In this document: one piece after another, positions 1 to 64,000 of the stretch
How positions within the stretch are numbered: position 1 is the first letter of the stretch
Layout of the letters: every line of letters begins with the position of its first letter
Assembly (NCBI RefSeq): GCF_002078015.1
Contig: NZ_LWBP01000089.1
Coordinates: 124,001 to 188,000 of the forward strand
DNA from: Niastella populi
GTDB taxonomy: Bacteria; Bacteroidota; Bacteroidia; Chitinophagales; Chitinophagaceae
DNA: 64,000 nt
Direction: 5' to 3'
The notes under the pieces: model-generated
Databases searched by the model: none
Told to the model about the DNA's origin: nothing
What the model saw: only the letters and a program-made list of their open reading frames with translations
Made by a program: the position numbers and the translations under genes

Positions 1-2
1 AA

Positions 3-533
3 AACGGCATCGGGTTGTTCGTATTTGCAACCGACCTCAATATGTATAACGTAAAACAGTTCTCGCATCTCGATACGCCCGATGTGCCTGTTGCGGAAGC
101 GGTGCGCGCATCGATGTCGATCCCCATGTTCTTCAAAGCCTGGAAGTTCAGCAATAACCTGCCCGATGATCATATTTATGTAGATGGCGGTGTGGTGCTG
201 AATTATCCGCTCACGATCTTCGATACGCCGCAAAACCCCGAGAACCCCCAGACGCTGGGCTTTTTCCTGTATGATAAGAACGGGAATAAAAAACCGAATA
301 CATTAACGTACGATCAGCCTATTGCATACTGTAAAGCATTGTTCGAAACCCTGCTCGATTCGCAGGTGATCGATTTTGCCAACGACCCGGCCATGGAGCA
401 ACGATCGGTGAAGATCGATGACTTCGGCATTGCCGCCACGGATTTCGATATTACACAGCAACAAAAAGAACAGTTATATAAATCGGGAATGGTTTATACA
501 GAAGCATATTTAAAAATTCCCGTATTAAGTTGA
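3..533 (+). CDS. Patatin-like phospholipase, C-terminal part (5' end outside window)
   Basis: The frame is open from the first full codon at position 3, so the gene begins left of the window; the TTG at 15 is only an internal codon. Patatin-family enzymes are Ser-Asp dyad lipid acyl hydrolases. The nucleophile GxSxG would lie upstream and is not visible. What is seen is the second half of the fold: the AVRASMSIPMFF helix that precedes the active-site Asp, then the conserved DGG motif (codons near 183) holding the catalytic Asp, then NYPLTIFD. The remaining 100 or so residues are a helical tail. A perfect terminator follows 27 bases after the stop. A decayed relative of the same family lies near 33.1-33.5 kb. 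The family call is confident; the substrate is unknown. Confidence 0.85.
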   Translation, partial: NGIGLFVFATDLNMYNVKQFSHLDTPDVPVAEAVRASMSIPMFFKAWKFSNNLPDDHIYVDGGVVLNYPLTIFDTPQNPENPQTLGFFLYDKNGNKKPNTLTYDQPIAYCKALFETLLDSQVIDFANDPAMEQRSVKIDDFGIAATDFDITQQQKEQLYKSGMVYTEAYLKIPVLS

Positions 534-559
534 TCGTAACGAATTGATGGGTTCTCACT

Positions 560-598
560 AAGCCATCTGCCAAAAGGCAGATGGCTTTATTCTTTTTA
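560..598 (+). terminator. Intrinsic terminator after patatin gene
   Basis: A 12-bp perfect stem (560-571 with 576-587) closes an AAAA loop and is followed by a T-rich tract (ttattctttttatt). It ends the transcript of the patatin gene. Confidence 0.9.
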
Positions 599-600
599 TT

Positions 601-735
601 GCCAGCCAGTGCCACTTATATGTAGAACAGGGCATCAATATGATCAACGTCAGTAATCCGGCGCCAGGCAACTGTTATGTAACGGTATATAAACAGCAAA
701 AGCGGTTAGGCACACAAAAGCTGATAAAAATGTAG
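601..735 (+). pseudogene. Remnant of a T9SS type A C-terminal sorting domain
   Basis: The frame from 601 to the TAG at 733-735 reads like the end of a type IX secretion sorting domain: an INVSN-(P)APG-x-Y-x-VTVY pattern, then a closing GTQKLIKM. Functional domains of this family end with the same sort of beta-strand plus basic-hydrophobic tail. There is no start codon or upstream protein, and the preceding bases are the patatin terminator, so this is what is left of a lost secreted protein. Inference from motif only; a profile search with the T9SS type A model would decide. Confidence 0.5.
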
Positions 736-1383
736 AATCAACTTTTATAGTTTGATCAAAATCAAAAGATACTAACGTCAACATTATTTCATATGCTATT
801 TTATTGTTGTATTAAATTTTGTTGTAACTTACAAGTAACCTCTTATATCGTCAGCAATAGATCCTTATAGAAAAGAAATTATTGAAAAACCAGGATAGAT
901 CCACGATCCTAAGAAAGCTGGCAACTCTGTTATGAATATCTCATCCGGTTGAGATTTGGTTTGCAGTAGGGAAAATAGCAACTCAGCTATCCGGATCGCC
1001 TCATGTTCACACCTTTGAAAGATTTAACTTTCTGTCCCTAATCCCATTTCACCAAAATGTCCCGTTTTTAATTACACCGTTTTCCTGATTTGTATGATCC
1101 GTACCCTTATTTTTTTATACCTGCGGCATCCCCTGCCCTGTGATCGGCATTGACACAATTGAAAGACCGCAGGTTGAAACCGCTGCGCTTACCCAAACAG
1201 GCGAGCGCCCACTCCCCCATGCGATCTCAAACGCCACCTTTAGCCCGCTCACATGCTGGTTATTGATTATCCGTCAATGATTTTACGGCTTTCGTAAACG
1301 GATTTCCCGATCGCTACCCCCATTTACCATGAATGCCAATACTTTCGCGCCGATTTACAGTAACCAAAGTCTGAGCATTCATT
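736..1383 (+). other. Long gene-free region / leader before TonB receptor, possible structured RNA
   Basis: About 650 bases without a credible gene. It holds several possible RNA helices: GGATAG (893-898) can pair with CTATCC (987-992), enclosing a hairpin with stem ATCTCA/TGAGAT (938-943 with 950-955); further down ACCTGCGG (1119-1126) can pair with CCGCAGGT (1167-1174). The layout (long leader, nested helices, metal/siderophore receptor downstream) would fit a regulatory leader. I compared it by eye with cobalamin, SAM and TPP riboswitches and recognised none. Confidence 0.3.
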
Positions 1384-3741
1384 ATGAACAAAATTGTAGC
1401 TTTTTTACTCCTGTGCATTTGTATGGCGCTTACCGCAACGGCACAGGAAAACACAGGTTCCATTAAAGGTGTGGTATTGAACGCCGATGGCAAACCTGCA
1501 CCGGCAGCTTCCGTTCTGCTTGCTGCCAAACAAATAACCGTTACTACCGATGAACATGGCATTTTCCGCATTGCCAACCTGCAACCCGGATCATACGAAC
1601 TGGTGATCACTCTTATCGGGCATGAACCGGTAACGCATACCGTAAAAGTGAACGCCGGCAAAACCACCCAGCCCGCTGTTTCGCTGAAAGCCGCCAATAA
1701 ACAACTGACCAATGTTACGGTTACCGGAAGATCAGACCTGCGTGCGGTAAAGCAACAAGCCTATACGGTAACTGCTATCGACGCTACCCGGCTCCATAAT
1801 ACGCCCAAAGACATCAACCAGGTACTGAACCATACAACCGGTATCAAGATCAGGGAAGAAGGCGGACTGGGTTCCAACTACTCTTTCTCCCTGAACGGTT
1901 TTACCGGCAAACAGGTACGCTTTTTTTTAGATGGCATGCCGATGGACAATTTCGGTTCTGCCCTGTCGCTGAACAACCTGCCCATCAATATGGCCGAAAG
2001 AATTGAAGTATACAAAGGCGTAGTACCAATTTCTTTAGGTACCGATGCCCTGGGCGGGGCCGTTAACGTAATCACCAACCAGAAAATAAAACAATACCTC
2101 GACGCTTCCTATAGCATCGGTTCGTTCAATACCCACCGCGCCTCTTTAAATTCACGCTATACTTTCAATAACGGTTTTACAGTTAACGTGAATGGTTTCT
2201 ATAATTATTCCGACAACGACTATAAAATAAATGTACAAATACCCGATGCCCAAACCGGCATTTATGGCGAACCGGTAAAAATAAAAAGGTTTCACGATGC
2301 CTACCGCTCTCACATGGGCCAGGTAGAAGCCGGCTTTGTAAACAGGCAGTTTGCCGACAAGCTGTTGTTTGGCCTGATCGTGGCCGAAAACAGAAAAGAA
2401 GTGCAAACCGGTATGAACATGGACCTGGTGGCCGGCCATGTTTTCAACAGCAGCGAATCACTTATTCCTACCTTCAAGTATAAAAAAGAGAACCTGTTTA
2501 TAAAAGGGCTAACGGTACTGGCCAATGCCAATATGAGCTTTGTGAAAACAGGCATTACCGATACCAGCTCCCGCAAGTACGACTGGCACGGCAATTACAT
2601 CGTAAAAACATTCGGCAGCAACTCGGGCGAGATCTCTTACTACAAAACGGAATTCAGGTTCAACGACCGCAACGCGCTCGCTAACGCTAACCTTTCCTAT
2701 GAAATAAATAAACAGCATAGCTTTAGCCTGAACCATAATTATTCGTATGCCCGCCGGAAAGGGGAAGATCCTATTGCCGTTGATCCGATCCCCTTCAGCG
2801 AGCCCAACACCTTATCGAAGCATGTAACCGGTTTGGCCTATAGATATGCCACCCTGAACAACCGGTTTTCCGCAACAGTGTTCACCAAACTCTTCAGCAT
2901 GCGGGCCAGCACGGTTGAAGCTGAATGGGGAACGCATGAAAGTATGAGCAGCAGTTATAACAAATCGGGCTATGGCGTTGCCGCCACCTGGTTCATCTTC
3001 CCGTTTGCACAGGTAAAAGCTTCCTATGAAAGCACCTGGCGTTTGCCCGAAGGCGAAGAAATGTTCGGTAACGGATTGCTGTTACAGAACAACCCTTACC
3101 TGAAACCTGAGCACAGTCATAACGTAAACGTTGGTTTGTCACTGGCAAAAACTTTTGGCAAACACAAATTCGAAGGCGAGGTGAATTACCTGTACCGCAA
3201 ATCAGGCGATTTCATCAGGCTTGAATCGGACGGACAAACAAGCCGGTATTCGAACCTCGACAGCGTAAGAACATCCGGTATTGAATGGGGCGTACGCTAT
3301 ACGTACAACGATGCCTTAACGCTCGAAGTGAACAGCACTTACCAGAATACCCTCAACATAAAAACATATGAGCAGGGCCTTCCTAACTATATTTACTGGG
3401 ACCGCTTACCGAACATGCCATATTTATTCGGCAGCTTCGATGCAGCATACCGGTTTAAAAAAGCGTTCTATGACCATGATGCGCTTACCATTGGCATAGG
3501 CGGAAATTTCACAGAGAAGTTTTATCTCTTCTGGCCAAGCCAGGGCAGCACAGAAAGCAAATTCATCATTCCGCAACAATTCACGCAGGATGCAACAGTA
3601 ACCTGGTCTCTCCAAAATGGCAGGTACAATATTGCCGTACAATGCGCCAACATAGGCAATGTAAAAGTATATGACAATTTCAGGTTGCAGAAACCCGGCC
3701 GCGCATTCAATGTAAAGCTGAGATACTTTTTACATAACTAA
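1384..3741 (+). CDS. TonB-dependent outer membrane receptor, XusA-like
   Basis: A 785-residue outer membrane transporter. Residues 1-20 form a signal peptide ending in TATAQ. Residues about 25-105 are a carboxypeptidase-regulatory-like beta-sandwich (GSIKGVVLNADG start), followed by the plug domain (about 115-230, with the IRGF-like LNGFTGKQVRFFLDGMP segment and the VPISLGTDALGGAVNV end) and a 22-strand-type barrel to an aromatic C-terminus. It is followed 26 bases later by a DUF4374 lipoprotein. In Bacteroides thetaiotaomicron that pairing (XusA plus XusB) takes up siderophores made by other bacteria. Here the pairing supports xenosiderophore or other iron-chelate uptake. Substrate not proven; no PepSY reductase (XusC) follows. 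Confidence 0.8.
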   Translation: MNKIVAFLLLCICMALTATAQENTGSIKGVVLNADGKPAPAASVLLAAKQITVTTDEHGIFRIANLQPGSYELVITLIGHEPVTHTVKVNAGKTTQPAVSLKAANKQLTNVTVTGRSDLRAVKQQAYTVTAIDATRLHNTPKDINQVLNHTTGIKIREEGGLGSNYSFSLNGFTGKQVRFFLDGMPMDNFGSALSLNNLPINMAERIEVYKGVVPISLGTDALGGAVNVITNQKIKQYLDASYSIGSFNTHRASLNSRYTFNNGFTVNVNGFYNYSDNDYKINVQIPDAQTGIYGEPVKIKRFHDAYRSHMGQVEAGFVNRQFADKLLFGLIVAENRKEVQTGMNMDLVAGHVFNSSESLIPTFKYKKENLFIKGLTVLANANMSFVKTGITDTSSRKYDWHGNYIVKTFGSNSGEISYYKTEFRFNDRNALANANLSYEINKQHSFSLNHNYSYARRKGEDPIAVDPIPFSEPNTLSKHVTGLAYRYATLNNRFSATVFTKLFSMRASTVEAEWGTHESMSSSYNKSGYGVAATWFIFPFAQVKASYESTWRLPEGEEMFGNGLLLQNNPYLKPEHSHNVNVGLSLAKTFGKHKFEGEVNYLYRKSGDFIRLESDGQTSRYSNLDSVRTSGIEWGVRYTYNDALTLEVNSTYQNTLNIKTYEQGLPNYIYWDRLPNMPYLFGSFDAAYRFKKAFYDHDALTIGIGGNFTEKFYLFWPSQGSTESKFIIPQQFTQDATVTWSLQNGRYNIAVQCANIGNVKVYDNFRLQKPGRAFNVKLRYFLHN

Positions 3742-3767
3742 TTTTTTTCATAGCAAAGCCTTTCACC

Positions 3768-5018
3768 ATGTTCAGTCAAAACTCAAAATATACGCGCTCA
3801 TTTTTGTTCCTCTTAACCGCAGCCCTGGTGCTGAGCGGTTGTTATAAAGAAAAAAAGAAGTTCCTGCAGGAAGGCGGTAACTACGTTCTTGCCTTACGCA
3901 CCCAGGGAAGCGGAAACAGCACTACCGACTACCTGCTTACTGCCAATAGCATCAGCACGGGTTATCAAACCATATCGTCAACCGGTAACGGCATCGAACA
4001 ACTGGCCTGGTGTTATTTTGGCACCACCGGTAATACGGTTATGAGCTTTAGTTATGGCACAAACAACGTAGGCATTGGTTACTCACTGGCCGAAGGCGGC
4101 CGCCTGTACGAAAAAGGCAGGATCTCCTTTGAACGTATGGACTGCTTCGGGAAGGGCGACGACAGCACCCTTATTGCTATAGGCGCGCCCTGGGGTGGCG
4201 GCAGCTACGATTGCCAGATCCAACTGATAGATACCCGTAACATCAGGATAAAGAAAAAGAAACTGACGCCCTTATACATGCGCGATCCCTCGGATGTGCT
4301 GAACAAATGGCCAACCTCCATTGTGGTAAATGATAACAAAATGTATGTTTCTTTCTATCCGCTCGACGGCGTAAGCTGGAGTACCGACCTTACCGATACC
4401 GCTTATGTAGCCATATATTCTTATCCCGGACTGGATTCCATTGCTATCATAAAAGATACCCGCACCGGTCCGATCGGTTATTACGGAAACCAGGTGAATA
4501 TGATTAAAACGGAAAACGGTGATATTTATACGTTCTCACCCAGTTCGCTGTCGTCGGGTTATACGCAGGCAACAAAAAAATCGGGCATCCTGCGCATCAA
4601 CAGCGGGCAAACAGCCTTCGACCCTTCCTGGTTCTTTGATGTAGAAACCGCCTCCAACGGCGCCAAACTATTGTCAGCAACCTATGCCGGCAGCGGTTTG
4701 CTGGTGGCCAGGATGCAAAAAGCGGGCACAGATACAGCGGTTGGCTGGGGTACCTTTGACGTAGAAAATCCTATTTGCCAGGTAGCCATTATTGACCTGA
4801 ACAATAAAACGGTTAAAATAGTGACCGACATTCCCGATCATGGCGGGCAGTATGGATCGCAGGGATTGTTAGAGGATGGGAAAGTATATGTATCCGTTAC
4901 TTCCACTATCGCCGGTGAATCGCGCATCTATGCCGTTGATCCGTTAACGGCCACTGCTTCCAAAGCTGCAAAGATCGAAGGACTGGAAGTGCCTGCTATT
5001 TACAAGCTAACGAACTAA
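3768..5018 (+). CDS. DUF4374 surface lipoprotein, XusB-like
   Basis: A 416-residue protein with a signal peptide and lipobox LVLSGC (Cys about residue 25), so it is lipid-anchored. The rest is rich in repeated beta-strands typical of a seven-bladed propeller. The family (DUF4374) includes XusB, a cell-surface lipoprotein that captures siderophore and hands it to the XusA TonB receptor. The gene sits 26 bases after such a receptor, same strand, with no terminator between, so the two are very likely one operon. The DUF4374 call is from overall pattern and context; the bound siderophore is unknown. Confidence 0.7.
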   Translation: MFSQNSKYTRSFLFLLTAALVLSGCYKEKKKFLQEGGNYVLALRTQGSGNSTTDYLLTANSISTGYQTISSTGNGIEQLAWCYFGTTGNTVMSFSYGTNNVGIGYSLAEGGRLYEKGRISFERMDCFGKGDDSTLIAIGAPWGGGSYDCQIQLIDTRNIRIKKKKLTPLYMRDPSDVLNKWPTSIVVNDNKMYVSFYPLDGVSWSTDLTDTAYVAIYSYPGLDSIAIIKDTRTGPIGYYGNQVNMIKTENGDIYTFSPSSLSSGYTQATKKSGILRINSGQTAFDPSWFFDVETASNGAKLLSATYAGSGLLVARMQKAGTDTAVGWGTFDVENPICQVAIIDLNNKTVKIVTDIPDHGGQYGSQGLLEDGKVYVSVTSTIAGESRIYAVDPLTATASKAAKIEGLEVPAIYKLTN

Positions 5019-5032
5019 TGAATGAGGGGGTG

Positions 5033-5102
5033 GCGCTTCGTGAATCGGCAATCGTGAAACGTGAAACGCTGAAGTTTGCCGTTTCACGTCTGCCGTTTGC
5101 CG
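5033..5102. repeat. Fold-back heptamer array (array A)
   Basis: Ten consecutive 7-bp units run without a break in spacing from 15 bases after the DUF4374 stop codon. The first half uses GTGAAAC-type units (5054, 5061); the second half switches to the opposite strand sense (TTTGCCG at 5075 and 5096, TTTCACG at 5082) while keeping the same 7-bp phase. CGTGAAAC (5053, 5060) is the exact reverse complement of GTTTCACG at 5081-5088, so the RNA can fold back. Confidence 0.75.
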
Positions 5103-5268
5103 ACGTACGCCGCGCCGAGGTTTGCCGCCTGCCTACAAAAGCCCTGGTTACTGCAAATGATATTTAGCCACACATTATTGCAATACAAATATTCAATGCC
5201 ATGTAACTGCTATCAGTAGCTGTAATGGTCCGTTACTTTTCCACAAAGAAAGTTATCGTGATATTAAA

Positions 5269-5282
5269 GGGTAATTTTACCC
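5269..5282. promoter_or_regulatory. Palindrome upstream of GH64 gene, possible operator
   Basis: GGGTAA and TTACCC separated by two bases form a 6-bp inverted repeat 28 bases before the GH64 start codon. Position and symmetry would suit a regulator binding site or a short 5' hairpin. No matching regulator is adjacent. Confidence 0.3.
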
Positions 5283-5309
5283 AAATATCCGTTTAACTAA
5301 CATTTCTTT

Positions 5310-7502
5310 ATGAAAACGACGAAACCTTTTCTACTCAAAGCAGTATGTACAGGCCGCCGGCTGGCACTTGTACTACTTTCCTTTCTCTTTACCGGCAATA
5401 CATGGAGCCAGCCGGTAGTACCCTTTACATTCAACAACAATTCGGCTTTCAGCGATGCCAACGTGTATGTGGCAGTTGTTGGTATCATCAACGATAATCA
5501 CGTGTGGATCGATACCAAAACAGGCGCGGTGCGGCCGATGAGCGCTTCAGACAACACAGTTGCAGGACCGGTAATTGGCGGCAACCAGGGACCCGGCGGC
5601 AATGGCCGTTATGCCAACTGTTTTGCAAAACTGAGCGAGATCCCCAACAAAACCATCAATATGCCCGGCATCGCAGGCTGCCGCATATTGATCTCGTTCA
5701 ATTCACAATTATACCTGTACTTCTTTGGCGCATCGGGTGCGCCCAGTGGTTATGCGGCGCCCAACCTCGCCAATCCTACCGATCCCAACCAGGGCATCCG
5801 GTTCGAAATGATTGAGCTCACCAACGCGGCCAATGGCTTATGGGCCAATACAACAAGGGTCGATTCGTACCAATACCCCATGGGGCTTGAAGTATGGGGC
5901 AATAACGGGTTCTACAAAAAAGTAGGTGAAATAAAAACACACGCGCAGATCCTGGCGCAATGGCAGGCACAGGCGCCGGCCGCCTTTGCCGGTTGTTACG
6001 ACGCCACCAATGGCATTATTAAATTCCCGTCGAAAACAAGCGCTTTCCAAAGCGGAGCACAGGCCAATTACTTTGGTTCGTACATCGATGCCATCTGGGC
6101 CAAATACAGGAATGAGAACCTGGTATTCAACGCCGGCGATGCAGGCATCTGGAGCGGCCGCGTTTCAGGTAACGTATTTACGTTCACCCGTACCTCAGAC
6201 GGCGCGGTTGGTGTAATAGCCAACAAACCCACCAATACCGAAGCCATGGAAGGCAGTGGTGTATTGGCCAGCGGCGGCCAGTGGGACAAAGTAGTGCAGG
6301 CGCAGGTTTGCGCAGCGATCAACCGCCATGCCATCGATCTCAACCTTGGCAACGGCGCTATGCAGGACCTGGCCAACGAATCGAAATACTATGTAACGGC
6401 ACCATACAACTGGTACTGCAAATTCTGGCATCAGCCCGATATCAGTCTGAACAGCCTTACCTACTCGTTCTGTTACGACGATGTGTTCGATAAATCATCG
6501 ACCATCAACGCTTCATCGCCCATCCGCGCAACCATCACTGTGGGTGGTTATCCCGGCGGAACATCAGGCGGCGTGGCAACCGTTTATAAAGATTGCAACT
6601 ATGGCGGTTCGGCAGTGGGCCTGAATGCAGGCTCATATACCCTAAGCCAGCTGAATGCACTGGGTATTTTGAATGACGACATTTCCTCGATAAAAGTAAA
6701 CAGTGGATATAAGGTTACGCTTTACAAACACGACAATTTTGGCGGAGGCGCAATAGTTAAGACCGGGGAAGACGCCTGCCTGGTCGACGATAACTTCAAT
6801 GATTCTACCTCATCACTGAAAGTGGAAACGAATTCTTCCGCTTTCTCAACGGTTATACAGGCGGAAGATTATACTTATATGGCGGGTGTGCAAACAGAAG
6901 CCACCACCGATGCGGGCGGCGGTTTGAATGTTGGTTATATAGAAGCCGGTGACTGGATGTCGTACAACGTAACCATCCCCGTTGCTGGCACCTATCGCGT
7001 TATCTACCGTGTAGCGAGCCCCAACAGCGGCATGACCCTGCGTTTGGAAAAAGACGCCGGAACAACGCAACTGGGTTCGGTAACCATTCCCAATACCGGC
7101 GCCTGGCAAAACTGGACCACCGTAGCGCATAATGTAAACCTGCCTGCAGGTACTTACCCTATCGGCATTGCTACGGCAACCGGCGGGTTCAACATAAATT
7201 ACTTAACCATCACCAGTAATTTATCGGCGCGCCTGGCTACACAGAACATAGAACAGCAGCTGGCAGCGGCGGAAAACAGCGCCCTGAGCATTGCGCCCAA
7301 TCCGGTACGCAACCAGCTGTACCTTAAAGGGTATGAAAAAGTACAAACACTGACCGTGTATGACCTTGGCGGCCGCGAATTGATGAAAGTGACCAAACCG
7401 GGCAGCACCATAAACATTCAATCACTGAATGCCGGTGTATATATTATTAAATTAAATCGTACCGATAACAGTGTTAAAACTGTAAAGATCGTAAAGCAAT
7501 AG
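5310..7502 (+). CDS. Secreted GH64 beta-1,3-glucanase with crystallin-like domain, CBM6 and T9SS tail
   Basis: A 730-residue secreted enzyme. After a signal peptide (cleavage near residue 34, GNTWSQ), residues about 36-415 match the GH64 thaumatin-like fold: NPTDPNQGIRFEMIE, GLWANTTRVDSYQYPMGLEV, the YIDAIW helix, WSGRVSG and the closing YSFCYDD. GH64 enzymes cut beta-1,3-glucan such as laminarin or fungal wall glucan. Residues about 420-508 carry two beta/gamma-crystallin-like motifs (YKDCNYGG, YKHDNFGG). Residues about 513-640 are a CBM6 carbohydrate-binding module (QAEDY start). Residues about 655-730 are a type A T9SS sorting domain (APNPVRNQLYL to VKIVKQ), so it is exported by type IX secretion and either released or surface-held. 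A strong terminator follows. The gene appears monocistronic. Confidence 0.88.
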   Translation: MKTTKPFLLKAVCTGRRLALVLLSFLFTGNTWSQPVVPFTFNNNSAFSDANVYVAVVGIINDNHVWIDTKTGAVRPMSASDNTVAGPVIGGNQGPGGNGRYANCFAKLSEIPNKTINMPGIAGCRILISFNSQLYLYFFGASGAPSGYAAPNLANPTDPNQGIRFEMIELTNAANGLWANTTRVDSYQYPMGLEVWGNNGFYKKVGEIKTHAQILAQWQAQAPAAFAGCYDATNGIIKFPSKTSAFQSGAQANYFGSYIDAIWAKYRNENLVFNAGDAGIWSGRVSGNVFTFTRTSDGAVGVIANKPTNTEAMEGSGVLASGGQWDKVVQAQVCAAINRHAIDLNLGNGAMQDLANESKYYVTAPYNWYCKFWHQPDISLNSLTYSFCYDDVFDKSSTINASSPIRATITVGGYPGGTSGGVATVYKDCNYGGSAVGLNAGSYTLSQLNALGILNDDISSIKVNSGYKVTLYKHDNFGGGAIVKTGEDACLVDDNFNDSTSSLKVETNSSAFSTVIQAEDYTYMAGVQTEATTDAGGGLNVGYIEAGDWMSYNVTIPVAGTYRVIYRVASPNSGMTLRLEKDAGTTQLGSVTIPNTGAWQNWTTVAHNVNLPAGTYPIGIATATGGFNINYLTITSNLSARLATQNIEQQLAAAENSALSIAPNPVRNQLYLKGYEKVQTLTVYDLGGRELMKVTKPGSTINIQSLNAGVYIIKLNRTDNSVKTVKIVKQ

Positions 7503-7504
7503 GC

Positions 7505-7545
7505 AAAAAGTGCCACACTTTGAAAGTGTGGCACTTTTTTGTTTT
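7505..7545 (+). terminator. Intrinsic terminator after GH64 gene
   Basis: A 16-bp stem (7505-7520 with 7524-7539) around a TGA loop, with A-tract and T-tract flanks; it starts two bases after the GH64 stop codon. The A/T flanks would let it work in both directions. Confidence 0.92.
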
Positions 7546-7612
7546 CACCAAATAAGACAAATGTTTTACAGAAGGTATCACCCCGAAACAGCAGTTTCTC
7601 TATTTTTGCAAT

Positions 7613-8086
7613 ATGAAACAAATCATCCTCACGGCACTTGTTGCCTTTAGCTTTATAAAAGCATCAGCACAACCACCGGCCGGTGATGCAAAACCCGGCG
7701 ACTGGTATGGCGAGAAAATACATACCGAAAATGCGATCGACATTGCGCAAATTCCGGCGAAGCTCAATGAGAAGGAGTCGTTCAACACCAAAGTAAAAGC
7801 GAAAGTGCTGGATGTTTGTCCGAAAAAAGGCTGCTGGTTAAAGCTGGCCGTTAACGACAGCACCACGGCATTTGTAAAAATGAAAGACTACGGGTTCTTT
7901 CTGCCTGTGGCGGTAAAGGGAAAGACCATCGTGATGGATGGCGAAGTAAAGATGCTCACCACATCGGTTGATGAGTTGCAGCACTACGCCAAAGACGCCA
8001 AAAAATCACAGGCGGAAATTAACGCCATTACCCAGCCTAAGAAAGAGATCAGGTTTACAGCAACCGGTATCACTGTAGTTGAATAA
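7613..8086 (+). CDS. DUF4920 domain exported protein
   Basis: A 157-residue protein with a signal peptide (residues 1-19, ending IKASAQ). The mature part has the DUF4920 signature: a VCPKKGCWLKL segment with two cysteines four residues apart, then FVKMKDYGFFLPV. Proteins of this family are small periplasmic beta-barrel-like (OB-type) proteins of unknown role; the Cys pair hints at metal or redox chemistry. The sequence TATTTTTG at 7601-7608 resembles the Bacteroidota -7 element and lies only four bases before the ATG, which would give an almost leaderless transcript; no good -33 element is seen. The downstream TonB operon is separated by a terminator. Confidence 0.8.
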   Translation: MKQIILTALVAFSFIKASAQPPAGDAKPGDWYGEKIHTENAIDIAQIPAKLNEKESFNTKVKAKVLDVCPKKGCWLKLAVNDSTTAFVKMKDYGFFLPVAVKGKTIVMDGEVKMLTTSVDELQHYAKDAKKSQAEINAITQPKKEIRFTATGITVVE

Positions 8087-8227
8087 TTACAGGTAACTGG
8101 GTAGTATACGGTTTATTGCAACCGGCGTTACCATTGCAAAGAAATTTTCGCCGGCAGTTTGCATAAACACATAACGATACTATTGTATTTTTCTTTTTTC
8201 GTAAATGAATTTCCCGGTATGGGTAAT

Positions 8228-8255
8228 ATGGTCCTTCGAAAAGGGACCATTTTTG
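8228..8255 (+). terminator. Intrinsic terminator between DUF4920 and TonB operon
   Basis: ATGGTCC (8228-8234) pairs with GGACCAT (8244-8250) and is followed by TTTTG. It lies 18 bases before the next start codon, so it could also act as an attenuator for the TonB operon. Confidence 0.65.
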
Positions 8256-8272
8256 CATTATAGCAATTCCCG

Positions 8273-10975
8273 ATGCCCAAACCGATCAGACAACTCGTTC
8301 TATTTATTTTATTGTACCATGTTTCACCTGACCTCTGTGCCCAAACCATGCAGTTGCAAGGCAGGGTTATGGATACAGCCGGAAAGGCGCTCCCCTTCTC
8401 CACCATTCGCATTCCCGGGCTCGATGTGCAAACCAGCAGTGCAACCAACGGCACCTTTACCATTTCCGTTACCGGTAATAATAAAAGCTGGCAGGTAGTA
8501 ATAAGCCATGTAGGAAAAGAGACCGTAACGCGCACCATCAGCGCCAACTCACCAGTTACCATTATACTGCGCGACAAAAGCCTTACGCTGGCCGAGGTGG
8601 AAGTATCGGTAACCCGTAAGGGCGGTATTACGCCTTCCTCCATTCTCTTCAATCGCGAAACGATAGAACAGATCCAGGCATTTAGTTTAGCCGATGTATT
8701 GAATTACCTGCCGGGGAAAACGACGGTGCCGACCGATTTACAAAGACCCAACACCCTGACCCTGCGAACAAGTGCAGAAGGCAACCATGCCATGGCCAAC
8801 TCACTGGGAACTGCCATTATTATGGATGGGGTTCGCATATCGAACGATGCAAATATGCAGAACAGAAGCCTGTCGCGATTTGGCATGGGTAGTTCATCCA
8901 TAAAAGGCTATCAACTCGATGCATTTGATGTACCTTTTACGGGCATCGACCTTCGCGACATTCCGGTTGATAATATTGAAAGCATTGAAGTGATACAGGG
9001 CGTGGCGCCCGCACGATACGGCGAATTGACCAGCGGGGCGGTGATCATTACCCGGCAGGCGGGAAAAACAAGATGGCAATTGAATTCCCGCATCAATGGC
9101 GGTTCCACCGAGTTCTCACTTTCTAAAGGCTTTGCCTTAGGAAAAAAATGGGGCGCGGTCAATACCAGCCTCACCTACCTCAACAGCAACGCAGACCCGC
9201 GCGACCGGGTAAAAAAATACAACCGCATTTCGGGCGGTTTAATGTGGACTACCTGGTTCGGCAAAACGAAAAACACATTTTCTGTTGACTACAATACAAA
9301 ACTCGATAATGTAAAAGAAGATCCTGATGATGGCGCCAGGCACCGGACCTATTCAAAAAGCCGCAACCTCGGCATCACCAACCGAACCAGCATCTCTTTA
9401 CCGAATATGTTGTTCAATCAGGCCGACATTACCTTTTCTTATTCCGGCGGTTACCAGGACAGTTACAACCAATGGTTATTAAATGGTCCGCCCAAAGGAC
9501 TGGCTAATAAAGACACTACCGGCATATACGAGGGTTATTTTCTTCCCGGCGCTTACCTGGCCGAGGAGCGCGTGATAGGGAAACCGGTAAACATTTCGGG
9601 CAACATACATAGCAACGCATCATTTAAAACCGGCAAACTAAGTCATCAGCTATCGATTGGTATGGACGTTTCATATGCCGACAATAAAGGAGCAGGAATA
9701 GTGGTAAACCCCGACCGGCCGCGTTGGATCGGTCAAAACAATCAAAACGAACGGCCCTATGATTATGAAAAAATGGTGCCCGACATATTGAACGCAGGTT
9801 TTTATATCCAGAATAATATCAGCCTGCCCATTCATTCATCACGCATGAAAATTGCAACAGGTATACGGTACAGCCTACAGAACGGATTTGGCGCCTGGCA
9901 GCCGCGTATCAACGTTTCATACCCACTTAACAAAGCCCTGGAATTGACGGCCGGGTATGGCATTGCTACAAAATCGCCCACACTCGCCCATCGATACCCC
10001 GCCCCCACCTGGCTGGATATCCCGTTATTAAGTTTGTACACAGGACAACCAAACGAAAACCTGTACTTAGTATATACAGAAAAAATCGACACCGACAATA
10101 GTAACTTAAAACCGGCCCTTTCCTCGCAATTTGAGGCCGGCCTGCAATATTCATCCCGGTACATCAGCTCTTCCTTTTTTGTATATGCAAAGCTTGACCG
10201 CAATGGATTTAACAGTTATGACAAATTTTATCCTTTAGAGCTTCCCGAATATGGTTACACCTATGTTGTTGGCCAGCCGATCAGCTATCATCCTACCGGA
10301 AGATCCTTTTTATATGCAACAACCGGAATGCATGTGATCACCAATGGCCTGCAATCGGAGAACTATGGAGGGGAATGGATGATCAAGATCCCAAAGATAA
10401 AAGCTATTCAAACCGCCTTCACCGTAAGTAATGCCTATAGCTACAGTTGGTATAAACAAAGCTCCGACCTCCAACTGATCGCTGTAAGTGAGTCATGGAT
10501 CAATTCGGGCAGCAAAGCGATATACGGAGTATACCAACCCACGGAATACCGCAACTGGTCGGTCATGTCAAAGATCAACAGCGACACCCACATTCCGGCA
10601 CTTGGATTTGTTGTAAGCTTTTCGGCAGACATATTTTGGGCAAACCGTAAACACTATAAGGAAGACACTGAATTACCGGTAGGATATATCGATCGTAACC
10701 TGCAGTATGTAGCTATCGAAAAATATGATGCCGGCAACACAGATTATAATTATTTGTCGCTGGGAAACAGAAAAGAAGTGGATAATATTTATAACCGGGT
10801 ATACGCAAATATGAGCATGAGGCTGTCAAAAGAAATACAGCAGCGGTTACGGTTCACCCTCAGCGTTTACAATTTCATGAACGCCCAAACGGCGTACTAC
10901 AACCCCGCAACCCAAACATCGACACAATTAAGAAAACCAATAAGCCTCACGGCAGGCATCAACTTAAAATTATAA
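8273..10975 (+). CDS. TonB-dependent receptor with carboxypeptidase-like N-terminal domain
   Basis: A 900-residue outer membrane receptor. Residues 1-24 are a signal peptide (DLCAQT junction). Residues about 28-105 form a CarboxypepD-regulatory-like domain (LQGRVMDTAGKALPFSTI). The plug domain spans about 120-270, with LPGKTT, IIMDGVRIS and the closing VIQGVAPARYGELTSGAVIITR. The remainder is a long beta-barrel. It is the first gene of a four-gene operon: 11 bases to a DUF4876 lipoprotein, 1 base from there to a DUF6850 barrel protein, 28 bases to a di-heme peroxidase. The partners suggest uptake of a metal or metal chelate rather than a glycan (no SusD is present). Substrate unknown. Confidence 0.85.
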   Translation: MPKPIRQLVLFILLYHVSPDLCAQTMQLQGRVMDTAGKALPFSTIRIPGLDVQTSSATNGTFTISVTGNNKSWQVVISHVGKETVTRTISANSPVTIILRDKSLTLAEVEVSVTRKGGITPSSILFNRETIEQIQAFSLADVLNYLPGKTTVPTDLQRPNTLTLRTSAEGNHAMANSLGTAIIMDGVRISNDANMQNRSLSRFGMGSSSIKGYQLDAFDVPFTGIDLRDIPVDNIESIEVIQGVAPARYGELTSGAVIITRQAGKTRWQLNSRINGGSTEFSLSKGFALGKKWGAVNTSLTYLNSNADPRDRVKKYNRISGGLMWTTWFGKTKNTFSVDYNTKLDNVKEDPDDGARHRTYSKSRNLGITNRTSISLPNMLFNQADITFSYSGGYQDSYNQWLLNGPPKGLANKDTTGIYEGYFLPGAYLAEERVIGKPVNISGNIHSNASFKTGKLSHQLSIGMDVSYADNKGAGIVVNPDRPRWIGQNNQNERPYDYEKMVPDILNAGFYIQNNISLPIHSSRMKIATGIRYSLQNGFGAWQPRINVSYPLNKALELTAGYGIATKSPTLAHRYPAPTWLDIPLLSLYTGQPNENLYLVYTEKIDTDNSNLKPALSSQFEAGLQYSSRYISSSFFVYAKLDRNGFNSYDKFYPLELPEYGYTYVVGQPISYHPTGRSFLYATTGMHVITNGLQSENYGGEWMIKIPKIKAIQTAFTVSNAYSYSWYKQSSDLQLIAVSESWINSGSKAIYGVYQPTEYRNWSVMSKINSDTHIPALGFVVSFSADIFWANRKHYKEDTELPVGYIDRNLQYVAIEKYDAGNTDYNYLSLGNRKEVDNIYNRVYANMSMRLSKEIQQRLRFTLSVYNFMNAQTAYYNPATQTSTQLRKPISLTAGINLKL

Positions 10976-10986
10976 TTAACTGTAAG

Positions 10987-12357
10987 ATGAAAAGAAGTTT
11001 GTATTTGATGATGACAATAGTGACAGGGTTCTGTGCCTGTCAGAAGAAAGACCTTGGCAGCACGGCTACTCCGGTTAATTTAAGCGTTGCTATTGAATAT
11101 AACAGCGAAGTGAGCTCCATTGGATTACGAAAAGACAGCGCCCTGGTTCGCATTACCAATAATACCAGCGGCACCACAAAGGAAACGTATACCAATATCA
11201 ATGGCGTTGCCAGTTTTGAAAGTATAACGCCGGGGCACTATACTATTACAGCCTCCATTTCCATACCCAGAAGCACCTATCAGCAATTAAGCGGCACGGT
11301 AGTGGAGCAGGACGTTGCATTCAATGGTAACATCACCAATGAATCAATTACACAGCAACAGACGAAAATCAAGGTGCCATTGGTTACAGGTCGTATTGGC
11401 AACTGGGTGTTTAAGCAGATCTATTATGCCGGGTCTAATACTTCCAGCGGGGCCGTTTTTCGCGATCAGTTCTTTGAGATCTATAATAACTCAACCGATA
11501 CCCTTTATGCCGATAGCCTTTGCTTTGCTCAATTGATCGGTGTAAATAATACTTCGGCAAATTATCCAACGCACGGCTATTTGCCCAATAATCAATTCGA
11601 CTGGACAAAATCAGTGGGCATGAACGATGCAAACGCCAACACCAATTATGTATATGCGCGTGCCGTTTTCATGATCCCGGGTACAGGCAAACAATTACCC
11701 GTATTGCCTGGCAAAAGCATGGTGATAGCGCAAACCGCCCTTGATCATACGGCGCCTTACTACCTGAATGATGGCACGATGCAACAAATTACCAATCCCG
11801 CGTTAACTATCGATCTTTCAGGCGCTGATTTCGAAGCTTACCTGGTTGATTATAAAAGAGCGGAATCCGGCAACTCACCCACTTTCAATCCATACAAATG
11901 GGATGTTGACAATCCGGCCGTACCTAATTTGAAAGTATTTTATTCAACCATAAACGATATGATACTTGAGAACACCGGCCGCGACGCCTTCGTATTATAT
12001 AAAACAGGAGGCGCAGACCCTAAAACCGGGTTCCCGTTCTTTGCAGCGCCCAATATTACCACCGTATTACCAACTACCAACCTGTATCAACAGATCCCGG
12101 TACAACTTGTTATTGACGCAGTGGAACTACAAAGAGTTACAGAAAGTTCACGGGTACCAAAACGACTGCCTAACTCGCTCGATGCCGGTCCAACCAATGT
12201 GTCGGGTGGAGAATACACTTCTCAATCACTCGTACGCAAAACAGCCAGATCAGTGAACGGCCGCCGGATCCTGCAGGATACCAATAACTCAGCCAATGAT
12301 TTTGTTACCAGGGCAAAAGCCGACCCTTCTAAAACCGACGCTTCTTTCACCTATTAA
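10987..12357 (+). CDS. DUF4876 lipoprotein
   Basis: A 456-residue protein. The N-terminus has a signal peptide and lipobox-like TGFCAC (Cys about residue 18), so it should be lipid-anchored. Residues about 28-115 read as an immunoglobulin-like sandwich (SVAIEYNSEVSSIGLRKD to SITPGHYTITA). From about residue 135 comes the DUF4876 core with FEIYNNSTDTLYADSLC, a lamin-tail-like sandwich motif. The function of DUF4876 is not established. Its fixed place between a TonB receptor and a barrel protein suggests a surface or periplasmic substrate-capture role like XusB, HmuY or SusD in other systems. Confidence 0.75.
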   Translation: MKRSLYLMMTIVTGFCACQKKDLGSTATPVNLSVAIEYNSEVSSIGLRKDSALVRITNNTSGTTKETYTNINGVASFESITPGHYTITASISIPRSTYQQLSGTVVEQDVAFNGNITNESITQQQTKIKVPLVTGRIGNWVFKQIYYAGSNTSSGAVFRDQFFEIYNNSTDTLYADSLCFAQLIGVNNTSANYPTHGYLPNNQFDWTKSVGMNDANANTNYVYARAVFMIPGTGKQLPVLPGKSMVIAQTALDHTAPYYLNDGTMQQITNPALTIDLSGADFEAYLVDYKRAESGNSPTFNPYKWDVDNPAVPNLKVFYSTINDMILENTGRDAFVLYKTGGADPKTGFPFFAAPNITTVLPTTNLYQQIPVQLVIDAVELQRVTESSRVPKRLPNSLDAGPTNVSGGEYTSQSLVRKTARSVNGRRILQDTNNSANDFVTRAKADPSKTDASFTY

Positions 12358-12358
12358 C

Positions 12359-13897
12359 ATGCGAACTTTTATTTTATATCTTCTCTTTGGTTTGCCGGGC
12401 ACTCAACTGATGGCCCGGCAAATCATTTCTTCCGATAGCATTTATTTATTCAAACAAACCAGCCGTCAGTTGGCATGGTCACATGATGGTGCAACCCATT
12501 TGATCTTTAATGATTTTACCAACATTGCCCGGTCGCAGCTGTACACAGGCCATGAACAAGGCAGTTTCCATAAATCGCAGGAAGCTTACCGGCAAACAGT
12601 GGCAGGTTTTCATACAGATGGTGTAAAAAAAACCGGCCGCTTTTATCTGGCCGGTCAGTTTGATTTTGAAAAACGCTGGGATGACAGCCTTGCCTGGAGA
12701 AATGCGGGTGAATACAACGAAGCCCAGCCCTATTACTTCTTCGCAGGCAAAGCAGGAAAATTTGAAAAGCAACTGTTTAATTTGTCAGCCACAGCCACAT
12801 ATAATCTTTGGAAGAAAAAATTATACCTGGGCATGGCTGGCAATTACCGCTATCATTGGACCACCCGTTCAGTAGATCCACGGGCAGACAGTAAAGAATT
12901 CTCCACCCGGTTAAGCCCGGAAATAACGGGACGTTTTGGAAAAAATGTACTGGGCGCCGGTTTGATATGGGGCCGGGGAAGTGATATTACCAGTATAACC
13001 TATAAAAACAAAGATTTTAATGGCAATCAAACATACATTGAACGAAATAATTTCATGAGCCTTGGCTTTGGTCATATTGGTAAAATGGACAGATACCTGA
13101 ACCGCTACCATGAAACAAATGGCTTCCTGGCCAGTTACGCCACCCGGTTCACAAACTGGGAATTACAAGCCAGTGGCAGGTACGAACTTCGGCAGGAAGA
13201 TATTTCTTTAGATACCACATCAACCAGAAATAACCATTTTTTGTACGCCTTCCTGCAACAGGAAAAAACATTGGGCAATTTATTGCTTACTCACAATGGC
13301 AGCAGGAACCGCCAACAATGGGAATTGACTTTCGAAACGGAAAGTATGCTGAACCAGGCAAGCGAATTCAATGGCACTAGCTACCAGTACACCGCAAGCG
13401 AAATAAACCTTTCATACCGCCAACTATGGCAAAAGCGCACAGGCATCAGTGTAGAAGCCGGCGCCGGCTGTGATTATAAGGAGCGGTTCAAAGAAGACAT
13501 TGTAGCAGCACATAAACATCAATTGCAGGTTATAACACCACATGTATACGCTGCCCTTTACCGCCGCGAACCTGGAAAAAGCGCGCTATCGCTTAGTGTA
13601 ATGCCTTCATTCAGGCATACCCTCACCAACGAACTATCGGTACCCAAAACCCAGGAAAATTATTTTACCAGGGGTGTTGTGTACACCGATTATGTATACT
13701 GGCAAAAGAACAGCTGGGGCATCGCTTCACAATTTAATTTTATAGAGAAAGAAAATTCAAAAAAGCATCGGCTGGGCTGTACAGTGAATATTAAATATCA
13801 ACAGGCAACTAACGGAAGTCAAACCGACTTACCGGCTTTATATCTACCTTCGGGCAGTCGCTGGAGCGCCGGCGCATCCCTGAATTTGTATTTGTAA
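12359..13897 (+). CDS. DUF6850-type outer membrane beta-barrel protein
   Basis: 512 residues from the ATG at 12359, one base after the DUF4876 stop, which I prefer to an upstream ATG at 12296 that would overlap the previous gene by 62 bases. A signal peptide (MRTFILYLLFGLPG to MARQ) leads into a protein of amphipathic beta-strands ending in the aromatic pattern SAGASLNLYL, typical of an outer membrane barrel. The family assignment (DUF6850) is from recall of the partners and general pattern. It may be an accessory pore or an outer membrane partner of the receptor. Confidence 0.7.
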   Translation: MRTFILYLLFGLPGTQLMARQIISSDSIYLFKQTSRQLAWSHDGATHLIFNDFTNIARSQLYTGHEQGSFHKSQEAYRQTVAGFHTDGVKKTGRFYLAGQFDFEKRWDDSLAWRNAGEYNEAQPYYFFAGKAGKFEKQLFNLSATATYNLWKKKLYLGMAGNYRYHWTTRSVDPRADSKEFSTRLSPEITGRFGKNVLGAGLIWGRGSDITSITYKNKDFNGNQTYIERNNFMSLGFGHIGKMDRYLNRYHETNGFLASYATRFTNWELQASGRYELRQEDISLDTTSTRNNHFLYAFLQQEKTLGNLLLTHNGSRNRQQWELTFETESMLNQASEFNGTSYQYTASEINLSYRQLWQKRTGISVEAGAGCDYKERFKEDIVAAHKHQLQVITPHVYAALYRREPGKSALSLSVMPSFRHTLTNELSVPKTQENYFTRGVVYTDYVYWQKNSWGIASQFNFIEKENSKKHRLGCTVNIKYQQATNGSQTDLPALYLPSGSRWSAGASLNLYL

Positions 13898-13925
13898 GCG
13901 ATAAAGAACCGGTCTCAACTGAACT

Positions 13926-15080
13926 ATGAAAAAAGCATTTATTCTATTCCTCATTACGGCTGTTACAGGTATTTGTATCTCATTTACCCGCAACACAATT
14001 GACCCCGCTTATCCCTCCTGGGTGAAAACCTATGAAGACACACTCCTGTATTGGTATTCCCAACCCGCCAAAAACTGGCCAAAGCCAACCATCGACAGTG
14101 GCGTGGTATGGACCGAACTGGGCATTGTGCCCGAAAGCCCTTTGAAACCTCAATTTGATGTACTGAAAGATAAAATTGAGTTAGGCAAACTGTTGTTCTT
14201 CGATCCGCGCCTGAGCGGGAGCGGACAAATCAGTTGCGCCAGTTGTCATGTACCTGATCTGTCCTGGACGGATGGCCGCGAAAAATCGGCCGGTCACGAC
14301 CAGCAAATGAACAAGCGCAATGCACCCACCATTCTGAACAGCTGGTTTTACAAAAACCTTTTCTGGGATGGCCGCAGCAATGGCCTCGCCGATCAGGCAT
14401 TTGGCCCCATCAACAGCGAATCGGAAATGCACAGCAGTATGAGCGCAACCGTTTCCACCCTTGAAAAAATAGCTGCCTACAAACCCCTGTTCCAAAAAGC
14501 ATTTGGTTCGCCTGAGATAAATCCCGAAACAGTAACGGAAGCGATCGCCACATTTGAAAAAACGGTGGTGAGCCGCAAAGCCGCTTTCGATAAATTCGTG
14601 GCCGTGCGTGATACCATTGAATTCAGCAAAGCTGCATTGCGTGGCCTTCACCTGTTTCGTACAAAAGCGCGTTGTATGAACTGTCACAACGGTCCCCTGT
14701 TAACCGATAATTCATTTCACAATATCGGCCTCACCTATTTTGGCCGCGAGTATGAAGATTTAGGAAGATATAAAGTCACTCACAAACCCGAAGATGTAGG
14801 CAAATTCAAAACGCCATCGCTGCGCGATGTGATTCGCACCCGGCCCTGGATGCACAACGGGTTGTTCGATAATATCGAAGGTGTGTTGAATATTTACAAT
14901 TCGGGTATGCCTATCAGGCCAAAACCCGCACAGGAAAACGATCCGTTGTTTCCCAAAACAGACCCGCTGATAAAAAAGCTGAATCTTACCAAAGCAGAAA
15001 AGGCCGATCTCATTGCTTTTCTGGAATCGATAACCGCGGTGCCGACGAAAGTGCGGCAACCGGTATTACCCGGACGATGA
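13926..15080 (+). CDS. Di-heme cytochrome c peroxidase family protein (CcpA/MauG/MbnH-like)
   Basis: A 384-residue exported protein with an N-terminal hydrophobic segment and two c-type heme sites, CASCH at residues 104-108 and CMNCH at 250-254. The surroundings match the bacterial di-heme peroxidase fold: LGKLLFFDPRLS before the first heme, RNAPTILNSWFYKNLFWDGR, and FKTPSLRDVIRTRPWMHNGLF near the end. Members either reduce peroxide or, as in MauG and MbnH, oxidise residues of partner proteins. It is the last gene of the TonB-DUF4876-DUF6850 operon. In the methanobactin systems an MbnH peroxidase modifies MbnP to make a copper site; a similar role on one of the neighbours is possible but is only an inference. 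Confidence 0.88.
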   Translation: MKKAFILFLITAVTGICISFTRNTIDPAYPSWVKTYEDTLLYWYSQPAKNWPKPTIDSGVVWTELGIVPESPLKPQFDVLKDKIELGKLLFFDPRLSGSGQISCASCHVPDLSWTDGREKSAGHDQQMNKRNAPTILNSWFYKNLFWDGRSNGLADQAFGPINSESEMHSSMSATVSTLEKIAAYKPLFQKAFGSPEINPETVTEAIATFEKTVVSRKAAFDKFVAVRDTIEFSKAALRGLHLFRTKARCMNCHNGPLLTDNSFHNIGLTYFGREYEDLGRYKVTHKPEDVGKFKTPSLRDVIRTRPWMHNGLFDNIEGVLNIYNSGMPIRPKPAQENDPLFPKTDPLIKKLNLTKAEKADLIAFLESITAVPTKVRQPVLPGR

Positions 15081-15091
15081 GGAGGGCTGTT

Positions 15092-15241
15092 TAAGTAGTA
15101 AGTTGTAAGTTGTAAGTTATAAGTAGTTTACGCGCGAAGCGCGATGTTGTATTCACTTAAAACTTATAACTTAAAACATTTAACTTTTTTGCTTTCACCT
15201 GTATTCGCTTTAAGCTTTCGGCTTTCAGCTTTTAGCTGTAT
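15092..15241. repeat. Compound fold-back heptamer array (array B)
   Basis: Three 7-bp arrays in one intergenic region. 15092-15126 has five TAAGTTG-like units; 15155-15189 has five ACTTAAA-like units of opposite sense; 15207-15241 has five GCTTTCA-like units. A 12-bp stretch at 15113-15124 is the exact reverse complement of 15162-15173, and the spacer contains a CGCGC/GCGCG hairpin, so the first two arrays form one long stem. CTGTATTC occurs at 15199 and 15236. Confidence 0.8.
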
Positions 15242-15259
15242 TCCTGTATTTTTGCCCCA

Positions 15260-15973
15260 ATGCATTCCACCGACATAATCGTTCTGTTATTCATCTGCGC
15301 CATGGTAGCCGCCAGCATCGTTTTCCGCAAATTAACGGTAGCTGGTGCACTTACAGGCGGCTGCCTGGCGGCATTGCTGTATAAAGGCGCAGGTATTACC
15401 GGTATCATCATGCTGGGTGCATTTTTTGTCGCCGGTACGGCCGCCACTGCTTTTGGCCGCCGGCGAAAAGAACAGCTGGGTATTGCAGAACATAATAAAG
15501 GCCGGCGAAACGCCGGGCAGGTGCTGGCCAATGGCGGTGTGGCCGCATTAGCCGGCCTACTGGCCTGGATGTATCCGCAACAGGCATCTTTATGGCAACT
15601 GGCCGCAGCCGCGTCGCTCGCCTCTGCCAGCGCCGACACGCTGTCTTCTGAAATGGGAAGCGTGTATGGAAGATCGTTCTACAATATTCTTACCTTAAAA
15701 AAAGACCAGTGCGGGCTCGACGGGGTAATAAGTTTGGAAGGCACCTTGTGGGGCATTGCCGGCAGCGCCCTGATCGCGGGGGTCTTTGCGATCGCTTATG
15801 GATATAGCGTATTGGCCCTTTGGATCGTGGTGGCCGGTTTTATTGGCAATATGGCCGATTCCCTGCTCGGCGCCTCACTCGAACGCAAAGCCTGGTTAAA
15901 GAACGACCAGGTAAATTTTCTGAATACGCTTATTGCCGCATTAGCCGGCATAGCTGGTACCAGGCTTTTATAA
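15260..15973 (+). CDS. DUF92 family integral membrane protein
   Basis: A 237-residue polytopic membrane protein. Hydrophobic segments cover most of the chain, and the DUF92 landmarks are present: AGALTGGCLAALLYKG near the start, a basic cytoplasmic loop ending in RRNAGQVLANGG, ASASADTLSSEMGSVYG in the middle and GNMADSLLGASLE near the end. DUF92/TMEM19 proteins are related to CTP-dependent isoprenoid-alcohol kinases; the plant member VTE6 phosphorylates phytyl phosphate. The bacterial role is unknown. TATTTTTG at 15247-15254, just before the ATG, resembles a -7 element. The gene is convergent with the DinB-like gene. Confidence 0.85.
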   Translation: MHSTDIIVLLFICAMVAASIVFRKLTVAGALTGGCLAALLYKGAGITGIIMLGAFFVAGTAATAFGRRRKEQLGIAEHNKGRRNAGQVLANGGVAALAGLLAWMYPQQASLWQLAAAASLASASADTLSSEMGSVYGRSFYNILTLKKDQCGLDGVISLEGTLWGIAGSALIAGVFAIAYGYSVLALWIVVAGFIGNMADSLLGASLERKAWLKNDQVNFLNTLIAALAGIAGTRLL

Positions 15974-16025
15974 TGACGGAAACCAGCGAGGCATGAAAAT
16001 AATGGGCATCTCCTAAATAAAAGAA

Positions 16026-16067
16026 CCACAAACCACAAACAACAAACAACAAACAACAAACAACAAA
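16026..16067. repeat. Heptamer array (array D)
   Basis: Two CCACAAA units followed by four CAACAAA units, all in phase, filling the gap between two convergent genes and stopping six bases before the stop codon of the DinB-like gene. Confidence 0.8.
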
Positions 16068-16072
16068 CCGTC

Positions 16073-16543
16073 TTATTCCAACTGCCCGATGATCTTTTTC
16101 AACAGCACGATCTGCCCGAGGTGATAATGATTATGCTCAACGATGCCTTGTATATTGCGGTAATAGTTACCGTATTTCTCACTTACAAAGATCTCCCCGA
16201 ATTTGCTTTCAGGCAGTTTCTCTACTTCGCTGGCAAAAGCCTCTGCATCGGCAAATACTTTTTTCTGCAGGTTATCCCAGTCTTCCTGGTTCTTTACAGG
16301 CGGGTGATCAAATGCATTATTATCATGTGCATCGAACGGCTGTCCTTTGAATACCGGCAGTACCCGGCTCACATAATAATTCATATGAAACAACAAGGTA
16401 GCGATCGTATTGCAGGAATAGATCTGCGTAGTGGCCAGCTCCCAGTCTACACCGGCCAGACTGTCTTTCAGGTTCACATCGGTCCAGTTATCTCCCAAAT
16501 ACACCTCTCTGAAATGTTTGGCCACTTGTTGAGGAAGGTTCAT
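16073..16543 (-). CDS. DinB-like / DUF1572 four-helix protein
   Basis: A 156-residue protein without a signal peptide. It has the four-helix-bundle pattern of the DinB superfamily, with the metal-binding histidines in LLFHMNYY (helix 2) and EHNHYHLGQIVLLKK (helix 4). In related proteins three histidines hold a Ni or Zn ion; some members are thiol transferases (bacillithiol or mycothiol dependent), others have no known reaction. It is transcribed away from the frameshifted HD gene and converges on the DUF92 gene. Confidence 0.8.
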   Translation of the reverse strand: MNLPQQVAKHFREVYLGDNWTDVNLKDSLAGVDWELATTQIYSCNTIATLLFHMNYYVSRVLPVFKGQPFDAHDNNAFDHPPVKNQEDWDNLQKKVFADAEAFASEVEKLPESKFGEIFVSEKYGNYYRNIQGIVEHNHYHLGQIVLLKKIIGQLE

Positions 16544-16659
16544 TGTTTTTAATTTTTGTTACTGAGGTAATATTTCGAAAATTTACGAAAAAAAGCCCGC
16601 TACAATCTAATTCAACTGATTAAATTGCTAACATAAATTACATTACGCAAAAAGATTAA

Positions 16660-17160
16660 ATGAAAACTAACCTAAGCATCGATAAGCTGCAAAACATCTG
16701 GCAAAAAGTAACCATTTTACACAGCGGACAAACCTATGGCGGTTCGCAAAAGGATGAAAGAATTGAATATATCAACCATATTGCCAGCGTGGTATTTGAA
16801 ATACAAAACGCCATGCAGCACACAGCCGATTTCGATGGAGAACTGGCGGTAAGCTGCGCCCTGCTGCACGATACCATTGAAGACACGTCTCTTACCATCG
16901 ATGAATTGAAACAGCTTTTCGGCGAACAAATTACAGCCGGTGTTCTTGCACTAACAAAAGATAAACACAAACCAAAAGACCAGCAGATGGCCGACAGCCT
17001 TGCCCGCATCAAAGCGCAACCCAAAGAGATTTGGGCCGTTAAAATGGCCGACAGGATCTGCAACCTGTATGCCCCACCCTATTATTGGAACAACCAGAAA
17101 AAACTGGGTTACATAGAAGAAGCCAGAATCATCCCATACCCAACTGAAAGATGGAAATGA
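16660..17160 (+). CDS. HD-domain phosphohydrolase, RelA/SpoT (MESH1)-like, frameshifted near C-terminus
   Basis: 166 residues in the open frame. The metal-binding HD pattern is clear: His in INHIASVV, LLHDTIEDT, and a later Asp in VKMADRICNLYAPP. This is the hydrolase half of (p)ppGpp enzymes and their small stand-alone relatives, which remove the 3' diphosphate of alarmones; other HD substrates are possible. After EEARII the open frame changes to an unrelated tail. The expected tail is present one base out of frame (17135-17218), so an extra C in the CCC at 17133-17135 has shifted the frame. All catalytic residues lie before the shift. Confidence 0.75.
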   Translation: MKTNLSIDKLQNIWQKVTILHSGQTYGGSQKDERIEYINHIASVVFEIQNAMQHTADFDGELAVSCALLHDTIEDTSLTIDELKQLFGEQITAGVLALTKDKHKPKDQQMADSLARIKAQPKEIWAVKMADRICNLYAPPYYWNNQKKLGYIEEARIIPYPTERWK

Positions 17161-17218
17161 ATTCCTGGCAAACAGGCTCATGCAGAAAATTGAAGAGTAT
17201 AAGAAGTTTATTATATAA
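17135..17218 (+). pseudogene. Displaced C-terminal tail of the HD hydrolase
   Basis: Read from 17135 the sequence gives a helical end, with NEFLANRLMQKIEEYKKFI before a TAA at 17216-17218. This is the natural continuation of the HD-domain gene and is cut off by the +1 shift. It could be a sequencing or assembly error, a recent mutation, or a real truncation. Confidence 0.7.
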
Positions 17219-17223
17219 CTAAG

Positions 17224-17337
17224 CTATTGCTGGTTTCTTTCTCCCAGGTCTTCCCCCTTCCTCTTCTTTCCAATTGCAAATATTAAAAATGCAACTATCC
17301 CTATCAGGAATACTATTGAAATTAGCCAGACAAACAT
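17224..17337 (-). CDS. Small single-pass membrane protein (37 aa)
   Basis: An ATG at 17337 opens 37 codons: a hydrophobic stretch of about 23 residues (MFVWLISIVFLIGIVAFLI), then IGKKRKGEDLGERNQQ, which by the positive-inside rule would be cytoplasmic. The pattern is like many short membrane proteins missed by gene finders. No strong ribosome-binding site is seen, which is normal in this phylum. Function unknown; the gene could be a chance frame. Confidence 0.4.
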   Translation of the reverse strand: MFVWLISIVFLIGIVAFLIFAIGKKRKGEDLGERNQQ

Positions 17338-17365
17338 AAAACAAAAGTTAAATGAATGAACATTG

Positions 17366-18490
17366 TTACGGCAGCTTTAGTTTGTAGATAGCATAGGGCG
17401 CGGTACGTTTATTCACACCATTGTTGTATTCAGGTTGTTTTTGAATTTGTGAACAGCTTATGTATAAATAACCGTCTTCTGAAATCGAATAGCTGTCGGG
17501 CCAAATGAGGCGGTCATCCGTTATCAGGTTTTGCATTTTAAGGTCGGGGCTTATCTTTTTGATCGAATAGGTGCGCATATCCCCAAGGTATAAATTGCCT
17601 TTACGATCGAAGATCATTCCATCGGTTGGAACAAAATGACCGAGGTCTTCAACCTTTGCGCCCAGCGCTTCACTGCTCATACCATCATTACGCAGGTGTT
17701 CGGTGCGAATTCGGTACAATTTATCATCGGTAAGCGGTTTGTAATACAACCAGTCACCATCTGGCGTAAGCGCAATACCATCAGAATGTATTTTTACAGG
17801 CTGGCCGTTCTTTGTAAGTTCCTGCCCGTCAATAATGAATGTAAATGCCGGGTCCGATTTGGTGGAATGATGATCCTGCAATACCTGCCGGGCTGTTCCC
17901 GAAGCCAGGTTCACCACTACAATACCGCCTTCATTCGAATTGGTGAGGTAAGCGTATTGCCGTTTGTTATCGATCCGCACATCGTTTAGATAGCTATTAG
18001 GCCCCGCTACCCCGTCGAAGAAATAAGTATGTTCAGTGGTATTGGTGGCCAGATCAATTTTCACCAGCTTATGACTGTTCTGATACACGCCTTCCATTTT
18101 TGGCGATGCGGGGTCTACCACCCACAATTTGTTCTTATCATCGGTATAAACCGCCTGCACGCAAACCCATTTGTCTTTCCCGTTCTCACCGGCCTGCCAG
18201 CTGTTCATATACAAATTGGGATACGGCTGTTTGTACATCCAGTGATTTTCCTGTTTGGGTCCATTGCTTTCCCCGCCCACTTCCACCACTGCATATTTAT
18301 AGATGTCAGACCATAAAGGGTAATTGGTGAACAGGCGCCCCTGTGATGAAATGGCCACGCCGGTAAGCTGAAAGGTATCATCTTTAAAAACCGTGGCCAG
18401 CCGGTCAAATTCAGGCTCACAATGCAACTTATCGCAGGAAGATAGATATACACTGAGGCAGCAAATGACAATTGAAATAAAACGGATCAT
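17366..18490 (-). CDS. Major royal jelly / Yellow family lipoprotein
   Basis: A 374-residue exported lipoprotein (signal peptide, lipobox YLSSC near residue 19). The rest is a six-bladed propeller of the MRJP/Yellow type, with LWVVDPASP, YLNDVRID, the diagnostic HSDGIALTPDGDWLYY and the late blade TDGMIFDRKGNLYLGDM. Insect members include dopachrome-conversion enzymes; bacterial members are sometimes labelled L-dopachrome tautomerase-related, but no substrate is established. It stands alone on the minus strand. Confidence 0.8.
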   Translation of the reverse strand: MIRFISIVICCLSVYLSSCDKLHCEPEFDRLATVFKDDTFQLTGVAISSQGRLFTNYPLWSDIYKYAVVEVGGESNGPKQENHWMYKQPYPNLYMNSWQAGENGKDKWVCVQAVYTDDKNKLWVVDPASPKMEGVYQNSHKLVKIDLATNTTEHTYFFDGVAGPNSYLNDVRIDNKRQYAYLTNSNEGGIVVVNLASGTARQVLQDHHSTKSDPAFTFIIDGQELTKNGQPVKIHSDGIALTPDGDWLYYKPLTDDKLYRIRTEHLRNDGMSSEALGAKVEDLGHFVPTDGMIFDRKGNLYLGDMRTYSIKKISPDLKMQNLITDDRLIWPDSYSISEDGYLYISCSQIQKQPEYNNGVNKRTAPYAIYKLKLP

Positions 18491-18524
18491 ACAGCGTCGT
18501 TTATTTAAAAAAAGTTATACTGGT

Positions 18525-19151
18525 CTATTTTAATAACCCAAGGGTCAATGCCTTCCATTGCAGGTTAGCGAGGCCCAGTTGAGCGCCTAAGTACACGAAC
18601 CAGTTCCTGATCCTGGCGATAAGATTTGAACTCTGTGGATTGCTGTGTTCATTTCTTCCGAAAACGATAGCCACAATGGTCAATTGTTTTCTATACACCA
18701 CGAATGTGGAGGTTGCCGGCTGGTCGAAAAAATGGGTTGTTGTTGTATCCTTCACCAGGGGGTTCGATGCTGCCCTTACGGTAATAAAAACCAGCTGGCG
18801 TTCTTCAGCCAGCTTCTCGCCCACCTGTTGCACCTGTACCCAGTCGGCCCCATCCCCATCGGGATTATCGGGCCCGGGGATATTTATCCGCAGGTAATCG
18901 GCTTTTTGAACCGGTCTGTTCACGGTGTTGCCTGTTTCATCGAACAATTGAAAAGTAGCGGTAGATTTTCCGGCGTATTCATTCCAGCGGTTTACGTTAC
19001 GCAACCTGGCCGAGGCAATGGTAAAACATTCGTTTGCATGGTTACTGTTGCGGCAATTAAGGCCGCTATAGGTAAATGAGGACTGCCCCGTTCTTTGATC
19101 AGGTACAATATCTTTCAACCATTGATCTTTCAGCACAGATTTCTCACTCAT
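18525..19151 (-). CDS. Conserved-looking hypothetical protein (208 aa)
   Basis: Not recognised. 208 residues with no signal peptide or membrane segment. The middle contains LFDETGNTVNRP and YLRINIPGPDNPDGDGADWVQVQQV, which look like beta-strands with an acidic loop, followed by a conserved-looking FVVYRKQLTIVAIVFGRNE. The C-terminal 40 residues are hydrophobic and basic. Codon use is like the neighbours. It is 34 bases upstream of the royal jelly-type lipoprotein on the same strand, so the two may be co-transcribed. Confidence 0.6.
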   Translation of the reverse strand: MSEKSVLKDQWLKDIVPDQRTGQSSFTYSGLNCRNSNHANECFTIASARLRNVNRWNEYAGKSTATFQLFDETGNTVNRPVQKADYLRINIPGPDNPDGDGADWVQVQQVGEKLAEERQLVFITVRAASNPLVKDTTTTHFFDQPATSTFVVYRKQLTIVAIVFGRNEHSNPQSSNLIARIRNWFVYLGAQLGLANLQWKALTLGLLK

Positions 19152-19522
19152 GTTCTTGATGCCGTTTAATTATAAGACTATGCCATAGCCATGCCACAGG
19201 CCATGATCCCTACCAAAAAAACAATCCATTAAATAGTGTAATAAAAATTTCTGCCAGAGTTTTCAGCAGAGAGAGCAAAGTGTATGATCAATCGGTTGTG
19301 AAAATTACCGTTGTGGCACTAATTTAATACAATGAATTTAATAAAAAAAATATTGTAGCGATCACTGCACATAATTCAGGAAGCGGCCAAAAAAGTAATG
19401 CAGGCATAATTTTTTCAGCGGTGATCAGAAAAGTTCCTCTATATAAATTAAACGGCAGGCGTCAGGCATATCAAATGCCGGCCATAAGGTAAATGCCGGC
19501 ACCTGAAGATCTACGTACTGTT
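19152..19522. other. Gene-free region between two minus-strand hypotheticals
   Basis: About 370 AT-rich bases with no credible gene. Near 19470-19503 the words TGCCGG and CCGGCA occur in tandem and can pair as a hairpin; this may be a weak terminator for the gene ending at 19523. The rest presumably holds the promoter of the 18525-19151 gene; no clear TTTG/TAnnTTTG pair was found. Confidence 0.4.
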
Positions 19523-20095
19523 TTATTTCAACTGACTCAACGCACTCAACCATCCCGGTTTTGCTGCGGCCCAGTTACTGGTAAATGCTTCCGGCTTTAA
19601 ACCGTTTTCCAAACTTTTAAGTAAACCTGCCGCATCGGACATGGTCTTTATCCTGCCACTCACATTCATAAGCGATTTGGCAGTGCTGCCCTGTTTGAAC
19701 ATCTCTGGTTTTATGAACCCGATGAGCGAGCTAACGGTATTGGCTATGTCTACCGCAGTGGCGGCTTTCCGGGCATTGCCCAATATACCCTCTTTGGCGC
19801 CGGCCCAGGTACTGAGAAAGGAGGTGGGTTTTAATGCGCTGGTGAACTGGGTCAGTAACCGGCCGGGAGAAGCAGCGGCATTTTTATTTATCCCGGGAAG
19901 CTGGGCAGCAACGGAGGTGCAGAACAATACAAGCAGCGTAGCGCCGGCAAGCATCTTTTTCATGATCGGAGTGTCCACAACAGAATTGCCTGCCGCCTGT
20001 ACGGCTTCATCGTTCTTCTGATTGGGAATTGCAGGGTTGCTGATAATAGCATCCCCGGCCTGCTGCTTTACGAGGTTAAATAGATTGTCCAGCAT
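19523..20095 (-). CDS. DUF937-like N-terminus fused in frame to a secreted helical protein
   Basis: Starting at the ATG at 20095, the first 38 residues (MLDNLFNLVKQQAGDAI, then NPAIPNQKNDEAV) match the beginning of DUF937/YidB-like proteins. At residue 45 this passes in frame into a perfect signal peptide (MKKMLAGATLLVLFCTSVAAQ), then a helical protein with two related halves (ALKPTSFLSTWAGAKEG and GLKPEAFTSNWAAAKPG). The probable functional product starts at 19963 (146 residues, exported). The front part then is a remnant of a lost gene or an expressed leader. Both starts are possible; the function of either part is unknown. Confidence 0.55.
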   Translation of the reverse strand: MLDNLFNLVKQQAGDAIISNPAIPNQKNDEAVQAAGNSVVDTPIMKKMLAGATLLVLFCTSVAAQLPGINKNAAASPGRLLTQFTSALKPTSFLSTWAGAKEGILGNARKAATAVDIANTVSSLIGFIKPEMFKQGSTAKSLMNVSGRIKTMSDAAGLLKSLENGLKPEAFTSNWAAAKPGWLSALSQLK

Positions 20096-20335
20096 ATACA
20101 CTCTTTTATTGGTTATAAAACAAATAGTGCTATGGGCCGGACTGTAATAAGGGGGTTCGCAGGGGGAAGTATAACCGAAAATCAAAGAGTCGCAAACAAC
20201 GTACGCGCAGGGCATACGGAAACGATCACCTCAAAAATATCACACGGCTGCAAAGGCGGTGTAAGTTGTTTACTGCGAGGCTAAGGTATGTTATTTATTA
20301 AATTTATACATTATTTTATGAATGCATAAATTTTT

Positions 20336-20587
20336 CTAAACAACCACTGGCTCATCGTTCCAAATTTCGATCTGAATGTAATAACCGATGTCGAAGTACC
20401 TGACGATCTTTTTGGCGAAGTTTTGAATGGGATCGCTTTCCGGTGCAATGGGCTGCACTTCAAAATAGTGCTCATCGGTTTTAACAACCTGGAAAAGTGT
20501 GTCGGTGTTGAATTCGCGGGGAGAGTTGTTGAAGCGGATCTTATCTCCCTGAAATACACGTTGGGTGTTGGCAAGTGATTTCCACAT
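20336..20587 (-). CDS. Small hypothetical protein (83 aa)
   Basis: An 83-residue cytoplasmic protein beginning MWKSLANTQRVFQGDKIRF. The pattern of short strands (LFQVVKTDEHYFEVQPI, YIQIEIWNDEPVVV) suggests a small beta-barrel of SH3 or KOW type, but I do not recognise a family. Composition and codon use match the neighbourhood, and another open frame over the same bases looks like a shadow. No operon partner is evident. Confidence 0.55.
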   Translation of the reverse strand: MWKSLANTQRVFQGDKIRFNNSPREFNTDTLFQVVKTDEHYFEVQPIAPESDPIQNFAKKIVRYFDIGYYIQIEIWNDEPVVV

Positions 20588-20666
20588 GGTATCGGATTTT
20601 AGATTAAAGCAGAAATTTAACTATTAGGTATAACAAATGCAATGGTTCAGCTTATATTTATTTAAA

Positions 20667-20756
20667 CCACATAGGACAAAACCCTGATTTAAACGGCCCT
20701 CATTTGCCAACCCGTGCATTTAATACACGAAGCCAGGGAAATTTGTGCCTATGTGG
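20667..20756. repeat. 90-bp imperfect inverted repeat at a gene 3' end
   Basis: CCACATAGG (20667-20675) is the exact reverse complement of CCTATGTGG (20748-20756). Further in, ACAAA...CCCTG matches CAGGG...TTTGT, and the centre has CGTG/CACG. The whole would fold into one long hairpin 61 bases past the stop codon of the lipoprotein gene at 20818-21162. Confidence 0.65.
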
Positions 20757-20817
20757 AATATTACAGGGATTTAACCCGGGCTGGTAAACGTATAATTACC
20801 CGGTCATCACTGCCGAA

Positions 20818-21162
20818 TTAGTTAAAGTCCTTGATTTTTACGAAGCGATTATTGGGATCTACATAATAGTAGCCCAACTTTACTGCTGAATCAACCTTGT
20901 ATGGTTTTTCTTCAGGGATGGCCAGCTCGTTCTTTTTGATGGTGAGGAAGACCCATTTGTCAATAAACTGGGTCAGGAAATGATGTTGCTGGGTGTCGGA
21001 ACCCCGGTACAATACGCAATTAGTGTTGGCTTTTGCTGTGTCTTTGTTGTACCACTGTTGTACTTCCTGTACAGTCCAGACAGTTCTTTGTGCCTGGTAT
21101 GAAGCTGTGCAGGATGCAAAGACAGCCATTATGCCAATAACAATAGGGACATTCATTTTCAT
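20818..21162 (-). CDS. Small lipoprotein, hypothetical
   Basis: 114 residues from the ATG at 21162 (MKMNVPIVIG). I prefer this to the ATG at 21204 because it puts the signal peptide at the N-terminus, ending in the lipobox VFASC. The mature protein has QEVQQWYNKD and HHFLTQFIDKWVFLTIKKNE; no family is recognised. It stands alone, with a long hairpin downstream and a repeat-rich region upstream. Confidence 0.6.
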   Translation of the reverse strand: MKMNVPIVIGIMAVFASCTASYQAQRTVWTVQEVQQWYNKDTAKANTNCVLYRGSDTQQHHFLTQFIDKWVFLTIKKNELAIPEEKPYKVDSAVKLGYYYVDPNNRFVKIKDFN

Positions 21163-21316
21163 TGGTAATGGATTAGAATTTATACTTCTCGCAAAGTATG
21201 GCATCTTTCAAGCAAAAACAATACCAGATATTGAAAAAATTTCGATGCATTATAGTTTGTTTTATAGTGTAGTACTGTTACTTCGAATAATCACGACAGA
21301 TAGCTCCAAAATTTTC

Positions 21317-21542
21317 GATTTATGATTTATGATTTCGGGATTTATCAAAAGGCTGAAATTTAAATGAAATCTCAAAATCTCTAAATCTCCAAATCCCAAA
21401 ATCAGCAATCAGCAATAAAAAGGTGGAATCCTTATGAGATCCCACCTTACATATTGATCAGGACCTTAACTCTTATATAAAGTTTCGGGCCTGGTATTAA
21501 ATCTAAAAATCAGCAATCAGACATCAACAATCAGCAATCAAT
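21317..21542. repeat. Three short tandem arrays with opposite sense around a terminator (array E)
   Basis: 21317-21337 holds three GATTTAT-like heptamers. 21367-21413 holds five AAATCTCN-like octamers and one heptamer of the opposite sense (ATC against GAT). 21508-21542 holds five AATCAGC-like heptamers and ends on the first base of the SusD stop codon. A minus-strand terminator lies between the last two. Confidence 0.75.
21416..21448 (-). terminator. Intrinsic terminator of the SusCD operon
   Basis: Read on the minus strand, AAGGTGG...CCACCTT (21442-21448 with 21420-21426) with partial inner pairing is followed by a run of T. It lies about 95 bases after the SusD stop codon. Confidence 0.75.
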
Positions 21543-23509
21543 TACCAGCCGGGGTTTTGCATACCGGCTTTTTCTTCAGCCGACAATGGTCTTCCCGATG
21601 TCTTTATCTGATCGAGGAACGACTGAGGAATGGGCCTCAGGTAATCCTTGGCGGCCGGTTTTGCTTCGGCATTGAACGCCTGGCAGCGGGCCACCAGTGT
21701 TTTGGTGCGCGTCAGGTCTTCCCACCGCGTCAACTCACCTATGAGTTCGCGTGAGCGCTCATTCAAAATAAACTGCAGGAATTTACTGGCATCGCTGCCG
21801 GCATTCAGCAAACTGTAGAATTCACGTGTTGAGCTGAAGATCTCGCCTACATTATTGATGTGCATATCGCTTAAAGTACTTGCCGTGGTGGGCACTGCGA
21901 TATCGTTCGATTCGTAATACGTGTTCCGGTCGCTGTAGGAAACAAATGCTGCGGTATTAGCGGCTGCATTGGTTTTGTAAGCCACGCCGCCGTCAACGTA
22001 AAAATCACGGTCCTCGCCATTCTTATAAGCCGCGCGGTCGCGCAGCGCGTTGATAAAAGGCAATGCATCGACATACTGTCCTTTACGGCCATACGCTTCG
22101 GCTACCATTAAATAGGTATCGGCGAGGCGCGCCAGTATTCCGTCGCGGCGGCCGAACTGCGATGCTACCGTTTCCCGTGATCCATCGGCAAATTTCGACA
22201 AACCTACATAACGGGAGGCGCTGTAATTTCCATGGTTTCCCAACATATTTCCGGCCTGGCCATTGAAATAACGCACAAACATATGCGGTGCTCGAAAGTT
22301 TATATTATCCGACGTATAGCGGTTGTCGCCGGCATTGTTTACTATATATAGAATAGACTCCTGTCCGCCGGTAAATTTTGCTACACCCACCTGTGCGGGC
22401 GTGGGGGCATAGGTAGCATTCCATTTGGGTGCGCCATTGGGGTTGTTGCAGAGATACCGGGTCTTGAAGCTCTTCCAGAAACGCGAATCATTTACGCGGT
22501 CAAATACATCCAGGGCGTAATCGGTTGAACGCAGGCGTTGGAACTCGCGGCCGCCGGGCAGATCGCGCACCATACCGGCCAGGTTCTGGTAAACCGACGG
22601 ATAATGTAAATGCAGCTGATTGCCATAACGACCCTGGGTAGAAGTATTACTGCTGAACTGGGCAGAAAGGATGATCTCTGCATTTGTTTCATTGGCGGCG
22701 TCGGGACCGGTATAATTCCAGAGATCGACGAAATTGGTTGCCAGTTTATGACCGCTGGTATTGATCACCTCGTTGCCGTATTTGATAACCTCATCGAGGT
22801 CGGCGGCCTTAGTGGCACTGTTCCAGCCATTATATGCTTCGCTGGCCCTGAACAAATGCACCTTTGCGAGGAAATGTGCGGCCGCCCATTTGGTAATACG
22901 GCCTCTTTGCGCCGCTGTGGGCGGCAGCAGATCATAAGCCTGCTTCAGATCGCCCAGGATCTGTTCAAACACTTCCTGCTCGCTATTGCGGGTAAATTCA
23001 AATTCAACCGATGTCGATGGAAGCAGTTTCAACGGTACGCCGCCATACTGGTTCAGCAGTTTGAAATAATTGAAGCCACGCATAAAGTACCCCTCTCCCA
23101 GCCTGGTGTTCTTGTTAGGGCCTTCATAATAAGTAGGCACGTTCTGGATAATGATGTTGGCAGAGTTGATGGCCCCGTACATGTTATCCCAAACGGTACG
23201 TACATCACCGGTAAGTGAATTCAGGTTGGCATCATAAGAGTTCCACATCTGCATGGTGGGGTCGCCGCCAACGGTAAACTCGTCAACACCATAGTTTGTG
23301 GTGGCATAAGCCCACTCGTAGTTGAAATGAAAACGAAGGCTTTGATACATACCGGTAGCCAGCCCGTCGAGCCCCGCCGTTGTTTCATAATCTGCCGTGC
23401 TTCTTGCAGTGATCAGTTCTTCGTTCAAAAATGACTTACTACAGCCACCTCCAATAGCGAGCGCCAGTGCCAATGCGCCTACGGGAGTAAATATTTTGAA
23501 GTATTTCAT
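21542..23509 (-). CDS. SusD/RagB family nutrient-binding lipoprotein
   Basis: A 655-residue lipoprotein (lipobox AIGGGC, Cys about 23). It has the SusD-like N-terminal region (LNEELITARSTADYETTAGLDGLATGMYQ), the TPR-like helices with VWDNMYGAINSANIIIQN, RGFNYFKLLNQYGGVPL, and the C-terminal ILNERSRELIGELTRWEDLTRTKTL that is diagnostic of the family. SusD proteins form a lid on the SusC transporter and capture oligosaccharides or peptides. It follows the SusC gene by 23 bases. The glycan cannot be told from sequence; the linked GxGYxYP protein is the only enzyme-like candidate nearby. Confidence 0.95.
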   Translation of the reverse strand: MKYFKIFTPVGALALALAIGGGCSKSFLNEELITARSTADYETTAGLDGLATGMYQSLRFHFNYEWAYATTNYGVDEFTVGGDPTMQMWNSYDANLNSLTGDVRTVWDNMYGAINSANIIIQNVPTYYEGPNKNTRLGEGYFMRGFNYFKLLNQYGGVPLKLLPSTSVEFEFTRNSEQEVFEQILGDLKQAYDLLPPTAAQRGRITKWAAAHFLAKVHLFRASEAYNGWNSATKAADLDEVIKYGNEVINTSGHKLATNFVDLWNYTGPDAANETNAEIILSAQFSSNTSTQGRYGNQLHLHYPSVYQNLAGMVRDLPGGREFQRLRSTDYALDVFDRVNDSRFWKSFKTRYLCNNPNGAPKWNATYAPTPAQVGVAKFTGGQESILYIVNNAGDNRYTSDNINFRAPHMFVRYFNGQAGNMLGNHGNYSASRYVGLSKFADGSRETVASQFGRRDGILARLADTYLMVAEAYGRKGQYVDALPFINALRDRAAYKNGEDRDFYVDGGVAYKTNAAANTAAFVSYSDRNTYYESNDIAVPTTASTLSDMHINNVGEIFSSTREFYSLLNAGSDASKFLQFILNERSRELIGELTRWEDLTRTKTLVARCQAFNAEAKPAAKDYLRPIPQSFLDQIKTSGRPLSAEEKAGMQNPGW

Positions 23510-23532
23510 ATGTAAGTATTAATCGTTATTAA

Positions 23533-26500
23533 TTAAAAACCGGCATTTACACCAAATACAAAACCTCTGTTCCAGGTAGAACCGCCCAGGTCCGGATCGA
23601 TCCAGTCAATTTTGCTATAGATCAATCCCGGGTTCATGGCCTGTGCATAAATGCGGCAATTCTTCATTTTCAGTTTGTCGAGAAGATTATGCGGCATCTG
23701 GTACGACAGTGTGATATTCCTGATCTTTATGAATGAACCGTTCTGGTAGTTCATAGCTGCACGGTAGGTATCGCCGGCTGCATTATTATAGTTCGGTGAA
23801 GGATAATCGTTGGTTGGGTTGGCGGGCGTCCAGTAATTCAGCACGCGCTGGGCAAAACGGCCCTGCAGCGCTTCTGCACCGGTTCGTACATAAAAGTTCC
23901 ACCGGGCAAACATGAACACGTTCACACTCCAGTTCTTATAGGTGAATTCATTTAAAAGGCCGCCGTTCCAGCTGGGTTGAAGGTTCCCAACCACTTTCCG
24001 GTCGTTATTGGCGTCGATCTTGTAATCGCCGTTCTGGTCAACTACTTTGATCATGCCGGGCCTGAACTGGCTGTTAGCTGCAAGGTTGGCATTGAACTTA
24101 TCCATTTCATCCTTATCGCCTTCCTGCCAGATGCCCGCTTTTTCATAGTCGTAAATAACGTTGATGCGGTTATTGGGGAACCAGTTCATCGTAAGGTCGG
24201 CCACCGCCCCGTTGGCCGTTTCAACAACCTTGTCGCGGTTGACGGCAAAGCTGATGCCTGAGGTCCAGGTGAAATCCCTTTGCTGAATATTCTTTGTATT
24301 TAACGTGATCTCGATGCCTTTGTTGGTAGTGATACCCACGTTGTCGATGGTTGTGGTGTAACCTAACAATGCAGGTATGGGCCGCTGGCTGATGAGGCCG
24401 GTTGACCGGGAAGCGTACAGGTCTATTGAACCGCTTATTCTTGAATTGAACAAACCATATTCAATACCGAGGTTGGTTGAGCGGGTGCGTTCCCAGGTCA
24501 GGTTTTTATTGGCCATTACGGTGGGGTTGGCAGAAGAAGGATCGGAAGAAACATACCCTGCTTCAACCATCGGGCCCCAGGTGTAATACAATGTTTGCAG
24601 GCCACCCTTTGTCTGATACAGATTCACCGCCGAATTGCCCACGGAACCTACACCGAGGCGGAGCTTCAGGTTGTTTACAAAGGTTACATCTTCCATGAAT
24701 GCCTCCTGGCTAATACGCCAGGCAATCGATGCTGCAGGGAATGCCGCCCACTTGTTGCCATCGGCCAGCTGCGAAGCGCCGTCCCACCGGGTATAGGCAT
24801 CGATGAAATATTTTCCTTTGTAAGAATAGAATACCCGGCCCATATACGAAAGCAGTGAATTCTCCGAAAGGCCGGTGCTGAATGCGTCGAGTGCGCTTAC
24901 CGAGTTCAGGGCATACCATTTCTGGCTCGACCACGGCAATTTGGAGGCCGTCATGGAAGAGTTTTCCTGGCGCACCTTTGTTGCGCTGTACAGGAAGGTG
25001 GCGCCGAAATCGTGTACGCCGCCAAGGGTTTTATTATAGGTCAGCAAATGGTCGAGCGTCCATGAAAAACCGTTGGTCTGGTTCAGCTGGGCATAATTGC
25101 TTGAGCCCGACTGGCCGGCGCCGCGGTTGATCGACATGGAATCCATCCAGCGGCCGTTGTAATAATTATTATAATCCGGACCGAACGTTAAACGGTAGCG
25201 CAACCCGTTGATGGGCATTAACTCGAGGTGGAAGGCGCCCATGGCGCGCAGCGTTTTACGCAGGTTGATATTGTATTTTTCTTCGCCTATAGGGTTCTGT
25301 ATGTTTACATCGCCGCCCGGTAAGTTGATGCGTTTTCCGTTCTCATCGTACGGTATGGCATAGGGCAGCATTCCCGATGCGGCCGCATACAATGAGCCGG
25401 GCCCGGTAGCGTTGGTGGTGGCAAACCCGTAATTCTGCAGGCCATAGGAAGCAGTAATGGAGCTTCCCATGCTGAACCACTTAACGGGATTGATCTCTAT
25501 ATTGAATTTGGAAGAATACCGGGTGAAGTCCTGTCCCAGTTGTGTTCCATCCTGTTTCAGGTATCCAAACGATGCATAGGCTCTCACTTTTTGCGAACCG
25601 CCGCTAACGCTAACGATATGGTCGTGCGTTACACCGGTTTGCTTTACCATTTTGCGCCAGTCGGTGGTTGGCACCAGGCTGCCGTCCCAGGAACCATTGG
25701 CCCAGCCTTTCTGCACGTTGGCCCAGGCGTATGCATCCTGGCCGAAGATCCGCTGGTCGTCGGCCATGGTTGGATTATCGGGATAGGTTGAATTGGCCGG
25801 CGCCGCAGGGTTCAGGTACTTCACCCGGCGGTAAGCATCGCGGCGGAAATCGATATATTGCGCCGAGTTCATCAGTTCCATGCGGTCCTGGATGTCTTCA
25901 ACGGTAAGGGTACCTACATAGTCAAGTTTCAGTGAACCGTTCTTACCTTTTTTCGTGGTGATAAGTATTACGCCATTGGCGCCTCTCGATCCGTAAATAG
26001 CGGTAGCAGAGGCGTCCTTGAGGATGTCGATAGTTTCAATATCATTGGGGTTCACCGCCGCTATGCTTCCGAAGTTGAGGGGAATTCCATCAACCACATA
26101 AAGGGGGTCATTGATCCGTTCATTGATGTTGCTGGCCAGTGACCGTTCGCCCCTGATGCGGATACTGCCTATTTCACCGGGACGTTCGTTCGAAGTGATA
26201 TCCACGCCCGCAGCCTTACCCTGTATGGCCTGCATGGCGTTCTGCACGGGCCGTGAGCGGATCTCATCGGCATTAACGCTCACGATCGAGCTGGTTACCT
26301 CACTCCTTTTACGGGTGCCGTAACCTACCACCACTACCTGCTCGAGCGAGCTCTCGATCTCCTGCAGGGTAACCACCAGCGAAAGAGAAGCTCCTTCCCT
26401 GAGGGTGTAGCCGTTCATATTATGCGCTTTGTGGTTCACTACCGAAAATGAAAAGTTGTACGGCCCGCCGGCAGGTACATTATTGAATGTAAACACGCCG

Positions 26501-26712
26501 GCAGTATCGGTATTGGTACCGGCCGAATAGTTGGTCGCCGCGTTCCGTGCTACCACGGTAACGTTTGGTATCGGCTCATTCTTTTCATTGGTAACAACGC
26601 CGGTGACCGTGCCGGTCCTTTGCTGTGCGTTGGCTTGCGATAGAAGTAATAGTTGACTGAGGAGGATTAGGGGCAATATAATAGCCCTGGATCTAACAAT
26701 CGTTAATCTCAT
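23533..26712 (-). CDS. SusC/RagA family TonB-linked outer membrane protein
   Basis: About 1059 residues from the ATG at 26712, chosen because a clear signal peptide follows (LILLSQLLLLSQANAQ); an upstream ATG at 26778 only adds a non-signal stretch. A CarboxypepD-regulatory-like domain (VTGVVTNEKNEPIPNVTVVA) is followed by the SusC motifs VVVVGYGTRKRSEVTSS, the plug (AIQGKAAGVDI, IRGERSL, PLYVVDGIP, ILKDASATAIYGSRGANGVILITTKKG) and a barrel ending in VFGVNAGF. With SusD it imports a polymer breakdown product using TonB energy. There is no N-terminal STN (secretin/TonB short) domain, although a FecR/ECF sigma pair lies directly upstream. Confidence 0.95.
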   Translation of the reverse strand: MRLTIVRSRAIILPLILLSQLLLLSQANAQQRTGTVTGVVTNEKNEPIPNVTVVARNAATNYSAGTNTDTAGVFTFNNVPAGGPYNFSFSVVNHKAHNMNGYTLREGASLSLVVTLQEIESSLEQVVVVGYGTRKRSEVTSSIVSVNADEIRSRPVQNAMQAIQGKAAGVDITSNERPGEIGSIRIRGERSLASNINERINDPLYVVDGIPLNFGSIAAVNPNDIETIDILKDASATAIYGSRGANGVILITTKKGKNGSLKLDYVGTLTVEDIQDRMELMNSAQYIDFRRDAYRRVKYLNPAAPANSTYPDNPTMADDQRIFGQDAYAWANVQKGWANGSWDGSLVPTTDWRKMVKQTGVTHDHIVSVSGGSQKVRAYASFGYLKQDGTQLGQDFTRYSSKFNIEINPVKWFSMGSSITASYGLQNYGFATTNATGPGSLYAAASGMLPYAIPYDENGKRINLPGGDVNIQNPIGEEKYNINLRKTLRAMGAFHLELMPINGLRYRLTFGPDYNNYYNGRWMDSMSINRGAGQSGSSNYAQLNQTNGFSWTLDHLLTYNKTLGGVHDFGATFLYSATKVRQENSSMTASKLPWSSQKWYALNSVSALDAFSTGLSENSLLSYMGRVFYSYKGKYFIDAYTRWDGASQLADGNKWAAFPAASIAWRISQEAFMEDVTFVNNLKLRLGVGSVGNSAVNLYQTKGGLQTLYYTWGPMVEAGYVSSDPSSANPTVMANKNLTWERTRSTNLGIEYGLFNSRISGSIDLYASRSTGLISQRPIPALLGYTTTIDNVGITTNKGIEITLNTKNIQQRDFTWTSGISFAVNRDKVVETANGAVADLTMNWFPNNRINVIYDYEKAGIWQEGDKDEMDKFNANLAANSQFRPGMIKVVDQNGDYKIDANNDRKVVGNLQPSWNGGLLNEFTYKNWSVNVFMFARWNFYVRTGAEALQGRFAQRVLNYWTPANPTNDYPSPNYNNAAGDTYRAAMNYQNGSFIKIRNITLSYQMPHNLLDKLKMKNCRIYAQAMNPGLIYSKIDWIDPDLGGSTWNRGFVFGVNAGF

Positions 26713-26829
26713 ATAGCTTACAATTTTAGATAATACGGCCCTGTTGCCCGGGTTGAAGCAGTCTCCTGCCCGGGGCACCGTTTTTAAAAAATATGGTCTA
26801 ATTACTGGTTAAACTGGTAAAAGGTATGG

Positions 26830-27978
26830 TTACTGATGGATGATATAGGTATTTCCTTCCCTTGTGAATTTTAATTTATTGGCTTTGGTTATCAAATTCA
26901 ATATCGTTGCTATGGAATCGGTTGTTTTGAATTGCCCCACGAAATATTTCTTCTGCACATCTTTCTCCTCGTACATGATCGTCACTTTATACATGCCCGA
27001 CAAATGATCGAACACCTGCGACAGGCTCTGGTTGTTATACATGTGCCATGAGCCTTTGGCATTGACCGGTAAAGAAGGATTATCCTTAGCTGTATTATGG
27101 CTACCTGCTGTTACCGGTTGATCGTTGCTCCTGAACGTTCTTACCAGTGTTTTGTCGGGCCCGTATACGAACTCCTGTCCGGGTGTCAAAAACACATTGT
27201 TTTTCATTAAACTATTGGCCTTGTCAGTTGGTTTTATAACCACCTTCCCGTTATACAGCCTTACCGTCAATTGTTCTTTTCCTGCGTAAGCCGTAACTGT
27301 AAATTCAGTACCCAGCGCCGTGGTGGCAATAGCTCCGCTTTCAACAGTGAACGGTCTTGCCGCATCTTTCGCCACCCTGAATAACGCTTTCCCGGTTAGT
27401 TGTATCTGCCGCCTGGCGAAGTCTTTTTCATATGTGATCTCACTGTTATTGAACAGGACGATCATGGAACCATCGGCCAGTGTTATGTTCTTTTCCCTGT
27501 CCGTCGTATTCACTTCCCGCTGTACTACGGGTTTCACTGCTTCATCAGCGGTTCCGGTTTTCGTTACCACCTCTGGTTGTGCATTTCCCGTAAATAAGTA
27601 ATTCCAGCCTAAACCAATAAACAGCGCAACGGCAACGGCCGCGGCAACCAGCCACATCCTGCGGTAAATATTACGTTTGAACCCGCTGCTCTCCTCTTCT
27701 GCCAATGCATAATCGTGCATTGGCTGCTCATCGATAGCAATAACCTTTGCATCCCTTGCGGCAATCGTTTCTTTAAACGTTTGCCATTCGGTTTCCCCGC
27801 TCACCTGCTCTGTTAACTTAACAGCGGTCAGGTGCCAGGTATCTTTTATATTATTGAAGTAATGCCGGTTTTCCTCGTTTGAATTGATCCATTCAACCAA
27901 CAGCGAACACTCTTCTTCACTCAGTTCATTGATCAGGTATTTGACTATCAGCTCCTTCATTTGATTATTTCGTTCCAT
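26830..27978 (-). CDS. FecR family anti-sigma factor with DUF4974 C-terminus
   Basis: A 382-residue inner membrane regulator. Residues 1-100 form the cytoplasmic sigma-binding part (LIVKYLINELSEEE, then VEWINSN). One membrane helix lies at about 107-128. The periplasmic FecR domain (about 165-265) includes ITLADGSMIVLFNNSEITYE, RQIQLTGKALFRVAKD, PFTVESGAIATTALGTEFTV and VRLYNGKVVI. The last 80 residues match the DUF4974 secretin-like segment (LSQVFDHLSGMYKVTIMYEEKDV). It would hold the adjacent ECF sigma factor inactive until a signal comes through the outer membrane transporter. It lies 63 bases after the sigma gene. Confidence 0.93.
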   Translation of the reverse strand: MERNNQMKELIVKYLINELSEEECSLLVEWINSNEENRHYFNNIKDTWHLTAVKLTEQVSGETEWQTFKETIAARDAKVIAIDEQPMHDYALAEEESSGFKRNIYRRMWLVAAAVAVALFIGLGWNYLFTGNAQPEVVTKTGTADEAVKPVVQREVNTTDREKNITLADGSMIVLFNNSEITYEKDFARRQIQLTGKALFRVAKDAARPFTVESGAIATTALGTEFTVTAYAGKEQLTVRLYNGKVVIKPTDKANSLMKNNVFLTPGQEFVYGPDKTLVRTFRSNDQPVTAGSHNTAKDNPSLPVNAKGSWHMYNNQSLSQVFDHLSGMYKVTIMYEEKDVQKKYFVGQFKTTDSIATILNLITKANKLKFTREGNTYIIHQ

Positions 27979-28041
27979 GCACTATTTATTGATACGACCC
28001 TGAAAGGATTTACCCTTACAGCGCATTTAAAAATTTTTTAT

Positions 28042-28647
28042 TTATTTTAACAGTATGGTGAGAATCAAGATGATAATGATTGTAGAAAGATAGGCTGACA
28101 GCTTTTCACGCAGCTTCGTCAATGCCCTGCTCATTTGCGTCTCCACGGTTTTTACGGAAATATTCAGCTGTTCGGCGATCTGGGTATATTTCAGCCCCTC
28201 AAAACGGCTCATTTCAAAAATGCGGCGCATTTGTTCGGGCAGTTCTGCAATGGCGGCATTTATATCTGCCTGCAGCTTTTTTACATCTACCCGGTCGAAA
28301 TCTTCAGCTTCCATCCCTTCCTTTGCCGATTGCAACACGAATTGAACATATTGCTGCCGCACCCGCTGGTGCTTCAACAGATCGAGCACATTGTTGGTAA
28401 TGATCTTATACAGGTATGATTTGGGCGAAACGCCGGCGGCGAGATTTTTGCGGGCATCCCATAATTTGATAAACCCCGTGTGCACTACTTCTTTGGCCAT
28501 TTGAAGATCGAGGCCGTACTTGAACTGGCAATACGCACACAATGGCAGGAAATGCTTTTTAAAGAACACCTCAAAGGAAGCATCGTCAAACAGCAATTCG
28601 TCAAATGATCCACCTTCCCTTTCGTTCTCCGGTGAGTTTACGTTCAT
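28042..28647 (-). CDS. ECF (sigma-70 family) RNA polymerase sigma factor
   Basis: 201 residues. Region 2 is seen in FEVFFKKHFLPLCAYCQFKY and KLWDARKNLAAGVSPKSYLYKIITNNVLD; region 4 in ELPEQMRRIFEMSRFEGLKYTQIAEQLNISVKTVETQMSRALTKLREKL, a helix-turn-helix for the -35 element. It belongs to the group found beside FecR and SusC/SusD genes. The C-terminus ends in a hydrophobic run (LSTIIIILILTILLK), which might attach it to the membrane; this is sometimes seen in Bacteroidota ECF factors. It probably drives the downstream SusC/SusD genes. Confidence 0.93.
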   Translation of the reverse strand: MNVNSPENEREGGSFDELLFDDASFEVFFKKHFLPLCAYCQFKYGLDLQMAKEVVHTGFIKLWDARKNLAAGVSPKSYLYKIITNNVLDLLKHQRVRQQYVQFVLQSAKEGMEAEDFDRVDVKKLQADINAAIAELPEQMRRIFEMSRFEGLKYTQIAEQLNISVKTVETQMSRALTKLREKLSAYLSTIIIILILTILLK

Positions 28648-28803
28648 TCTCTGGCACTTTAGGCTGAAATTGGGTTTAGCGTACCGTTAAAGACAAATTC
28701 CGCAACAAAATGCCGGGGCATTATTGCTAAATTTTGTGCAGTTTCGTCCTGGTTGCAGCACCAAATTAACTATAATGGCCATTCCTGACAAAAAATACAC
28801 CTA

Positions 28804-29054
28804 TAAGCTGTAAGCTGCAAGCTGTAAGCTGCAGGCGAATACAGGGCTTCACGTGAATACAGCAGAAGGCTGAAGGCTGAAGCGAATACAGCCCGAACTG
28901 AATAACTGGATAACTAAAACCCGGAACCGGAAACTATGAACTATGAACTATGAACTATGAACTGAGAACTGAGAACTGAGAACTGAGAACTGAGAACTGA
29001 GAACTAAATGAACGCAGCACTCAATAACTTACTAACTGAATAACTCAATAACTG
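28804..29054. repeat. Long compound array of 7- and 8-bp units (array C)
   Basis: From 28804: four TAAGCTG-like units plus a degenerate one; two AGGCTGA units at 28867-28880; then at 28933-29002 ten perfect heptamers in a row (four ACTATGA, six ACTGAGA); then four AATAACTN octamers at 29023-29054 that run into the last codons of the GxGYxYP gene. GAATACAG occurs at 28837, 28855 and 28884, the reverse complement of the CTGTATTC words in array B. Confidence 0.85.
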
Positions 29055-31108
29055 GCCACCCCGGTTTCGGGAATACGGCAGTTCATATCTCCCTTCTTAG
29101 TGATGGTGGCGGGATTTACCATTAACCCGTTCGCTTCTCTTATCAGCTGGAAAATATGATCGGGTCTTACCACTATATAATTTGAATTGAGCGAACTGGC
29201 CACATTTTTAAAATTGGTTGGTTTTACATCCGTCCAGGGCTGCGCCTGTATGATCACGAACCGGGGCTGCGTACCGTTCCAGCCATTGGAAGCGGAAGCG
29301 ATATGGTCCTTCATTGCCTGTTCATTGGTGCAATAGTTACAGGAAAGCGCCATACCCGGTAAACTGTTATTGTAGATCGTCAGCCCCCCGCCCGTGTTTT
29401 GAGCGGTTAACCCAAGCAGGGTCGGCGCATGGGTGGCAAAGGCCTGTCCAACATTCTGGTTGATGCCTCCGGTAATGGTGTTCCAGATGGTGACCACTTT
29501 AAAACCGGCGCGTTTGTTATAATCTTCGGTTTTGGCAACAAACTGGTTCAACAGGCTTTGATTGGGAAAACTGTTGGGGTAGGCATACCCATATCCCGAG
29601 GGCCCCGAGATCAGGTTATCGTTGTTGGTGGCTGTTTGCGAATAAAAGTTCAACGCACCCGGCATGGCGTCGAGCATGGCGGGCGATAAGGTCCAACCGA
29701 TGGGTACCGAACCGCGGTCGGGATTGTTCCAGAGCTTGCGCATCAGGTGCTCGATATACTGCAGGTTGTCGCCATCGCTCAGAATAAAGGCTACATAGAT
29801 CTTGTTTTGAAGCGCGGGTTTTGGCGGAACCGGTTTCAGGTTCACGGTTCTGGAAGTACCGCTGTGCACGGTAAGGTTCGAGCACCAGTCGCTGGCGATA
29901 GTGGCAATACCGTATTGCGAGGCACGCTGCACGCCGGGCGCTTCCTCGGGCCACCAGCCTATTACATTCGAACCGGCCGGCATAGACGACAGGAAACTGT
30001 TCAGTAAGGTGCTTTCGGCCGGAATATTGGGATCGAGCCAGATAACGGCTGCCCCCAACGCGGTGGCATACTCGCGTAAAGCCGCTTTATGCACCTCGGG
30101 GTTCAGGCCAACCAGCACCCGGTGATCGATCGTTGGCCAGTAAGTGTTGTATAAGGTTTGGTATACCTGCAGCTTGCTGGTGAATTGCCCGCGCAGATCG
30201 AGCAATACGGGTAAGTTGTAAGGCGCTGCTGTCAACCGCGCCGATAAGGCCGGCGAAGCGATCAATGCGTTCCTGCTTTTAGCCAGCATGGTGGCCAGGT
30301 TCACCGTATGGATCTGGTTGGGATCGTAAATGATGATGCCGCTTAGTTCGCTGCGGTATTTTCCGATGAGCGTCCATTTATCGGCATGTTCCGTCCAGCT
30401 CAGTCCCAACGACTGCAACCAGGTATAGGGCCCTTCTGCAAATGCATCGCCTTCATAGGAGAAAATGCGAGGCTTCGTTTTGTTTACAATGCCCTTCAGC
30501 GAGGCAAACAAATACATTTCTGCCGAAGAGTTGTTTTGTTGCACCGCCACCCAGTCGACCTTGGTATAGGAAGTGCCGCGCCAGTACACCCGTAACTCGA
30601 GCGACTGGTTATTGGCAGGCATGGTAAAGGGCAGGGTGAAATTGGTGTAGTTGGAAGCAACGGGAAACTGTTGCCGGGTAATGGTGCGCGAAGCAAGGAT
30701 CTGGCCGGTAGTGGCGTTCCTTACATCCAGATCTACTATGGGGTCGTTGTTGGCGGTATTGTTATCTACCTTCATCCTGAACTCCGCCACATTGGGCCCG
30801 GCAGGTATGGTGGCATCATAGGGCCCATAGATCATATGATCATTGGCCGCATCGATGCCCGTCTGGCAAAGCCAGCCATCGGTTTCAAGCCGCCCGGTTT
30901 TGTGACCGAGGTTCGGCCCCTCGGCTTCCCAGCGCGTTGATGATTCGCGCAGTATGATGAGGTCCTGCGTTTGAGCCGGCGCAGGAAATGACGGCAGTAA
31001 CTGACCTGCAGGCCAGTTCAATTGTGCTATGGTTGGTGTTGAAATAAATGGCAGGAATAGCAGTATCCATACGGCTACCTTTGGTAGTACAGCAATCGGT
31101 TTGGTCAT
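29045..31108 (-). CDS. GxGYxYP family secreted protein (putative glycoside hydrolase)
   Basis: A 687-residue exported protein (signal peptide to about residue 28, PTIAQ). Residues about 45-190 form a beta-sandwich resembling a carbohydrate-binding or galactose-binding module (VAEFRMKVDNNTANN, YWRGTSYTKVDWVAVQ). The rest matches the GxGYxYP family, including the name-giving motif in GPSGYGYAYPNSFP and conserved FILSDGDNLQYIEHLMRKLW. The family is predicted to be a glycoside hydrolase from its occurrence in polysaccharide loci; activity is not proven. Here it lies on the same strand upstream of the sigma, FecR, SusC and SusD genes and probably degrades what they import. The last codons and stop are made of array C repeat units. 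Confidence 0.85.
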   Translation of the reverse strand: MTKPIAVLPKVAVWILLFLPFISTPTIAQLNWPAGQLLPSFPAPAQTQDLIILRESSTRWEAEGPNLGHKTGRLETDGWLCQTGIDAANDHMIYGPYDATIPAGPNVAEFRMKVDNNTANNDPIVDLDVRNATTGQILASRTITRQQFPVASNYTNFTLPFTMPANNQSLELRVYWRGTSYTKVDWVAVQQNNSSAEMYLFASLKGIVNKTKPRIFSYEGDAFAEGPYTWLQSLGLSWTEHADKWTLIGKYRSELSGIIIYDPNQIHTVNLATMLAKSRNALIASPALSARLTAAPYNLPVLLDLRGQFTSKLQVYQTLYNTYWPTIDHRVLVGLNPEVHKAALREYATALGAAVIWLDPNIPAESTLLNSFLSSMPAGSNVIGWWPEEAPGVQRASQYGIATIASDWCSNLTVHSGTSRTVNLKPVPPKPALQNKIYVAFILSDGDNLQYIEHLMRKLWNNPDRGSVPIGWTLSPAMLDAMPGALNFYSQTATNNDNLISGPSGYGYAYPNSFPNQSLLNQFVAKTEDYNKRAGFKVVTIWNTITGGINQNVGQAFATHAPTLLGLTAQNTGGGLTIYNNSLPGMALSCNYCTNEQAMKDHIASASNGWNGTQPRFVIIQAQPWTDVKPTNFKNVASSLNSNYIVVRPDHIFQLIREANGLMVNPATITKKGDMNCRIPETGVASY

Positions 31109-31195
31109 AGAAAAAGTTTAATGTTAAGAGTAGTGTACTACGAATTTCGGCATTTAGCAAAAGCGTTTTGGAGCGAAGATGGGTTTGGCGGTAAT

Positions 31196-31376
31196 TTGAA
31201 ACGCGGTGAATAAGTTGAAACGGATTGAATAAGTTGAAAAGTTGACAGAGTTGATACAGTTGACAGAGGATCCTAATCTCAGGACTTCCGATTAAACGCT
31301 AAACTCGCTAACGTTATTAACTTTATCAACTGTATTACCTTTATCACCTGTATCAACTGTATCACCCTATCAACCC
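31196..31376. repeat. Period-9 fold-back array (array F)
   Basis: 31196-31233 is a 19-bp unit present twice (15 of 19 bases identical). It passes into TTGACAGAG-like units of 8-9 bp (31234-31268). At 31324-31376 six TATCAACTG-like 9-mers of opposite sense follow; CAGTTGATA is the reverse complement of TATCAACTG, so the two halves can pair. The second half covers the stop codon of the VOC gene (31370-31372). Confidence 0.75.
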
Positions 31377-32107
31377 GCCTTCAACTCCGCCAACAATCTC
31401 CTCTCCTCCAAAACCTCACTATCGGAAAAGGTCATAATCAATTCCTCCGCAGCATTAATCAATTCACTAAACCGATCGCCATCCTGCAACCGCAATGCAA
31501 CATCAGCCCGTAAGATCAGCACTTTAAGCAGGTTAAATTTGTCATTGACATCTGGCGCTGCCAGCGCTTTGTCGAGCGCACGGGCCGCTGTTTCAAAATC
31601 GCCATGTGAATCGGCGAGGCGGCTGCCCAGTTCATATGCTTTAGCCAGCGGCGTGCCTATTACCGGCGCTGTGTTATTTTCAGCAAAGACCAGGCTGTCC
31701 TTTTTTTGAATAGGCTGCCCTATCCTGATATAGTTGCCGCTGGGATCAACGATTATAAACTGGCGCACTCCATATGCGGGCATATCTTTTAGCGGGTTGA
31801 TCCGGGGAGTTCCTTTCAATGGCACTTTGTTATACAGCGTTTTTAATCCCGCACGGCAGGTTTCATAAAACCGGTCGATCTCCGTAACCATCAGGTAACA
31901 GGTACTGTAATTGCCGGCAGGCGCCAGTTGTTTCAGCGCAAAAAAATGAACTTCAAGATCATTCAACCGGAATGCGATGTAATTATTGGGGATCTTTTGC
32001 TTATACGTTACAACGGCGCCTAATGCTTTGTAAAATTTTTCCGTTTCATTGATCGATGTGCAGGGAAGCAATGGAATGGCATAGGAACGGTCGTTTGTTT
32101 CAGGCAT
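31370..32107 (-). CDS. VOC (glyoxalase/bleomycin-resistance) family protein with helical C-terminal extension
   Basis: 245 residues. Residues 1-125 match a vicinal-oxygen-chelate domain: LLPCTSINETEKFYKALGAVVTYK, EVHFFALKQL, then YGVRQFIIVDPSGNYIRIGQ. Such proteins resemble bleomycin-binding resistance proteins or metal-dependent dioxygenases and glyoxalases; the metal residues are not fully conserved to my eye. The C-terminal 110 residues are helical with a repeat-like pattern (AYELGSRLADSHGDFETAARALDKAL), possibly TPR-like. Directly upstream on the same strand is an AraC regulator, which may control it. Confidence 0.8.
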   Translation of the reverse strand: MPETNDRSYAIPLLPCTSINETEKFYKALGAVVTYKQKIPNNYIAFRLNDLEVHFFALKQLAPAGNYSTCYLMVTEIDRFYETCRAGLKTLYNKVPLKGTPRINPLKDMPAYGVRQFIIVDPSGNYIRIGQPIQKKDSLVFAENNTAPVIGTPLAKAYELGSRLADSHGDFETAARALDKALAAPDVNDKFNLLKVLILRADVALRLQDGDRFSELINAAEELIMTFSDSEVLEERRLLAELKAG

Positions 32108-32193
32108 ATGCAGAACTTTAATGTTGAAGCAAAGTTCCTGATTACCGCCTGCCTGAAATTGTACCGAAACGACGTTGTTTGGGACATTGACAA

Positions 32194-32240
32194 GTTACCC
32201 GTCAACTAGTTAACTCGTCAACCCGTTAACTTGTTAACCT
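32194..32240. repeat. Octamer array (array G)
   Basis: One 7-bp and five 8-bp units of the form GTYAACYN fill the gap before the AraC gene and continue over its stop codon (32226-32228), supplying its last codons. The unit consensus is the same as in array H, 6 kb away. Confidence 0.8.
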
Positions 32241-33044
32241 TTCCCCCACTTCCTGCAGCTGCAGAAAACCCGAAGGCGATAGACCCGTAAATTCTTTAAA
32301 ATGGCGGTTCAGGTGCGACTGGTCGTAATAACCAAGATCGAGCGCTATACCGGTGAGGTTTTGCGGTACTTTACCTGCAGGGCAGCAAAGCGTTTCCATC
32401 AGGCTTTCAAAACGCGCTATCTTGAAATAGGTTTTTGCCGAAAAACCGGTGAGGTATTTAAAATGCCTTTCAAACTGCCGCTGCGAAAGGTTCACCTCGC
32501 CGGCCAGTTCACTCACCGACGTATGCTGTGCCAACCGGTGCAGGGATGTTACAAACGCTTCAAAGCGGGTTAACGTGGCAAACCTTTGCTGTATTTGTGA
32601 TTGAAGGAAGTCAGATATAGTGGTCACTCTTTTTTCAAATGAACCTGCTGCAAATATTTCACCGGCTAGTTCATGCCCCCTGCCATTTAACAACGATGAA
32701 ATATCAACATATTGATTGGTAAGCTCCGTTGCCGGTATATTGAACAGAAGCGGTATGGCGTGTGCATATAACCGAACACCAAAGATACCATTGAAGGTAT
32801 CGGTAGAAGTATATCGCCTGCAGGTACTTGCCTGTCCGTAAAAACAGGCGGCGGGCACCTGAACGGCATCTCCTTTTTCATTGTTGGTTAAATAATTGCC
32901 CGCATAACAAAAAAGCAGCTCCACCTTACTGGTGGCAGTGGCATGATACGTATGTGCCTGGTTGCTGCCTATGGCCAGTTCCCCTTCCCAGAAGAGAGCA
33001 ACATAATTGCGGAGGTTTGGTGCCGGAAGCGCTGTCTTATACAT
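32226..33044 (-). CDS. AraC family transcriptional regulator
   Basis: 272 residues. The N-terminal 150 residues are a cupin-like sensor region (YVALFWEGELAIG, ATSKVELLFCY). The C-terminal 100 residues are a classic AraC double helix-turn-helix: SVSELAGEVNLSQRQFERHFKYLTGFSAKTY and then GIALDLGYYDQSHLNRHFKEFTGLSPSGF. It is of the DUF6597/AraC layout common in this phylum. It lies upstream of the VOC gene on the same strand. The last residues (RLTS and stop) are encoded by array G. Confidence 0.92.
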   Translation of the reverse strand: MYKTALPAPNLRNYVALFWEGELAIGSNQAHTYHATATSKVELLFCYAGNYLTNNEKGDAVQVPAACFYGQASTCRRYTSTDTFNGIFGVRLYAHAIPLLFNIPATELTNQYVDISSLLNGRGHELAGEIFAAGSFEKRVTTISDFLQSQIQQRFATLTRFEAFVTSLHRLAQHTSVSELAGEVNLSQRQFERHFKYLTGFSAKTYFKIARFESLMETLCCPAGKVPQNLTGIALDLGYYDQSHLNRHFKEFTGLSPSGFLQLQEVGERLTS

Positions 33045-33108
33045 GCAGCGCTAAGGTAAGAATTTTGAGAATTGCTGGTTCTGTATACCCTTAAACAGGT
33101 CATCGCTC

Positions 33109-33507
33109 CCACGGTATTTTTCCGCGCAGCGCTTTTATGATCAGGTAAACGCCCACGAGATTACAAAAGAAGGCGCACCCGAAAATCCCGAAACACTGGG
33201 CCTGCTGATGGAAATGCCCGAGCAAATTCAATACAATGCACAGCAACCCGGCATCTATCCGTTTGCCATCTACAGCATGAATGATTACCTGAAAGCATTA
33301 TACCATACGCTGATCGATAAAGCCAACCCCGAAGTAACGCATCCCAACTGTTTGCGCAGAACCATTGCCATCAACAACCTGAACCTTTCGGGCAGGGGGC
33401 GCAAGCTGCCAAAGAAAACCATTGCCGCCTGGTTGAAAACGGAAAAGAGGGCGCAAGAAAATTCTTCGCCCCCCTTCCCGGTTAACTTATCATTTGGCAG
33501 CAACTAA
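33109..33507 (+). pseudogene. Patatin-like phospholipase remnant
   Basis: An open stretch with no proper start reads PRYFSAQRFYDQV, then APENPETLGLLMEMPEQI and NDYLKALYHTLIDKA. The last part aligns well with the region after the catalytic DGG in patatin-like proteins; compare ENPQTLGFFLYDK and AYCKALFETLLDS in the gene at the left edge of this window. The DGG segment itself seems deleted between RFYDQV and ITKEGAP. The 3' end overlaps the last 18 bases of the sugar dehydrogenase gene on the other strand. Confidence 0.6.
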
Positions 33508-34875
33508 CTTATACACTTTTCCTGTATTGCCCTGCGGTCCTGCATTCGATGAAACAGCGAGGTATAACTCACCATCCTCATCCTGGCCAAATCCGCGCAG
33601 GTAATAACCGAGGTGGTCTGAGCGGCTGGCCAATTCAATTTTTTCATATTCCCAGAAACCTGTAAAATCCTCGCCGAATTGAGGGGTGGCCATAAACAGT
33701 TCGCCATTGGCGGTTGTGGGTGTTTGAGAGAAGGTGCCGAAAATATATTTACCGAACCATTTTTTGATATTACTGCCGCGATACACATGCCCGCCAATGA
33801 CTGTAGTGGCCATTCCGCCCAGCGGGTTCTGATAATTTCTGAGTTCCAGTACCGGATCGAGCAAACGTTTACCCCTGTCGTCTGTTGCTGGACAATCTGC
33901 CAGTTCATTCTTATTATCGGCCGCATTGAAACAATGCGCGCCTTCCTTTACATTCCAGCCATAGTTGGCGCCCTTTCTTGCCACATTGATCTCTTCCCAT
34001 AAAGCCTGGCCGGCATCACCCACGATCAGTTGTTTCGATTCGCCCATATCGAACGACATCCGGTAGGGGTTCCGAAATCCAAACGCCCATATTTCATCGA
34101 GCCCGGGTTTATTCACAAACGGATTGGTAACCGGTACACTATATGGCGAACCGGCATCGATATCTATACATAATATCTTGCCCAGGAAATTCGCTTCCAG
34201 GTTCTGGGAATTACCGCCATCGTTAACCGTATACCAGTCATCGAAATGTCCGGGCCCTACATCATTGGCGCCGCCGCCATCGCCAACAGAAATATACAAA
34301 TAATGATCGTGACCAAAAGCCAGCGTACCACCGTTATGGTTACCCTGCGGGTCGTCCCACTCGAGGATCACTTTTTCCGAATTAGGGTCGGCCCTGAAAA
34401 CATCGGCCATCACATTGAATTCTGAAACCCGGCTGAGGTTATTCCAGGTAGCGCCGGGAACCGGACCGCCCGCACGGGGTGGTAACTGATAGTACACGAA
34501 GAAACGCCCATTGGTCTTGAAATTCTCATGAAACGCAAGCCCCAGTAAACCCCGCTCATCATAGTCGGGGTTAAGCGAAATCAATTTACTGGTGAGATCC
34601 AAAAAAGGAGTTGGCCGTTTATAACCACTGTGGTCAATAACCCAGATCTTCCCGATCTGGTCAACTACATACAACCTTTGGCTGTTGTGTGTAGATACAA
34701 CCTGTATAGGCGACACGAAATCTTCTGCAAACAATTCCATATCTACGGAATTGAGGTCGGGGTCATCATTCTTCTGACAACCATGAATAAACGACAGGCT
34801 TACAATTAAGATAAGAGCGGGTTGAAAGAACACATTGATCAATTGGCTGGCAATAACGGGTAGATTAACTTTCAT
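33490..34875 (-). CDS. PQQ-dependent sugar dehydrogenase (GSDH family) lipoprotein
   Basis: A 461-residue exported lipoprotein (lipobox SFIHGC, Cys about 33). The six-bladed propeller of soluble glucose/aldose-sugar dehydrogenases is recognisable: DQIGKIWVIDHSG, YDERGLLGLAFHENFKTNGRFFVYY, HNGGTLAFGHDHYLYISVGDGGG, IWAFGFRNPYRMSFD, VGDAGQALWEEINVARKGANYGW and a final LYLAVSSN. These enzymes oxidise aldoses or inositol-like sugars in the periplasm using PQQ and pass electrons to the respiratory chain. Whether this organism makes PQQ cannot be seen here. Confidence 0.88.
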   Translation of the reverse strand: MKVNLPVIASQLINVFFQPALILIVSLSFIHGCQKNDDPDLNSVDMELFAEDFVSPIQVVSTHNSQRLYVVDQIGKIWVIDHSGYKRPTPFLDLTSKLISLNPDYDERGLLGLAFHENFKTNGRFFVYYQLPPRAGGPVPGATWNNLSRVSEFNVMADVFRADPNSEKVILEWDDPQGNHNGGTLAFGHDHYLYISVGDGGGANDVGPGHFDDWYTVNDGGNSQNLEANFLGKILCIDIDAGSPYSVPVTNPFVNKPGLDEIWAFGFRNPYRMSFDMGESKQLIVGDAGQALWEEINVARKGANYGWNVKEGAHCFNAADNKNELADCPATDDRGKRLLDPVLELRNYQNPLGGMATTVIGGHVYRGSNIKKWFGKYIFGTFSQTPTTANGELFMATPQFGEDFTGFWEYEKIELASRSDHLGYYLRGFGQDEDGELYLAVSSNAGPQGNTGKVYKLVAAK

Positions 34876-35551
34876 AATAAATCAATTTGATTTTACAAAC
34901 AATTGCAACAAACAAGCGCACACAGGATCATGAAAGCATCTTTTAAAAAAGTTTCAGCTTTCAGCACGTTGTTTTTCCCTGGATAAAATGGACGTGTGTC
35001 AGATTTAGGAAATGAATTAACTGGTAGTATTTAATGTACGGTCTTTATTAGTGCGCCCAAATCAAGAGTAAGAAAAGCAAGTTGATTATCAGAAGATGTT
35101 GGATACGAGAGAATGTTTTATCTGGCATAAAGATAAAATGTTTTTTGAAATGATAACATTAAAAATTATTGGCGTTGGGCCAATAAACCCCGGTATTTCA
35201 CAATGCAAACTTCCCTGTCAAAATACACACAAGCCGCAAAACCTCTTCCGTTTCCGGTATCTGTGCCTTCTGCCTGAAACGCGGGAATTAAAACCGCAGG
35301 CTTGCGCGCTTTACCGTTATGCACGCGCTTTAACAACATTTTCATACCTGGATAACTGCGTCGATTTGGCCCATAACTGTGCAGTTTTGGCCCATAAGCG
35401 TGCAAAAAGCAGGATTTGCCGGTAATACCCGTTTTATCCACCTTTTTTTTCTCTGAAAAAAGGTCTTATTTTACTCCGGAATTATGCGCCTTATCCATGT
35501 TTAACCCGGTATATCCTTTTTCGCTACCCTAAACCACTAACCTCCTTGACG
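34876..35551. other. Divergent intergenic region with a 19-bp direct repeat
   Basis: About 675 bases between two divergent genes. At 35365-35383 and 35386-35404 a 19-bp sequence beginning TTTGGCCCATAA is repeated with two mismatches at a spacing of exactly 21 bp, as expected for two regulator sites on the same face of DNA. An open frame at 35096-35425 is present but does not look like protein. Both flanking genes must have their promoters here. Confidence 0.4.
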
Positions 35552-38266
35552 ATGAAGGCAAGAGCAGTAAGCTGCATTTTTATTGTTCTATGTTTATTTA
35601 ATAAAGCGTATAGCCAATCTTCCTGTCCGCCTAATCTTGATTTTGAATCAGGTACCTTCGAACATTGGGAATGTTTTGTTGGAACTACCGATACCATCGG
35701 CGGAAAAAACAGGATGTTGCTCTCTCCTTCGGAACCCGCTCCGGGACGACACGAAATTATCACCGCAGCATCACTGCCCGAATTGGATAATTATGGCAGA
35801 TTTCCGAGGCTTTGTCCGTACGGCGGAAACTACTCCGTTAAACTGGGTAATGAACAAACCGGCGCGCAGGCCGAAGGCATTTCTTATACATTCGTAGTAC
35901 CAACAACTGTCGATACATTCACTTTCACTTATTTCTATGCGGTAGTTTTTGAAGATCCGCAACACGATCTGCCTGAACAGCCGCGGTTCTTTGTAACGGC
36001 CTACGATGTGGAAACCGGAAATTTGATCAACTGTGCATCCTTCGACTATGTTTCCACCGCAAACCTTCCCGGTTTCAAAAATTCATCCGTAGGTTCTTCG
36101 GTGCTGTATAAAGACTGGACGCCCACATCGCTGCAGTTTGCGGGCCTCGGCGGCCATAAGGTGCGACTGGAATTTCGTACTGCTGATTGTACCCGTACCG
36201 GTCACTTTGGATATGCCTATCTGGATATTGCCAGCGCCTGCTCGAACATTCTTGCAACCGCACCCTATTGTATAGAAACGAATTCGCTCATTCTCGATGC
36301 GCCTTTTGGTTTTCAATCCTATACCTGGTACAATTCCGATTTTACAACGATCATAGGCACAGGGCAATCGATGAATATCAGTCCGCCCCCTGCCACCCAG
36401 GGAGTATTTTATGTCGATGTAGTGCCCTACCCCGGTTTTGGCTGCCGCGATACGTTACAGGCATTTGTAAAACCAATGCCGGTGCCCGATACGCCCGACT
36501 TTAAATCACCGGTAAAACTTTGCCAGTTCGATGCCGCAAATCCATTAACGGCAAAGCCGTTGCCAAGCCATACATTGTTATGGTATACTACAGCTACCGG
36601 CGGTACGGGAACATTTGATGGGCCTGTGCCCTCCACCGCCCAGGCTGGCTCAACGAAGTACTGGGTTTCGCAGAAAGCATTATTTGGTTGCGAAGGATTC
36701 AGGCGGGAGCTTACGGTAACTGTAATTCCCACTCCCCTGGCTTCTTTTAATATCAATAAAATAAGACAATGCCAGGTAGGTAACAGTTTTACTTTTTCAA
36801 GCACTTCAACCAATTTGCTCAACCCCACATACACCTGGGAATATGGTAACGGACAAAACTTTAACTCGGCTAATCCAATAAATACATACAGTTTCCCGGG
36901 CGGCGGTACTTTTTATGTAAAGCTGAAAGCAACAAATGATAATTCCTGTTCGGCAACACAAACACAAACCGTAACGGTGATACCCAAACCGGTGGCGAAG
37001 TTTGACTACCCCATACCGGTTTGTGAAAACAAAACCACCATTTCACTCACCGACCGTTCCTCCGTTCCTATGGGTATTGCCGGCATCAACAAATGGTGGT
37101 GGAATGTCAATGGAAATATTTATACAAGCCAAACCGCGCCCTCATCCATAGCACCGGCGGCCGGACAATACCCCGTAAAACTGGTCGTTTCAACAATAGA
37201 GGGCTGCCAGTCAGATACGAACACCACCATTTTACAGGTTCGCCACAACCCCGCTGTCGCATTTGGGATCGGCGACCTCCTGTGCAATAACGAGCTTATC
37301 CGTTTTACCGACCAGTCGTTCTTTCCACCCGCCGCAACCGGCGAAATAGTAACAAAATGGTACTGGTCGTTCGACAACGGCATGATGAATTCCATTGAAA
37401 AAAATCCGCGCAGCATGTTCACCGCCGGCGTTCACCATGCAAAGCTGATTACTGAAAGCGCCTACGGCTGCAAAAGCGAACCACTCGAAAAAAGCTTCGA
37501 TATCTGGCCCAAGCCAATCGTACAGCTCGGGATCAGCGATTCCTGTATCCATCTTCCCGTTACCTACACTGCAACCGATCAGTTGGGTAATGTGGTCAGT
37601 TACAACTGGTATTTTATCGATATGATCAGGAAAGGGCCTACTTATTCCTCCATTACAAAAACACATAACCGTGAAGGAAAACGGCCGTTTACTTTGATCA
37701 CATATACCGACAAAGGGTGCAAAGACACTATTTATCGTCCGTTCGCTATTTATGAGAACAAATCATTTGCAGGTTACGATACGCTGGCTGCATTCAATCA
37801 ACCGGTTCAGCTCGATGCAAGAGGGGAACCCGGTATGCAGTACAACTGGACTCCTTCCGTTGGGTTGAACCGTACAGATATTGAAAAGCCGGTTGCCACC
37901 TACGACCGCGACCAGCTTTATCATTTGTATACGGTGTCGCCGCAGGGCTGTGAAAAACATACGCAGATCTTTATCAAACGATGGGCAGGTCCCGAACTTT
38001 TTGTACCCAGTGCGTTCACACCCGATAATGACGGCGTAAATGATAAATTGAAGGTAAAACCTACCGGGTATATGTCGTTCGGTTTCTTTGCGGTGTATAA
38101 TCGCTGGGGACAACTGGTATTCCGTACCACCAATTTCAATGAAGGTTGGGATGGAAAGCTCAACGGCAAAGATGCGGAGCCAGGCACCTATGTATACGTT
38201 GTACAGGCAGTGGATTACCACGGGCAACCGTTACACAGAAAGGGAACGGTGATCCTGTTGAGATAA
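35552..38266 (+). CDS. Large T9SS type B secreted protein with PKD-like domains
   Basis: 904 residues from the ATG at 35552 (MKARAVSCIFIV signal peptide, cleavage after AYSQ). The N-terminal 220 residues form a MAM/jelly-roll-like domain (NLDFESGTFEHWECF). Then come Ig-like or PKD-like beta-domains (TYTWEYGNGQNFNSANPINTY is a PKD pattern). The end is a type B T9SS domain: LFVPSAFTPDNDGVNDKL, YNRWGQLVFRTTNFNEGWDGK, then GTYVYVV, the gliding-motility C-terminal type. Such proteins are exported by the type IX system and are often adhesins or surface structural proteins. No catalytic domain is recognised. It is followed by array H. Confidence 0.85.
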   Translation: MKARAVSCIFIVLCLFNKAYSQSSCPPNLDFESGTFEHWECFVGTTDTIGGKNRMLLSPSEPAPGRHEIITAASLPELDNYGRFPRLCPYGGNYSVKLGNEQTGAQAEGISYTFVVPTTVDTFTFTYFYAVVFEDPQHDLPEQPRFFVTAYDVETGNLINCASFDYVSTANLPGFKNSSVGSSVLYKDWTPTSLQFAGLGGHKVRLEFRTADCTRTGHFGYAYLDIASACSNILATAPYCIETNSLILDAPFGFQSYTWYNSDFTTIIGTGQSMNISPPPATQGVFYVDVVPYPGFGCRDTLQAFVKPMPVPDTPDFKSPVKLCQFDAANPLTAKPLPSHTLLWYTTATGGTGTFDGPVPSTAQAGSTKYWVSQKALFGCEGFRRELTVTVIPTPLASFNINKIRQCQVGNSFTFSSTSTNLLNPTYTWEYGNGQNFNSANPINTYSFPGGGTFYVKLKATNDNSCSATQTQTVTVIPKPVAKFDYPIPVCENKTTISLTDRSSVPMGIAGINKWWWNVNGNIYTSQTAPSSIAPAAGQYPVKLVVSTIEGCQSDTNTTILQVRHNPAVAFGIGDLLCNNELIRFTDQSFFPPAATGEIVTKWYWSFDNGMMNSIEKNPRSMFTAGVHHAKLITESAYGCKSEPLEKSFDIWPKPIVQLGISDSCIHLPVTYTATDQLGNVVSYNWYFIDMIRKGPTYSSITKTHNREGKRPFTLITYTDKGCKDTIYRPFAIYENKSFAGYDTLAAFNQPVQLDARGEPGMQYNWTPSVGLNRTDIEKPVATYDRDQLYHLYTVSPQGCEKHTQIFIKRWAGPELFVPSAFTPDNDGVNDKLKVKPTGYMSFGFFAVYNRWGQLVFRTTNFNEGWDGKLNGKDAEPGTYVYVVQAVDYHGQPLHRKGTVILLR

Positions 38267-38336
38267 AGACAGTTACAGGTTTCAGCGCTTGCCCCGCTCC
38301 TAACCCCTCAACCCCGACTTCACCGGGGCAGGTTAA

Positions 38337-38424
38337 GTCAACTCCTCAACCAGTCAACTCCTCAACCAGTCAACTCGTCAACCAGTTAACTCGTCAACCC
38401 GTTAACTCGTCAACTAGTTAACTT
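38337..38424. repeat. Eleven-unit octamer array (array H)
   Basis: Eleven 8-bp units of the form SYYAACYN (GTCAACTC, CTCAACCA, GTTAACTC and similar) follow each other with no spacing error, 70 bases after the T9SS type B stop codon. A short CCCCG/CGGGG hairpin (38312-38328) lies just before. The array ends 34 bases before the next start codon. Confidence 0.85.
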
Positions 38425-38458
38425 TTCCTATATTCGTTACAATTTGAAGCAAGTTAAT

Positions 38459-39214
38459 ATGAAAGTAATTGCATTATTTATTTCGGTATTCATTACCGTC
38501 GCCGGCTACGCGCAAAACAGCCTCAACAATTATAAGTATGTGCTGGTGCCCGAAAAGTTCGAGATCTTTAAAACGGAGAACCAGTATGGGTTGAATACGT
38601 TGACGAAGATGTTGCTTGAAGACAAAGGATTTACCGTGTTTATGGCCAATGAGGAACTGCCCCCGCAACTGGCTGCCAACAAGTGCAACGCGCTTAAAGC
38701 CGATCTGGTTGACAAAAAAGGATTTTTCGTTACCACGGTTACGCTTGTGTTGAAAGACTGCCAGGGCAATATCGTCTTTAAAGGCAAAGATGGCAAAAGC
38801 CGCGAGAAGGAATGGCAGGCGGCCTATGATGAAGCGTTGAGAGACTCATACACCGCATTGAAAAGCGCGCCATATAGTTACGACAGTACGGCACTACAAC
38901 AACAGGTGGCTGTGGCGCAACAGCAGCCAACGCAGCAGGTTCAAACAACAGCGCCCGCTCCTGCCGCCCAGCCCCAGGCTACATTGGCCGACATCACCGG
39001 CATGTTGTATGCACAGGCCACAGCCAATGGTTACCAGCTCATAGATACCGCTCCCAAAAAAGTACTCACACTGCTCAAAACATCATTACCCGATCAGTAC
39101 ATCGCTGAAGGCGGCCCGGCCGGCGGTATTGTGTTTAAGAAAAATGAAGAGTGGATCTTCGAGTATTATAAAGACAACAAACTGGTTTCGCAGAAACTTA
39201 ACATCAAGTTTTAA
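38459..39214 (+). CDS. Exported protein of unknown function (251 aa)
   Basis: 251 residues from the ATG at 38459, chosen because a clean signal peptide follows (MKVIALFISVFITVAGYAQ); a TTG 15 bases earlier is less likely. The mature part starts NNYKYVLVPEKFEIFKTENQYGLNTLTKMLLEDKGF and contains KADLVDKKGFFVTTVTLVLKDCQGN, a pattern I associate with conserved Bacteroidota periplasmic proteins of unknown role. A Gln/Pro/Ala-rich linker (about 150-185) separates a second small domain. It lies 14 bases upstream of a small lipoprotein on the same strand and likely shares its transcript. Confidence 0.75.
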   Translation: MKVIALFISVFITVAGYAQNSLNNYKYVLVPEKFEIFKTENQYGLNTLTKMLLEDKGFTVFMANEELPPQLAANKCNALKADLVDKKGFFVTTVTLVLKDCQGNIVFKGKDGKSREKEWQAAYDEALRDSYTALKSAPYSYDSTALQQQVAVAQQQPTQQVQTTAPAPAAQPQATLADITGMLYAQATANGYQLIDTAPKKVLTLLKTSLPDQYIAEGGPAGGIVFKKNEEWIFEYYKDNKLVSQKLNIKF

Positions 39215-39228
39215 TTTTGATAGTAAAT

Positions 39229-39693
39229 ATGAAAACTGCAAGTATTTGCATGGCGCTGGCCTTACTGGCAGCGTGTAACTCACAACCTGCAGAAACGAAA
39301 GAACAGGCAGGCAGGCCGCAGGCAACAGATCCCAAAACGAACCCGGCCACAGCCTGTTATCGGTATGCAAACCAGGGCGACACCGTAACGCTTAACCTGA
39401 TCCACGTCAATGATGATGTAACCACCGGCACATTGATGTACCGGTTGAAAGAGAAAGATGCCAACACAGGCACCCTGCAGGGTTCCGTGAAAGGCGATCT
39501 GTTTGTAGGCAATTACACGTTTACATCAGAAGGCACATTATCGACCCGGCAGGTAGCGTTTAAAAAAACCGGCAATGCGTTTATTGAAGGTTATGGCGAA
39601 AGCATTGAAGAGAACGGCGCCATGAAATTTAAAAACATTGATTCACTGAATTTTGGTTCGTCAATAATACTGGAAAAAGTGGCGTGTAATTGA
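39229..39693 (+). CDS. Small lipoprotein, hypothetical
   Basis: 154 residues from the ATG at 39229 (an ATG at 39217 adds four residues). The signal peptide ends in the lipobox ALLAAC. After a flexible stretch rich in Gln and Glu come beta-strands (CYRYANQGDTVTLNLIHVNDDVTTGTLMYRL and the closing SIILEKVAC). The two Cys, near the start of the domain and at the very end, could form a disulfide. The pattern is of a small barrel lipoprotein found widely in this phylum without known function. A strong terminator follows. Confidence 0.7.
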   Translation: MKTASICMALALLAACNSQPAETKEQAGRPQATDPKTNPATACYRYANQGDTVTLNLIHVNDDVTTGTLMYRLKEKDANTGTLQGSVKGDLFVGNYTFTSEGTLSTRQVAFKKTGNAFIEGYGESIEENGAMKFKNIDSLNFGSSIILEKVACN

Positions 39694-39713
39694 TGTAACA
39701 CCATTCATAATCG

Positions 39714-39748
39714 AAAACATCCCGGTGCGCACCGGGATGTTTTGTTTT
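39714..39748 (+). terminator. Intrinsic terminator
   Basis: A 13-bp stem (39714-39726 with 39731-39743) around GCGC, followed by TTTTGTTTTT-type sequence; closes the two-gene exported-protein unit. Confidence 0.92.
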
Positions 39749-39966
39749 TAACCATGATTAACAACAAAATTTACAGGCAGTGGCATCTGTGGCGGGAACA
39801 TATGCCCCGGCCTGGCAGGTATTTATATTTATTATTACCGTTAAATAACGGTAAATTACAACAGTTAAGTTTTGTATTTTTAGAAGAATACGGTTAAGAA
39901 TTTTTGATTAGCAGCATTCTAAAACTGCCGGTAACGGATACCGGAGCCTAAACTCCTGTTTTTAGT

Positions 39967-40584
39967 ATGCATGTAACCGATCAAATTGACATTCTTATTG
40001 TAGAAGATAATCCTGCCGACGTTTTCGTTCTCAAGAAAATGCTCAACGCTTCTGCACTGCTTTACCTCGAACATGCCAAAACCCATATTGAAGTAAGGGA
40101 TGAAATGATTGCCAAAAGCCTCGCCGTAATAACACTCGCGGTTGAAGAGATCAGGAAATTATCGCGCCAGCTGATCGTCAGCGATGTTATGGATATCGGG
40201 TTGAAAAAAGCCATCAGGGAAATGATCGCTAACATCCAGCTGGTAAAAAAGATCGATATCTCTTTGAGCATGGAAAACTTTCCTGAAAAGAAGCTCGACG
40301 AAAATATAAAGATCGCCGTTTACAGGATCATACAGGAACAATTGACGAATATCTTAAAACACGCCGCCGCCAGCTCGGTGCTGTTATTACTTCACAAAGA
40401 GGGCAAACTGGTTACCCTGGAAAGTACCGACAATGGAATAGGTTTTGACCCAACGCAGCACAGAAAAGGCGTTGGTATTACCAATATTACCAGCAGGGCC
40501 AGTCTTTTTGATGGTGAAGTTACCATTGATTCGGCGCCCGGTAAAGGCTGCAAACTGAAAGTGACCCTGCAAACAAAAAACTAA
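39967..40584 (+). CDS. Chimeric receiver-start / histidine kinase ATPase protein
   Basis: 205 residues. The first 27 (IDILIVEDNPADVFVLKKML) are the start of a response-regulator receiver domain. At about residue 28 the sequence changes to the ASALLYLEHAKTHIEVR region that in HisKA_3-type kinases follows the phosphorylated His helix. The rest is a full HATPase_c domain with N-box (IIQEQLTNILKHA), G1 (DNGIGFDP) and G2 (GVGITNI). The receiver Asp and the phospho-acceptor His are both missing, as if an internal in-frame deletion fused two ends of a longer hybrid or of neighbouring genes. It may be a remnant or an ATPase acting in trans. It is followed closely by another kinase gene. Confidence 0.7.
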   Translation: MHVTDQIDILIVEDNPADVFVLKKMLNASALLYLEHAKTHIEVRDEMIAKSLAVITLAVEEIRKLSRQLIVSDVMDIGLKKAIREMIANIQLVKKIDISLSMENFPEKKLDENIKIAVYRIIQEQLTNILKHAAASSVLLLLHKEGKLVTLESTDNGIGFDPTQHRKGVGITNITSRASLFDGEVTIDSAPGKGCKLKVTLQTKN

Positions 40585-40589
40585 TACCC

Positions 40590-40844
40590 ATGTGGTCATC
40601 CATACTTCAATATGCCAACGATGCCATTTTTGCCATCGATCTTTCGGGCAGGATCATGAAATGCAATGCGAGCACCGAAAAATTTTACGACTATCAGCCG
40701 GAAGAACTGCTGGGTAATCAATATGAAATGCTACTGCCCGATATAAGGCAGAAAGAGTTTGAAAGCATCAGGGACAACCTGCTGTTTGGCGAACAATCGA
40801 TGCCCTTCGAAACTGAAAGGCTCACAAAAAAAAGAACATCATAA
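40590..40844 (+). pseudogene. PAS-domain 5' fragment of a frameshifted sensor kinase
   Basis: 84 residues of a typical PAS domain (ILQYANDAIFAIDLSGRIMKCNASTEKFYDYQPEELLGN). The frame is lost at a run of eight A (40826-40833). Read one frame over from 40835, the sequence continues as NIIKISASYSAIKDDAGRIIGISVIERK, the usual end of the same PAS domain, and joins without a stop to the kinase gene starting at 40922. Nine A would restore one 1832-base gene. Confidence 0.8.
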
Positions 40845-40921
40845 AAATATCGGCCTCCTACTCTGCCATTAAGGACGATGCGGGAAGGATCATTGGCATT
40901 TCAGTTATCGAACGAAAAATA

Positions 40922-42421
40922 ATGACCCGCAGGTCGATGGAAAGCAAAGCCCAGGCTTTATTGGAAACCGCTCCTGACGCCATGGTCATCGTGAACAGTT
41001 TTGGCCAGATCATTCTCATCAATGCACAAACGGAGAAACTTTTCGGCTATGAGAAAAACGAACTGCTGGGACAGAATGTGGAAATATTGATCCCCGACCG
41101 CTTCGCCAGCAAACACAACGCCCACCGGAAGAACTTTTTTTCCAATGCCAAAACCAGAACGATGGGTGAAGGCCAGGAACTTTTCGGAAAACATAAATCA
41201 GGGCTTGAATTCCCGGTTGAGATCAGTTTGAGCCCGCTCGAAACCGAGGAAGGCGTGCTGGTATCTGCAGCGATAAGGGATATCTCAAAAAGAAAAAAAG
41301 CGGAAGAAAAGTTCAGGAACCTGCTCGAATCGGCCCCGGATGCCATCATCATTGTAAATGAAACCGGTACTATTCAACTGGTAAATGCACAAACCGAAAA
41401 AATGTTCGGGTATAACCGCACGGAAATGATCGGTAATAAAATAGAACTGCTTATGCCGGGCCGTTACGATTCAATTCACCAGGCACACCGCATCAATTAT
41501 TTTAAAACGCCGAAAGTGCGTCAAATGGGCGAAGGTTTCGACCTGCTGGGAAAAGATAAGAACGGCAAAGAATTCCCCGTAGAAATAAGCCTGAGCCCGC
41601 TCGAAACCGAGGATGGACTGCTGGTATCCGCCGCCATCAGGGATATCTCTGAAAAAAAGAAACTCGAAAACCAGATCAGGGAAATAAACATCAACCTCGA
41701 AAGAAAAGTTAAACAAAGGACCGCAGAACTGGAAACAAAAAATAAAGAACTGGAGCAGTTCGCCTATGTGGCCTCGCACGACCTGCAGGAGCCGCTGAGG
41801 ACCACCTCCAGCTTTGTAGGCTTTCTGCAGGAAGAATACTATGGAAAACTTGACGAGAACGCCAATAGCTACCTGAACTATATTACCCAGGCAACCGAGC
41901 GAATGCAAACGCTGATCAAAGACCTGCTCGATTATTCGCGCATCGGCCGTAAAACCATCTTGCAGGAGGTAGATTGTAACGAGGTCCTGTCGAATGTAAT
42001 GGCCGACCTGAGCAGCGCCATAGAGGCAACGAACGCGAAGATCTCGGTGAAAGAACCATTGCCTGTAGTAAAAGGGTATGCCACCGAGTTAAAGCAGCTC
42101 TTTCAAAACCTCATCAGCAATTCCATTAAATTCCACAAGGAAAACCTGGCGCCGGAAATAACCATCAGCAGCAAAAAGCTCCCCGACGCCTGGGAATTTT
42201 CCGTCCACGACAACGGCATAGGCATCGACAAACAGCACCACGAACGGATCTTTATCATATTTCAAAGGCTGCACAACAGAATGGAGTATGAAGGGTCGGG
42301 CATCGGGTTATCGCATTGCAAAAAGATCGTTGAACTTCATGGCGGAAAATTATGGGTCGATTCACAACCCGGCCAGGGAAGCAATTTTCAATTTACCCTC
42401 AATAAAATGGAAATGGAATGA
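40922..42421 (+). CDS. PAS-PAS sensor histidine kinase (3' part of frameshifted gene)
   Basis: 499 residues from the ATG at 40922. Two near-duplicate PAS domains lie at about 10-125 and 130-250 (each with the pattern SAPDA-I-IVN-G-I-LVNAQTEK-FGY and FPVEISLSPLE). A coiled-coil linker follows. The HisKA domain has the phosphorylated His at residue 286 in YVASHDLQEPLR. The HATPase_c domain closes it (NLISNSIKFH, HDNGIGIDKQ, GSGIGLSHCKKIVELHGG). No membrane segment is seen, so it is a cytoplasmic sensor. The stop codon overlaps the next start (ATGA), coupling it to the CheY-like regulator. If the poly-A frameshift is real, translation may begin here. Confidence 0.88.
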   Translation: MTRRSMESKAQALLETAPDAMVIVNSFGQIILINAQTEKLFGYEKNELLGQNVEILIPDRFASKHNAHRKNFFSNAKTRTMGEGQELFGKHKSGLEFPVEISLSPLETEEGVLVSAAIRDISKRKKAEEKFRNLLESAPDAIIIVNETGTIQLVNAQTEKMFGYNRTEMIGNKIELLMPGRYDSIHQAHRINYFKTPKVRQMGEGFDLLGKDKNGKEFPVEISLSPLETEDGLLVSAAIRDISEKKKLENQIREININLERKVKQRTAELETKNKELEQFAYVASHDLQEPLRTTSSFVGFLQEEYYGKLDENANSYLNYITQATERMQTLIKDLLDYSRIGRKTILQEVDCNEVLSNVMADLSSAIEATNAKISVKEPLPVVKGYATELKQLFQNLISNSIKFHKENLAPEITISSKKLPDAWEFSVHDNGIGIDKQHHERIFIIFQRLHNRMEYEGSGIGLSHCKKIVELHGGKLWVDSQPGQGSNFQFTLNKMEME

Positions 42422-42825
42422 AAAAAATAAAAAACGTTTTACTGATCGATGATGATGAACCAACGAACTTTATCAATAAAAAGATCATTGAGTCTTCAGA
42501 ACTGGTCGAATACATTCACATTGCGCAAAGCGGCCAGGAAGCATTGAACTTCCTCAGCCGACGGAGCGAACAAAACGGACCGCACCCGTTGCCCGATCTT
42601 ATTTTTCTCGACATAAACATGCCGGCCATGGACGGCTGGGAGTTTCTCGATCGCTATAAAGATCTTACAAACGGGAAAAAGGACAGCATCATAATCGTAA
42701 TGCTCACTACCTCTCTCAACCACGACGATGTAGTGAAAGCCAGGGAATTGAAGGAGGTAAATGCATTCAGGAATAAACCCCTTACCAGGCAATTGATAGG
42801 CGAAATAGCTGCGGAATATTTTTAG
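42418..42825 (+). CDS. Single-domain CheY-like response regulator
   Basis: 135 residues forming one receiver domain and nothing else. The acidic pocket is DDDE (about 11-14), the phosphorylated Asp is D65 in LIFLDINMPAMDGWEF, followed by the switch Thr in VMLTTS and Lys in RNKPL. It has no DNA-binding domain, so its output must be through a protein partner or phosphorelay. The start overlaps the stop of the kinase gene by four bases; the pair form a unit. Confidence 0.92.
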   Translation: MKKIKNVLLIDDDEPTNFINKKIIESSELVEYIHIAQSGQEALNFLSRRSEQNGPHPLPDLIFLDINMPAMDGWEFLDRYKDLTNGKKDSIIIVMLTTSLNHDDVVKARELKEVNAFRNKPLTRQLIGEIAAEYF

Positions 42826-42855
42826 GGCTCCTTCGGTCTGAAAAATGCATACTGT

Positions 42856-43851
42856 TTACTTCAACGCCTTTTTAGATACCCCCTCAAAAGTTATTTTCAC
42901 CGGTTTGATGAACCCCTTTTCATCAAACTCCATTTTATCTATACAGGTTACCCGGTGATTGCCATCGGTTTCGCCCAAAGGCCGGCGGTGGTATACAATA
43001 TACCATTCGTTGCCGCCGGGAAACTGCAGCACCGAGTGGTGACCGGCGCCTGTAGCCACGGCCGCATCCTGCTGCAGAACGGTGCCTATCCGTTCAAACG
43101 GGCCAAACGGCGAATCGCCAATGGCATAGGCCACGCGATAATCAGGCCCCGTCCAGCCGCCCTCGCTCCACATAAAGTAATATTTGTTGTTGCGGATAAA
43201 CATAATAGGACCTTCCACATAACCTTTCGGCGTAATCTCGCGGAAGGTGTTGCCGTCTTCAAAAGGAATGAAACCCGTAAAATCATTTTTCAGCCTGGTG
43301 ATATTGCAACGGCCCCAGCCGCCATAGATCATGTAATACTGCCCGTCTTTATCGAGGAACACAAACTGATCGATGGGTTGCGCCTTGTTCACTATTTTAT
43401 CGAGCAATGGTTTACCAAGGTAATCTTTAAACGGTCCCTCCGGTTTATCGGCAACCGCCACACCAATACCGCCCGGCTGTTGTTCGTTTTGAATATCATT
43501 GGCAGCGAAGAACAAAAAGTACTTTCCGTCTTTATGTACGATGGCCGGGGCCCACATGGCCCGCTTCGCCCATTTGATGGCCGCGGTGTCTATTATGCGT
43601 GCATGTTTGTTCCAGTTTACCAGGTCTTTTGAGGAAAATGCATCCATAAACACCTGTTGGTTATACGGGGCCGAATAAGTTGGAAAGATCCAGTACCGGT
43701 TATCGAAAATAGCGCCCTCCGGATCGGCATACCAGCCGGGAAAAACCGGGTTGCCCGATGTTTGTTTACCTGCGGTTTGCTGCCCCGCTTTTGGCGAACA
43801 GCCGCCTATAACCGCCGTTAAAAACAAGGAAGTATATAATAGCTTTTTCAT
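42856..43851 (-). CDS. GH43 family glycosidase lipoprotein
   Basis: 331 residues from the ATG at 43851 (two more ATGs lie 6 and 9 bases upstream). The signal peptide ends in a lipobox (AVIGGC). The five-bladed propeller of GH43 is seen with the three catalytic acids: Asp in PGWYADPEGAIFDNRYW, Asp in PIDQFVFLDKDGQYYMIYGG and Glu in GYVEGPIMFIRNNKYYFMWS. HHSVLQFPGGNEWYIVYHRRP is also typical. Family members cut arabinan, xylan side chains or related beta-xyloside and alpha-arabinoside links. No SusC/SusD lies next to it, so it is a stand-alone enzyme. Confidence 0.9.
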   Translation of the reverse strand: MKKLLYTSLFLTAVIGGCSPKAGQQTAGKQTSGNPVFPGWYADPEGAIFDNRYWIFPTYSAPYNQQVFMDAFSSKDLVNWNKHARIIDTAAIKWAKRAMWAPAIVHKDGKYFLFFAANDIQNEQQPGGIGVAVADKPEGPFKDYLGKPLLDKIVNKAQPIDQFVFLDKDGQYYMIYGGWGRCNITRLKNDFTGFIPFEDGNTFREITPKGYVEGPIMFIRNNKYYFMWSEGGWTGPDYRVAYAIGDSPFGPFERIGTVLQQDAAVATGAGHHSVLQFPGGNEWYIVYHRRPLGETDGNHRVTCIDKMEFDEKGFIKPVKITFEGVSKKALK

Positions 43852-44060
43852 AACCATCATTTTTTTATAATATTAACAGGCCGGTAAAGATAAAGCTATA
43901 CCTGTTCAGCAAACCGCCCCGTACATTTTTTGCACCGGATGGCGGTTTCGGCCATCGTATGCAGAAAAGTAACTGTTTTGCCTTCTAATACAAATGCAAT
44001 AATTTGCGAAACTGTTTCCTGCCAAAGAAGCGCTGACAAAAACAGGATGCTGACAATTAC

Positions 44061-44921
44061 ATGAGATTAAAACTGAGTGATGAAAAAACCGGCGGCGACC
44101 TGCTGCTCTTCAAGGAAGAAGAAAGTTTCGATCGTTTATTTTTCGGCCGCGACCGGTTCAATAAGTATTTTACAATAGCATGGAACCCCGGCCAGCCGCA
44201 AACGGTAACCATCGACGGAACCGGGCATGAGTTCCCGGCGAATTCCATCCTTACCCTGCTCTTCAACCAGTCGTTTACTTTTGAGAATTCGGTGGAAATC
44301 GTTTCCTGGCAATTCAACCGGGAGTTTTACTGCATTATGGACCACGACAGTGAGGTAAGCTGCGTTGGATTTCTTTTCGGGAGCATCGATCATATGTTCA
44401 TTTCGCTCAACGAAGACGCGCAGGAAAAAATAAAGATGCTGTCGGCCATGTTCGTAGATGAGTTTAAAATAAACGATACCATTCAAAATGAAATGTTAAG
44501 AGTGCTGCTGAAACGGCTTATCAGTTATATAACCCGGTTAGCCCGGTCGGAGTATGTACCCGAAAAAAAGATCCAGGATGACAAATTCAAACTGATAAGA
44601 AAATTCAACCTGCTGGTAGAAAACCATTTCAGGGAAGAACATTCGGTAAGCTATTATGCCCAGGCATTGTTCAAATCGCCCAAAACCCTGTCGAACCTTT
44701 TTGCGCTCTATAACCACAAAACACCTTCGCAGGTTATACAGGAAAGAATTCTTATAGAAGCAAAAAGACTGCTCACTTTTACCGAGAAGCCGGTAAAACA
44801 AATAACCTTTGAACTGGGTTTCGACGATGTAGCCTACTTTTCAAATTTCTTTAAAAAACATACCTCCCGGTCGCCTGTAGAATTTCGAAATTCCGGCTCT
44901 GTGATCAAAGAAGGGAAATAA
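44061..44921 (+). CDS. AraC family transcriptional regulator
   Basis: 286 residues. The N-terminal 150 residues form a cupin-like sensor (RFNKYFTIAWNPG, EFPANSILTLLFNQSF). The C-terminal 100 carry the AraC double helix-turn-helix: SVSYYAQALFKSPKTLSNLFALYNHKTPSQVIQERILIEAKRLL and then PVKQITFELGFDDVAYFSNFFKKHTSRSPVEFR. It precedes the alpha/beta hydrolase gene by 90 bases on the same strand, and is divergent from the GH43 gene, so either may be its target. The 200-base divergent region between 43861 and 44060 must hold its promoter. Confidence 0.92.
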   Translation: MRLKLSDEKTGGDLLLFKEEESFDRLFFGRDRFNKYFTIAWNPGQPQTVTIDGTGHEFPANSILTLLFNQSFTFENSVEIVSWQFNREFYCIMDHDSEVSCVGFLFGSIDHMFISLNEDAQEKIKMLSAMFVDEFKINDTIQNEMLRVLLKRLISYITRLARSEYVPEKKIQDDKFKLIRKFNLLVENHFREEHSVSYYAQALFKSPKTLSNLFALYNHKTPSQVIQERILIEAKRLLTFTEKPVKQITFELGFDDVAYFSNFFKKHTSRSPVEFRNSGSVIKEGK

Positions 44922-45011
44922 TTACAACTTTACGGGAATTCAGCACAAAAACCACCGCCCTTTTCCATTGCATCTTTGTACTGTTGAAACAAACAATAAA
45001 CAACAATCAAA

Positions 45012-45803
45012 ATGGAAAAGAGATCATTGAAAAACACGTTGAAAAATGGACTGGCAGCCGCTGCCATTGCCTTATCTGCCACTACAGCCACAGTAACAGC
45101 AACCACAGCACAAACGGTAAAAAACGTAGTATTGGTGCACGGGGCCTTTGCCGACGGTTCAGGTTATAAAGGCCTTTATAATGAACTTACGAAAAAAGGA
45201 TATAACGTAACCATCGTTCAAAACCCGTTGACGTCGCTGGAAGACGATGTAAAGGCAACGAACCTGGTGCTCGACAAACAGGACGGGCCAACGATCCTTG
45301 CGGGCCATTCATGGGGCGGAACGGTGATTACGGAAGCAGGTAATCACCCGAAAGTAGCTGCCCTGGTGTACATTGCGGCCCTGCAACCTGATAAGGGCGA
45401 AACCACCATCCAATGGCTGCAAACCCTGCCCCCCGATGCCGATAATGGCGTTTTACCTGTAGACGATAAAGGGATCGTTTATTATTCCAGAGAAAAGTAT
45501 CATGCGGGTTTTGCCGCCGACCTGAATAAAGCCGATGCCGAATTTATGTATGCCTCGCAAGGCGCATTTCATGCAAAAGGTTTTGTTACGCCTCTTACCC
45601 ATGCGGCCTGGAGAAACAAACCAGCGTTTGGTATAGTGGCCACAGAAGATAAAAGTATTGTGCCCGATATCCAACGCAATATGTATAAACGCTCGAATAC
45701 GAAGATCACTGAAATAAAAGGCAGCCATGTTGTGTTCATTTCACAACCGGCCAAAGTAGCCGCGGTGATCATCGATGCGGCTAAATCAGTATCGGGAAAA
45801 TAG
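45012..45803 (+). CDS. Exported alpha/beta hydrolase
   Basis: 263 residues with a signal peptide (LAAAAIALSATTATVTATTAQ). The fold is shown by VVLVHGAFADGSGYKGLYNELTKKGYNV, the nucleophile elbow GHSWGG (Ser), and the catalytic His in KGSHVVFISQP. It belongs to the group related to plant hydroxynitrile lyase and methylesterase-like hydrolases. In bacteria these are often labelled esterases; the substrate is unknown. The upstream AraC gene may regulate it. A terminator follows 22 bases after the stop. Confidence 0.85.
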   Translation: MEKRSLKNTLKNGLAAAAIALSATTATVTATTAQTVKNVVLVHGAFADGSGYKGLYNELTKKGYNVTIVQNPLTSLEDDVKATNLVLDKQDGPTILAGHSWGGTVITEAGNHPKVAALVYIAALQPDKGETTIQWLQTLPPDADNGVLPVDDKGIVYYSREKYHAGFAADLNKADAEFMYASQGAFHAKGFVTPLTHAAWRNKPAFGIVATEDKSIVPDIQRNMYKRSNTKITEIKGSHVVFISQPAKVAAVIIDAAKSVSGK

Positions 45804-45824
45804 TTTTTCAGGTATAACAATCGA

Positions 45825-45853
45825 AGGGCCTCGCCGTTGGCGGGGCCTTTTTG
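45825..45853 (+). terminator. Intrinsic terminator after alpha/beta hydrolase
   Basis: GGCCTCGCC (45827-45835) pairs with GGCGGGGCC (45839-45847) with one G-U pair, followed by TTTTTG. Confidence 0.88.
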
Positions 45854-45896
45854 TTTAAGTCATAACGCCCACCGGTCATTGATGTTCAATATGCGT

Positions 45897-48542
45897 TTAC
45901 AAAATTTCGACATATCCTTCAGTGCCATGTACCCTGATCCGCTGCCCGTCTTTGATCAGTCTGGTGGCGTTCTCCACACCCACAACCGCCGGCAGGCCAT
46001 ATTCACGGGCGATCACGGCGCCATGGGTCATTAGTCCGCCCACTTCGGTCACCAGTCCTTTTATCGAAACGAACAGAGGCGTCCAGCTGGGATCGGTAAA
46101 TGGGGTAACCAGGATATCACCTTCTTCGAGGTCGGCGTCTTCCATATTCAGGATAACGCGGGCGCGGCCCTCTATTAAACCGGAAGAAACCGCCAGGCCT
46201 ACAATGGCATTGGCCGGAAGATTGTCGCGGTTGTATTTACCTGTAATGATCTCGCCATCGGAGGTAATAACCCGCGGCGGGGTTAATTTTTCAAAAATTT
46301 TGTATTCTTCTTTTCGTTTGCCGATAAGCCCGGGATCGGCTTTATTGGTGCGGATGGCTTCCTGCAATTCTTCAAAACTGAGATAGCAAATATCTTCTTT
46401 ATCATTCAACACATGGGCCTGAGCGAGCCGTTCCGCCTCTTTTAGTAAAGCCTGTTTATAAACGAAGTAGCGACTAACAATGTCATATTTCGGATACTCG
46501 CGGTAACCGATGAAATTTCTTACCAGGTCGATCATTTGTTTTGTTTCCGTGGCCTTTTGATCCCCATCGGGCAACTGTTTCAACCGGGACAATAGTTCCT
46601 GTTCTTTTTTCAATGCTTCCAGTTGCCCCTGCTCAAATTTTCGTTTGCTGGCCCCAGGCTCCATGTTTTTGATGTTACTCAGGATCACGGGTGCAAGGGT
46701 GACCGGTTTCTCGCTCCACCGGGTTCTTGTTATATCTATCTCCCCGGCACATCGCATTCCATATTTATCGAGAAAAGCGGTAACAGCGTCACGCACCTGC
46801 TGCCCGCCATTGAATTGAACCAGTTTATTCAAAAACCCGTCATCCTTTGCCTGTTGCAGGTATTCAATTATTTCGGGATAAGGGCGGATCACATCAGCCA
46901 CATCCAGCAGCGCCATACCCATTTCAGAAGTAACGTTGTTGGCAACGGACAGGGAAATGGTGTCTGCCACGTTCTTTTCACCCAACCATTCATTCATTTT
47001 TTCATTGATCCATGCTGAAGCATGAATGGCGGCCATGATCACACTCAAATTTTTTTTATCAGCCGCCAGCTGCCGCCGTTGCTGCAGATCTGCCAGGATG
47101 CATTCAGTTACATCGACGCCTGATTTCGTTCCGATGTTTTGTTTCAACGCTGATAACGATTCCTCACTACTCTTAATTAGTTCCGCAACAATCGCGGGAT
47201 CGTCACCTGCCTCTGCAAGAATATCTGCGGCCGACAAACCCACATGGCTTTTGATTTGCGCCAGGTCGCTTTTTTCGTTTGGGTCCGTTTTTATGAAATC
47301 ACCGCGCTCTATGATGGTAATAAGCGCGTCTTTAATGAGCGGATCGGAATGTCCTAAAACCTCCAGTAAATTTTGCCTGCCCGCAGGGGTGGCCAATCCC
47401 ATCGTGATATCAACAAACAGCCTTCCCCCACCCGTTTTAAATATTGGCCGGCCGCCTGTCAACATCCACACGGAGATGCCCAGTGGTTTAATGGCATCGG
47501 TCATCATTTGCTGATGACCAACAGAGACGTACACGTGATTTTCGCGGTCATTCGCTTCGGGAACGGGAAATAAAGTGGTGACCGGCCGGCTTTGAACAAT
47601 ATAAAATGTACCATCGACCAAACACCATTCAATATCCTGCGGCTGGCCGAAATGCGCTTCTATCTTTCTGCCGATGCGTTCCAGCTGCAGGATCTGTTCA
47701 TCGGTAAGCGCCTGCCGGTGCTGCACCGTCCACTCAACTTCCCGTTCTTCGGTACCGCCCTCTTTTAATGCATAAATAGCCAGCTTCTTGGAAGATATTT
47801 TCTTATGTGTGATCTGGCCGTTGCGAACTTTATAATTATCGGCATTCACCAGTCCGGCCACCAGGGCTTCGCCAAGCCCAAAGCTGGCATCGATAGATAC
47901 CACTTTCCTGTTGCCGCTAACCGGGTCGGCGGTAAACAAAATACCGGCCGCCTGTGGGAATACCATCTTTTGCACTACCACAGCCAGGCGCACCTTGCGA
48001 TGATCGAAACCGTTTTGAATGCGATAGGTTACCGCCCTTTCGGTAAACAGCGATGCCCTGCATTTAGTGATGTGTTTGATGATAGCTTCTATGCCAATAA
48101 CATTCAAATAGGTATCCTGCTGACCGGCAAACGAAGCGGCAGGCAGGTCTTCTGCGGTTGCGCTGGACCGTACCGCCCAGGCATCGTCTTTACCGAACCT
48201 GGATAAATAGCGGATGATCTCTTCTGTAATAGCTGAAGGAATGTTTATTCCTTCAATGGCGTTGCGGATCGCACAGCTAAGACTTTTGATCTTATCGCAG
48301 TCATTTATTGTAAGCAGGGATAATTGATCAAGTAATGCACCGATAGCCGGTGAATCCTGAATAATTGTTTCAAACGCTTCTGTGGAGATACAAAAACCAT
48401 CAGGCACAAGGACGCCTTCAATCCTCGAAAGTTCGCCGAGGTTAGCGCCCTTCCCTCCTGCCAAAGCAATCATTGACTTATCAATTTCCTGGAAACCCAG
48501 GATGCAGGAATTATTCGTCGTTGAGTTTGTTTGTGGTGTCAT
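45897..48542 (-). CDS. rph: Rifamycin-inactivating phosphotransferase (Rph / PEP-synthase-like)
   Basis: 881 residues, the usual length for rifampin phosphotransferases. The N-terminal third is an ATP-grasp domain (AGGKGANLGEL, DDAWAVRSSATAEDLPAASFAGQQDTYLN, DIEWCLVDGTFYIVQSRP). The central third, starting VYVSVGHQQMMTDAIKPLGISVW, matches the rifampin-binding part of the Listeria enzyme. The C-terminal swivelling domain carries the phospho-carrier His (about residue 840) in TEVGGLMTHGAVIAREYGLPAVVGVENAT. The enzyme moves the beta phosphate of ATP to the ansa-bridge hydroxyl of rifamycins. The start overlaps the end of a marR gene by 32 bases, so the two are one operon. PEP synthase is the alternative, but the central region favours Rph. 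Confidence 0.88.
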   Translation of the reverse strand: MTPQTNSTTNNSCILGFQEIDKSMIALAGGKGANLGELSRIEGVLVPDGFCISTEAFETIIQDSPAIGALLDQLSLLTINDCDKIKSLSCAIRNAIEGINIPSAITEEIIRYLSRFGKDDAWAVRSSATAEDLPAASFAGQQDTYLNVIGIEAIIKHITKCRASLFTERAVTYRIQNGFDHRKVRLAVVVQKMVFPQAAGILFTADPVSGNRKVVSIDASFGLGEALVAGLVNADNYKVRNGQITHKKISSKKLAIYALKEGGTEEREVEWTVQHRQALTDEQILQLERIGRKIEAHFGQPQDIEWCLVDGTFYIVQSRPVTTLFPVPEANDRENHVYVSVGHQQMMTDAIKPLGISVWMLTGGRPIFKTGGGRLFVDITMGLATPAGRQNLLEVLGHSDPLIKDALITIIERGDFIKTDPNEKSDLAQIKSHVGLSAADILAEAGDDPAIVAELIKSSEESLSALKQNIGTKSGVDVTECILADLQQRRQLAADKKNLSVIMAAIHASAWINEKMNEWLGEKNVADTISLSVANNVTSEMGMALLDVADVIRPYPEIIEYLQQAKDDGFLNKLVQFNGGQQVRDAVTAFLDKYGMRCAGEIDITRTRWSEKPVTLAPVILSNIKNMEPGASKRKFEQGQLEALKKEQELLSRLKQLPDGDQKATETKQMIDLVRNFIGYREYPKYDIVSRYFVYKQALLKEAERLAQAHVLNDKEDICYLSFEELQEAIRTNKADPGLIGKRKEEYKIFEKLTPPRVITSDGEIITGKYNRDNLPANAIVGLAVSSGLIEGRARVILNMEDADLEEGDILVTPFTDPSWTPLFVSIKGLVTEVGGLMTHGAVIAREYGLPAVVGVENATRLIKDGQRIRVHGTEGYVEIL

Positions 48543-48963
48543 TCATTATTTCAATTGCTTTTAAGAAATAGGTTTCAATGACTTTGAGCTCCTTATCGGA
48601 AAATGAACCGATCAGTTTTTCCGACTTGCTGCGGAACTCTTTATACAGGGGCTGCAGCAGCGCCATAATATTTTTTGTATTGGGAACGATGATCACCTTC
48701 CGCCGGTCGTCTTCGGCATACTGTCGTTTCACCAGTTTTTTCTTTTCGAAGCGGTCAATTAAACCAGTAACGGCGCCGGTGGTCAGGCCGGTTAAAGCAG
48801 CCAGCTCGCCGGCTGTCATTTGGCCTTTTTGCATTATGAAACCCAGGTATTTATGGTCGGTACCGGGAAGGCCGGCCTCGCGGGCAACGGTTTCATGCAT
48901 TCGAATGGAAGCGTAGGCATATTGCTGGCTGAGCCTTCTGATCCTGGTTACGTCGTTCTGCAT
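48511..48963 (-). CDS. MarR family transcriptional regulator
   Basis: 150 residues with the winged helix-turn-helix of MarR: KYLGFIMQKGQMTAGELAALTGLTTGAVTGLIDRFEKKKLVKRQYAEDDRRKVII. The helices on either side form the dimer. It is the first gene of the operon with rph, and the overlap suggests coupled translation. An inverted repeat in its own promoter (48981-49005) is the likely operator, so it should repress itself and rph until a ligand, perhaps an aromatic antibiotic, releases it. Confidence 0.92.
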   Translation of the reverse strand: MQNDVTRIRRLSQQYAYASIRMHETVAREAGLPGTDHKYLGFIMQKGQMTAGELAALTGLTTGAVTGLIDRFEKKKLVKRQYAEDDRRKVIIVPNTKNIMALLQPLYKEFRSKSEKLIGSFSDKELKVIETYFLKAIEIMNDTTNKLNDE

Positions 48964-48980
48964 TTAATATCTTATTTGGT

Positions 48981-49028
48981 AATTATCTTAGTGACAAAGA
49001 TAATTCAACTTTATGAACACCGCCCAAA
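48981..49028 (-). promoter_or_regulatory. marR-rph promoter with overlapping MarR-type operator
   Basis: On the minus strand, TTTG (49025-49028) is followed after 22 bases by TATCTTTG (48995-49002), matching the Bacteroidota TTTG / TAnnTTTG promoter. A perfect 9-bp inverted repeat, AATTATCTT (48981-48989) and AAGATAATT (48997-49005), overlaps the -7 element and lies just before the marR ATG. This is where a MarR dimer would block transcription. Confidence 0.75.
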
Positions 49029-49079
49029 AAGATCGGAAGATTTCACCGGTTGTTTAAAGAATCGGGCCGAAGTTGTTTA

Positions 49080-49647
49080 GATGCACTTAAGTTGGTAACG
49101 ATGATGCATTTTGAAATAACTTTGAGCTAACGGTAGCTAACTATATGGCTTATGTAGCCAACTTTGAGGCAATGTTGTGAAGCTTGCACCATAGGTAGCC
49201 AACATTGCACGTCAGCAGTAAAACATCGGTACAATGTTGGAAAGATCGAACCAATGTGGCTACTGATGCACCATAGTTACTAACTTACGAGCACTGGGAT
49301 CCTGCGATAAGGCATCCTTCCGCCGCCGTACATTTTGGCGCCTATCCTTCAGGCATGGGCGGGCAACTTTGGGTATCAGTTCTTCTTATAAGCCGCCAGG
49401 ATGTAACTTTCGATATAAAACTCCGCAACATATGACCAGATGGTTGATACCAACGGGCCAGACTGCCGTATTGAAGCCCGTAGAGTGAGCTATTGATGAA
49501 AATGGGGTAAAACCAGGCAGGGAATCTATTGTAAAGACCGGGTTAGCTTACAAAACTTTTTTGTGCCGGGCCGGCCGACCCGGGAATCGGTAACAGCCTG
49601 AATTGAAGCGATTAACAGCACTTTTCTTACAAATATTTCTCATTTTT
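49080..49647. other. Gene-free region with degenerate recurring words
   Basis: About 570 bases with no credible gene. 49118-49300 has repeated words: AACTTTGAG at 49118 and 49160 (42 bp apart), GTAGCYAAC at 49133, 49154 and 49195, CAATGTTG at 49170 and 49232, and CCAACATTG (49199-49207), which is the exact reverse complement of 49232-49240. The rest shows nothing recognisable. Confidence 0.4.
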
Positions 49648-49678
49648 TTTGGCCAATTAATTTTTCCGGTTATCTTTG
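49648..49678 (+). promoter_or_regulatory. tRNA-Leu promoter
   Basis: TTTG (49648-49651), 19 bases, then TATCTTTG (49671-49678): an exact match to the Bacteroidota primary sigma consensus. The transcript would start near 49685, about 85 bases before the mature tRNA. Confidence 0.8.
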
Positions 49679-49769
49679 CAACCCGATTTGAAAAATTCAT
49701 CGCTGAAAATGAGGCGACGAGGATCGGAAAACAAACAAGCTCTTACAGTTTTTAAGATAGATCTGAAAT

Positions 49770-49856
49770 GCCCAGGTGGCGAAATTGGTAGACGCACTGT
49801 GTTCAGGTCGCAGCGCTCGCAAGGGTGTGCTGGTTCGAATCCAGTCCTGGGCACCA
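49770..49856 (+). tRNA. tRNA-Leu (anticodon CAG)
   Basis: An 87-base class II tRNA with the 3' CCA encoded. The acceptor stem GCCCAGG (49770-49776) pairs with CCTGGGC (49846-49852). The D-loop has GGTAGA, the anticodon stem CTGTG/CGCAG encloses a loop with CAG at 49804-49806, a long variable arm follows, and the T-arm has GGTTCGAATCC. It reads CUG codons. A promoter and a terminator flank it. Confidence 0.97.
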
Positions 49857-49866
49857 TAAAAAGAAG

Positions 49867-49899
49867 AAGCCTCAAGTTGTTGAACTTGAGGCTTTTTTA
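49867..49899 (+). terminator. Intrinsic terminator after tRNA-Leu
   Basis: A 12-bp perfect stem (49867-49878 with 49883-49894) and a run of T. Confidence 0.93.
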
Positions 49900-50103
49900 G
49901 TTTAATCTATTTTACTTTCTTTACTGGCGAAAGTGCAATTAATTATAAAGCAATAATTTATACGGTTCGACTCCTGATGCGGGGCGCTAAAGGTTATGAC
50001 GGAGAATCCCGCACCAACGCTACTTGCATTGATGCCAACGTTCGAGTATTTGTGAAGGCAGGGAATTTATTCAAAATCCATGTTAGCTGTATACATATCT
50101 TCA

Positions 50104-50697
50104 TTAATCAATTCCATTTGTCAACAGTAAATACCCCTTGTCCTTTGTCAATATAATAGTAGCTGTATCGGCTCCATAATCGCCCTCAAAATATCTTAGG
50201 TCTTCTTCTTTCGAGTAAACTTCAACTGCATTTTTTAAAAAGTCAGGTTCAACGATAAATAATCTCCAATTTGAATAAACAGAAAGAAATGAAGTTAAAT
50301 TGTCAACTAGTTCGATAGATTTTTCCTTTTCTAGTTGCTTAGAATAAAAACTAAAGAATGGCCCTTTAGCAGTGTCCCCTGTCAACATAGATACGAGGTA
50401 TTCGCTTTTTTCATTTTCAACCTCTTTAATTTTTAGTAAAATTTTGTCCTTGAAGATATTACCTTTTCGTAGTTTGTAACTTTCAGTTTTGTAGTCAAAA
50501 TCATGCATATTATACCAACCTCTTTCTTTGTCTTGATTTGCGAGTTGTTGAATAAACGATTCTGATTTTATGAAGTTCAGCAATTCAGTATTGATGTCAT
50601 TGCTATTCAAGTCAAATCGTAATATGAAAGTATTACTATTCAATACAGTGTCAACCGCATCCAAAAAAGTCTTAATTGGTTCTATTGATATGTCCAT
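50104..50697 (-). CDS. AT-rich orphan hypothetical protein (197 aa)
   Basis: Not recognised. 197 residues, cytoplasmic, strongly AT-biased in codon use (many Lys, Asn, Ile, Phe), unlike the GC-balanced genes to its left. Features: FLDAVDTVLNSNTFILRFDL at the start, several charged helices, then YFEGDYGADTATIILTKDKGYLLL at the end. The layout near an RHS toxin locus is where orphan immunity genes are often found, and the size fits, but no immunity family is recognised. It is bounded on its 5' side by a long inverted repeat. Confidence 0.65.
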   Translation of the reverse strand: MDISIEPIKTFLDAVDTVLNSNTFILRFDLNSNDINTELLNFIKSESFIQQLANQDKERGWYNMHDFDYKTESYKLRKGNIFKDKILLKIKEVENEKSEYLVSMLTGDTAKGPFFSFYSKQLEKEKSIELVDNLTSFLSVYSNWRLFIVEPDFLKNAVEVYSKEEDLRYFEGDYGADTATIILTKDKGYLLLTNGID

Positions 50698-50721
50698 TGG
50701 GTTTGGGTCAATTGGGCCACC

Positions 50722-50908
50722 ACCAACGTTGGGGCTTTCTGCTATGCTGATATTCCGTGATTCGTCAGCCTGGTGCAGAAGAAGCCGATTGAATACGGTA
50801 ATGAAATTATAAAATAAACTTGATAGAAAGAGTCAAGCCCGGACTACCGATGATAAGCGAACAGGACGATCAGTATATATTCTTTAGCCAGCATAGCAGA
50901 AAACCCCA
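50722..50908. repeat. Long imperfect inverted repeat between two orphan genes (cassette-boundary-like)
   Basis: 50731-50749 and 50890-50908 are inverted copies of a 19-bp sequence with one mismatch (core TTTCTGCTATGCTG). With one gap the similarity extends outward through CCAACGTTG on the left and CCCCATGTTG on the right. About 140 bases lie between. This looks like a folded recombination or cassette-end sequence, or a MITE; no transposase is present. Confidence 0.6.
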
Positions 50909-50921
50909 TGTTGAGCGAAGT

Positions 50922-51713
50922 TTAGTCATGTACTGCTAACTGAGCACTTAAAATTGGGAGTTCCAATTTTTCACCGTAGTCAATTTCCTCATTGGGTTGT
51001 TTATCGAATGGCATTTTAGACTTATAGGGATAAAGTACAAAGAGTTTCCTTATTATTTGTTTTCGAAATACAGGAATTTCTGTCCGTAGAAAGCTTACCC
51101 TAAAGGCAATATTTCCAATTTGTAAACAAGCCTTGTAAAGGTTCATTATTGCAAAATCCAGTTCTTCTCTTGAAATATCAAAGGCCTTTCTTACTATAGG
51201 GCCGCCAATCATGTAATTTAAATTACTATACTTCATTTTAGTCACTTCCACAATAAAACCTTCAGGAATAATTCCTTTTTGAATTAGCCTATATGCCATT
51301 GTGCTAAAAACAATTTTTTGTTGTGTTGTCAATGATGCCAACATTGTTTTGAGTATCACCCATTGGCTAAGAGTTAAAGCATCATCAGCACTTATGTGAT
51401 TAATATCTAAACAATTATCAAGTAAGTCTACAAAGATGTTTTTAACTTTAACTTCCAATTCTGACATCCAACCATTGTTACAAGCATTGCAAACTTGTTT
51501 AAGAGTAAAGTCATCATACCTTATCTCTCTACCGTCAGAAACATCATTTGAGAAATTATCAGCATACTCATTAGCGTTTGAGCGCTCTATAAAATGGAAA
51601 CTTGGCTTAAAGACTTTTTCTTTCGCTTGCAGGATAGTAAAAATCCACTTTGAATATATATGCTCTCGGGATAAATCTTTTGAACCGCAGAAAATGCACT
51701 GTCTCTTATTCAT
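50922..51713 (-). CDS. HNH-like zinc-binding protein (263 aa), AT-rich
   Basis: The N-terminus has CIFCGSKDLSREHIYSKWI and, 50 residues later, VCNACNNGWMSELEVKVK: two CxxC pairs around a REH motif, the pattern of HNH endonuclease-like proteins (CxxC...REH...CxxCNxxWMS). The remaining 180 residues are helical and not recognised. Proteins with this head are common in mobile islands and defence regions and are presumed nucleases, but a full catalytic HNH set is not evident. Codon use is AT-rich like its neighbours, suggesting acquisition. Confidence 0.7.
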   Translation of the reverse strand: MNKRQCIFCGSKDLSREHIYSKWIFTILQAKEKVFKPSFHFIERSNANEYADNFSNDVSDGREIRYDDFTLKQVCNACNNGWMSELEVKVKNIFVDLLDNCLDINHISADDALTLSQWVILKTMLASLTTQQKIVFSTMAYRLIQKGIIPEGFIVEVTKMKYSNLNYMIGGPIVRKAFDISREELDFAIMNLYKACLQIGNIAFRVSFLRTEIPVFRKQIIRKLFVLYPYKSKMPFDKQPNEEIDYGEKLELPILSAQLAVHD

Positions 51714-52104
51714 GTAAGTAATAAAAACATTAAGGTAGGACTATTATCAAAATATAAACTAACACATTCCTTACCCCGGTGAAAAATCCGTTTTAAATAA
51801 ATGGTATCCATATTCCTGGTTTTTAGCTTTTGGATGACGATACTTATTCAAACGAAACTTCGCCACATCAGTCACAGTATGGCAACTAATCAAAACCTTT
51901 GGATACTACAAAAGTGGAGATATTAAACTAACGATCTCCCCGCTCCGAGATTACAAAAATTTGATGAAAGTAGAAATTCAGGCGTATCCATATTTTTTCT
52001 AATTAAGTTTTAGAGCGTTTTGCAATTAACCGGAAATGTTTAATATGTCAAAAAAAGCAACTCACTCATTACTTTTTTACTAAAGGGGAACTAAAGTTCA
52101 ATTG
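51714..52104. other. AT-rich gene-free region with a possible coding fragment
   Basis: About 390 bases. On the minus strand, codons ending at a stop at 51773-51771 read about 44 residues of protein-like sequence (LISCHTVTDVAKFRLNKYR, then a LFKTDFSPG end) with no start codon; it may be the end of a lost toxin or orphan gene. A small hairpin GGAGAT/ATCTCC lies further right. No other features. Confidence 0.35.
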
Positions 52105-52572
52105 TCAAAGTTTTCGCAAATAATTACCTAACAATTCCTCAATATCTTCTTTTTCCTCGTTATAATATTGCGTATCCAATTCATCTAAGGGATCAAACAA
52201 ATCATCTTCTTTAAACAATTTATTAATTTCTTTACTCATTAACTTTTCTCTAAACACGAAATCTATATCGTTTTCAGTATTTACTATTTCAAAGGCATCA
52301 TTCAAATTTTTTGCCCTTTTTGATGCGCCAATTCTTTTAAGCGCATCAATAGTTTCACTTGCAAATTGCCCATAACCATTAATGAAATACTGGTGAAACC
52401 CCCCGTTAAATATTTGATTATGTAAAACCACAACCAGGTAAGTGGTTTGCAAATCAACGGGCAATTCCATTATATAATTATACCAGTTTGAATTTACTTC
52501 ATTAAACCATTCTGTTTTTATTCCAACAACAGCTTCGGCATATTTTTTTTCTATAATCTCGTTATTGGTCAT
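52105..52572 (-). CDS. DMP19-family (DUF4375) protein, candidate immunity protein
   Basis: 155 residues. The core ELPVDLQTTYLVVVLHNQIFNGGFHQYFINGYGQFASETIDALKRIGA is the signature of the DMP19/DUF4375 family; the Drosophila-independent name comes from DNA-mimic protein 19 of Neisseria. In bacteria these proteins often accompany polymorphic toxins as immunity proteins. It is acidic at its C-terminus (DDLFDPLDELDTQYYNEEKEDIEELL), which would suit binding a basic nuclease. It starts five bases after the stop of the RHS toxin gene, the canonical place for immunity. Confidence 0.82.
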   Translation of the reverse strand: MTNNEIIEKKYAEAVVGIKTEWFNEVNSNWYNYIMELPVDLQTTYLVVVLHNQIFNGGFHQYFINGYGQFASETIDALKRIGASKRAKNLNDAFEIVNTENDIDFVFREKLMSKEINKLFKEDDLFDPLDELDTQYYNEEKEDIEELLGNYLRKL

Positions 52573-52577
52573 AATCG

Positions 52578-55500
52578 TTATTTTGTAAATGCGCCAGGAT
52601 ACATTGTTTTATTCATTTGAATCAACTCTTGTAATGCACTATTAGGAATGCCCTGTGGCCCATATACACGTCTTAGTTCAAAAATATCTCTAGCTAGAAC
52701 CTCTCGTGCGTTTGAAAAGCCAGACATATTTCTAGATACTACCCCTGCGCCTATTGTATGGCCTGGCTTTGGAACCAAAATGCTTGGCGCTGTTTTATAA
52801 TCATAACCAGGAACAAATTTCTCCATCAACTTTTTTTGTCCCACATGATGAGCGTCTAATCCCGTTCCTAAACTCCTTAATTCCGTATATGCACCAACCT
52901 TCCATAAACTACCTGCTGTAGAAGAAGCCGAAGCCACTTTTCCACCTGGCAAAACCACCAATAACATCCCCGCCGTCGCCTGTGTATTACTTTGCGCTAC
53001 TCCATATGTATCATAGCCGGTAATATAAGTAGAGCCAGCATTAGCAAAAGGAGCTACAAAATTAAACATATTGTTCCACTGATAAAGCCAATCCCATGGA
53101 TTTGACATATCCCCCCCGCGAGGTGCTTTGTTTCTATCGACATCCATCATTCTATCGATACCATCGCTGATATAGTCCATAGAAAAGAAAAGACCGCCAT
53201 AGGTGTTCCCTGTTAATGTAGCCGTATAGCTAAGGTTATAACCGCCATCGGCATACCCTGCCCCAAGTCCACTTACCTGAGCCCCCCATAGCATGGAAAA
53301 ATAAGCCGCAGCCATTCCGCTGGTTAGAAAGCCTCCGTTATATCTTAACCAGGCTTCATCAAATGAACCGGCCATGCCGTAATACGAACCCCACATATCC
53401 CAGGTAGAGGCATACTGCGCGCCATAAAGAAACGCTTCTTCTGAACTACTAAATGGCATATACATCCAAACACCATTTTCGTAAGTATACCTACCGCCAT
53501 AATCGTTCGGCTCCAGTCCTGCCGGATCGTTCCAATAAACCGGATCATTAAATGCAAAAACATATGCGGACCAATCTGCATACGAATCCGCCAACGGATC
53601 AACCTGCGTAAACCGCCCTGTCTGCGCATCATAGCCCCTGAAGGCAGTTTCATACATGGCTATTCCCAAATCATTATTCAGCTCAGTCCCTGCATTGAAT
53701 TTGTACGAATTCTCCATACCCCCCATCGCCTTACTACTAATCGCCGCTATCGTTAACCCAAACGGGTAATAATGCGTTTCCTGGGTAATGGGGCCTTTTT
53801 CGTGGGTCACCTGTAGATTGTCGAAATAAACCAGGTTATTGCTTTCATTGCTTACATATATGTATACATACCCATTCCTTGCCGCTTCTTTGGCATTGCC
53901 ATCGATGCGGTAAATGGTTTGGCCGCTGCCTTTCGTGCTCACCTGTACCATTTCGCTATTGGCGCTTACGAACCGGAACTGTTCATCGAAAAACAAAATG
54001 TTCAGGTAAGCCTTGGGCATGCTGCCGCCACCGCCGCTTTGCGGCGCCAGAAAATCGGTAAACGGTACACTGCTGTTTAAGTCGCTGGCAATGGTTGAAC
54101 CAACGCCGTGGAATGTGGGCGAGGCTGAATTTACCAAATTAGCCAGTACAGCAACTATCGAGTTTAGCCCATTGGCATTGCTGTTGTCAGTGGCATCATC
54201 GGGCAAGTAATAGTCCACCTTCACATGAACCCTGTCACGGGCCATTACTTTCAGGAGTTTTCCAACGCCGATGCTGTGGGTGCTTTTTCGCAGCAACTGC
54301 ACCCAATGGCCATTGGTAGTGGTATCGTAAAAGTTGCCGGGGCGGTTGGTACGTTCTAAATAAACGCTGTCATAATAAATGCTTTCATTGGCTACTGTTG
54401 CGCCTTCAAATGTTACAGCCGGGTAAAAAGCCGTATCCTTTTGACCGGTGAGCACCATACGCACATTACCCAGGTGGTCTTTTATAAAATAATCATAAAA
54501 GAAAGCCGCCCTGGTAATATCAAATCGTATCCGGCCTTCTTCCTGACCTAGAAACTGTAAGGTATCATTAACATACACGGCCCCGCCATCGTACAGGGTA
54601 GTTGTTACTTTTACCGGAGTAACCGTGCTGTCGGTGGTGATCTTTTTCAGCCGGTAACCAGCCGCATCGTACACAAATTCAATTTTCCCTTTGACGCTCA
54701 CATAAATCGTTTGCGGAAGGTTCAGGTGATTGTATACAATGCCATTACCTGCTGCCTGTGCAATGTCTTTGTTCAGGTCTCTGACCAGGTTACCATTTCC
54801 GTCATAACTGTAGTCAGTTGCTGCGGATGTTTTACCGGAAGGCCCAAAAGAATTTATGTAGGCTTTTGAACTTCTGAAATCACCTAACCTGGTTGCCGTA
54901 TCATTTACCACATCTATCACATTCTGCAACCGGTTGGTGTAACTGTAATAAGTATAAAGCAGGCTGTCGATCGTTACGCTGCCGCCCGGCTTCCAGCCCT
55001 TTTGCATCATACCCAGAATATTTCCATTGGCATCGTAACCGGCCATTTTAACACTGAAATCAATGCCGGCGCTCAGGCTAAATGCGTTATTGGTAAACTG
55101 GGTAAAATCGGCATTCACCAACCGGTTAAGCGCATCGTATGTATAATCGTACCTGCGCACCTGCCCGTCACCGGTGCTTTTCCATAACTGCCCGGTTATA
55201 TTGCCATTGTATTGAGGTGCGTTATAATTTTTCGACGAACCATTGATCGCAAAAACTGTTTTATCATACCCCAGGTCGTAACCAAAAAAGTTAGCTGTGC
55301 TCAGTGTATCTTTCACAAAAGCCCGGTTAGCCCCCAGCAGCCAGCCACGGATGTTATAATCATAGGTCATTGAATCGAGCGGCACACCGCCTGCTCCACC
55401 GGCGGGAGCAATTATTTTCTTTTTCACCTGCCCCAGCACATCATATGAAAGGGTCGATAGCGTTATCCATCCACTCAACGCCCCGCCGTTCACCAATGTA

Positions 55501-57350
55501 TTGCTGAGCTTCTTTTCGGTTTTTATAACCCGGCCCAGGCTATCGTAGGTAAACTTCGTTACGGTAACTGTGGTTTGTGCGTTCGCGCCCCCTTTTCCTG
55601 ATTTACTAATTACTATTAAAGGCTGACCGGTAAAACTGTATTGTGTCGATACAATGCTGGTGTCGCCGGTTATATTTTTTCCCTGCGTTTGTACAGCCCT
55701 TCCCTCGTCGTCATAGAAATTAACCGTGTATAACAGCGAGTCGTTACTTAAATTTTTTACCGCTGTGCCGGTAGCCAGGCCTGTCAACAATTTGCTTTGG
55801 GTTACTGATTGCGGATAGGGAAATGTGCTGTTACTGGCCGTTAACAGATGGGTATCCCATGCGGCCGATCTTGTATTACCAACGGGATTATTATGTACAG
55901 GTAACCAATCATAGTTGTCATAAAAAGCATAGGCCAGCGGATTGAAGGTTGCTGCGGCCGGAACGGGATATCTGTTAATAGCTATACCTCCTATAACTAT
56001 TGTATCGCTTTCGGCGCCAATTGTACCATCCACAATTTCAGCGGTCATTTCACCGCTTGTAGCCGACTCAAATTCGTCATACAATGTAGCCGTAAGCAAG
56101 GCTTGTTTATTTCCCGTATGCCCGCTGCCCGACACTACGTTGTGTAAAGGAATGGAATGAGCAGTAGTTTGGGCTGTGACCAATGCCTGCAGGCTATCGC
56201 GGCTGACATTATAGGTGGTCAGTCCCGTTATTACCGGCCTGTTGAGCGCATTGTATAAGGTGGTAAACCATTTGTTACTGCTGCGCATTATAGAATCCTG
56301 TGAAAACACCAGCCGGTCGCGGTTATCATACACAATATACACCGCCCCGGCGCCAGGTGTTTTTTTCATATACGGCAATCCTCTTTCATTATACTCGTAG
56401 CGAAAGCACTGCTCATTGAGGATCACATTGCCGTTCCAGGTTATATCCCAACTATGTTGAGCCAACAGGTCTACCCCCGCAGGTTGAATAGTGGCACGTA
56501 ACTGACCGGCCACATCATATACAAAATAGGTGCATAGCCATCCATAATGCCCTTTTCCCTGCCCGGTATCGGCCTGGGCTGTAAGTTGTACTTTCTTTAA
56601 AATGGTTTTACCCTGTTTGTCTTTATATTCTACTACCCGGTTATTGCGTTCATCGATGACGATCTGCTTAAATAATGTACCCGCTGCATAATACCGGGTA
56701 GTGTTATAGCTTCCAAAACTTCCGTTTATGTCCGTTACGGTCCAGATGCGCACACTGTCGGCGGCAGTATTATGCCAGTAATGCATTTCAATGCCCTTCC
56801 CGCCATGTACCCAGTTATCACCGGCAGCAAACGTTTTCGTTGTGCGGTTAAGCGGCGATTCCTCGAACTCTGTTTTACCATAATAATAGGTTTCGCCCTG
56901 CCCATAAACAGGACTGCCGGTACCACTGTAAAAGGTGTTTTGTTGTTGAAACGGGTTCGTTTGAAAATTGCCGGTTGAAGCCGTACCTGCAAAAGGTAAA
57001 TACATTCTCGCCTGCCTGCCATATTCATCATACACCTGCGCGGTTAACATATCATAGGCGGTTGTGCCGGTTGCCAGCGCACCCTGCTTTACTACTGTTT
57101 GAACCGGCCTGCCCAATCCATCGAGGTATTGCGTTACCAAAGGAAAATCCTGTATACTGCTACCGGTGGTAATATTGTTGGGATTTGTTTCCGGTTTAAT
57201 GGCGCCCCAGTTTCGTACTATTCCGCCCAGGTTCGAAGCATTTGAATAGGCGGCTGGCGTTACCACGCTGGTATCCTGCGCCACCAACGAATACTTAACC
57301 CATATCAGTAGTAGAAGCAGTAAGGCGGTTTTCAAACATGCTTTTCTCAT
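52578..57350 (-). CDS. RHS-repeat polymorphic toxin with DUF6443 N-terminus and His-His nuclease-like tip
   Basis: 1590 residues. A signal peptide (LLLLLIWVKYSLVAQ) is followed by a DUF6443 region (LVTQYLDGLGRPVQTVVKQG, QVYDEYGRQARMYLPF), then YD/RHS repeats (YEYNERGLPYMKKT, FTYDSLGRVIKTEK, YDYTYDALNRLVNADF), and the RHS core end (YPFGLTIAA, YETAFRGYDAQTGRFTQVDPLAD, YVFAFNDPVYWNDPAGLEPN). Past the core, the last 250 residues are the variable tip; it ends in LDAHHVGQKKLMEKFVPGYD with His-His at 1501-1502, resembling AHH/HNH (EndoVII-fold) nuclease toxins. RHS shells enclose the toxin until delivery. The start overlaps the preceding gene's stop (ATGA) and an immunity gene follows. The nuclease activity is inferred. 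Confidence 0.88.
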   Translation of the reverse strand: MRKACLKTALLLLLLIWVKYSLVAQDTSVVTPAAYSNASNLGGIVRNWGAIKPETNPNNITTGSSIQDFPLVTQYLDGLGRPVQTVVKQGALATGTTAYDMLTAQVYDEYGRQARMYLPFAGTASTGNFQTNPFQQQNTFYSGTGSPVYGQGETYYYGKTEFEESPLNRTTKTFAAGDNWVHGGKGIEMHYWHNTAADSVRIWTVTDINGSFGSYNTTRYYAAGTLFKQIVIDERNNRVVEYKDKQGKTILKKVQLTAQADTGQGKGHYGWLCTYFVYDVAGQLRATIQPAGVDLLAQHSWDITWNGNVILNEQCFRYEYNERGLPYMKKTPGAGAVYIVYDNRDRLVFSQDSIMRSSNKWFTTLYNALNRPVITGLTTYNVSRDSLQALVTAQTTAHSIPLHNVVSGSGHTGNKQALLTATLYDEFESATSGEMTAEIVDGTIGAESDTIVIGGIAINRYPVPAAATFNPLAYAFYDNYDWLPVHNNPVGNTRSAAWDTHLLTASNSTFPYPQSVTQSKLLTGLATGTAVKNLSNDSLLYTVNFYDDEGRAVQTQGKNITGDTSIVSTQYSFTGQPLIVISKSGKGGANAQTTVTVTKFTYDSLGRVIKTEKKLSNTLVNGGALSGWITLSTLSYDVLGQVKKKIIAPAGGAGGVPLDSMTYDYNIRGWLLGANRAFVKDTLSTANFFGYDLGYDKTVFAINGSSKNYNAPQYNGNITGQLWKSTGDGQVRRYDYTYDALNRLVNADFTQFTNNAFSLSAGIDFSVKMAGYDANGNILGMMQKGWKPGGSVTIDSLLYTYYSYTNRLQNVIDVVNDTATRLGDFRSSKAYINSFGPSGKTSAATDYSYDGNGNLVRDLNKDIAQAAGNGIVYNHLNLPQTIYVSVKGKIEFVYDAAGYRLKKITTDSTVTPVKVTTTLYDGGAVYVNDTLQFLGQEEGRIRFDITRAAFFYDYFIKDHLGNVRMVLTGQKDTAFYPAVTFEGATVANESIYYDSVYLERTNRPGNFYDTTTNGHWVQLLRKSTHSIGVGKLLKVMARDRVHVKVDYYLPDDATDNSNANGLNSIVAVLANLVNSASPTFHGVGSTIASDLNSSVPFTDFLAPQSGGGGSMPKAYLNILFFDEQFRFVSANSEMVQVSTKGSGQTIYRIDGNAKEAARNGYVYIYVSNESNNLVYFDNLQVTHEKGPITQETHYYPFGLTIAAISSKAMGGMENSYKFNAGTELNNDLGIAMYETAFRGYDAQTGRFTQVDPLADSYADWSAYVFAFNDPVYWNDPAGLEPNDYGGRYTYENGVWMYMPFSSSEEAFLYGAQYASTWDMWGSYYGMAGSFDEAWLRYNGGFLTSGMAAAYFSMLWGAQVSGLGAGYADGGYNLSYTATLTGNTYGGLFFSMDYISDGIDRMMDVDRNKAPRGGDMSNPWDWLYQWNNMFNFVAPFANAGSTYITGYDTYGVAQSNTQATAGMLLVVLPGGKVASASSTAGSLWKVGAYTELRSLGTGLDAHHVGQKKLMEKFVPGYDYKTAPSILVPKPGHTIGAGVVSRNMSGFSNAREVLARDIFELRRVYGPQGIPNSALQELIQMNKTMYPGAFTK

Positions 57351-57799
57351 GGATTGGTAGTTTTGATAGTAGTGGTGTCTTTTTGTTGTGTACCGGCCCG
57401 TTGTTGCATGATGGCCTGTCTGCGAATTACATCAGCGCTTAAAACTTCTTTATACAGCTTGTAATTTTCAACTCCAACAATGGCTTTGTATGATGCATCG
57501 GCTGCACTATCAACTTTGGCCATTTGATCCCGAAATGCTTCGGATTTCCAATATGATTTGAATACCTGCCGCCGATTATTATTAATGGTAACGCCGGTAT
57601 TATATAGCTCCAACTCCTGACTGGCAGTGAGGCTAAAAAGCTCTTTCATCCTTTTCACAGTTCTGTTCGCAATCGCAGAATCGGCTTTCTGCTCCATCAG
57701 TGGCCTGCGCTGTTCTATGATTGCCTGCTTTTGCTGACTGAAAGAAATAGAGGTACATACCAATAAACAAATGGCGATCATTAAGCAAATCTTTTTCAT
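57347..57799 (-). CDS. Small exported protein of RHS operon (150 aa)
   Basis: 150 residues with a signal peptide (MIAICLLVCTSISFSQ). The mature protein is helical: RMKELFSLTASQELELYNTGVTINNNRRQVFKSYW is a pattern like that of small periplasmic Spy/CpxP-like helical proteins with LTxxQ repeats. Such proteins can act as chaperones; here it could hold the RHS protein during export, but this is inference. It overlaps the RHS toxin start by four bases, so translation is coupled, and lies 20 bases after the DUF5977 protein. Confidence 0.7.
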   Translation of the reverse strand: MKKICLMIAICLLVCTSISFSQQKQAIIEQRRPLMEQKADSAIANRTVKRMKELFSLTASQELELYNTGVTINNNRRQVFKSYWKSEAFRDQMAKVDSAADASYKAIVGVENYKLYKEVLSADVIRRQAIMQQRAGTQQKDTTTIKTTNP

Positions 57800-57819
57800 G
57801 TCAATATTTTTATTACTGG

Positions 57820-60800
57820 TTAGTAGTTTATGATAACGGTGTTACAGTAGTCATCGAAATACGTGTAGTATGAGTATGCATAATAGTATCCATACGCATA
57901 ATCATAACAACCGAGGTCGTAATCGTGGTAACCGCTGTTGGGATTATAGATCTCCACATCGTAATATCCGGGCGGCAGTTCTCCTAATTCAGTAAGCCCG
58001 TAAGACCAGGGATCAGTTTCAAAAAAGTATTGCTCACTGGTATTTACATCCGTGAACGTAAAGTATATGGGAGAATAACCCGATCCATAATCATTGTAAT
58101 AAACCGTGGTAAGCTCAATACAATACCCGTTTGTGTTCACCCAGCTTTGCCCGTTGGCATCAACATCATTTTGTGCCAGTTGATTGGCATGGGCCTGGCT
58201 GGTGGTTGAAGTATATGTACCTGCCGGAACCGTATATTGGGCTGTGCCGCCTATGTAACCGCTGCCACAATCATTTTTCGTGAAGCTGCCGCTTCTTTCT
58301 TCATTATACCAGCCAACGGTACAAACGCCGTTGGTATTGGCATAATCCTGGCCGTTTGCATCTACATCTGATTGCGCCAGCGCATCTGCAGCAGCCTGGC
58401 TGGTAGAGTAATAGGAATTTGCGACAACGGTATAGGTTACCGGCGTTGTAATATATCCGTACCCGCAATTGCGCGAAAATGACCCGGTCTTTTGTACGTT
58501 CCCATAAACACTGCAATTTTCCGTTTGGCCATTATACGTATAGCAGTTTTTCTTTATTACCCGTTTATCGGCATCCCGCACCAGCATGATACGGCCAAAG
58601 CGATCGTAGTCGTAATAGATAACCCGGTTATTGATATCACATTCGCTGCTCACACCTATGTGTGGCCGGTATGTCATGGTGCGCATTTGTGCGCCTTTGG
58701 GGTAAAGCCTTAGCTCATCTATTTTTCCACTGCCTGAAATGGAAATGGAAGAAACGCCGCTAATTGTCCTGGTGTATAGCGTCCAGCCATTTTTAGTTAT
58801 GAGCTGCGTTCCGGTACTGCCATCCAATGAAAGCGTACCGGAGTTATTCTTCAGCCAACAGGTAATAATGTACGTGATGCCCGGATTAACCGTTTTGGTT
58901 ATATTGCCCGATGAAAGATTATAACATCTGGCCCCTGTTATGCTCGCAGGATTCGATAGCGGGACGCCGCCGTACGCCCAGCCGCCTTTACCACCCGCTT
59001 CAAATGAGGTATAGGCAACATTGGCAATACCGGCATTCATTACTTCGGCCACGGGTAAATTATCTTTTGCCGTTGCATCAACCGGATAGTCATAGATATA
59101 GCAATAGCGAATATTATTCTCTTTTGAAACCTCCAATGGCGCACCGCCGCTACCGTACGAATACACATGCATTTGTGACCTGTAGTTGCTGGTATCCCGC
59201 ACCATTTTGGTCTGTAGCTCTTCGGGCAGTACCAGATCGCCCCCGAAACCGTTATTATATACGTTTTTTTGCGCACCTATTAAATTGCCCTCCCTGTACG
59301 TTTTGCTTTCGACCAACAAGCCGGGCATATTCCTTACCCGCATTTGATAGTGAATGTCGGCACCGTTATTTATCTGATGCGGGTAATAATTGTGAGTTAT
59401 GATCGTAGCCGTATCGCTGTTCTTCCGGGTGATCTTTGTTGGGTTCCATCCAACACTATCTTTATAATCAAACATGACAGAATCCAGGATAGGGTTTTGG
59501 CCCTTTTCGTCATAAGTTGTGGCAACAGTTTTTGTGAGATTGTACTTGTAACTTTTATACCTGTAACCAATTACATCGAACCCATCAAATTCATAACTCT
59601 GTGGAGGGGTCCACTCCACCGGCCACCGGAACCGGCGCCGGGTGGTATAAGAATTCAATATATGCTGATTACGGTAGTCTGCCTGGAATGTATTTTCCGA
59701 TCTCTTCAGCGTTATGAAAGAAGAACCACTCTTTTTAAAAACGATTGTTTTAACTTCCGCGCCATTCAGATCGGGCTCCAGGTTGGATGGTACAGGTACA
59801 AAATTATCGCCCAGGTAAATACTGTACCAGGGCGATATGTAATCGTTTCGAAAAGTATGTTCTATTCCACCGCGCGCCAGATTTCCATCATCACTTTCTA
59901 TTACACTGCCATAGGTAACATATGAACCTTTCGATGTACTATAAGGCGTTAACGTATTTGAGCTTACCAATGTAGAGGGACACTCCTGGATCACCGACCC
60001 GCATACAAAGCCATAATTATAGTTAGAACTGTAAAATGGTTGAAAAGAGCTGATACCCGATGATGTATTGGTATCGGCAATAGAAGTATATTTATAAAAT
60101 TTTCTTGTGTTTATTCCACTAAGCGGATCATAATTCTCTACCGCCTTTACGCGACTGCCTCCTGCAATGATACCGCTGCCAATTAAATTTGGCTCGTAAA
60201 AAAATTTCTGATACCCGCCTGTGGGGAATGTCACCTTCGTGAGCATGCCGATTGGCGCTACGGTTGGATTGGGATATTTGTCAGGGTCAGAGTAGCCCAG
60301 GTTCTCGTAATAAAGCCTTGTTGCAGCCGTGTCAATATGCGTTGAGTCAACCGGGTAATAATTCCATCCGGGGTACCAATATGCAACCTGGGTTTGATAA
60401 CCGAAAATGTCCCATTCCCAACCCTCATTACGGTATCCCAAATGGTTCCTGCTGTGATATTCAAATACATATTTCTCTTTTACTCCACTGCCGTCTATAC
60501 TTTCGTTTTCCAGCGTATCGAGAAAATACCGGTAAATATGCATGGGCACGCTGTCGTACCGCATACCTACGCCGTATTTAAAATTGTATTTTTTAAGCGT
60601 ATTAAGTGTTCCGGTTAAATTTTCACGAACTGTTATATTATAGATCCGGTAATCGTGGCTGGGGTAATACGTGTCATTGTGATCGGGGCGCTGCTCATAA
60701 AAAAGACCAATATTAATTCCATTGCTGGCAGTGATGCCGACCAGGTACCTTGTGTCGTGGTTGAGCTGGTTGTAACCATTTGTTGAACCGGTGGGGCACT

Positions 60801-61626
60801 GATTGCCACCACAATAATTGGGATTAGAGGGGCTATAAGAAAGCGTATATACGCCTCGTGCATCTATTACATGCGACAGACCATATTCAAAATGAACCCA
60901 TTCACCTGTTTGCGTTGTAATATCTGTTAAGAACCAGGCGGTTTCATTGCTAAAGCTGGTTGAATAAGTATGAGACCCGAATACCTGGAAGGTGTTAGTA
61001 GTTTCAGGCAGATCAAAAACAAAAACAGTACCTTCAGCAGTAGTGATGGTAAACGTTTTTGAACCATAGAAATCAGTCGCCTCAATTTTTAAATTATTTT
61101 CAGGTATACAATGGCCCATGCCGGAAGAATCGAGAAAGAAACGCCCCGACATTCCATTGAAACTGTACAAATACTCATCAGGCTCCGTATCCCAATAATT
61201 GTCTGCTGCTTCGTTTAGATACCAGCGTAAACTACTGTTATGTTGCGAAGGATTGGGAAAACTTCCATACGGAATGTTTTCAGGAACGCCGTCAGGCTCA
61301 TCCCTGATAATACGGGTAATACATCCTCCCGCCATCAAATTGAATCCCATACCAACATATGAAGGCATGTCTGAAGAATGGATACCATTTGACGCATACT
61401 GCAGTCCCAGCTTCAGCGTGAAGCTTTTCAAGGTAATATCATAAAGAGGAATAGCAAGTGTTGCGGTTCCTGTATATAAATTGTTTGACAATAACCCCGA
61501 CTTACATAAATTAAAAGCTTCAGGAGAAGATGGAATTATCGCCGGGAGTTGAGCGGATAGCTGCCTGCCGGGGTTTAATAACAGCATGGCAAACAGCAAT
61601 AAAGCTGCGCAACGTTGCAATTGCAT
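57820..61626 (-). CDS. Large RHS-related protein with DUF5977 repeats and Tyr-rich tail
   Basis: 1268 residues, exported (signal to about 25, RQLSAQ). The N-terminal region (PSSPEAFNLCKSGLLSNNLYTGTATLAIPLYDI, MGFNLMAGGCITRIIRDEPDG) is typical of the secreted RHS-like partners in Bacteroidota. One YD-type segment (INNRVIYYDYDRFGRIMLVRD) is near residue 1000. Two DUF5977 repeats follow (SFSRNCGYGYITTPVTYTV and SFTKNDCGSGYIGGTAQYTV, each ending in DVDANGQ...NTNG-C). The last 95 residues are a beta-domain ending in a stretch with 12 Tyr in 29 residues flanked by Cys. It is probably a surface partner or shell component for the toxin encoded next. Confidence 0.82.
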   Translation of the reverse strand: MQLQRCAALLLFAMLLLNPGRQLSAQLPAIIPSSPEAFNLCKSGLLSNNLYTGTATLAIPLYDITLKSFTLKLGLQYASNGIHSSDMPSYVGMGFNLMAGGCITRIIRDEPDGVPENIPYGSFPNPSQHNSSLRWYLNEAADNYWDTEPDEYLYSFNGMSGRFFLDSSGMGHCIPENNLKIEATDFYGSKTFTITTAEGTVFVFDLPETTNTFQVFGSHTYSTSFSNETAWFLTDITTQTGEWVHFEYGLSHVIDARGVYTLSYSPSNPNYCGGNQCPTGSTNGYNQLNHDTRYLVGITASNGINIGLFYEQRPDHNDTYYPSHDYRIYNITVRENLTGTLNTLKKYNFKYGVGMRYDSVPMHIYRYFLDTLENESIDGSGVKEKYVFEYHSRNHLGYRNEGWEWDIFGYQTQVAYWYPGWNYYPVDSTHIDTAATRLYYENLGYSDPDKYPNPTVAPIGMLTKVTFPTGGYQKFFYEPNLIGSGIIAGGSRVKAVENYDPLSGINTRKFYKYTSIADTNTSSGISSFQPFYSSNYNYGFVCGSVIQECPSTLVSSNTLTPYSTSKGSYVTYGSVIESDDGNLARGGIEHTFRNDYISPWYSIYLGDNFVPVPSNLEPDLNGAEVKTIVFKKSGSSFITLKRSENTFQADYRNQHILNSYTTRRRFRWPVEWTPPQSYEFDGFDVIGYRYKSYKYNLTKTVATTYDEKGQNPILDSVMFDYKDSVGWNPTKITRKNSDTATIITHNYYPHQINNGADIHYQMRVRNMPGLLVESKTYREGNLIGAQKNVYNNGFGGDLVLPEELQTKMVRDTSNYRSQMHVYSYGSGGAPLEVSKENNIRYCYIYDYPVDATAKDNLPVAEVMNAGIANVAYTSFEAGGKGGWAYGGVPLSNPASITGARCYNLSSGNITKTVNPGITYIITCWLKNNSGTLSLDGSTGTQLITKNGWTLYTRTISGVSSISISGSGKIDELRLYPKGAQMRTMTYRPHIGVSSECDINNRVIYYDYDRFGRIMLVRDADKRVIKKNCYTYNGQTENCSVYGNVQKTGSFSRNCGYGYITTPVTYTVVANSYYSTSQAAADALAQSDVDANGQDYANTNGVCTVGWYNEERSGSFTKNDCGSGYIGGTAQYTVPAGTYTSTTSQAHANQLAQNDVDANGQSWVNTNGYCIELTTVYYNDYGSGYSPIYFTFTDVNTSEQYFFETDPWSYGLTELGELPPGYYDVEIYNPNSGYHDYDLGCYDYAYGYYYAYSYYTYFDDYCNTVIINY

Positions 61627-61673
61627 ATTAAGGGTTTAAAAAGTTATGGCAAAGAAGTTCGTTTCAACATGGT

Positions 61674-62354
61674 TTATTTCCCGGATTTATCCTTCTTTAA
61701 TTCCTGTTTAAGCGCTTCTACTTCTTTATTCAGGTTAATTATATATAAGGTCAGTTCTTCAATTTTCTTTAAAAGAGCAGCCTGGTTATCGCCCAGGTCA
61801 AGGCCGTTTTTTTCCACTTCTGCGGCTGAAGGCACATCGGGAAGGTGATGTTGTTGTTTTATGAACTGTTCTACTTCTGCCAATGGCGGTAGTTTGTAAC
61901 CGGAAGCAAATACATAATCAGGCCAGCCCGATTGGGTTACTTTTACTTTTTTTGAAAAGATGTCGCCGTTCACGGCCAATTTAGCCTGTGGATTAGTAGT
62001 GCCAATGCCAACGTTGCCACCGGAAGTTATTATCACTTTATTGGTTGCTGAACCGCTGGTTGCGCCTGATGAAAAAACAATGCTTCCAAATTCCCGTAAC
62101 TCCATTATGTTTTCCGAACGTCTAAATAAGATGCGATGGTTATAATCAAAGCTTCTAATTTGCCCATGATCAGTAAAAAAGAGCTCGTATCCATCGCTTA
62201 ATCTGATGTTACCATTCACAATATCAAGTTTCTGCCCGGGGGAAGTGGTTCCGATACCAACATTACCGTTAGAGGGAAAAGTATTTGTTTGCGCTAATGC
62301 CTGAGCATAGGATAAAACGGTAAACAGGATTATGAATGCAAAATGCTTTTTCAT
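61674..62354 (-). CDS. Tail-fibre-like exported protein
   Basis: 226 residues with a signal peptide (VLSYAQALAQ). Two NVGIGTTxPxxKLxVxG motifs (about 31-48 and 113-130) are the trimeric fibre repeats common in phage tail fibres and Bacteroidota exported fibres. A C-terminal region with YKLPPLAEVEQFIKQQHHLPDVPSAAEVEKNG is like the segment before intramolecular chaperone domains, and a coiled coil (ALLKKIEELTLYIINLNKEVEALKQELKK) ends it. It may make a fibre or tether in the RHS apparatus. Confidence 0.8.
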   Translation of the reverse strand: MKKHFAFIILFTVLSYAQALAQTNTFPSNGNVGIGTTSPGQKLDIVNGNIRLSDGYELFFTDHGQIRSFDYNHRILFRRSENIMELREFGSIVFSSGATSGSATNKVIITSGGNVGIGTTNPQAKLAVNGDIFSKKVKVTQSGWPDYVFASGYKLPPLAEVEQFIKQQHHLPDVPSAAEVEKNGLDLGDNQAALLKKIEELTLYIINLNKEVEALKQELKKDKSGK

Positions 62355-62406
62355 TCTTACAGATTTATTTGATTAGGAGTTTTTTGAGGCTGATAATAAT
62401 TGGGTT

Positions 62407-63837
62407 TTACTTTAACGTATATCCGAATCTAAAAATGACCGGTTGCGTTCTTGGTACCTGCGAATAGCTCAGATAATCCCATAGCAGATTCATACTACCT
62501 TTCATTTTTTTACTCACCTTATATTTTTTACTAATCCCAACTAAACCGCTTTGCTGCCACACATTGAGTGTTTGTAATTGTTCAATGCGGTTGAAGGCAG
62601 ACCGGTAGTTCATCTCATAACCGGCACTCAGCCAAAAGGAGCCTTTTAGTTTCCAATCAAAATAACCTCTCGCCCCAACCCCTTCATAACTCACCACCAG
62701 ATGTTTTATACTTTTACCCCATCCGATGTTACCAGCCATTCCCACTCCCACAACCGATCTGTCGTTTAGCTTATATCCGGCTGAAAAACCAATTTGTGTA
62801 GCCGATGGCAACCATGTATTGCTTCTAATGCTTTGTAGGTTTGTGCCAAGTTCCCACCGACTCCAGAAGCTTTTCGTGCGTTGGCTATTAGGTTTAAAAT
62901 CAGGCATATTGGCATCTTCATCACTTTTACCCATTGCATTCACCTTGTCCTTCAATTGCTGTAGCTGGCTTTGTGCCTGTTGCATGTTCGATTGTATGGA
63001 TTGAAGTACATTGGGGCCGCTTCCTATTGTTTGCTGTATAAGTGTATTCACCTGCGAGGTAAATTGCAGTCCCGGTAAGGCTGTCTGTGTAGCGAGATTA
63101 TTAGCGCCAATACTTTGAGGAAATAAAGATGCCAACAAACTATTTTTTGCCATAAACTCCTGGAAACGTTTTGTCCTGGTTAGCATATCGATGGCTTTTC
63201 GCTCCAACTTGCCTGGTTGATTAAAGAGAGTTCTATATTCTTCAACCTGCGCCTGGTAGTAATACAGTTTTTTATTGTACTGTTTTAGTTCCTTAAGCAT
63301 GTTTAGTTTTCCCAATTGCTCACGAATCTTTTTGCGCCGGTCTTGCATATACCGTTGTAATTCCTTTGCCGCCTGGAATTGATCTTTCATTTTATTGATA
63401 CGCAACAAGGATTGCTGCACAGAAGAGTTGTTCAGAAATGTTGCATTCTTTTCAAGGAAGTGTAATGAAGTAGTGAGGGTATCCAGGAAAGGAATATATT
63501 CTTTGCTTTTTGATATATTTATTTTCTCCGTGATACTATTTTGAAAGGATCTATATTGCGAAGCAGGGTCGGGAAACAATTGGCTGGCAGCAGCAGAATC
63601 CTTTCTGAAGAGTTTTTTCTTCAATCGCCTTTCCTCTTTGGAAACCTTTTTTAAATAGCGTTCCGTCTTGCTAATTATAGCAGCTTCTAAACCGGATGTT
63701 CTTTTGTTTATCTTATCTAAAAAATAGGCGGGAAATGATGATACCTTATCCGTAAGACATAGACTATCCTGTGCTGGTGACATATGGGCAATAAACAAGC
63801 ATGCCATGAGCATGACTATAGGATTCAGTCGCATCAT
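62407..63837 (-). CDS. Coiled-coil and outer membrane barrel protein, first gene of RHS operon
   Basis: 476 residues with a signal peptide (MLMACLFIAHMSPAQ). Residues about 35-310 are long charged helices forming coiled coils (KTERYLKKVSKEERRLKKKLF, LKQYNKKLYYYQAQVEEYRTL). From about 325 the sequence changes to amphipathic beta-strands (FWSRWELGTNLQSI, GYKLNDRSVVGVGMAGNIGWG) ending PVIFRFGYTLK with the aromatic end of an outer membrane barrel. I do not know a family name. A periplasmic coiled coil on an outer membrane barrel next to RHS genes suggests a role in exporting or anchoring the RHS proteins. Confidence 0.7.
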   Translation of the reverse strand: MMRLNPIVMLMACLFIAHMSPAQDSLCLTDKVSSFPAYFLDKINKRTSGLEAAIISKTERYLKKVSKEERRLKKKLFRKDSAAASQLFPDPASQYRSFQNSITEKINISKSKEYIPFLDTLTTSLHFLEKNATFLNNSSVQQSLLRINKMKDQFQAAKELQRYMQDRRKKIREQLGKLNMLKELKQYNKKLYYYQAQVEEYRTLFNQPGKLERKAIDMLTRTKRFQEFMAKNSLLASLFPQSIGANNLATQTALPGLQFTSQVNTLIQQTIGSGPNVLQSIQSNMQQAQSQLQQLKDKVNAMGKSDEDANMPDFKPNSQRTKSFWSRWELGTNLQSIRSNTWLPSATQIGFSAGYKLNDRSVVGVGMAGNIGWGKSIKHLVVSYEGVGARGYFDWKLKGSFWLSAGYEMNYRSAFNRIEQLQTLNVWQQSGLVGISKKYKVSKKMKGSMNLLWDYLSYSQVPRTQPVIFRFGYTLK

Positions 63838-64000
63838 AGTCGGTTAGATTAGGGGTTAAAAAGTCAAAGCCAGGCGTAAAATGCCTACCTTATTTGATTA
63901 GGGAGTATCAGGGGAACAGATTAACATGTGAAGTACTTGTCCGGGAATAAAAGATGTAAAATTGGTTGGGAATAGGTTACAACGTTAGTAACTCAAACGA

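What the first reader, a model, noticed from the sequence alone, without database searches (positions are those of the whole stretch)
5033..38424. Family of phase-locked 7/8/9-bp degenerate tandem arrays, all at gene 3' ends
Seen: eight intergenic regions (near 5.0, 15.1, 16.0, 21.4, 28.9, 31.3, 32.2 and 38.4 kb) hold tandem units whose length is constant within an array (7, 8 or 9 bp) although the unit sequence drifts. All eight touch the 3' end of at least one gene; none lies in the divergent gaps at 16.6, 35.2, 43.9 or 49.3 kb. Known: cyanobacteria have heptanucleotide STRR repeats, but I know of none described for this group. Inference: an active process adds or maintains units by length, and the arrays serve at transcript ends (termination, RNA decay, or DNA structure).
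Basis: partly seen in the sequence, partly recalled or inferred. Interest (0 to 1): 0.78.

Follow-up and report, generated by a model that had tools for sequence, protein, structure and literature searches.

The report
Paired seven-to-nine-letter repeats between genes
In the bacterium that holds this window (probably a Niastella), about a quarter of the sampled gaps between genes carry short tandem repeats of 7, 8 or 9 letters, most often right at gene ends and often as two facing arms; related species carry different repeats in the same gaps, and the repeats may mark where transcripts end.

Summary
In 1.09 Mb of this Niastella-like genome, 105, 57 and 13 of 606 intergenic gaps hold phase-locked arrays of 7, 8 and 9 bp; shuffles give 0.6-1.2, and lags 4-6 and 10-13 give 0-6. 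Of 3013 genic chunks 2, 1 and 1 score. Arrays favour 3' ends but not exclusively: divergent gaps hold fewer (20 of 112).

Best reading: satellite-like hairpin elements that serve gene 3' ends in place of intrinsic terminators. Function is inferred; neutral satellites and a mobile repeat remain live. Closest known: GGGAATC heptamer pairs of Xanthomonas. New variant of a known kind.

The parts
5043..5102 (.). 7-bp arrays after the stop of gene 3768-5018: CGTGAAA-type units (to 5073) facing GTTTGCC-type units (5074-5102)
   Evidence: TRF; gap 5019-5309 p 0.002; fold z -2.3 and -2.4 on the two strands
15092..15237 (.). TAAGTTG array (15092-15124) facing ACTTAAA (15155-15188), then GCTTTCA (15207-15237), all 7 bp, between 3' end of 13926-15080 and start of 15260-15973
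   Evidence: p 0.0033
16024..16068 (.). AACAACA/AACCACA 7-bp array, convergent gap 15974-16072; other Niastella genomes hold other units here
21311..21540 (.). ATTTATG-type 7-bp array (21311-21335), AAATCTCN 8-bp array (21367-21403), AATCAGC 7-bp array (21508-21540) at the 3' end of 21542-23509
   Evidence: minus-strand fold z -8.9
28801..29053 (.). TAAGCTG (28801-28831), GAAGGCT (28862-28882), AACTGAAT 8-bp (28896-28915), AACTATG x4 then AACTGAG x6 (28932-29005), 8-bp array (29019-29053) running over the 3' end of 29045-31108
   Evidence: no excess folding (z 0.3 and -0.6)
31192..31376 (.). 9-bp AGTTGACAG-type array (to 31268) facing TATCAACTG array (31309-31376) that runs over the 3' end of 31370-32107
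32200..32239 (.). 8-bp CGTTAACT/CGTCAACC array running over the 3' end of 32226-33044
38337..38423 (.). 8-bp GTCAACTC/GTCAACCA array with 16-bp alternation, after 35714-38266
   Evidence: minus-strand fold z -10.3

Best explanation
The arrays are the arms of satellite-like elements with dyad symmetry that sit in particular gaps between genes, most often directly after a stop codon. A full element is a G-leaning arm, a spacer (median 50 bp) and a facing C-leaning arm, so either transcript can fold into a stem-loop. SHOWN by computation: lag specificity, 3'-end adjacency, polarity, change of family in gaps that stay occupied, scarcity of intrinsic terminators where an array abuts a stop, likeness of neighbouring units. 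INFERRED: at 3' ends the element does the job of an intrinsic terminator. Transcription ends nearby, probably by Rho, and the stem stops 3' exonucleases and shields the neighbour from read-through. Units are gained and lost by slippage of 7-9 bp, which changes the arms quickly while the architecture stays.
For: Outer edge of 129 G-C elements: median 7 (convergent) and 5.5 nt (tandem) from 3' ends, 58.5 and 71 nt from 5' ends. Arrays run over 87 3' edges versus 6 5' edges. Array within 30 nt of a stop: T-tract terminator in 8/143 tandem edges versus 22/94 (array further away) and 133/636 (no array); convergent 20/105 versus 89/260 without array (p 3e-6 and 0.004 against no array). Short convergent gaps (20-80 nt array-free) 3/56 versus 27/64. 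Own genome alone: tandem 3/73 versus 60/282, convergent 7/41 versus 46/122. RNA folding z, medians: convergent -3.76 versus -1.72, tandem -2.26 versus -0.75. Paired arms tend to be kept where the family changed (26/14/26/39, p 0.016). Array presence is shared between orthologous gaps beyond context and length (150 versus 119.5, sd 4.4). rho present.
Against: No RNA data. The terminator effect is absent in long gaps (convergent above 80 nt array-free p 0.16-0.79, tandem above 140 nt p 0.22-0.37); in convergent gaps near and far arrays do not differ (20/105 versus 16/67, p 0.45); in tandem gaps operons may explain it. Occupied divergent gaps have no 3' end to serve. At 3' edges the distance to the array is not conserved where the family changed (18% versus 22% permuted). 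Arms do not mirror each other's unit order (22 of 78 above shuffled, slightly below it on average, p 0.001), so exact pairing is not being kept. Two window arrays fold no better than shuffles on either strand or only on one (28.9 and 16.0 kb). Canonical terminators do not share the G-first polarity.
Confidence: 0.45

Rival explanations
1. Neutral satellites: slippage of 7-9 bp, perhaps tied to the stretch of DNA held by the polymerase, expands arrays wherever they do no harm; promoters and coding sequence exclude them, so 3' ends and convergent gaps fill up. Terminators are scarce there because arrays overgrew them or sit inside operons.
For: Neighbouring units are more alike (excess 0.055, 117 of 169 informative arrays); family and length change between species; arms not mirrored; divergent gaps poor but not empty.
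Against: Plain slippage does not predict G-C order 73 to 4, nor its persistence between arms of different unit length (10 to 1), nor families recurring across loci and genera, nor a conserved core with a few variable positions.
Confidence: 0.28
2. A mobile small repeat (REP-, MITE- or SDR-like) moved in trans inserts into gaps, often into older copies; arms are its ends, and nesting plus loss explains mixed arms and single arms with unchanged polarity.
For: The GTTTGTK family has a recurring core in three genomes (cluster of 7 spacers); G-before-C order in 91 of 101 mixed gaps fits nesting; family change with conserved flanks.
Against: Of 103 spacers the next largest clusters have 2 members, so in other families only the units recur. 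Y1 transposase genes do not track arrays (21 of 25 genomes). No target duplication or clean empty site was demonstrated.
Confidence: 0.15
3. Regulatory repeats: quadruplex, phase-variation or translation-initiation signals.
For: 34 arrays start within 15 nt of a called start codon, as MacGregor 2015 describes for TAACTGA in Beggiatoaceae.
Against: 3' edges dominate (127 versus 34, 87 versus 6); arrays are nearly absent from coding sequence; common units such as GTTTGTK and GTTRACRR lack runs of three G yet obey the polarity rule.
Confidence: 0.04

Closest known systems
GGGAATC / GGGGA(T/C)T heptamer repeats of Xanthomonas and Nostoc (Rehm et al. 2015, PMC4692102; passages and sections 10, 11, 16 read)
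   Same: Intergenic, degenerate heptamers; near the preceding gene (average 28 nt); few between divergent genes (7-8% in Xanthomonas); facing pairs (70 and 75 cases in two genomes); [quoted passage not shown] same gene neighbours in two species with sequence variation.
   Different: There one G-rich unit type per organism, read as quadruplex; here many unit families, three unit lengths, no G-runs needed, and change of family in orthologous gaps.
TAACTGA repeats (MacGregor 2015, PMC4679880; abstract, outline and sections 8, 12, 24 read)
   Same: Intergenic heptamers, also in five Bacteroidetes, with other heptamers beside them in some.
   Different: In the Beggiatoaceae genome one unit, mostly just upstream of start codons; here 3' ends dominate.
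STRR and heptamer arrays of cyanobacteria with small dispersed repeats (recalled: Mazel 1990, Elhai 2008)
   Same: Heptamer arrays between genes, small repeats embedded in them.
   Different: Polarity, three unit lengths and family change between species are not known to me for them; not compared here.
REP/BIME elements (recalled)
   Same: Works like: stem-loop repeats at gene 3' ends, held to protect mRNA ends.
   Different: Arms here are tandem arrays of many sequences, not one conserved palindrome.

Membership tests
Intergenic heptamer repeats (Rehm/MacGregor kind) | tandem 7-bp units, strongly intergenic | tested here: met
   105 of 606 gaps versus 2 of 3013 genic chunks; but 8- and 9-bp arrays exist beside them
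Intergenic heptamer repeats (Rehm/MacGregor kind) | one named unit (GGGAATC, GGGGAYT or TAACTGA) | tested here: not met
   many unit families; top units per length listed
Intergenic heptamer repeats (Rehm/MacGregor kind) | facing pairs with the G-leaning strand reading away from the gene | tested here: met
   73 to 4; 36 to 6 in other genera
Intrinsic terminators | GC-rich short hairpin followed by a T-tract | tested here: not met
   such sites are scarcer where arrays abut stops; arrays themselves end without T-tract by inspection
REP/BIME with RAYT | one conserved 20-40 nt palindrome and a Y1 transposase linked to it | tested here: not met
   no common palindrome (spacers mostly unique); Y1 genes present with and without arrays; definition recalled
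SDR/MITE-like mobile repeat | dispersed conserved core, empty sites | tested here: inconclusive
   core only in the GTTTGTK family; no clean empty site demonstrated
Contingency (phase-variation) repeats | unit number switches a gene in a population | not testable with these tools
   no strains of one species held; arrays almost never in coding sequence
Known RNA families (Rfam 15) | match at the gathering score | tested here: not met
   in the window only the tRNA matches

The most novel reading that the evidence does not exclude
The arms are made by templated terminal addition, telomere-like: a polymerase adds polar 7-, 8- or 9-nt units to the 3' ends on both sides of a break or nick in a fixed gap, and rejoining leaves head-to-head arms with the G-leaning strand running inward from both sides. 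This would explain why polarity holds between arms of different unit length and in single arms, why a family keeps its length and core, why the two arms share a vocabulary without mirrored order, and why one gap carries different families in different species. No enzyme or template was looked for, and likeness of neighbouring units already fits plain slippage.
Probability: 0.08. Interest if true: 0.93.

Novelty: new variant of a known kind. Interest (0 to 1): 0.66.

Why it matters
By Rehm et al. (PMC4692102, which cites a 2007 survey that I did not read), the excess of heptamers in bacterial genomes has neither an agreed cause nor a function. A clade with many interchangeable families gives natural replicates. 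The polarity rule, seen here in units without G-runs, cannot rest on quadruplexes in general. Comparison of orthologous gaps separates what is kept (occupied gap, facing arms) from what is free (sequence, unit length). If the arrays form transcript ends, the reading of operon ends in these bacteria changes.

Tried and rejected
Tried: (a) mirror-image origin of the two arms, tested by unit order: not supported. (b) G-first polarity as a general property of RNA hairpins: 222 canonical terminators in array-free gaps do not show it (79 G-leaning, 106 C-leaning, 37 equal). (c) A conserved core as the rule: only the GTTTGTK family has one. (d) A Y1 (RAYT-type) transposase as partner gene: found in 21 of 25 genomes, with and without arrays. 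(e) Loss of the hairpin nuclease subunit SbcD as permissive cause: over the cut-off in 14 of 117 family genomes and in none of 9 Niastella tested; of 35 genomes with any of three unit patterns one is SbcD-positive, p 0.06, without correction for kinship, and 69 SbcD-negative genomes show none of the three patterns; suggestive only. (f) CTGTATTC/GAATACAG words between arrays are enriched (27 gaps, 7.3 expected) and remain unexplained. (g) Literature: searches showed no account of such arrays in Niastella or Chitinophagaceae; the library holds open-licence papers only, and all but the two papers read were seen as listings.

Caveats: genes come from my own codon-usage caller, so start codons are less sure than stops, and its refit changed a call at 5.0 kb. 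Orthologous gaps are not independent, and the C89 region compared is rich in arrays. Thresholds are mine (11, in some or 10). One search used 17 loci of other genera: stretches that showed no array and locus L050 were left out, and L051 overlaps L118.
Full report
WHAT WAS CHECKED. The window is G000:C89:124001-188000 of an 8.61-Mb assembly. The nearest named relatives of a window protein lie in Niastella caeni and N. vici (3 loci found), so the genus is most likely Niastella (Chitinophagaceae, Bacteroidota); Pfam hits such as SusD, TonB plug and type IX sorting domains agree. Genes were called with a codon-usage model. Arrays were scored as best segments of matches at a fixed lag (match +1, mismatch -1.5), threshold 11 unless stated, against dinucleotide shuffles.

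All eight arrays beat shuffles. Genome-wide, lags 7, 8 and 9 and their multiples stand out: 105, 57 and 13 of 606 gaps, against 1.2, 0.6 and 0.6 in shuffles and 2, 1 and 1 of 3013 genic chunks; lags 3 and 11 show small excesses of 6 each. Tandem Repeats Finder on 1342 pooled gaps lists 508, 252 and 63 rows at periods 7, 8 and 9, against 8 at 6, 35 at 10 and 31 at 11. In 438 arrays of four or more copies mismatches average 17.9% and indels 1.1%. Drift is not uniform: in GATTTNNN units the first five positions are 86-92% fixed and the last three vary more; GTTNACNN, ATGGTSA and AATGTGNT behave alike; GCTGAAN and AGGCANNN are less clear.

WHERE THEY LIE. Gaps with an array: convergent 28 of 93, tandem 106 of 401, divergent 20 of 112; array bases per kb about 80, 66 and 22. 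So divergent gaps are poor in arrays, not free of them. Arrays run over the gene edge at 87 3' ends and 6 5' ends, and start within 15 nt of it at 127 and 34; in many of the former the stop codon lies inside the array (median overlap 6 nt), as at 29.05, 31.37 and 32.23 kb of the window.

FACING, POLAR ARMS. Reading inward from either gap edge a family tends to show one strand: GTTTRTK left 31:2, right 3:39; GATTTNGR 22:2 and 3:14; GTTRACRR 19:1 and 1:9; AATGTGMT 10:0 and 3:13; ATGGTSA 14:2 and 3:8; no significant bias for TAAGTT, AACTGAAT, AACCGGT, ACAGGTT, AACGCTK and AACTRTG. Of 99 gaps with exactly two arrays of clear G/C lean, 73 read G-C, 4 C-G, 14 C-C and 8 G-G; of 101 gaps with both leans 91 have all G before all C; with different unit lengths on the two sides G-C 10, C-G 1, C-C 7, G-G 1. 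Arrays without an inverted partner keep the lean near 3' ends (72 to 15) and at 5' edges (34 to 8 near, 41 to 13 far), hardly far from 3' ends (28 to 20). In array-free gaps the first 35 nt inward from 3' ends show no such lean (259 G, 291 C), but those from 5' ends do (484 G, 231 C), so the rule is cleanest at 3' ends. In 17 loci of other Chitinophagaceae genera, many chosen because they hold a unit pattern and two of them overlapping, the lean is 36 to 6, and none of 12 multi-array gaps has C before G. An inverted partner in the same gap exists for 84 of 228 arrays, against 3.6% with other array gaps; a direct partner for 25%.

GAPS STAY OCCUPIED, SEQUENCES CHANGE. Among 553 orthologous gap pairs from nine Niastella genomes, both hold an array in 150, one only in 163, neither in 240; with labels permuted within species, context and array-free length, 119.5 (sd 4.4, maximum 136 of 2000) would be expected. 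With threshold 10, 187 pairs hold arrays in both and 105 of these differ in family. For those, at 5' edges the array starts within 10 nt of the same place in 36% (14% permuted), at 3' edges in 18% (22% permuted, no signal); outer flank identity 0.56 (0.41 in random flank pairs), identity inside 0.41. Two loci show it by eye. The divergent gap C89:85997-86227 keeps both flanks in five species, with AGTTTTA arms in G000, GTTNCCGG in G122, GTTTGTG in G071 and G118 and AGTTACC in G117. The gap C89:111211-111364 has GTTTATG in G000 and G118, GATTTNGG in G122, G071 and G117. The window's gap 15974-16072 has AACAACA here, 8-bp GATTTNGR units in G071, G117 and G118 and other 7-bp units in G124, G119 (weak, score 10) and G120; in G123 the called genes overlap, in G122 the two genes are not neighbours, and G121 was not compared.

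LINK TO TRANSCRIPT ENDS. Where an array starts within 30 nt of a stop codon, a T-tract terminator within 250 nt is rare: tandem 8/143, against 22/94 when the array is further away and 133/636 without array; convergent 20/105, 16/67 and 89/260. Against no array p is 3e-6 and 0.004; against far arrays 9e-5 (tandem) and 0.45 (convergent). In short convergent gaps (20-80 nt array-free) 3/56 against 27/64, in tandem gaps of 80-140 nt 1/64 against 22/153; other strata show no significant difference. In tandem gaps operons may confound. Median RNA folding z is -3.76 against -1.72 (convergent, n 22 and 14), -2.26 against -0.75 (tandem, n 77 and 84), -0.77 against -0.35 (divergent, n 6 and 12). A rho gene is present.

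HOW THEY GROW. Adjacent units are more alike than units of the same array at large (excess 0.055; 117 of 169 informative arrays, p 6e-11), as at 28932-29005. Arms of one pair do not mirror each other's unit order (22 of 78 above shuffled, mean slightly below). This fits slippage within each arm and speaks against recent copying of one arm from the other, or selection for exact pairing.

SPREAD. The AAC-type pattern occurs in 15 of 117 family genomes, the GATTT type in 7 and the ATGGTSA type in 24, 35 in all; reversed-pattern controls are near zero in most genomes, but in a few (such as G032, G044) match the signal. Of 19 stretches from 17 other-genus genomes (nearly all 20 kb) 7 hold a lag-7/8/9 array. 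In 296 genomes drawn across the phylum the ATGGTSA pattern is in 11.

VERDICT. A real, genome-wide and partly new repeat system. The anatomy is secure; the role at 3' ends is the best-supported inference, at slightly less than even odds. It belongs beside the Xanthomonas heptamer pairs of Rehm et al., differing by many families, three unit lengths and change of family in orthologous gaps. I would not file it under REP or intrinsic terminators.

Noticed in passing
L035:10415-10472, L043:13473-16907, L045:19395-19443 and other loci (23 of 181 loci match); none in the window: A separate palindromic repeat, AGTGTGGCACACCT-like; its core word GTGCCACA is in 27 of 606 own-genome gaps (2.6 expected), often twice about 18 or 33 nt apart.
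   Followed up: partly
L034 and L035 (array-rich gaps of C1), window 15.1 kb: GAATACAG/CTGTATTC words link arrays of different families within one gap (27 gaps, 7.3 expected).
   Followed up: no
window 35352-35404: A 21-bp tandem repeat (about 2 copies, 84-89% matches) in the divergent gap 34876-35713 of my gene calls, outside the 7-9 bp class.
   Followed up: no
G000, G071, G117-G120, G122-G124: No SbcD match over the family cut-off in nine Niastella genomes, and in only 14 of 117 family genomes; loss of this hairpin nuclease subunit may matter for inverted repeats.
   Followed up: partly
G055, G100, G104, G013: Four genomes of other genera with array patterns hold 5-7 Y1 transposase matches, more than the 1-3 of Niastella; array-poor genomes hold 0-4.
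   Followed up: no
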